17,842 nt of DNA. Source: Desulfurobacterium sp. Lineage in GTDB: Bacteria > Aquificota > Aquificia > Desulfurobacteriales > Desulfurobacteriaceae. The stretch is taken from the NCBI GenBank assembly GCA_003978805.1, contig QNYI01000060.1:1-17842 (forward strand), given 5' to 3'. This document shows positions 1 through 17,842 of this stretch, one piece after another (position 1 is the first letter of the stretch; each line of letters starts with the position of its first letter). A model generated the notes under the pieces. The model did no database searches, was not told the DNA's origin, and was given only the letters and a program-made list of their open reading frames with translations. The translations under genes and the position numbers were made by a program.

Positions 1-669
1 TCTTTCTGTGCAGTCGGGGGAATACTCCTTTCACTTGAAGGGGAAGGGAGGCTTTTAAAAACGGTAAAGGTCTCCTTAGCTCCGATGCTCTTTACGCTCC
101 CGATTGTCCTGAACATCTTTGGAACGGTTAACATACTGAGCTGGCTTAACACGATTCTTGCCGGTTTTCTCTTTACTCCTTTTTTGATACTTTCCTTTCT
201 GTTTCAGGTCACTTTCGGCAGGTTGGAGTTTTTAAATCGGTTGACGGAGCTCTTGGGTTACCTCTTTATTGAGAGCTCCCAATACCTCTTCTTTCTCACA
301 AAGTGGTCTGTGGTTCACTGTGAGGTTCCCCTCTTTCTTTCAGGAGCCGTTATGGTCTTAACTTTAATTTTTATTCTCTTTCTAAGACCCGTTTACGGAT
401 TTGTCCCCTTAACTTTTCTCCTCGTCTATTCCGTTTTGTTTCAAACCGTAGAGGAGGGGAAGAAACTGTTTGTAAGGGGATGGAAGCTTAATTCCTTCTA
501 CTTTATCTCTACTGAGGGGCAGAGGTACAGAAACTCAGAGATAGGAAGCAGTTATGTTTTTCCCTTTTCAAGGAAGCTCCTCTTCAGGAGCCGGTTGGTT
601 GACTGCAGGGTTAGTAAGGACCTTGAAATTTGTTCTAAAATTCAAAAAACAAAAGTGAGAGGTAGATAA
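1..669 (+). CDS. comEC: ComEC/Rec2-type DNA uptake channel protein, C-terminal part (5' end outside window)
   Basis: The frame is open from base 1, so the gene starts upstream. The visible 222 residues match the C-terminal half of the competence (ComEC/Rec2) membrane domain. Family hallmarks near the start are a Ser-Leu-Ala-Pro stretch, then a Thr-Leu-Pro turn (about residues 32-34) and an Asn-x-Ile-Leu-Ala-Gly-Phe segment leading into a hydrophobic helix. Further hydrophobic helices lie near residues 60-75, 110-135 and 138-155. ComEC forms the inner-membrane channel that carries single-stranded DNA into the cell during transformation. After the last helix only about 65 polar residues remain before the TAA stop. 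There is no metallo-beta-lactamase domain, which many longer ComEC proteins carry at this end. The stop lies one base before the aspS ATG, so the two genes are probably cotranscribed. Assignment rests on pattern resemblance of a fragment. Confidence 0.8.
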   Translation, partial: SFCAVGGILLSLEGEGRLLKTVKVSLAPMLFTLPIVLNIFGTVNILSWLNTILAGFLFTPFLILSFLFQVTFGRLEFLNRLTELLGYLFIESSQYLFFLTKWSVVHCEVPLFLSGAVMVLTLIFILFLRPVYGFVPLTFLLVYSVLFQTVEEGKKLFVRGWKLNSFYFISTEGQRYRNSEIGSSYVFPFSRKLLFRSRLVDCRVSKDLEICSKIQKTKVRGR

Positions 670-670
670 A

Positions 671-2458
671 ATGCTTGAACACCTTGGAAGTTTTAAGAGA
701 ACTCACTACTGCGGGGAAGTTACCGGAAAGGACATTGGAGATAGAGTAAGGGTTGCCGGTTGGGTTGATTCAACAAGGGACCACGGTGGCGTCGTTTTCG
801 TTGACCTCAGGGACAGGAGCGGTAAAGTTCAGGTTGTCTTCTCCCCCGAAATTTCCGAGGAGTTGGTTGAGAAGGCTAAGAGGTTGAGGGATGAATACGT
901 AATAGCCGTTGAGGGAGAGGTAAGGAGGAGACCTCCGGGAACAGAAAATCCGAAGTTAAAGACCGGGCAGATTGAGATATACGCAGAGAAGTTACAAATC
1001 CTGAATAAGTCACTTCCGCTTCCGTTTCCTATTGAGGACGACGTTAAGGTGGGGGAGGAGACGAGGTTAAAGTTCAGGTTCTTGGACTTAAGAAGGAAAA
1101 GGATGGCAGAGAACATAATTTTCCGCCACAGACTCTATCAGGTTACGAGGAGAGTCTTTAACGAGGAGGGATTTATAGAGATAGAAACTCCCTACCTAAC
1201 AAAGAGCACTCCCGAGGGGGCGAGGGACTTTTTAGTTCCGAGCAGGATTTACCCAGGTAAGTTCTACGCCCTTCCTCAGTCTCCCCAACTGTTTAAGCAG
1301 ATTTTGATGGTTTCGGGCTTTGACAGGTACTACCAGATTGCGAGGTGCTTCAGGGACGAAGACCTGAGGGCAGACAGACAGCCCGAGTTTACCCAGATAG
1401 ACTTTGAGATGTCCTTTGTCAGCGAGCGGGACGTTATGGACGTTGCAGAGAAAGTTATTAGGACGTTGTACAAGGAGCTCCTTGGTATAGAAGTCGGCGA
1501 GATTCCCGTAATGACTTACGACGAGGCTATAAAGCGCTTTGGAACGGACAGGCCTGATACGAGGTTCGGCCTTGAGCTAAGGGAAATTACAGATGTAGCA
1601 GAAACTTGCAGTTTTAAAGTCTTTAGAACGGTAGTTGAAAACGGTGGAATCGTTAAGGCCATAAACTTTAAAGGCGGTGCAAAGCTTTCAAGGAAAGAGA
1701 TAGACGATTTAACAAAGTTTGTCGGAATTTACGGTGCTAAGGGACTTGCTTGGATAAAGGTTACGGCAAACGGCCTTCAGTCTCCAATTGTTAAGTTCTT
1801 TACAGAAGGAGAAATGAACGAAATCCTGAAGAGGCTTGAGGCAGAGGTCGGAGATATCCTCTTCTTTGTTGCCGATAAGCCGGACGTCGTTAACGCTTCC
1901 CTTTCAAACCTTCGCATAAAGCTCGGGAGGATGGCAGGCCTTATAGACGACAGTAAGGTTAACCTCCTATGGGTTGTTGACTTCCCGATGTTTGAGTGGA
2001 ACGAAGAGGAAAACAGGTGGGAGGCACTCCACCATCCATTTACAAGTCCAAAGGAAGAGGACGTTGAAAAGCTCCTTGAAGACCCGGCAAGCGTTAGGGC
2101 AAGGGCTTACGATATGGTCTTAAACGGCGTTGAGATAGGTGGGGGTAGTATCCGTATTCACAGGGAGGATATACAGGAAAAGGTATTTAAGGTTATTGGA
2201 CTCTCTGACGAAGAGGCGAAAGAGAGGTTCGGCTTCCTCCTTGAGGCTTTAAAGTTTGGAGCTCCACCCCACGGCGGAATGGCCTTTGGACTTGATAGGC
2301 TCTGCGCCATAATGAGAGGAGAAGAGTCCATAAGGGACGTTATTGCCTTCCCGAAGACCCAAAAGGGTCAGTGTTTACTTACCGGAGCTCCCGATACCGT
2401 CAGACCTGAACAGCTTGAGGAGCTCCACATCTCTGTTAAACTTGAGGAGGAAGAGTAA
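671..2458 (+). CDS. aspS: Aspartate-tRNA ligase (bacterial type, probably non-discriminating)
   Basis: This 595-residue class II aminoacyl-tRNA synthetase charges tRNA with aspartate in the cytoplasm. An N-terminal OB-fold anticodon-binding domain (about 15-110) is followed by the catalytic core. Motif 1 lies around 166-190, motif 2 around 225-245 (Arg-Cys-Phe-Arg-Asp-Glu-Asp) and motif 3 near 540-555 (Gly-Leu-Asp-Arg). A bacterial GAD insertion domain sits at roughly 290-400. Length is normal for bacterial AspRS. His38 and Gly90 occupy the two anticodon-domain positions that, as known from Pseudomonas work, mark the non-discriminating form able to charge tRNA-Asn as well. The ATG start is preceded by AGAGG and lies one base after the comEC stop. 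A hairpin follows the stop codon. Confidence 0.97.
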   Translation: MLEHLGSFKRTHYCGEVTGKDIGDRVRVAGWVDSTRDHGGVVFVDLRDRSGKVQVVFSPEISEELVEKAKRLRDEYVIAVEGEVRRRPPGTENPKLKTGQIEIYAEKLQILNKSLPLPFPIEDDVKVGEETRLKFRFLDLRRKRMAENIIFRHRLYQVTRRVFNEEGFIEIETPYLTKSTPEGARDFLVPSRIYPGKFYALPQSPQLFKQILMVSGFDRYYQIARCFRDEDLRADRQPEFTQIDFEMSFVSERDVMDVAEKVIRTLYKELLGIEVGEIPVMTYDEAIKRFGTDRPDTRFGLELREITDVAETCSFKVFRTVVENGGIVKAINFKGGAKLSRKEIDDLTKFVGIYGAKGLAWIKVTANGLQSPIVKFFTEGEMNEILKRLEAEVGDILFFVADKPDVVNASLSNLRIKLGRMAGLIDDSKVNLLWVVDFPMFEWNEEENRWEALHHPFTSPKEEDVEKLLEDPASVRARAYDMVLNGVEIGGGSIRIHREDIQEKVFKVIGLSDEEAKERFGFLLEALKFGAPPHGGMAFGLDRLCAIMRGEESIRDVIAFPKTQKGQCLLTGAPDTVRPEQLEELHISVKLEEEE

Positions 2459-2463
2459 TCCAA

Positions 2464-2484
2464 GCGGTGGCCTTTGGCCACCGC
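2464..2484. terminator. Bidirectional hairpin terminator between convergent aspS and ferritin gene
   Basis: A perfect inverted repeat has 9-bp GC-rich arms (GCGGTGGCC at 2464-2472 and GGCCACCGC at 2476-2484) around a three-base loop. It lies 5 bases after the aspS stop and 5 bases before the last codon of the opposing gene. On the + strand it is followed by AAATTTTAT, only a weak T tract. On the - strand it is followed by TTGGATT. The placement between convergent genes suggests it stops transcription from both sides. Termination by the hairpin is inferred. Confidence 0.75.
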
Positions 2485-2489
2485 AAATT

Positions 2490-2990
2490 TTATCCCTTCA
2501 AGAACTTTAAGTTTTCTAAGTCTTCAAGGAGAGACTGTAAATCCTCCTCGTGTTCCATTTCGTCAGTCATTATTTGAAGGGCGAGGTTGTAAGTTACCGG
2601 GTCAATGTCCCTTGTTATCTTCATTATCTCGTTGTAGGTATCAATTGCACACTGCTCACCTTTTATGTTCTGCTCAAGGATTTGTCTGACAAAAGGGTTT
2701 TCTGGAGCATCGTAACCGCAGTTTGTTAGCTCAAACCACTGTTTTGGGGATAGAACGGGAGTTCCTCCCAGTTCCAGTATCCTCATAACGAGCATATCGG
2801 CGTGTCTGAGCTCATCGTTTGCGTGCTGGACAAGCTCAGCAATTACTGCATCCTTCATTGGCCCCTTTACAACCTTTGAGCCTATCCAGTACTGGTAGTA
2901 GGCGAGCCACTCGTCGCAGAGAGCTCTGTTGAGCAGTTCAACTATCCTGTCGGCGTGCTCGCCGACGAGCTGGCGGGCTTTTGTTCCCAT
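2490..2990 (-). CDS. DPS-like ferritin (DPSL/thioferritin-type, bacterioferritin-like)
   Basis: This 166-residue four-helix ferritin-like protein should oxidise and store iron and protect against peroxide. Metal ligands are visible in order: Glu27; Glu60 with His63 (E-x-x-H); Glu112; and Glu144 with His147 (second E-x-x-H). This is the bacterioferritin-type intrasubunit di-iron centre, not the intersubunit site of true Dps. Cys91 (in Asn-Cys-Gly-Tyr) and Cys114 (in Glu-Gln-Cys-Ala-Ile) match the paired cysteines that define the DPSL or thioferritin group known from Sulfolobus, Pyrococcus and some anaerobic bacteria. A strong GGAAGGAG precedes the ATG. The gene lies 70 bases downstream of trpF on the same strand and may have its own promoter there. 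The ferritin-like fold is secure; the DPSL subgroup is likely. Confidence 0.88.
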   Translation of the reverse strand: MGTKARQLVGEHADRIVELLNRALCDEWLAYYQYWIGSKVVKGPMKDAVIAELVQHANDELRHADMLVMRILELGGTPVLSPKQWFELTNCGYDAPENPFVRQILEQNIKGEQCAIDTYNEIMKITRDIDPVTYNLALQIMTDEMEHEEDLQSLLEDLENLKFLKG

Positions 2991-3060
2991 AGTTCACTCC
3001 TTCCTTGTATTTGTCCCTTTCCTTTTAACTTATTATTCCTTTTGAGTAACTACAAGCTTC

Positions 3061-3690
3061 TTAACTACACTTAGCTGCTTTTATGAAAGCTTCTACCTTT
3101 TTCGGGTCTTTTTTACCGGGGCTTTCCTCAACGCCACTGCTGACATCTACGGCAAAGGGTTTTACTTCTTTTACTGCAGAAGCAACGTTTTCAGGATTCA
3201 GGCCTCCGGAAAGGATTAGAGGAACTTCGGGGAACTTCTCCTTAACCGCTTTTGCAATGTCCCAGTTAAAGGTTTTTCCCGTTCCCCCGTAAGAGTCCTC
3301 TGAGAAAGTGTCAAGGAGGATAGCTCTTACCTTTCCTATGTAGGGTCTTATTTTCTCAACTTCATCTAAGCTTTTGAGCCTGAATACTTTTATCACCCTG
3401 TTTGCTCCTATGTAGTTGCATACCTCCGGAGGTTCTTCGCCGTGTAACTGGGCAAGGTCAAGGTGTGCATAGCTTAAGATTTCTAAAACTTTCCTTGGAT
3501 CCTCGTTAACGAAAACTCCCACTTTTGTTACAAAGGGTGGAAGCTGTGAAGTAATGTGTCTAACGTCGGTAACCTTTATAAACCTTTTGCTTCCCTCGTA
3601 GATGATGAAGCCTAAAGCGTCTGCCCCTGCTTCTAAGGCGTAGAGGGCATCCTTTAGGCCGGTTAGACCGCAGATTTTAACTTTAACCAT
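3061..3690 (-). CDS. trpF: Phosphoribosylanthranilate isomerase
   Basis: This 209-residue cytoplasmic TIM-barrel enzyme catalyses the Amadori rearrangement of N-(5'-phosphoribosyl)anthranilate to CdRP, the third step of tryptophan synthesis. The start motif Val-Lys-Ile-Cys-Gly gives the general base Cys7. Asp127 in Leu-Leu-Asp-Thr-Phe is the general acid. Gly-Gly-x-Gly-x-x-Phe-Asn-Trp around 135-143 and Leu-Ser-Gly-Gly-Leu-Asn-Pro-Glu-Asn at 160-168 form the phosphate-binding loops, followed by Asp-Val-Ser-Ser-Gly-Val-Glu near 182-188. Length is typical for the monofunctional enzyme. AGGAGG lies 7 bases before the ATG. No other trp gene is nearby, so the pathway is dispersed. A TATAAT box on this strand lies about 40 bases upstream. 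Confidence 0.96.
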   Translation of the reverse strand: MVKVKICGLTGLKDALYALEAGADALGFIIYEGSKRFIKVTDVRHITSQLPPFVTKVGVFVNEDPRKVLEILSYAHLDLAQLHGEEPPEVCNYIGANRVIKVFRLKSLDEVEKIRPYIGKVRAILLDTFSEDSYGGTGKTFNWDIAKAVKEKFPEVPLILSGGLNPENVASAVKEVKPFAVDVSSGVEESPGKKDPKKVEAFIKAAKCS

Positions 3691-3730
3691 CCTGAACCTC
3701 CTGCTTTACCTTTCTTCACCTGCTTAATGG

Positions 3731-3738
3731 ATTATATT
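3731..3738. promoter_or_regulatory. Overlapping divergent -10 boxes for trpF (-) and clpX (+)
   Basis: The 79-base gap between trpF and clpX contains a TATAAT on the - strand (+ strand 3731-3736), a perfect -10 hexamer about 41 bases from the trpF start. A TATATT on the + strand (3733-3738, 5 of 6 matches) lies 31 bases before the clpX ATG. The two share four bases. Candidate -35 boxes are weak on both strands (best for trpF: TTTAAA with an 18-base spacer). The -10 placement is seen; activity in both directions is inferred. Confidence 0.5.
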
Positions 3739-3769
3739 TTGTTTGACAAAAAAGTTTAAAGGAGTGAAT

Positions 3770-5005
3770 ATGTTTGAGACAAAGGTTCCCCTTAGGAAGT
3801 GCTCTTTCTGCGGAAGAGACCAAACGAAAGTAGAAGCTCTGATTACGGGGCCCGGGGGAGTTGCCATATGCAACCACTGCATAGATGAGTGTTACGAACT
3901 GATACATCAGGAAAGTGACGAGAGGAAAGGTTCACCGGTATCCATAGATAGACTTCCTACTCCGAAGGAAATTAAGGAGTTCCTTGACCAGTACGTCATA
4001 GGCCAAGAGGAGGCCAAAAAAGTTCTCGCTGTAGCGGTATACAACCACTACAAGAGAATAATGTCCGGTAAGGATACCGACGACGTTGAAATAGAAAAGA
4101 GTAATATCCTCCTGATAGGTCCCACCGGTTCCGGAAAGACTCTCCTTGCCCGCTCCTTGGCGAAACTCCTTGATGTTCCCTTTGCTATAGCAGATGCAAC
4201 TACTTTAACAGAAGCCGGCTACGTAGGTGAGGACGTTGAGAACATACTTTTAAGGCTCATTCAGGCGGCAGACTACGACATTGAGAAGGCAGAAAGGGGT
4301 ATCATCTACATTGACGAGATAGACAAGATTTCAAGGAAGAGTGAAAATCCCTCTATCACGAGGGACGTTTCAGGTGAAGGCGTTCAACAGGCATTACTGA
4401 AAATCCTTGAAGGAACGATTGCAAACGTCCCACCTCAGGGAGGTCGTAAACACCCCCACCAGCAGTACATTCAGATAGACACGACCAACATTCTCTTTAT
4501 CTGCGGTGGAGCTTTTGTAGGACTTGAGGACATTATCGCCCGCAGGATAGGTAAAGGAGCGATGGGCTTTACTGCCGACGTGGATAAGAAAAAGCTTGAC
4601 AGGGATGAGCTTTTAAAGCACGTTGAGCCGGATGACCTCGTTAAGTTCGGTCTTATTCCGGAGCTCATAGGAAGGTTACCTGTCGTTGCTACTCTGAGCG
4701 AACTTAAGGAGGACGACCTCGTTAGAGTTCTAAAAGAACCGAAGAACGCCCTCGTAAAGCAGTACAAGAAACTCCTTGAGCTTGAGGGAGTTGAGCTTGA
4801 ATTTACGGAGGGAGCTCTCAGGGCTATTGCTCGGGAAGCTATTAGGAGGAAAACCGGTGCAAGGGGACTTAGGGCGATTATGGAGAAGATAATGACGGAC
4901 GTTATGTTTGAAGTTCCTACCAGAAAGGACATTAAAAAAGTTATAATAGATGCCGATTCTGTAAAAACTGGAAAACCAAAATACGAGCTTGTGAAGGCAT
5001 CTTAG
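3770..5005 (+). CDS. clpX: ATP-dependent Clp protease ATP-binding subunit ClpX
   Basis: This 411-residue AAA+ unfoldase feeds substrates into the ClpP protease. The N-terminal zinc-binding domain has Cys11, Cys14, Cys34 and Cys37. Walker A is at 117-124 (GPTGSGKT), the GYVG pore loop at 150-153, Walker B at 178-185 (IIYIDEID) and the RKH loop at 226-228. The ClpP-docking loop, usually IGF, reads MGF at 265-267, which still fits the family consensus. I chose the ATG at 3770 because AAAGGAG sits 5 bases upstream. An upstream in-frame TTG at 3743 would add nine residues without a ribosome site and is rejected. No clpP lies in the window. The gene opens an operon continuing into tpiA after 9 bases. 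Confidence 0.97.
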
Positions 5006-5014
5006 GAGGGTAGG

Positions 5015-5770
5015 GTGAGAAGGCTCTTAATTGCCGGTAACTGGAAAATGCACAAGACCGTTGAGGGAGCTCTTTCGTTAATCAGGGAGCTTAAGAGATT
5101 GGTTTCAGACGTTAACCATAGGGATATACTCGTTTGTCCACCTTTTACGGCTCTATACGCTGTAAGGGCGGAGCTTAAAGGGAGTAACATATCTCTCGGT
5201 GCTCAAAATATGTTCTACGAGGAAGAAGGAGCTTTTACGGGCGAGATTTCTCCCTTAATGCTAAGAGATGTTGGTTGTTCTTACGTCATTCTGGGGCACT
5301 CTGAGAGGAGGCACATTTTTGGGGAAACGGACGAGCTCATAAATAAAAAAGTTCTCTCCGCCGTTAACCACGGCCTTATCCCTATTCTCTGTGTAGGTGA
5401 GACCTTACAGGAAAGAGAGGACGGTAAAACGAAAGAGGTAATTGAGAGGCAGGTAAGGGAGGGACTTAAAGGGCTTAGTGAAACTTCGGAGTTTGTGATA
5501 GCCTACGAGCCGGTTTGGGCTATCGGAACCGGAAGGACTGCCACTCCCGAGCTTGCAGAGGAAGTTCACTCCTTTATAAGGGAACTACTTTCTGAGATGT
5601 TCGGAGCTAAAAAAGCAGAGAGCGTTAGGATTCTTTACGGTGGAAGCGTTAAACCTGAAAACGCAGCAGGCCTTTTAAGTCAACCTAACATTGACGGGAG
5701 TTTGGTCGGTGGAGCGAGCCTTAAAGCGGATAGCTTTGCTAAAATTGTAAAATTTGATGCGGAGGGGTGA
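5015..5770 (+). CDS. tpiA: Triosephosphate isomerase
   Basis: This 251-residue cytoplasmic TIM barrel interconverts dihydroxyacetone phosphate and glyceraldehyde 3-phosphate. In an autotroph it would serve mainly gluconeogenic carbon flow. Catalytic residues are canonical: Asn9 and Lys11 in Ala-Gly-Asn-Trp-Lys-Met, His95 in Gly-His-Ser-Glu-Arg-Arg, and Glu165 in Tyr-Glu-Pro-Val-Trp-Ala-Ile-Gly-Thr-Gly with the loop-6 lid. The phosphate-binding Tyr-Gly-Gly-Ser-Val follows near the C-terminus. The start codon is GTG; AGGAGG ends 5 bases before it. The TGA stop shares one base with the secG ATG, indicating coupled translation. Confidence 0.98.
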   Translation: MRRLLIAGNWKMHKTVEGALSLIRELKRLVSDVNHRDILVCPPFTALYAVRAELKGSNISLGAQNMFYEEEGAFTGEISPLMLRDVGCSYVILGHSERRHIFGETDELINKKVLSAVNHGLIPILCVGETLQEREDGKTKEVIERQVREGLKGLSETSEFVIAYEPVWAIGTGRTATPELAEEVHSFIRELLSEMFGAKKAESVRILYGGSVKPENAAGLLSQPNIDGSLVGGASLKADSFAKIVKFDAEG

Positions 5771-6048
5771 TGTTTACTGCTCTTCTCATTTTCCACGCTC
5801 TCATAGCTATTCTGCTGATAGTCGTTGTTCTTATCCAGCCGGGGCAAGGTGACAGTGGAGCTATGCTTGGAGGGGCAGGCTCTACTTCGGCTTTTGGGGC
5901 TGATACGGGAGCTGTCCTGACGAAAACTACTGCAGTCCTCGGGGCGATTTTTGTCCTAAACTCTTTACTCCTTTCAATTGTAGGTTCTAAGGTTGCCGAG
6001 CCTCCTTCAGTAGTTGAGAAAGTCGCAACACAAAAAGAGAGTAAGTAA
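5770..6048 (+). CDS. secG: Preprotein translocase subunit SecG
   Basis: This 92-residue inner-membrane protein is the small accessory subunit of the SecYEG export channel. It has the family plan: a first helix (about 3-22), a polar loop with Gln-Pro-Gly-x-Gly-Asp and a Gly/Ser/Ala-rich stretch ending in Ser-Thr-Ser-Ala-Phe-Gly (about 24-46), and a second helix (about 53-70) with a short polar tail. I prefer the ATG at 5770, which overlaps the tpiA stop by one base (TGATG) and lies 4 bases after GGAGG. The GTG at 5767 abuts the ribosome site and is less likely. It would add one residue. Confidence 0.95.
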   Translation: MFTALLIFHALIAILLIVVVLIQPGQGDSGAMLGGAGSTSAFGADTGAVLTKTTAVLGAIFVLNSLLLSIVGSKVAEPPSVVEKVATQKESK

Positions 6049-6062
6049 CGGGGCCCTACCCT

Positions 6063-6614
6063 ATGGGAGGTTTAAGGAAGTTTATTTCCCTATTTTTCCT
6101 TTTTTTCCTGTTTTTTGCGTTTTCAGGGTGTAAGGAAAACCATACAACTGCCCTCTCTAATCCTTCAGTATCCGTCTACTTTTCTCCCCGCGGGGGAGCT
6201 ACATCTGCAGTTGTTTCGGAGATAAGAGGGGCTAAGGATAGTATTGACGTGGCCATCTACTCTTTCACCAGCAGGAGGATAGCCAGAGCTCTCATACAGG
6301 CATATAGAAGGGGGGTAAGGGTTAGAGTAGTTGCAGATGAAGGTTCTGCAAGGTCAAGGAACAGCGTCCTTCCGTTCCTTGAGTCTGTGGGAATTCCGGT
6401 TAGGTACAAAAGGGGAAGTGGCGGTGGGCTTATGCACAATAAGTACGCAGTAATAGACGGGAAAACGGTTATAACCGGTAGCTTTAACTGGACTGTAAGC
6501 GCAGAAAGACGTAACGATGAGAACTTGCTTGTAATAAAAGGGCTTCCTGCCGTTGTTAAGGCCTATGAGGAGAACTTTGAGAGACTCTGGAAGTTGGCGG
6601 GGCTGACAAATTGA
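6063..6614 (+). CDS. Phospholipase D-like (single HKD) putative lipoprotein, probable nuclease
   Basis: This 183-residue protein starts with a basic-hydrophobic signal peptide ending in a lipobox (Phe-Ser-Gly-Cys23), so it should be a lipid-anchored protein outside the cytoplasmic membrane. The rest is one phospholipase D-like domain (about 34-175). The motif HxK(x)4D is complete: His125, Lys127, Asp132, followed by Gly-Ser-Phe-Asn-Trp at 139-143. One HKD per chain implies a homodimer, as in the small Nuc-type endonucleases. It most resembles that PLDc_2 nuclease group, though lipid hydrolysis cannot be excluded. It lies 14 bases after secG with no good ribosome site before the ATG, and overlaps glnD by 4 bases. 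The domain is secure, the substrate is not known. Confidence 0.85.
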   Translation: MGGLRKFISLFFLFFLFFAFSGCKENHTTALSNPSVSVYFSPRGGATSAVVSEIRGAKDSIDVAIYSFTSRRIARALIQAYRRGVRVRVVADEGSARSRNSVLPFLESVGIPVRYKRGSGGGLMHNKYAVIDGKTVITGSFNWTVSAERRNDENLLVIKGLPAVVKAYEENFERLWKLAGLTN

Positions 6615-9235
6615 AGGATCTGGAGTCCTTAAAGGAGGCTTTTTTCAGGGAGAGGGAAAGAGTAAAGGAGCTCCACTTTAACAAAGAAACGGGATTTTCG
6701 GTTGCAGATAGCTTAAAAAAGGGTCTTGATTTCCTTTTAAAGCCGGCCTTTGAATACTTTTTCGGGAAGTGGGATATACCGGTTACCTGCTATGCCTTGG
6801 GTGGTTACGGACGGGGGGAGCTCAACTTCCATTCCGATATTGACCTGAATCTCATCTACCGGGGGAAACTTACAGAGGCTCACCTTGAGGATATAGAAGC
6901 TTTCTACTACTTCCTCCTCTCCTTGAAACTTGACCTTGGGTTCTCTCCAAGGAGCGTTGATGAGGCGTTGGAGCTTTCCCAGAAAGACCTCTCAATCTTT
7001 ACGAACATCCTTCAGCGAAGGTTCCTCGCAGGGAGTATAGAGGTTGACACTTTCTTCTCTCAGAGGTTTGGTGAGTTCCTTGAAAAGAATAAGAAATCCT
7101 TAGTCCTTGAGATTGTTGTTGCAAGGAGCGACAGGTATAAAAGGTTCTACGGCACTGTCTACTACCAAGAGCCGAACGTTAAGGAGAGTAAAGGGGGACT
7201 GAGGGATCTCCACGAAGCCTTCTGGGTTGCGAAAATCGTTTACGGTATAGAAAACTACTCCGGTTTCCTTGACAGGAAGATACTTGACAGGAAAAACTTT
7301 AGAGATGTCGTCTCTGCCTACGATTTCCTCCTGAGGGTTAGGAACCACCTCCATATTACTTCCGGTAGGAAGAGCGATATCCTCTCCTTTGAGATGCAGA
7401 GGGTAGTAGCCGATTTCTTCGGCTTCCCTAAGACGAGGAAAGGTGTAGAGCAATTTATGAAGAGTTACTTTAACGCTGCTACCGACCTTTCTGTAATAAC
7501 AAAGGAGATTATAAAGGGAGCTCTTGAAGAGCTTGAAAGGGAAAAGACCAAGGTATTCATCCCTGCCGTCCTCTCTGAGAACGAGCTGATAGACGGCGTT
7601 TTCTACGTAGAGGGAAACGTTTTATTTGTAAGCGAAGAGAAAGAGGGGGAAGTTCTTAAAGACCCTGCCCTTGTCCTTAAAGGCTTTAAGTTGGTTCAGG
7701 AGAAGGGACTGGAACTCTCTGCAGGGACGTTTTCTCTCTTTAAGCTATCCGCAGAAACGAATAAAGAGAAGTTCAGGAAAAAAGAGGTTCTCTCACTTTT
7801 TAAAGATATACTGACCGATAAAAGGAGGCTCTCCTACACCTTAGAGAAGATGCACGATACAAAAGTTCTGGGAGCTCTCATCCCCGACTTTGAGAGGTTA
7901 AGAGGACACTTCCAGTACGACACTTACCATAAGTTCACCACAGATATCCACTCAATTCTTACCGTAAGGGAACTTGAAAAGATAGAGGAAAAAGGAACAA
8001 ATGCAACTTCCGTTAAGGAGAAGCAGGACTTCTACCAGATACTACAGGACTTGGAATCCCCCCACCTTCTATTCGTCGGAGCTCTCTTCCACGACATCGG
8101 TAAAGGAAAACCGGGAAGGCACGAAATAGTTGGTGCAGGACTTACAAGGAGATACCTCTCTGAGATGGGCTTTTCTAAAGAAGAGATAGAAGAAGTTTCT
8201 TGGCTTGTGAAGAACCACTTAAGGATGTTTCACCTTGCCTTTAGGAGGGATATCTCAGACCCAGAGCTCATAGAACAGTTTAAAAATGAGTGTGGAACAG
8301 AGGAGAGGTTAAAAAAGCTCTTCCTTTTGACCTACGCAGATATAAAGGCCGTCGGCCCCGGTGCTTGGGATAACTGGAAGAGTACCCTCCTCTGGACACT
8401 TTACCGTTCAACGTTATCCCTCTTTACCGAGAAAAAGAGTGCCGAGGAACTAATAGCCGAGAAGCTCAAAAGGAGGAAGGAGAAAGTTAAAGAGCTCCTT
8501 AAGGGGAAAATTAAACCGGAGTCTGTAGAGCGGTTCTTTAGAAATGCCGACAGGGATTACCTGATTACCTACCCTTCCGATGAGATAGCCAACCACCTCC
8601 TCCTCATGAAGAAAGTTCGGAGGGAAGGTAGGGAGTATGCCGTCTACAGTGAAAGTTATCCGGACATTGGCTTTACAAAGCTTACAATCGTTACAGAGTA
8701 TAGGAGGGGTCTCTTTAACGAGATAGCGGGAATCCTTTCTTACCTCGGTATAAACATTAAGGGAGCAAATATCAACAGGGCTATTGAGGATGACTGTGAG
8801 TGTATGGTTTACACAATTCACGTCTCAACAGTTGCCGGAGAAGCTCTACCTTGTGAGAGGGTAAGGAGGTTTGAGGAACTCCTTTCTAAGCTCTATTCCG
8901 GGGAGTTTTCGTCAAAAGATTTACCTCCCGACCTCATGAAGCCTAAATCCTTTAGGCGAAACGTTCCTCTACCGGAAAACAAAGTAAAAATTGACAACAG
9001 AACCTCTGAGAGGTATACAATCGTTGAAGTCTCCACCTACGACAGGCTGGGAGTCCTCTACGCCATAACGAAGGTTCTCATTGACATGAAAACGCGCCTT
9101 CGGAGGGCAATTATTACCACCGAGGGTAATAGGGTTATAGACAGCTTCTACATAACCGATATGGAATACAGGAAGATTACCGATGAAGGTTTCTTGAGGG
9201 AGCTCTCAGAAAGAATACTGGAAGTTATTAGGTAA
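6611..9235 (+). CDS. glnD: [Protein-PII] uridylyltransferase / uridylyl-removing enzyme GlnD
   Basis: This 874-residue bifunctional nitrogen sensor adds UMP to and removes it from PII protein according to glutamine level. Domains in order: a nucleotidyltransferase with Gly-Gly-Tyr-Gly-Arg-Gly-Glu-Leu (64-71) and catalytic Asp76 and Asp78; a helical linker; an HD hydrolase domain with His494-Asp495 (uridylyl removal); and two C-terminal ACT domains (about 690-765 and 802-874) that bind glutamine. All modules are intact and length is normal. The start is a TTG sharing the stop codon region of the preceding gene (TTGA), with only a weak GGCGGGG upstream, so initiation is probably coupled. No other start lies within a plausible distance. 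No glnB or glnA is in the window. Confidence 0.95.
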   Translation: MKDLESLKEAFFRERERVKELHFNKETGFSVADSLKKGLDFLLKPAFEYFFGKWDIPVTCYALGGYGRGELNFHSDIDLNLIYRGKLTEAHLEDIEAFYYFLLSLKLDLGFSPRSVDEALELSQKDLSIFTNILQRRFLAGSIEVDTFFSQRFGEFLEKNKKSLVLEIVVARSDRYKRFYGTVYYQEPNVKESKGGLRDLHEAFWVAKIVYGIENYSGFLDRKILDRKNFRDVVSAYDFLLRVRNHLHITSGRKSDILSFEMQRVVADFFGFPKTRKGVEQFMKSYFNAATDLSVITKEIIKGALEELEREKTKVFIPAVLSENELIDGVFYVEGNVLFVSEEKEGEVLKDPALVLKGFKLVQEKGLELSAGTFSLFKLSAETNKEKFRKKEVLSLFKDILTDKRRLSYTLEKMHDTKVLGALIPDFERLRGHFQYDTYHKFTTDIHSILTVRELEKIEEKGTNATSVKEKQDFYQILQDLESPHLLFVGALFHDIGKGKPGRHEIVGAGLTRRYLSEMGFSKEEIEEVSWLVKNHLRMFHLAFRRDISDPELIEQFKNECGTEERLKKLFLLTYADIKAVGPGAWDNWKSTLLWTLYRSTLSLFTEKKSAEELIAEKLKRRKEKVKELLKGKIKPESVERFFRNADRDYLITYPSDEIANHLLLMKKVRREGREYAVYSESYPDIGFTKLTIVTEYRRGLFNEIAGILSYLGINIKGANINRAIEDDCECMVYTIHVSTVAGEALPCERVRRFEELLSKLYSGEFSSKDLPPDLMKPKSFRRNVPLPENKVKIDNRTSERYTIVEVSTYDRLGVLYAITKVLIDMKTRLRRAIITTEGNRVIDSFYITDMEYRKITDEGFLRELSERILEVIR

Positions 9236-9237
9236 TC

Positions 9238-9250
9238 GGAGGATAAGCTG
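9238..9250 (+). promoter_or_regulatory. Shine-Dalgarno site that places a CTG start
   Basis: A perfect GGAGG at 9238-9242 lies 5 bases before a CTG at 9248, directly after the glnD stop. No ATG, GTG or TTG lies within normal distance. The next standard start, TTG at 9308, is 60 bases further and has no purine-rich site before it. This points to a rare CTG start for the small gene. Confidence 0.6.
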
Positions 9251-9520
9251 AAAGTCCGATTCACAAATCATTTCTGGGAAAGATGGGAAGAGCGAAAAGA
9301 CTTTTTCTTGAAAGAAGGGATAAACCCGGAAAAGATTCAAGAGTTTGCTGTATTTCCGGATTTTATTCTTCCTGATGACATTTTTCCGAATAGGGAGTGG
9401 CGGATTAAAAGAATAAACGGAAGGTGTTTAAAGATTGTAGTGGAAGTAAAGGGGAATATATTGATTATTGTAACTGCTTACTTTGACAGGACTCTTAAAA
9501 GGAGAGGGCTATGCGAATAA
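9248..9520 (+). CDS. Small DUF4258-like protein, candidate toxin of a toxin-antitoxin pair (CTG start)
   Basis: Read from the CTG at 9248 the product has 90 residues. It begins with a Lys-Val-Arg-Phe-Thr-Asn-His segment, then Arg-Trp-Glu-Glu-Arg and Gly-Ile-Asn-Pro-Glu-Lys-Ile, and ends in two beta-strand-like stretches (Leu-Lys-Ile-Val-Val-Glu and Leu-Ile-Ile-Val-Thr-Ala-Tyr). That order (Thr-x-His...Arg, Gly-Ile, then strands with a Thr-x-Tyr) resembles DUF4258, whose members are often found beside small antitoxin-like proteins. Starting at TTG 9308 would remove the Thr-His-Arg part. The gene overlaps the next one by 10 bases and follows glnD by 12. Sampled GC is about 30-35%, below the roughly 48% of glnD, suggesting transfer. 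The family match is by eye and toxic activity is inferred. Confidence 0.6.
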   Translation: MKVRFTNHFWERWEERKDFFLKEGINPEKIQEFAVFPDFILPDDIFPNREWRIKRINGRCLKIVVEVKGNILIIVTAYFDRTLKRRGLCE

Positions 9521-9711
9521 AATACGATCCTGAAACGGATACACTTTCTATAAGACTGAGAGAAGAGCCTGTAGCGGACAGCGAATACCTTGAAGGAAAA
9601 GGAATAGTGTTGGATTACAACGAGAAGAATGAAGTTATTGGAATGGAGATTCTCGGCTGGAGTAGATTTCAAAAGTCAGGCCAAGAAATTGCTCTGGAAT
9701 TAGCAAGCTAA
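9511..9711 (+). CDS. DUF2283 family protein, candidate antitoxin
   Basis: This 66-residue protein has the compact DUF2283 pattern: an opening Tyr-Asp-Pro-Glu-Thr-Asp-Thr-Leu-Ser-Ile-Arg-Leu, a middle Gly-Ile-Val-Leu-Asp-Tyr, and a closing Val-Ile-Gly-Met-Glu-Ile-Leu. A good ribosome site (AGGAGAGG) precedes the ATG at 9511, which overlaps the upstream gene by 10 bases. Two small overlapping genes of these families side by side suggest a toxin-antitoxin-like module, with this one as the probable partner or antitoxin. DUF2283 function is not established. The pair ends 8 bases before the opposing tsaD stop, with no clear terminator between. Confidence 0.8.
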   Translation: MRIKYDPETDTLSIRLREEPVADSEYLEGKGIVLDYNEKNEVIGMEILGWSRFQKSGQEIALELAS

Positions 9712-9719
9712 GTTTGCAG

Positions 9720-10694
9720 TTATAACCCCATTCTTGCGGCGGCGTTAAGGGTTAATGGGTCTTCTCCTTCAAGTAAGAACCTCTTAAAGCCAACGTAAGC
9801 AACCATTGCGCCGTTATCTGAGGTGTATTCCATTTCTGGCAGGTGTACCCTGTAACCTTCTTCTTGGAGCTCTAAGAGTTTCTCCCTTAGTAGGGAGTTG
9901 GCGGAAACTCCGCCTGAGACGGCGATGTCCTTAACGTTAAATTCTTTCAGGGCTTTTTTAAGCTTTCCGACTAAGTACTCTATCGCCGTTTTCTGGAAAG
10001 AAGCTGCTATCTGCTCTGTTGGGTAGCCCTTTTCTACCAATCGCCTTACTGCCGTTTTAAGACCGCTAAAGCTGTAGTTGAATCCGGGAACTCTTGGTTT
10101 TGGGAGCTCTAAGTACTCCCCTCTGTAACTTTTAAAGATTCTGTCTATTACAGGACCTCCGGGGTAGCCGAGGCCGAGCATTTTGGCGACCTTGTCGTAG
10201 GCCTCGCCGACGGCATCGTCAAGGGTTTTGCCGATTACCCAGTACTTACCGAGTCCCTCAACCGAGATTAAGAGTGTATGTCCTCCACTCACTACTAAGG
10301 ATAAAAAGTTTTCTGGTGGCGTAGAGCCTATGAAAGGAGAGAATACGTGAGCCTCTATATGGTGAACGCCCTTAAAGGGGATACTTAGGCAGTAGGCGAT
10401 ACCCTTGCCAAAGGTTAAACCTACGAGAAGTGCAGGGAGGAGACCGGGAGCTCTCGTAACTGTAACGAGTCCGATATCTTTAACCTTTATGCCTGCTATC
10501 TTCACGGCTTCTTCAAAGACTATGTCTATGTTCTCTGCGTGTTTCCTCGCCGCAATTTCCGGAACGACTCCTCCAAAGGGCAGGTGGAATTTGTGTTGTG
10601 ATGAGACTATGTTCGCAAGAACCGTGTTCTGGGAGCTCTCATAGACGGCTACCGACGTATCGTCACAGGAGGTATCTATTCCGAGAACAATCAT
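9720..10694 (-). CDS. tsaD: tRNA N6-threonylcarbamoyladenosine transferase TsaD
   Basis: This 324-residue ASKHA-fold enzyme transfers threonylcarbamoyl from TC-AMP to A37 of ANN-reading tRNAs, working with TsaB and TsaE. The N-terminus is typical (Gly-Ile-Asp-Thr-Ser-Cys-Asp-Asp-Thr at 5-13). The metal-binding His-x-Glu-x-His is at 112-116. Val-Ser-Gly-Gly-His-Thr, Asp-Asp-Ala-x-Gly-Glu-Ala-Tyr-Asp-Lys and Tyr-Pro-Gly-Gly-Pro follow in order, and Thr-Ser-Asp-Asn-Gly-Ala-Met closes the ATP site. AAGGAG lies inside the end of the upstream gene, whose stop is 5 bases before this ATG. It is the last gene of the six-gene operon. Confidence 0.97.
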   Translation of the reverse strand: MIVLGIDTSCDDTSVAVYESSQNTVLANIVSSQHKFHLPFGGVVPEIAARKHAENIDIVFEEAVKIAGIKVKDIGLVTVTRAPGLLPALLVGLTFGKGIAYCLSIPFKGVHHIEAHVFSPFIGSTPPENFLSLVVSGGHTLLISVEGLGKYWVIGKTLDDAVGEAYDKVAKMLGLGYPGGPVIDRIFKSYRGEYLELPKPRVPGFNYSFSGLKTAVRRLVEKGYPTEQIAASFQKTAIEYLVGKLKKALKEFNVKDIAVSGGVSANSLLREKLLELQEEGYRVHLPEMEYTSDNGAMVAYVGFKRFLLEGEDPLTLNAAARMGL

Positions 10695-10699
10695 ACCGT

Positions 10700-12574
10700 C
10701 TACTCCTTTTTCAGGACTACTATCTGGTTCCTGATTGTCTTAACTGCGGTGTTAAATAGGTTCCTTAGATCCCGATACTCCTCCGGGGTGATAACGCTCT
10801 TTGTAAGAACCATCCGGGAGCGCATTTTTACCTTGGACTCTTCTACTTCCCACTCTATAGAAAAGCTACCTACCCTGTTCTGGAAGAAGAAGTTCTCGGG
10901 CTTTAGGTAGAGCTTGTACTTTGGCGGAAACTTTAGTTCAACCTCACTGACCTTTGACATTTTATAGCCGACAACGTAAGGGTACTTCCTCTTCTTTGCT
11001 GCAACTAAGGAGACGATTCTGCTATAGTCGGGAGCGGGGAACTTTGCAAGGAGGAAGTGAGAGGTAAGCGTCCCGTAGTTTTTATCCTTCCCTTCTATCT
11101 CTATGGTTACATCTGGAGCGTTCAGGTCTTTGTAGTCTGAGAGCTTAAACTCCTCTACGTCAAAGCCCGGGGAAACCCGGGATGCGAGTCCTTCAACGTG
11201 TCTTTTTACGGATGAGGGTGTTGAGTTCATAAGTCTTGCCCTTTCAAAGACGCTGTAGACTCCCCTGTAGATGAAGGTGAAGCGACCGCGGAGCTCTCCC
11301 GAAGGAGAGAGGCTAAAGTTTCCTTTAAAGCCTTCAAGGTTTTCTGACGGCGGAGCAACCGGTGTTCTGTCAACCGTGCCTTTTTCCTTTTCGGTGTCTA
11401 CGACTAAGACGTTCCTTCCCTGATCGCTGGCGGGTAGGTATTTAAAGGGAACGTAATCAGAGGTTGTATCCATGTAAAGGAATTGGCCGTTAACCTTTAT
11501 GGCGGCAATTTCGTGGTTAAAGGCCGTTGGCAGGGGCACTTCAGGATCCATGTTAGACTTACTTAAGGTGGGAATTAAAACGGGGTAACCTTTTACTCCT
11601 ATGACCTTAAGCATTGCTATAAGGAGTGTAGCGTGATCCTTACAGTCTCCGTACCTGTTCTTCAAGACCTCAGAAGCTTTATGGGGCTTGTAGCCGTTTA
11701 TCCCGAACTCCATTCCAACGTAACGGATATTCTTGGCGACAAAGTTGTAGATAGCTCTTACCTTCTCTTCCTGCGTTTTTTTACCCTTAACTATTTCTTC
11801 AACTGTTTTCTTAAGGGTTTCATCGGGCTCTAAGGCCTCTTTTGCAAGCTCTGAGTACCACTTGGCAATCTCATCCCAGCTTTTTATGGAAGTAATAACT
11901 ACCTTCTTTGCAAGCTCTCCGATGGGAGGAGCGTTCGGTTCTTTCTCTATGGGAGGAACGTTTTCTAACTTCCAGCTAAAGACAACGTAATCTCCCTCTT
12001 CAGAGACTTGAGGGTTTGCCTCCTCGTTGGTCATGTTGTAGGTCTTAAACTTGAAGAATTTCCCCTTAGGGATGTAGGCCTTAAATGTTGCCTCTTTTAC
12101 CGGGTACTCATCCTGAAAGAAGTTCGTTGTCCAGAACTCGTTCTTCATGTAGGGTTTGAAAGTTTCCAGCACAAAAGCGTACTTAATAACGGCTCCCTTC
12201 GTGACTGCCGGCATTGAAATGGTCTGATACTTTAGGTCTGAGTAGATGGGAGCTTCTGAGACAAAGGGCGGGTAAACGACGTTAAAGGCCTTTTTATCGG
12301 GCTTTACTATAGTGCCGTCGGGTAAAACGGTGTATGCGTAGAGTATCCTTAGCTTTTGGTGCTCTGTGGAAAACTGGATAACGATCTCTCCAAAGTCCTT
12401 TATTCCCCTCTTATCAAGGATTTTTACTGCTTTTTCTTCCTTCCAGACTTTCCTTCCGTCTGGAAAGAACCTTACCTCAGAGTGGTCGTAGAGGATGAGA
12501 GCTCCGAAGTCTTTCGCAAGAACGCTAAGGGGAAAGAGAACAATAAAGAGTATGGCGGTTAGAAGACGTCCCAT
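10700..12574 (-). CDS. Exported DUF3857 / transglutaminase-like domain protein
   Basis: This 624-residue protein has a signal peptide (residues 1-20, Val-Leu-Ala before Lys21) and no later membrane helix, so it should act in the periplasm or at the outer membrane. Residues about 25-220 match DUF3857. The middle is a transglutaminase-like core with the full triad: Cys311 in Tyr-Gly-Asp-Cys-Lys-Asp, His354 in Phe-Asn-His-Glu, and Asp369 in Tyr-Met-Asp-Thr. The C-terminal third (about 400-620) looks like a beta-rich domain. In this family the core may be a protease or crosslinker; the substrate is unknown. AGGAGG precedes the ATG, 12 bases after glmM. Its place between glmM and tsaD suggests cotranscription, not a shared pathway. 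Confidence 0.88.
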   Translation of the reverse strand: MGRLLTAILFIVLFPLSVLAKDFGALILYDHSEVRFFPDGRKVWKEEKAVKILDKRGIKDFGEIVIQFSTEHQKLRILYAYTVLPDGTIVKPDKKAFNVVYPPFVSEAPIYSDLKYQTISMPAVTKGAVIKYAFVLETFKPYMKNEFWTTNFFQDEYPVKEATFKAYIPKGKFFKFKTYNMTNEEANPQVSEEGDYVVFSWKLENVPPIEKEPNAPPIGELAKKVVITSIKSWDEIAKWYSELAKEALEPDETLKKTVEEIVKGKKTQEEKVRAIYNFVAKNIRYVGMEFGINGYKPHKASEVLKNRYGDCKDHATLLIAMLKVIGVKGYPVLIPTLSKSNMDPEVPLPTAFNHEIAAIKVNGQFLYMDTTSDYVPFKYLPASDQGRNVLVVDTEKEKGTVDRTPVAPPSENLEGFKGNFSLSPSGELRGRFTFIYRGVYSVFERARLMNSTPSSVKRHVEGLASRVSPGFDVEEFKLSDYKDLNAPDVTIEIEGKDKNYGTLTSHFLLAKFPAPDYSRIVSLVAAKKRKYPYVVGYKMSKVSEVELKFPPKYKLYLKPENFFFQNRVGSFSIEWEVEESKVKMRSRMVLTKSVITPEEYRDLRNLFNTAVKTIRNQIVVLKKE

Positions 12575-12586
12575 AGAGACCTCCTG

Positions 12587-13933
12587 TTAGAATGCTATGC
12601 CTTCTTCCTTTACCGCTTTTTCCAAGTTTTCTATTATGACGTCAATTAGCCTCTCGTCCTCTGCTTCAACCATTATCCTTAGGACGGGTTCAGTTCCCGA
12701 GTAGCGGACTAAAACCCTGCCTTTATCGGCCAGTTTTTCTTCCGCTTCTTCTATTGCCTTCTGGAGCTTTTCAAGTCTCTCAAGGGGAGGTTTCTCTTTG
12801 ACCCTTACGTTCTTTAACTTCTGCGGGAATGTCTTTACCATAGAAGCGAGCTGGCTCAGCGGTTTCTTAACGGATTTTGTAATTGAAGCGATTAGGATTG
12901 CTGTAAGGATTCCGTCCCCGGTTTCGTTGAACTCCTTGATGATGACGTGGCCGGACTGCTCTCCGCCGACGAGAGCTCCCACCTCATCCATCTTCTCCGC
13001 CACAAACCTATCTCCTACCGGAGTTCTGTGGAGCTTGAGTCCCATCTCTCTTAGGAACACTTCAAGTCCCATGTTGCTCATAACCGTTGCAACTACCTCC
13101 TTGCTCTTCTGGGCGTAGTGGGCTGCCAGTATGGCTATGAGCTTATCTCCGTTTAAGATGTTACCCTCTTCGTCAACGGCGATGCACCTGTCGCCGTCAC
13201 CGTCAAAGGCAAATCCCATGTGGAGGTTAAGGTCTCTGACTTTCTGGGCTATGAACTCGGGGTGGAGAGCTCCGCACCCGTCGTTTACGTTTTTCCCGTC
13301 AGGTTCGGCGTTAAAGACGAAGACCCTTGCACCGAGGGACTTAAAGACTTGAGGAGCTATCTGAAAGGTGGCACCGTTGGCGCAATCAATGCCTATTTTA
13401 AGTCCAGCCAAGTATCTTCCGGCGGATTCAAGGTGTTTCTCGTAGGATTCAACGAGGTTCTCACCGTCAAAAACCCTTCCGATGTTCTCGGGAGAAGCTT
13501 TTGGGAGCTCGTATTTGTTAAATACGACAAGTTCCAGCCCTCCCTCTTCTACTTCAGAGAACTTCTTTCCTTCCCTTGTAAAGAACTTCAGTCCGTTGTA
13601 CTCGTACGGGTTGTGGGAGGCAGATACCATTACTCCGCCGGAGAGATTTCCCTCCTTGACAAAATAAGAAATGGCCGGCGTAGGAACTACTCCGACGTCT
13701 ATTACGTCAATGCCGGTTGCCGTCAGTCCGCTGATAAAGGCACTCTTAATCATGTCGGAAGAGAGGCGGGTGTCTTTACCGATAACAACGGTGTGTTTCT
13801 CGTTCGGGAACTTGGCGTTCAAGTAGACACCGTAAGCTATGCCTATCTTCTGAACCATTTCAGGGGTTAGCGGGTATCTATTGGCAATGCCTCTTATCCC
13901 GTCCGTTCCAAAGAGTTTCCTTTTTGCCTTCAT
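12587..13933 (-). CDS. glmM: Phosphoglucosamine mutase
   Basis: This 448-residue cytoplasmic enzyme converts glucosamine-6-phosphate to glucosamine-1-phosphate on the way to UDP-GlcNAc for peptidoglycan and lipopolysaccharide. Thr-Asp-Gly-Ile-Arg-Gly opens the protein. The phosphoserine loop is Ser-Ala-Ser106-His-Asn-Pro. The magnesium loop has Asp244, Asp246 and Asp248. The sugar-binding Gly-Gly-Glu-Gln-Ser-Gly-His and the phosphate-binding Arg-Tyr-Ser-Gly-Thr-Glu-Pro are both present. The ATG overlaps the cdaR stop by 4 bases (ATGA) and follows GGGAGGA. In Gram-positive bacteria GlmM binds and inhibits CdaA, and the shared operon here suggests the same link. Confidence 0.97.
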   Translation of the reverse strand: MKAKRKLFGTDGIRGIANRYPLTPEMVQKIGIAYGVYLNAKFPNEKHTVVIGKDTRLSSDMIKSAFISGLTATGIDVIDVGVVPTPAISYFVKEGNLSGGVMVSASHNPYEYNGLKFFTREGKKFSEVEEGGLELVVFNKYELPKASPENIGRVFDGENLVESYEKHLESAGRYLAGLKIGIDCANGATFQIAPQVFKSLGARVFVFNAEPDGKNVNDGCGALHPEFIAQKVRDLNLHMGFAFDGDGDRCIAVDEEGNILNGDKLIAILAAHYAQKSKEVVATVMSNMGLEVFLREMGLKLHRTPVGDRFVAEKMDEVGALVGGEQSGHVIIKEFNETGDGILTAILIASITKSVKKPLSQLASMVKTFPQKLKNVRVKEKPPLERLEKLQKAIEEAEEKLADKGRVLVRYSGTEPVLRIMVEAEDERLIDVIIENLEKAVKEEGIAF

Positions 13934-14565
13934 TTTTCCTCCCTTATTTTGACTTTGACGATTTTGGGCTCTACTTTGTACTTGCTGTCAAGGCGTAGGT
14001 AGATTTCTCCGTTCTTCTTAACCGATGACAGGTCAACCCTTTCTGTTTCAACGTATTTTACGCTGTTTCTCTCGTCCTCGGGAAGGTAAACAATAACGTA
14101 GTTGGGGGAAATGTCAAGCTTTAGTCCTTTCCTTAGGCCGATAACGTTCAGCTTAACCGGAACAGCTTTTTCTATTAGCTTTTCTATCTTCACGGTGATC
14201 TCCTGAGGAGAAACTCTCTTAACTTTAACGGACTGAACCGGAAGTATTAACTTTGACCTGTCTATTTTTACCGAGACTTTACCGTCTACTTCCGGAAAGA
14301 GGTTAGGAGGTAGGGGGAATTTAACCGTTCCCTTCTCCCTTAGAATTAGGAGGTCTTTCCTGTAACCTTCAAGGAGGATTGTTACCACCTTAGGGTAGTA
14401 GTCAACTATTCGGTAGTTGCCCGTGGGTATCGGCTGAATCCTCAAGGGGAGTTCTACTTCGGAGATTTCCCTGTTTACCGCAAGTAGCCAGAGTAAAATG
14501 GCGAAAATAAAGGCAAGGACTTTATAGTGAAACCTGTAAAAGAGTACGTCAAGCAACCTCTTCAC
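13930..14565 (-). CDS. cdaR: CdaR, YbbR-domain regulator of diadenylate cyclase
   Basis: This 211-residue protein has one N-terminal membrane helix (about 16-31) and an exported part with two YbbR-like beta repeats, typified by Tyr-Pro-Lys-Val-Val-Thr-Ile-Leu-Leu-Glu-Gly near 58-68. In Bacillus and Listeria CdaR modulates the membrane diadenylate cyclase encoded just upstream, and the same order holds here. Length is short for the family, which often has three or four repeats in Gram-positives. The start is GTG with GAGGAG 8 bases upstream, 17 bases inside the end of cdaA. The low sequence conservation of YbbR makes context important to the call. Confidence 0.88.
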   Translation of the reverse strand: MKRLLDVLFYRFHYKVLAFIFAILLWLLAVNREISEVELPLRIQPIPTGNYRIVDYYPKVVTILLEGYRKDLLILREKGTVKFPLPPNLFPEVDGKVSVKIDRSKLILPVQSVKVKRVSPQEITVKIEKLIEKAVPVKLNVIGLRKGLKLDISPNYVIVYLPEDERNSVKYVETERVDLSSVKKNGEIYLRLDSKYKVEPKIVKVKIREEK

Positions 14566-15361
14566 TACTGTTTCTCCTCAACCTGAAGAAAGAGTTTCTC
14601 TCCTTCACCTTTTTAACGAGAAGTCCTTTTAGAACCTTCTTTAGCTTTTGGGGGTCAAGGTTTTTTATTAGCTTGCCGGTGTAGGCCACGGATACAGCAC
14701 CGGTTTCTTCGGAGACAACAACTACGATTGAGTCCGTTTCCTCGGTTATTCCTATGGCGGCACGGTGCCTTGTCCCGACTGTTTGAGGGAGGTGGGGGTT
14801 GAGGGAGAGGGGAAGAAAGGCTCCGGCCTTGTAGATTTTATCCCTCCTTATTATCGTTGCTCCGTCGTGGAGAGGAGTTCCCGGCCAGAAAATTGTAATG
14901 AGGAGCTCTTTGGACAGTTTACCGTTGATGACAGTTCCGGATTCAATGTAGTTGTCTAAGTTTACCTCCCTCTCAATAACCATCAGAGCTCCTATCCTGT
15001 CCTCAGACATTGCCGCAGCAGCTCTTACGATCTCCTCAATTACCTTCTCTGCTTCCTCCTCGGAAGAGAATATGCCGAAATGTTTTTCACCAATTCGGGC
15101 GAGGATTCTCCTAATTTCTGGCTGGAAGATGACAAGGAGTGCAAAGATACCTATCGTTATCAGGTTGTTAAATATAAAAGATAAGGTGTACAGGTGGAAA
15201 AACTTAGCAATGACGCTGAGAATGAGGAGGAAAAGGAGACCTATGAGTATCTGGATTGCTCTTGTCTGGGAGAGGTAGACAAAGACCCTGTATATGAGGA
15301 AAGTTACAACCAGTATGTCTATTACGTCCCAGAGCGTTATCTTTGGGAAGGTCTCTAACAA
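14549..15361 (-). CDS. cdaA: Membrane diadenylate cyclase CdaA
   Basis: This 270-residue enzyme makes cyclic di-AMP from two ATP at the inner face of the membrane. Three hydrophobic helices (about 10-30, 36-53, 60-79) precede a DAC domain (about 100-245). Its signature residues are visible: Leu-His-Asp166-Gly-Ala and Gly-Thr-Arg198-His-Arg200, plus Ser-Gly-Thr-Val-Ile-Asn-Gly at 141-147 and Ser-Glu-Glu-Thr-Gly-Ala near 217-222. The start is TTG, chosen because AGGAGG sits 4 bases upstream and no ATG is near. It overlaps the folP stop by 7 bases. Order folP-cdaA-cdaR-glmM makes the assignment firm. Confidence 0.96.
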   Translation of the reverse strand: MLETFPKITLWDVIDILVVTFLIYRVFVYLSQTRAIQILIGLLFLLILSVIAKFFHLYTLSFIFNNLITIGIFALLVIFQPEIRRILARIGEKHFGIFSSEEEAEKVIEEIVRAAAAMSEDRIGALMVIEREVNLDNYIESGTVINGKLSKELLITIFWPGTPLHDGATIIRRDKIYKAGAFLPLSLNPHLPQTVGTRHRAAIGITEETDSIVVVVSEETGAVSVAYTGKLIKNLDPQKLKKVLKGLLVKKVKERNSFFRLRRNSSEEVA

Positions 15362-16563
15362 ACGGCCTCCTCAATTGCAAGTATGGTGTCAAGGAACTGT
15401 TTCGTTTCCTTTACGTCGTGGACTCTGAGGATTTTAGCGCCGTTTAGAACGGCTACCGCTACCGCTGCAAGGCTTCCCGGAACTCTTTTGGCCGGAACTC
15501 CCTCTCCCGTTACGGCTCCTATGAAACTCTTCCTTGAAGCCCCTATGAGTATCGGCAGGCCGAACACTTTAAACTCGGAGAGTCTCCTTAGTATGCACAG
15601 GTTGTCAATAACTCTCTTACCAAAGCCTATTCCGGGGTCAATGATGAGCTGTGAGCGGTCTACACCCCTGCTTTCTGCCAGCTTTATAGTTTCTGAGAAG
15701 TAATTTATGATCTCTTTAACGACATCGTCGTAGTAAGGGTTCTTCTGCATCTCTTTGGGAGTTCCCTTTATGTGCATAACAACGGCCGGACACTTCCTCT
15801 CTGCCACAAGGGAGGCCATCCTGTCGTCAAAGTGAAACCCACTTATATCGTTGACTATGTCTGCTCCGGCGTCAAGAGCCTTTTCTGCAACGGTAGACTT
15901 GTAGGTGTCTATTGAGATGAAGAAATCCTCTCCGAGCCTTTTTCTTATTTCCTCTATTACGGGAACGGTTCTCCTTATTTCTTCTTCTGCGGGAACGGGA
16001 TCTGCGCCGGGACGGGTTGACTCTCCGCCGATGTCTATAATCTGAGCTCCCTCTTCAAGCATCTCCTCGCACCTTTTAAGAGCTCTATCGCGGGAGCTGT
16101 AGAGTCCTCCGTCCGAGAAGGAGTCTGGAGTTACGTTGAGTATTCCCATTATGACCGGCCTTTTAAGGGAGAGTTCCTTCCCTCTGTAAGAGATGGTGAA
16201 TGAGTCTTTCCTGTACTCTGAGAAGGTTTTCTGGAGTTCTTTGGAGAGCTCTCTGAGGCCAAAGGGCTGTAACTTGAGTTTTTCAATGAGCCTTTCAAGC
16301 TCCCTTTCCGTTACCATTAAAAGGACTGTGCACTTTCCCTTTTCAAAGCTTGAGGCTTTCCTCGGGACGGCACAGTCCCCTCCCAGTGCTATAGCGTCCT
16401 GCTTTAAGATGTTTGCTGCCCTTGTGTCTAAATCCGCTATTTCAAGTAACAGAACCTTACCTTTTTTTGCCAAGATTTCCGTTCCTTGTGGAGTATTCCC
16501 TATCTTTAGCAGGTACTCTTTCAGCTCCTCCGTCTTTTTAAATTCCTTGAGAACGATGGACAT
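15355..16563 (-). CDS. folP: Dihydropteroate synthase, long form with extra N-terminal domain
   Basis: This 402-residue protein joins p-aminobenzoate to the pterin pyrophosphate in folate synthesis. The TIM-barrel core (about 131-400) carries the family motifs: Gly-Ile-Leu-Asn-Val-Thr-Pro-Asp-Ser-Phe-Ser-Asp-Gly (140-152), Gly-Gly-Glu-Ser-Thr-Arg-Pro-Gly (179-186), Ser-Ile-Asp-Thr (217-220), Asp-Pro-Gly-Ile-Gly-Phe-Gly-Lys (309-316), Gly-Ala-Ser-Arg-Lys-Ser (341-346) and Arg-Val-His-Asp-Val (380-384). Ordinary FolP is about 270-285 residues. The 130-residue extension contains Ala-Asn-Ile-Leu-Lys-Gln and Gly-Gly-Asp-Cys-Ala-Val, also seen in long FolP of Clostridia and other thermophiles, of unknown role. 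GAGG precedes the ATG by 5 bases. It is the first gene of the operon. Confidence 0.95.
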   Translation of the reverse strand: MSIVLKEFKKTEELKEYLLKIGNTPQGTEILAKKGKVLLLEIADLDTRAANILKQDAIALGGDCAVPRKASSFEKGKCTVLLMVTERELERLIEKLKLQPFGLRELSKELQKTFSEYRKDSFTISYRGKELSLKRPVIMGILNVTPDSFSDGGLYSSRDRALKRCEEMLEEGAQIIDIGGESTRPGADPVPAEEEIRRTVPVIEEIRKRLGEDFFISIDTYKSTVAEKALDAGADIVNDISGFHFDDRMASLVAERKCPAVVMHIKGTPKEMQKNPYYDDVVKEIINYFSETIKLAESRGVDRSQLIIDPGIGFGKRVIDNLCILRRLSEFKVFGLPILIGASRKSFIGAVTGEGVPAKRVPGSLAAVAVAVLNGAKILRVHDVKETKQFLDTILAIEEAVC

Positions 16564-16572
16564 TCCTTCCTC

Positions 16573-16603
16573 TTGCTATTTACATTGTCTTAACTATTAT
16601 AAC
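16573..16603. promoter_or_regulatory. Divergent promoter region for folP operon (-) and methyltransferase gene (+)
   Basis: The 63-base gap between folP and the methyltransferase gene holds a perfect TATAAT on the - strand (+ strand 16596-16601), 33 bases from the folP ATG, with no clear -35. On the + strand TATTAT (16595-16600) lies 16 bases after TTGCTA (16573-16578, 4 of 6 matches to a -35). The two -10 boxes cover the same bases. The hexamers are seen; promoter activity is inferred. Confidence 0.5.
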
Positions 16604-16626
16604 TGTTGACGTTAAGGGAGGTGGTA

Positions 16627-17842
16627 GTGGAAGAGCTCCTTTCCTTGAAAGAGGCTGCTCAACTTATATCACGGCTGTTTAACAGGAACATTTCGGAGGC
16701 AAATATTTCCTACCTGATAAACTACGGCAGAGTAAACGGCTACAGAAAGAATGGAAAGTTGCTTGTCTCTGTGAGGGAGTTGAAGGAGTACTACCAAAAG
16801 AAACAGGAAGAGGAGAAAAGGAAATATGAATCCTACTTGGGGAAAGAGATAAATTGGAACTTATCGTTTGAGTGGGTTAAAGAGTCTGAGAGGACAAAAC
16901 ACGTTCACCGTCTTCATCCTTATAAAGGTAAATTTATCCCTCAGCTTGTTGAATACTTTCTTGACGGCCACACAGATGAGTTTAAAAGAGAGGTTTTTTT
17001 TAAACCGGGAGAGGTAGTTCTTGATCCTTTTTGCGGAAGTGGAACGACCTTAATTCAAGCTAACGAGCTTGGAATTCACAGTATAGGTATAGATGTTTCC
17101 GAATTCAATACTATTATTACCGAAGTAAAGTTCGCAAACGTTAACATTATAGAGCTTGAGCTTGTAATAAGGGAAATTTTAAAGGACCTACAAACGTACG
17201 AATACCAAGAAAGGTTTCCGAAGTTTGAGGAAGAGCTTAAAGAAAAACTGCAAAACTTTAATCAAAGGTATTTCCCCTCTCCTGAGTTTAAAAAACTTTT
17301 CAGGGAAAGCAAAGTAGAAAAAAGCTATTTAGAGGAAAAAGAAGAAGAGTTTTTAGAGATTTACATATCCCTCCTGCGAAAATATAACATATCCTTAAAA
17401 AGTTCCTTTCAAGAAGGATTTCTTGATAGGTGGTGTTTACCGAGTGTTAGGCGGGGAGCAGAAATTGTCCTTTCGCGAATAGAGACGGTGAAAGATGAAA
17501 CATTGAGAAAGACTTTGATGGTAATCCTGAGCCGTTCAGTTCGTTCTGCACGTGCGACAACCCATATGGATCTGGACAGGCTGAAAAAGCCCCAGTATAC
17601 TCCCTACTACTGTTATAAGCACTTTAAGATCTGTAAACCTGTTTTTCGGTTGCTTCCTATATTCCAGAAGTACGCCAAGGATACTTTGAGAAGGTTGTTG
17701 GAGTATAAAAATTTGAAGACCGATGCTTTTCAGGTGGTTCTTACAGGGGATAGTAGGGAGATAGATATCTTTGAGGAGGTAAGAAAAAAGAACAGAGAGT
17801 TTTATGAGCTTCTTAGGAGACAAAAGATAAAGGGAATTTTCA
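16627..17842 (+). CDS. N4/N6-class DNA methyltransferase with N-terminal HTH domain (3' end outside window)
   Basis: The frame runs 405 codons from a GTG at 16627 to the window end without a stop. GGGAGG lies 5 bases upstream. Residues about 4-55 look like an excisionase/MerR-type winged helix (Ser-Leu-Lys-Glu-Ala-Ala, then Gly-Tyr-Arg-Lys-Asn-Gly-Lys and Ser-Val-Arg-Glu-Leu). The methyltransferase part starts with His-Pro-Tyr-Lys-Gly-Lys-Phe-Ile-Pro (97-105) and the S-adenosylmethionine loop Asp133-Pro-Phe-Cys-Gly-Ser-Gly-Thr-Thr, with acidic Asp156 (Ile-Asp-Val). Gly-Asp-Ser-Arg at 374-377 usually precedes the catalytic Ser/Asp-Pro-Pro-Tyr, which must lie beyond the window. Motif order fits beta-class amino-methyltransferases. 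Sampled GC is 30-38% against about 48% in glnD, suggesting transfer. Target sequence and any partner nuclease are unknown. Confidence 0.85.
   Translation, partial: MEELLSLKEAAQLISRLFNRNISEANISYLINYGRVNGYRKNGKLLVSVRELKEYYQKKQEEEKRKYESYLGKEINWNLSFEWVKESERTKHVHRLHPYKGKFIPQLVEYFLDGHTDEFKREVFFKPGEVVLDPFCGSGTTLIQANELGIHSIGIDVSEFNTIITEVKFANVNIIELELVIREILKDLQTYEYQERFPKFEEELKEKLQNFNQRYFPSPEFKKLFRESKVEKSYLEEKEEEFLEIYISLLRKYNISLKSSFQEGFLDRWCLPSVRRGAEIVLSRIETVKDETLRKTLMVILSRSVRSARATTHMDLDRLKKPQYTPYYCYKHFKICKPVFRLLPIFQKYAKDTLRRLLEYKNLKTDAFQVVLTGDSREIDIFEEVRKKNREFYELLRRQKIKGIF

Follow-up and report, generated by a model that had tools for sequence, protein, structure and literature searches.

The palindrome GAGCTC is overrepresented throughout a Desulfurobacteriaceae genome in the manner of a highly iterated palindrome (HIP), with RGAGCTCY as its core, and we tentatively favour an ongoing DNA-acting process that recognises the whole palindrome as the reason why it is kept. 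The stretch analysed (the window, 17,842 bases) contains 36 GAGCTC sites, with about 3.5 expected from base counts (about 4 according to an earlier sequence-only reading), and GAGCTC ranks first among the 64 six-base palindromes, followed by TTTAAA with 20. The other counts of that reading were reproduced: 20 of the 36 sites are the 8-mer (13 GGAGCTCT and 7 AGAGCTCC), seven, then given as at least seven, have the longer form (5 GGGAGCTCTC and 2 GAGAGCTCCC), and the control palindromes CTGCAG, GGATCC and ACCGGT occur 5, 2 and 7 times, respectively. The sites, all given on the + strand, are:

246..253, +, GGAGCTCT site (fits RGAGCTCY)
272..279, +, AGAGCTCC site
1474..1481, +, GGAGCTCC site
2258..2265, +, GGAGCTCC site
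2384..2391, +, GGAGCTCC site
2419..2426, +, GGAGCTCC site
2808..2813, +, GAGCTC without R..Y flanks
2920..2927, +, AGAGCTCT site
4661..4666, +, GAGCTC without R..Y flanks
4811..4818, +, GGAGCTCT site
5066..5073, +, GGAGCTCT site
5333..5338, +, GAGCTC without R..Y flanks
6285..6292, +, AGAGCTCT site
6667..6674, +, GGAGCTCC site
6818..6823, +, GAGCTC without R..Y flanks
7517..7524, +, GGAGCTCT site
7871..7878, +, GGAGCTCT site
8078..8085, +, GGAGCTCT site
8264..8269, +, GAGCTC without R..Y flanks
8491..8498, +, AGAGCTCC site
9199..9206, +, GGAGCTCT site
9866..9873, +, GGAGCTCT site
10103..10110, +, GGAGCTCT site
10447..10454, +, GGAGCTCT site
10632..10639, +, GGAGCTCT site
11290..11297, +, GGAGCTCT site
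12498..12505, +, AGAGCTCC site
12972..12979, +, AGAGCTCC site
13266..13273, +, AGAGCTCC site
13505..13510, +, GAGCTC without R..Y flanks
14902..14909, +, GGAGCTCT site
14985..14992, +, AGAGCTCC site
16044..16049, +, GAGCTC without R..Y flanks
16079..16086, +, AGAGCTCT site
16245..16252, +, AGAGCTCT site
16632..16639, +, AGAGCTCC site

The source genome (G000, of the Desulfurobacteriaceae and probably of the genus Phorcysia; 168 contigs totalling 958,870 bases, 62% complete) holds 1893 copies of GAGCTC versus a single copy of the reversed word CTCGAG, and 685 copies of GGAGCTCT and its complement (354 + 331) versus 0 + 1 of the word read backwards. The excess spans the genome and not the window alone, the point on which the sequence-only reading had staked its proposal. 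The genome-wide overrepresentation of this single palindrome is real and is characteristic of a HIP.

Distribution and turnover of the sites

The comparison covered 41 genomes, 22 of the Desulfurobacteriaceae and 19 from outside this family. By density and flank bias, 13 family genomes are rich (0.64-2.7 GAGCTC per kb), 8 are unenriched and 1 is intermediate, and none of the 19 others is rich by flank share. In each of the seven rich genomes sampled, GAGCTC has the highest codon-shuffle z of the 64 palindromes. Richness is patchy between close relatives, being present or absent by lineage, and two unenriched family genomes avoid GAGCTC, one of which (G002) has a SacI-family restriction gene. 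Between orthologues of G000 and G001, 91 of 168 GAGCTC sites (54%) are retained, the median of 118 hexamers being 31%; sites turn over between species, yet their retention exceeds that of most hexamers. Since the orthologue differences at these sites fall on more than one position, several of them synonymous, and GAACTC/GAGTTC is undepleted (rich/unenriched ratio 1.02), m5C deamination with very-short-patch repair (VSP) is not favoured as the route. Words one letter off at positions 2/5 show mild depletion (0.75-0.79) in the same comparison of rich with unenriched genomes.

Core and flanks of the motif

The sequence-only reading had taken GGAGCTCT as the core. This was not borne out: the core is RGAGCTCY, which 29 of the 36 window sites fit, and GGAGCTCT was rejected as a specific core, as the main flank pairs match the prediction from independent R and Y flanks. 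In a 270-kb sample (the window and 20 contigs of G000), GGAGCTCC was observed 144 times versus 140 under independence, GGAGCTCT 110 versus 104, AGAGCTCC 104 versus 104, and AGAGCTCT 84 versus 78. Some rare flank pairs depart from independence, e.g., CGAGCTCA (12 versus 3.7), and the two flanks are nearly independent of each other. In the window, GGAGCTCT makes up a locally high share of the sites (20 of 36), compared with 685 of 1893 genome-wide (binomial p 0.02). All six GAGCTC positions are favoured: odds ratios lie between 2.6 and 12.4 for the rich set and between 0.5 and 1.2 for the unenriched one.

Codon use, reading frames and noncoding DNA

In the same 270-kb sample, a shuffle that preserves all proteins and the codon counts of each gene gives 207 expected versus 581 observed GAGCTC, and 65 versus 426 RGAGCTCY, so the excess persists in the codon-preserving control that the sequence-only reading had proposed. 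It also remains under a codon-boundary-preserving shuffle (581 observed versus 295 expected). That reading had further held that a favoured codon pair does not explain the sites, which is right insofar as codon use leaves the excess unexplained, but the in-frame dicodon GAG-CTC (Glu-Leu) does contribute, making up 408 of the 581 coding sites. By frame, 408 in-frame sites compare with 182 from the shuffles, 128 with 15 in frame 1, and 45 with 10 in frame 2; codon use accounts for part of the raw count, not for the excess. Furthermore, there is a frame-1 contrast in the codon for Ala after GGA: in seven rich genomes it is GCT in 222 of 243 cases before a C and in 230 of 526 before any other base, the corresponding numbers in six unenriched genomes being 13 of 30 and 103 of 286. 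There is also a pull at the protein level, as Arg-Ala-Leu occurs at 2.05 times expectation in rich versus 1.08 in unenriched genomes. The force appears strong enough to change amino-acid choice and is therefore relevant to codon-usage and selection analyses in these genomes.

Noncoding GAGCTC exceeds a dinucleotide shuffle 4- to 9-fold in G000, G001, G017, and G006 and 1.8-fold in G004; the unenriched G009 nonetheless has a 5.8-fold noncoding excess and a position-5 odds ratio of 8.0 (1.9-34, from 9 cases). Noncoding density is lower than coding density in G000 and G001, the two genomes of the window's genus (1.2-1.4 versus 2.1-2.3 per kb), as well as in G004, G006, and G017, and higher only in G009, while G007 has zero noncoding sites. 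Spacing is near-random (CV 1.12), with neither even spacing nor clear repulsion between neighbouring sites, and thus not as coverage selection would give, but as a site-autonomous process predicts. Since the excess goes beyond what proteins and base composition account for, it points to a cellular process that creates and keeps GAGCTC.

Methylase and restriction candidates

One gene in the window is a weak candidate for a recogniser of GAGCTC:

16606..17841, +, DNA amino-methyltransferase (PF01555), cut off by the end of the contig

It adjoins a dihydropteroate-synthase-like gene, and its type is present in G000 and G001. The G001 orthologue scores as a type II methyltransferase and has a neighbouring gene with a nuclease-like motif, and therefore the window-type methylase, as judged from its gene neighbourhood, probably belongs to a restriction system. 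As a family-wide agent it was rejected, since full-length matches among the 41 genomes are confined to this genus and G032, where the copy is 53% identical, with a fragment in G024. The type also occurs in Persephonella, whose family pool is neutral for GAGCTC, and copies with 73-84% identity lie on other contigs, one named Desulfurobacterium sp.

No methylase gene common to all rich genomes was found in five Pfam families (PF01555, PF00145, PF02086, PF02384, PF07669). Short PF01555 methylase frames above cut-off occur in 12 of 13 rich versus 1 of 8 unenriched family genomes, which are not phylogenetically independent, and the length split behind these counts was chosen post hoc (12 of 13 versus 3 of 8 without it). 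The methylases of these 12 genomes are of several dissimilar types with no one gene in common, and short PF01555 methylases are also present in 13 of the 19 genomes outside the family. In the rich G015, no match to PF01555, PF00145, or PF02086 was found; PF02384 matches one frame of 493 aa, apparently of HsdM size, and weakly two frames of 250 and 295 aa, and PF07669 matches a frame of 250 aa. The Group A methylase (about 295 aa), 79-97% conserved among G003, G011, G020, and G021, was not found in the remaining rich genomes and was rejected as general agent. The 1305-aa type IIG-like protein of G000 was discarded as shared candidate because frames of the same size occur in the unenriched G005, G009, and G016; type IIG enzymes usually recognise asymmetric sites. 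SacI recognises GAGCTC, the identical hexamer, but the SacI-family endonuclease (RE_SacI) is found in one of the 41 genomes only, the GAGCTC-avoiding G002, and no rich genome has a match. One source names a SacI-family endonuclease in Desulfurobacterium crinifex.

Relation to known systems

The likeness to HIP1 of cyanobacteria seen in the sequence-only reading holds in the sense that RGAGCTCY works like it, being palindromic, mostly coding, present in all frames, patchy, of HIP-like density and with an excess that codon use leaves unexplained. According to the accessible text of PMC4390886, HIP1 (GCGATCGC) and the alternate HIPs are likewise palindromes at about 0.3-2.7 per kb that extend past a 6-bp core, are patchy among relatives, are retained most strictly at A/T positions and are possibly linked to methylases. 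The sequence of RGAGCTCY differs, however, and since its host, by its named relatives, belongs to the Desulfurobacteriaceae of the Aquificota and not to the cyanobacteria, the motif is HIP-like, but not HIP1. It is family-wide over four genera, whereas the alternate HIPs of Elhai are described there as sporadic, and any cognate methylase is at candidate level only; the same text of Elhai 2015 names strains that are high in HIP1 yet have no recognisable CGATCG methylase (PMC4390886). The methylated RAATTY uptake mark of Campylobacter jejuni is also a palindrome flanked by R..Y. An orphan methylase family is described for RAATTY (PMC4752239, accessible text). A methylase common to the rich genomes was not found here in the five families. 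In the literature searched, covering few subscription journals and no supplements, we found no paper directly on RGAGCTCY, and the string GAGCTC is absent from the main text of PMC4390886, PMC8259958, PMC4227106, and PMC4752239.

No function of HIP1 is agreed upon, and its descriptions in the literature searched come from cyanobacteria. RGAGCTCY, as an independent iterated palindrome of a second phylum, with rich, neutral and avoiding genomes in one family with cultivated members, is a natural experiment: the responsible gene should emerge from comparison of rich and unenriched sister species, and genomes in which the usual methylase seems missing allow a test of the link between HIPs and methylation.

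Proposed mechanism and alternatives

Our tentative preference is a recognition-coupled repair ratchet that keeps RGAGCTCY as a chromosomal HIP. A recogniser with two-fold symmetry would bias the outcome of mismatch repair, and site-creating mutations would then be retained and site-destroying ones reversed. Most likely, this recogniser would be a DNA methylase with sequence specificity or a repair protein linked to such a methylase. The ratchet would work site by site, as Elhai proposed for cyanobacterial HIPs (PMC4390886, accessible text), and the recogniser gene may be non-orthologous between genera. Its support includes the shuffle results, the frame-1 contrast, the noncoding excess, the Arg-Ala-Leu pull, the retention of sites, the lack of even spacing and the split in short PF01555 frames. 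Against it stand the dissimilar methylase types, the short PF01555 methylases outside the family, G015 without PF01555, and the signals of GAGCTC in the unenriched G009.

A by-product of base composition, codon pairs or the avoidance of other palindromes could be suspected from the large share of GAG-CTC and from TCGA being almost absent in 5 of 7 sampled rich genomes. It is hardly credible, since both shuffles leave an excess, the enrichment extends to frames 1 and 2 and to noncoding DNA, and TCGA avoidance is not tied to the motif: G005 and G016 lack TCGA and are unenriched, whereas in the enriched G003 and G006 TCGA stands at about 0.4. A codon-pair or composition artefact was rejected on these shuffle, frame and noncoding counts. 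RGAGCTCY could also be a DNA uptake sequence, as the sequence-only reading had considered, which accumulates by transformation because competent cells prefer motif-bearing DNA, possibly only if methylated; in Campylobacter, RAATTY is reportedly an uptake mark only when methylated. The density near that of known uptake sequences, the conserved yet turning-over sites, the lineage-specific loss and the presence of comEC would fit. The comEC of the window, however, is a fragment:

1..669, +, ComEC-like C-terminal piece with truncated end (PF03772, 15.9 bits, below the cut-off of 23)

Competence machinery was judged on this single gene, which had no above-threshold match in the 62%-complete G000 and is present in 37 of the 41 genomes, among them all 34 that are complete and clean, whether rich or unenriched. 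Therefore, comEC does not discriminate, and it was rightly held to prove nothing, even if the piece then called comEC is truncated and sub-threshold. Uptake sequences of Pasteurellaceae and Neisseriaceae are similarly overrepresented in coding and noncoding DNA and evolve gradually, but are non-palindromic and more frequent in noncoding DNA than expected (PMC1939737, accessible text), whereas RGAGCTCY is a palindrome with lower noncoding than coding density in G000 and G001 and no even spacing. The uptake reading gained no positive evidence and is improbable.

There is similarly little probability that the window methylase is the GAGCTC methylase of its genus and drives the motif there. Both genomes carry it beside the dihydropteroate-synthase-like gene and the G001 copy scores as type II, but other rich genera among the 41 genomes are without full-length match, G032 carries a copy without being rich by flank share, and the listed relatives come from many phyla. 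Moreover, the partner gene suggests restriction-modification, which normally selects against its sites. Somewhat less unlikely is direct selection on the palindrome as binding site of a chromosomal protein (a nucleoid, replication or recombination factor), methylation playing no part. The core is dyad-symmetric with R and Y flanks, the five methylase families hold no gene common to all rich genomes, and G015 is without a type II candidate in them; on the other hand, about 2 near-randomly spaced sites per kb would seem denser than a structural site needs, and a candidate protein was not found in this analysis. It is possible, though on the whole doubtful, that RGAGCTCY is kept without a cognate methylase by a sequence-specific DNA-binding or repair factor that was repeatedly gained and lost across the Aquificota, once within the Desulfurobacteriaceae and also, independently, within individual species from other families. 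If true, RGAGCTCY would represent a HIP system that does without methylation and is powerful enough to bend protein sequences. The individual species from other families would be G076 and perhaps G074 of one genus, and perhaps G121 and G126 of another.

RGAGCTCY is iterated across the source genome

The window contains 36 copies of GAGCTC, 20 of which lie within the 8-mer GGAGCTCT or its complement AGAGCTCC, as counted in the sequence-only reading, and the runner-up among the six-base palindromes is TTTAAA with 20 copies. The enrichment had been proposed to extend beyond the window, and it is indeed present throughout the source genome G000 (958,870 bases in 168 contigs, 62% complete), which has 1893 GAGCTC versus a single copy of the reversed word CTCGAG, and 685 copies of GGAGCTCT with both strands summed; therefore, the pattern is not local. 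A 270-kb sample of G000, consisting of the window and 20 contigs, has 602 GAGCTC versus 60 expected from base composition, the top ratio among 64 palindromes. In this sample 84% of the half-sites are preceded by a purine, and the main flank pairs occur as predicted from independent sides (observed/expected: G..C 144/140, G..T 110/104, A..C 104/104, A..T 84/78), although some rare pairs deviate, e.g., C..A with 12 observed versus 3.7. Because the main pairs match this prediction, the actual word is RGAGCTCY (R, purine; Y, pyrimidine) and not the 8-mer that had been suggested as its core.

Codon use does not explain the excess. Synonymous codons were swapped within each of 264 open frames of the 270-kb sample, with protein and codon counts kept, and the excess survives this protein-preserving shuffle, which the sequence-only reading had named as a check: GAGCTC is observed 581 times versus 207, and RGAGCTCY 426 times versus 65. 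A stricter shuffle, which also keeps the first base of the next codon, gives 295 and 150, respectively. The excess is found in each frame (408, 128, and 45 observed versus 182, 15, and 10 expected).

Distribution among the genomes

Among 41 genomes, 22 belong to the Desulfurobacteriaceae, hereafter the family. Family genomes were classed as rich when they reached 640 or more GAGCTC per Mb together with an R..Y share of 0.63 or above, limits that were chosen post hoc; 13 are rich (share 0.63-0.88), eight are unenriched (0.31-0.58), and G008 is intermediate with 185 GAGCTC per Mb and a share of 0.68. Open frames with 100 or more codons were treated as genes. The codon-test samples comprised 42-270 kb per genome (for G000 the first 120 open frames only) and 3-22 kb per locus for named and extra loci. 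Codon-shuffle ratios are 2.5 to 4.0 in the eight rich genomes tested (G000, its congener G001, G003, G004, G006, G015, G017, and G018, the last from a 15 kb sample). The six of eight unenriched genomes tested gave 1.13 (G009), 1.06 (G012), 0.75 (G007), 0.75 (G016), 0.23 (G002), and 0.16 (G005), those of G007, G012, and G016 resting on small counts. G009, which is congeneric with the rich genomes G004, G014, and G017, has 1342 GAGCTC per Mb, but its G+C content is 0.53. The named family loci around aspS agree with this distribution, as seven of nine have GAGCTC ratios of 2.4 to 5.3 and RGAGCTCY ratios of 4.3 to 11.4; the exceptions are L196 (2.1 on 4 sites) and L192 (no GAGCTC versus 9.9 expected).

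In noncoding pieces, which may hide genes of <100 codons, GAGCTC exceeds a dinucleotide shuffle 4.2-fold in G000, 5.2-fold in G001, 8.9-fold in G017, 6.8-fold in G006, and 1.8-fold in G004, and those of the unenriched G007 have no site with 0.7 expected. However, the noncoding ratio by itself is not to be relied on, since the unenriched G009, where codons are neutral, gives 5.8 on 14 sites, perhaps a relic of former enrichment. Some GAGCTC sites in short intergenic pieces (gaps <150 bp) of G000 and G001 lie inside extended perfect palindromes resembling terminator hairpins, one of them reaching 9 bases further on each side; an extension of at least 3 bases was seen at 2/7 sites in such gaps in G001 and 1/4 in G000 versus 4-5% of coding sites.

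Outside the family, the tested pools are neutral (codon-shuffle ratios of 0.92 for Hydrogenothermaceae and 0.81 for Aquificaceae), and four sampled genomes gave 1.29-1.60. One 11-kb contig of the non-family genome G076 has 31 GAGCTC versus 8.8 expected and 18 RGAGCTCY versus 2.1, and the R..Y shares of G074, G121, and G126 are high compared to their congeners. These four genomes may represent separate gains of the motif.

Internal controls

As the two groups are defined by GAGCTC content itself, the evidence lies in contrasts within each group and not in the difference between them. In seven rich genomes, alanine after GGA is encoded by GCT in 222/243 cases if the next base is C versus 230/526 otherwise, and after AGA in 158/187 versus 73/208; the corresponding values in six unenriched genomes are 13/30 versus 103/286 and 6/17 versus 70/185. 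The odds ratios for hexamer positions 1 to 6 are 4.7, 5.8-12.4, 2.6, 4.1, 10.5, and 2.6 in the rich genomes and 0.5-1.2 in the pooled unenriched ones; among the latter, G009 alone gives 8.0 (1.9-34) at position 5 from 9 cases, and G002 and G005 give 0.1 at positions 3 and 6, which is avoidance. The flank bias in rich genomes exceeds that of control contexts in all frames and on both sides except for the left flank in frame 1, which is nearly always a purine in the controls too, and the margin is small for the left flank in frame 2 (0.86 versus 0.81). Protein sequences also seem to be pulled by the motif: the observed/expected ratio of Arg-Ala-Leu is 2.05 in the rich and 1.08 in the unenriched genomes, and that of Gly-Ala-Leu is 1.40 and 0.79. 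The controls Ala-Gly-Leu (1.13 and 1.13) and Gly-Val-Leu (0.73 and 0.71) are flat, but the control Arg-Val-Leu shifts too (1.04 and 0.70).

GAGCTC as restriction target and the search for a recogniser

An RE_SacI match was found in one of the 41 genomes, the unenriched G002 (21.1 bits versus a cut-off of 19.3), and a database record names a 54%-identical protein of Desulfurobacterium crinifex as SacI-family restriction endonuclease:

L361:180-2235 (G002), two-gene locus encoding a Dam-like adenine methylase and a SacI-family endonuclease, with GAGCTC as the predicted target

GAGCTC is the most depleted palindrome in G002 (7 versus 30 by codon shuffle). Thus, a word that most of the family has amplified is purged from one member, which carries a predicted GAGCTC-cutting enzyme. 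G005 avoids GAGCTC as well, yet has no RE_SacI match in the search of the 41 genomes.

Profile searches of the 41 genomes for five methylase families (PF01555, PF00145, PF02384, PF02086, PF07669) yielded no single gene common to the rich genomes. PF01555 is above the cut-off in 12/13 rich versus 3/8 unenriched family genomes (Fisher p 0.014), and when only matches in open frames of <600 aa are counted, in 12/13 versus 1/8 (Fisher p 0.0005), a split chosen post hoc, with related genomes in both tests. Such short genes also occur in 13/19 non-family genomes, whose R..Y shares are 0.31-0.52, and the PF01555 proteins of the rich genomes are of several dissimilar types. The rich genome G015 (99% complete) has no match to PF01555, PF00145, or PF02086. 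The genes considered in G000 and G001 are:

16606-17841 (window), PF01555 methylase, common to G000 and G001
L340:2255-3538 (G001), (-) strand, 427-aa uncharacterised protein, downstream of the window-type methylase
L021:6169-10086 (G000), (-) strand, type IIG-like restriction-methylase of 1305 aa, beside a gene that by eye resembles hemE

In G001 the methylase and the 427-aa gene overlap at the methylase stop. The 427-aa protein has no Pfam match above the cut-off but 250 matches at E <= 0.001, and in an alignment of 11 members of its family the P-D...E-V-G-x-x-K core is invariant and cysteine motifs are present. Because of the overlap, this PD...EVGxxK-like core and the cysteine motifs, the two genes probably form a restriction-modification pair, and the 427-aa protein is a candidate for a new restriction endonuclease family.

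Site turnover and mode of action

In 76 orthologue pairs of G000 and G001 (71 kb, 82% identical DNA), 91/168 GAGCTC sites of G000 are kept in G001 and 91/146 in the reverse direction, versus a median retention of 31% for the 118 hexamers with at least 60 occurrences; GAGCTC ranks fifth, after TTGACG, CTTGAC, CTTTGA, and the overlapping AGCTCT. The smaller cross-genus sets gave 11/36 for G004 (controls 15%), 3/9 for G006 (16%), 2/8 for G003 (5%), and 0/5 for G015 (18%). The sites lost or gained between G000 and G001 show 75 single-base differences; in the Glu-Leu frame, position 3 accounts for 26 of these and position 6 for 29, and no concentration at one position was found. In 500 kb of G001 with 1026 sites, the spacing has a CV of 1.12, no 5-kb window is empty, and close pairs are near chance (23 versus 29 at <20 bases, 62 versus 59 at 20-50 bases). 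A process acting at each site alone fits spacing and turnover better than selection for coverage.

We interpret RGAGCTCY as a highly iterated palindrome of Aquificota that would work like HIP1 and the alternate highly iterated palindromes of cyanobacteria (PMC4390886). That the motif is a DNA uptake sequence is not supported. In Elhai's model, a recognition site that has just arisen directs mismatch repair such that the site is kept, and the number of sites saturates at one per kb (PMC4390886). Here, a new GAGCTC site would steer repair toward its own retention, which fits the palindrome, the site-by-site process and the occasional gain and loss. However, densities of 2-2.7 per kb exceed the saturation stated there (PMC4390886), and the model does not by itself explain the rich G015. 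No publication on this motif was found in the literature searched. The strain Desulfurobacterium thermolithotrophum DSM 11699 has been sequenced by SMRT according to PMC8259958.

Other palindromic words

TCGA is nearly missing from the samples of G000, G001, G004, G015, and G017 (codon-shuffle ratios of 0.00-0.02), where GATC has ratios of 0.03-0.48 and all samples but one have CTAG ratios of 0.02-0.11; the richness in GAGCTC across the family is not tracked by the loss of TCGA. CTCGAG outnumbers GAGCTC in five genomes of other families, G048, G050, G052, G054 (1488 versus 44), and G132, with 924 versus 17 in G050, and about half of the CTCGAG copies (0.45-0.61) lie within YCTCGAGR. From these raw counts, CTCGAG is possibly another iterated palindrome there.
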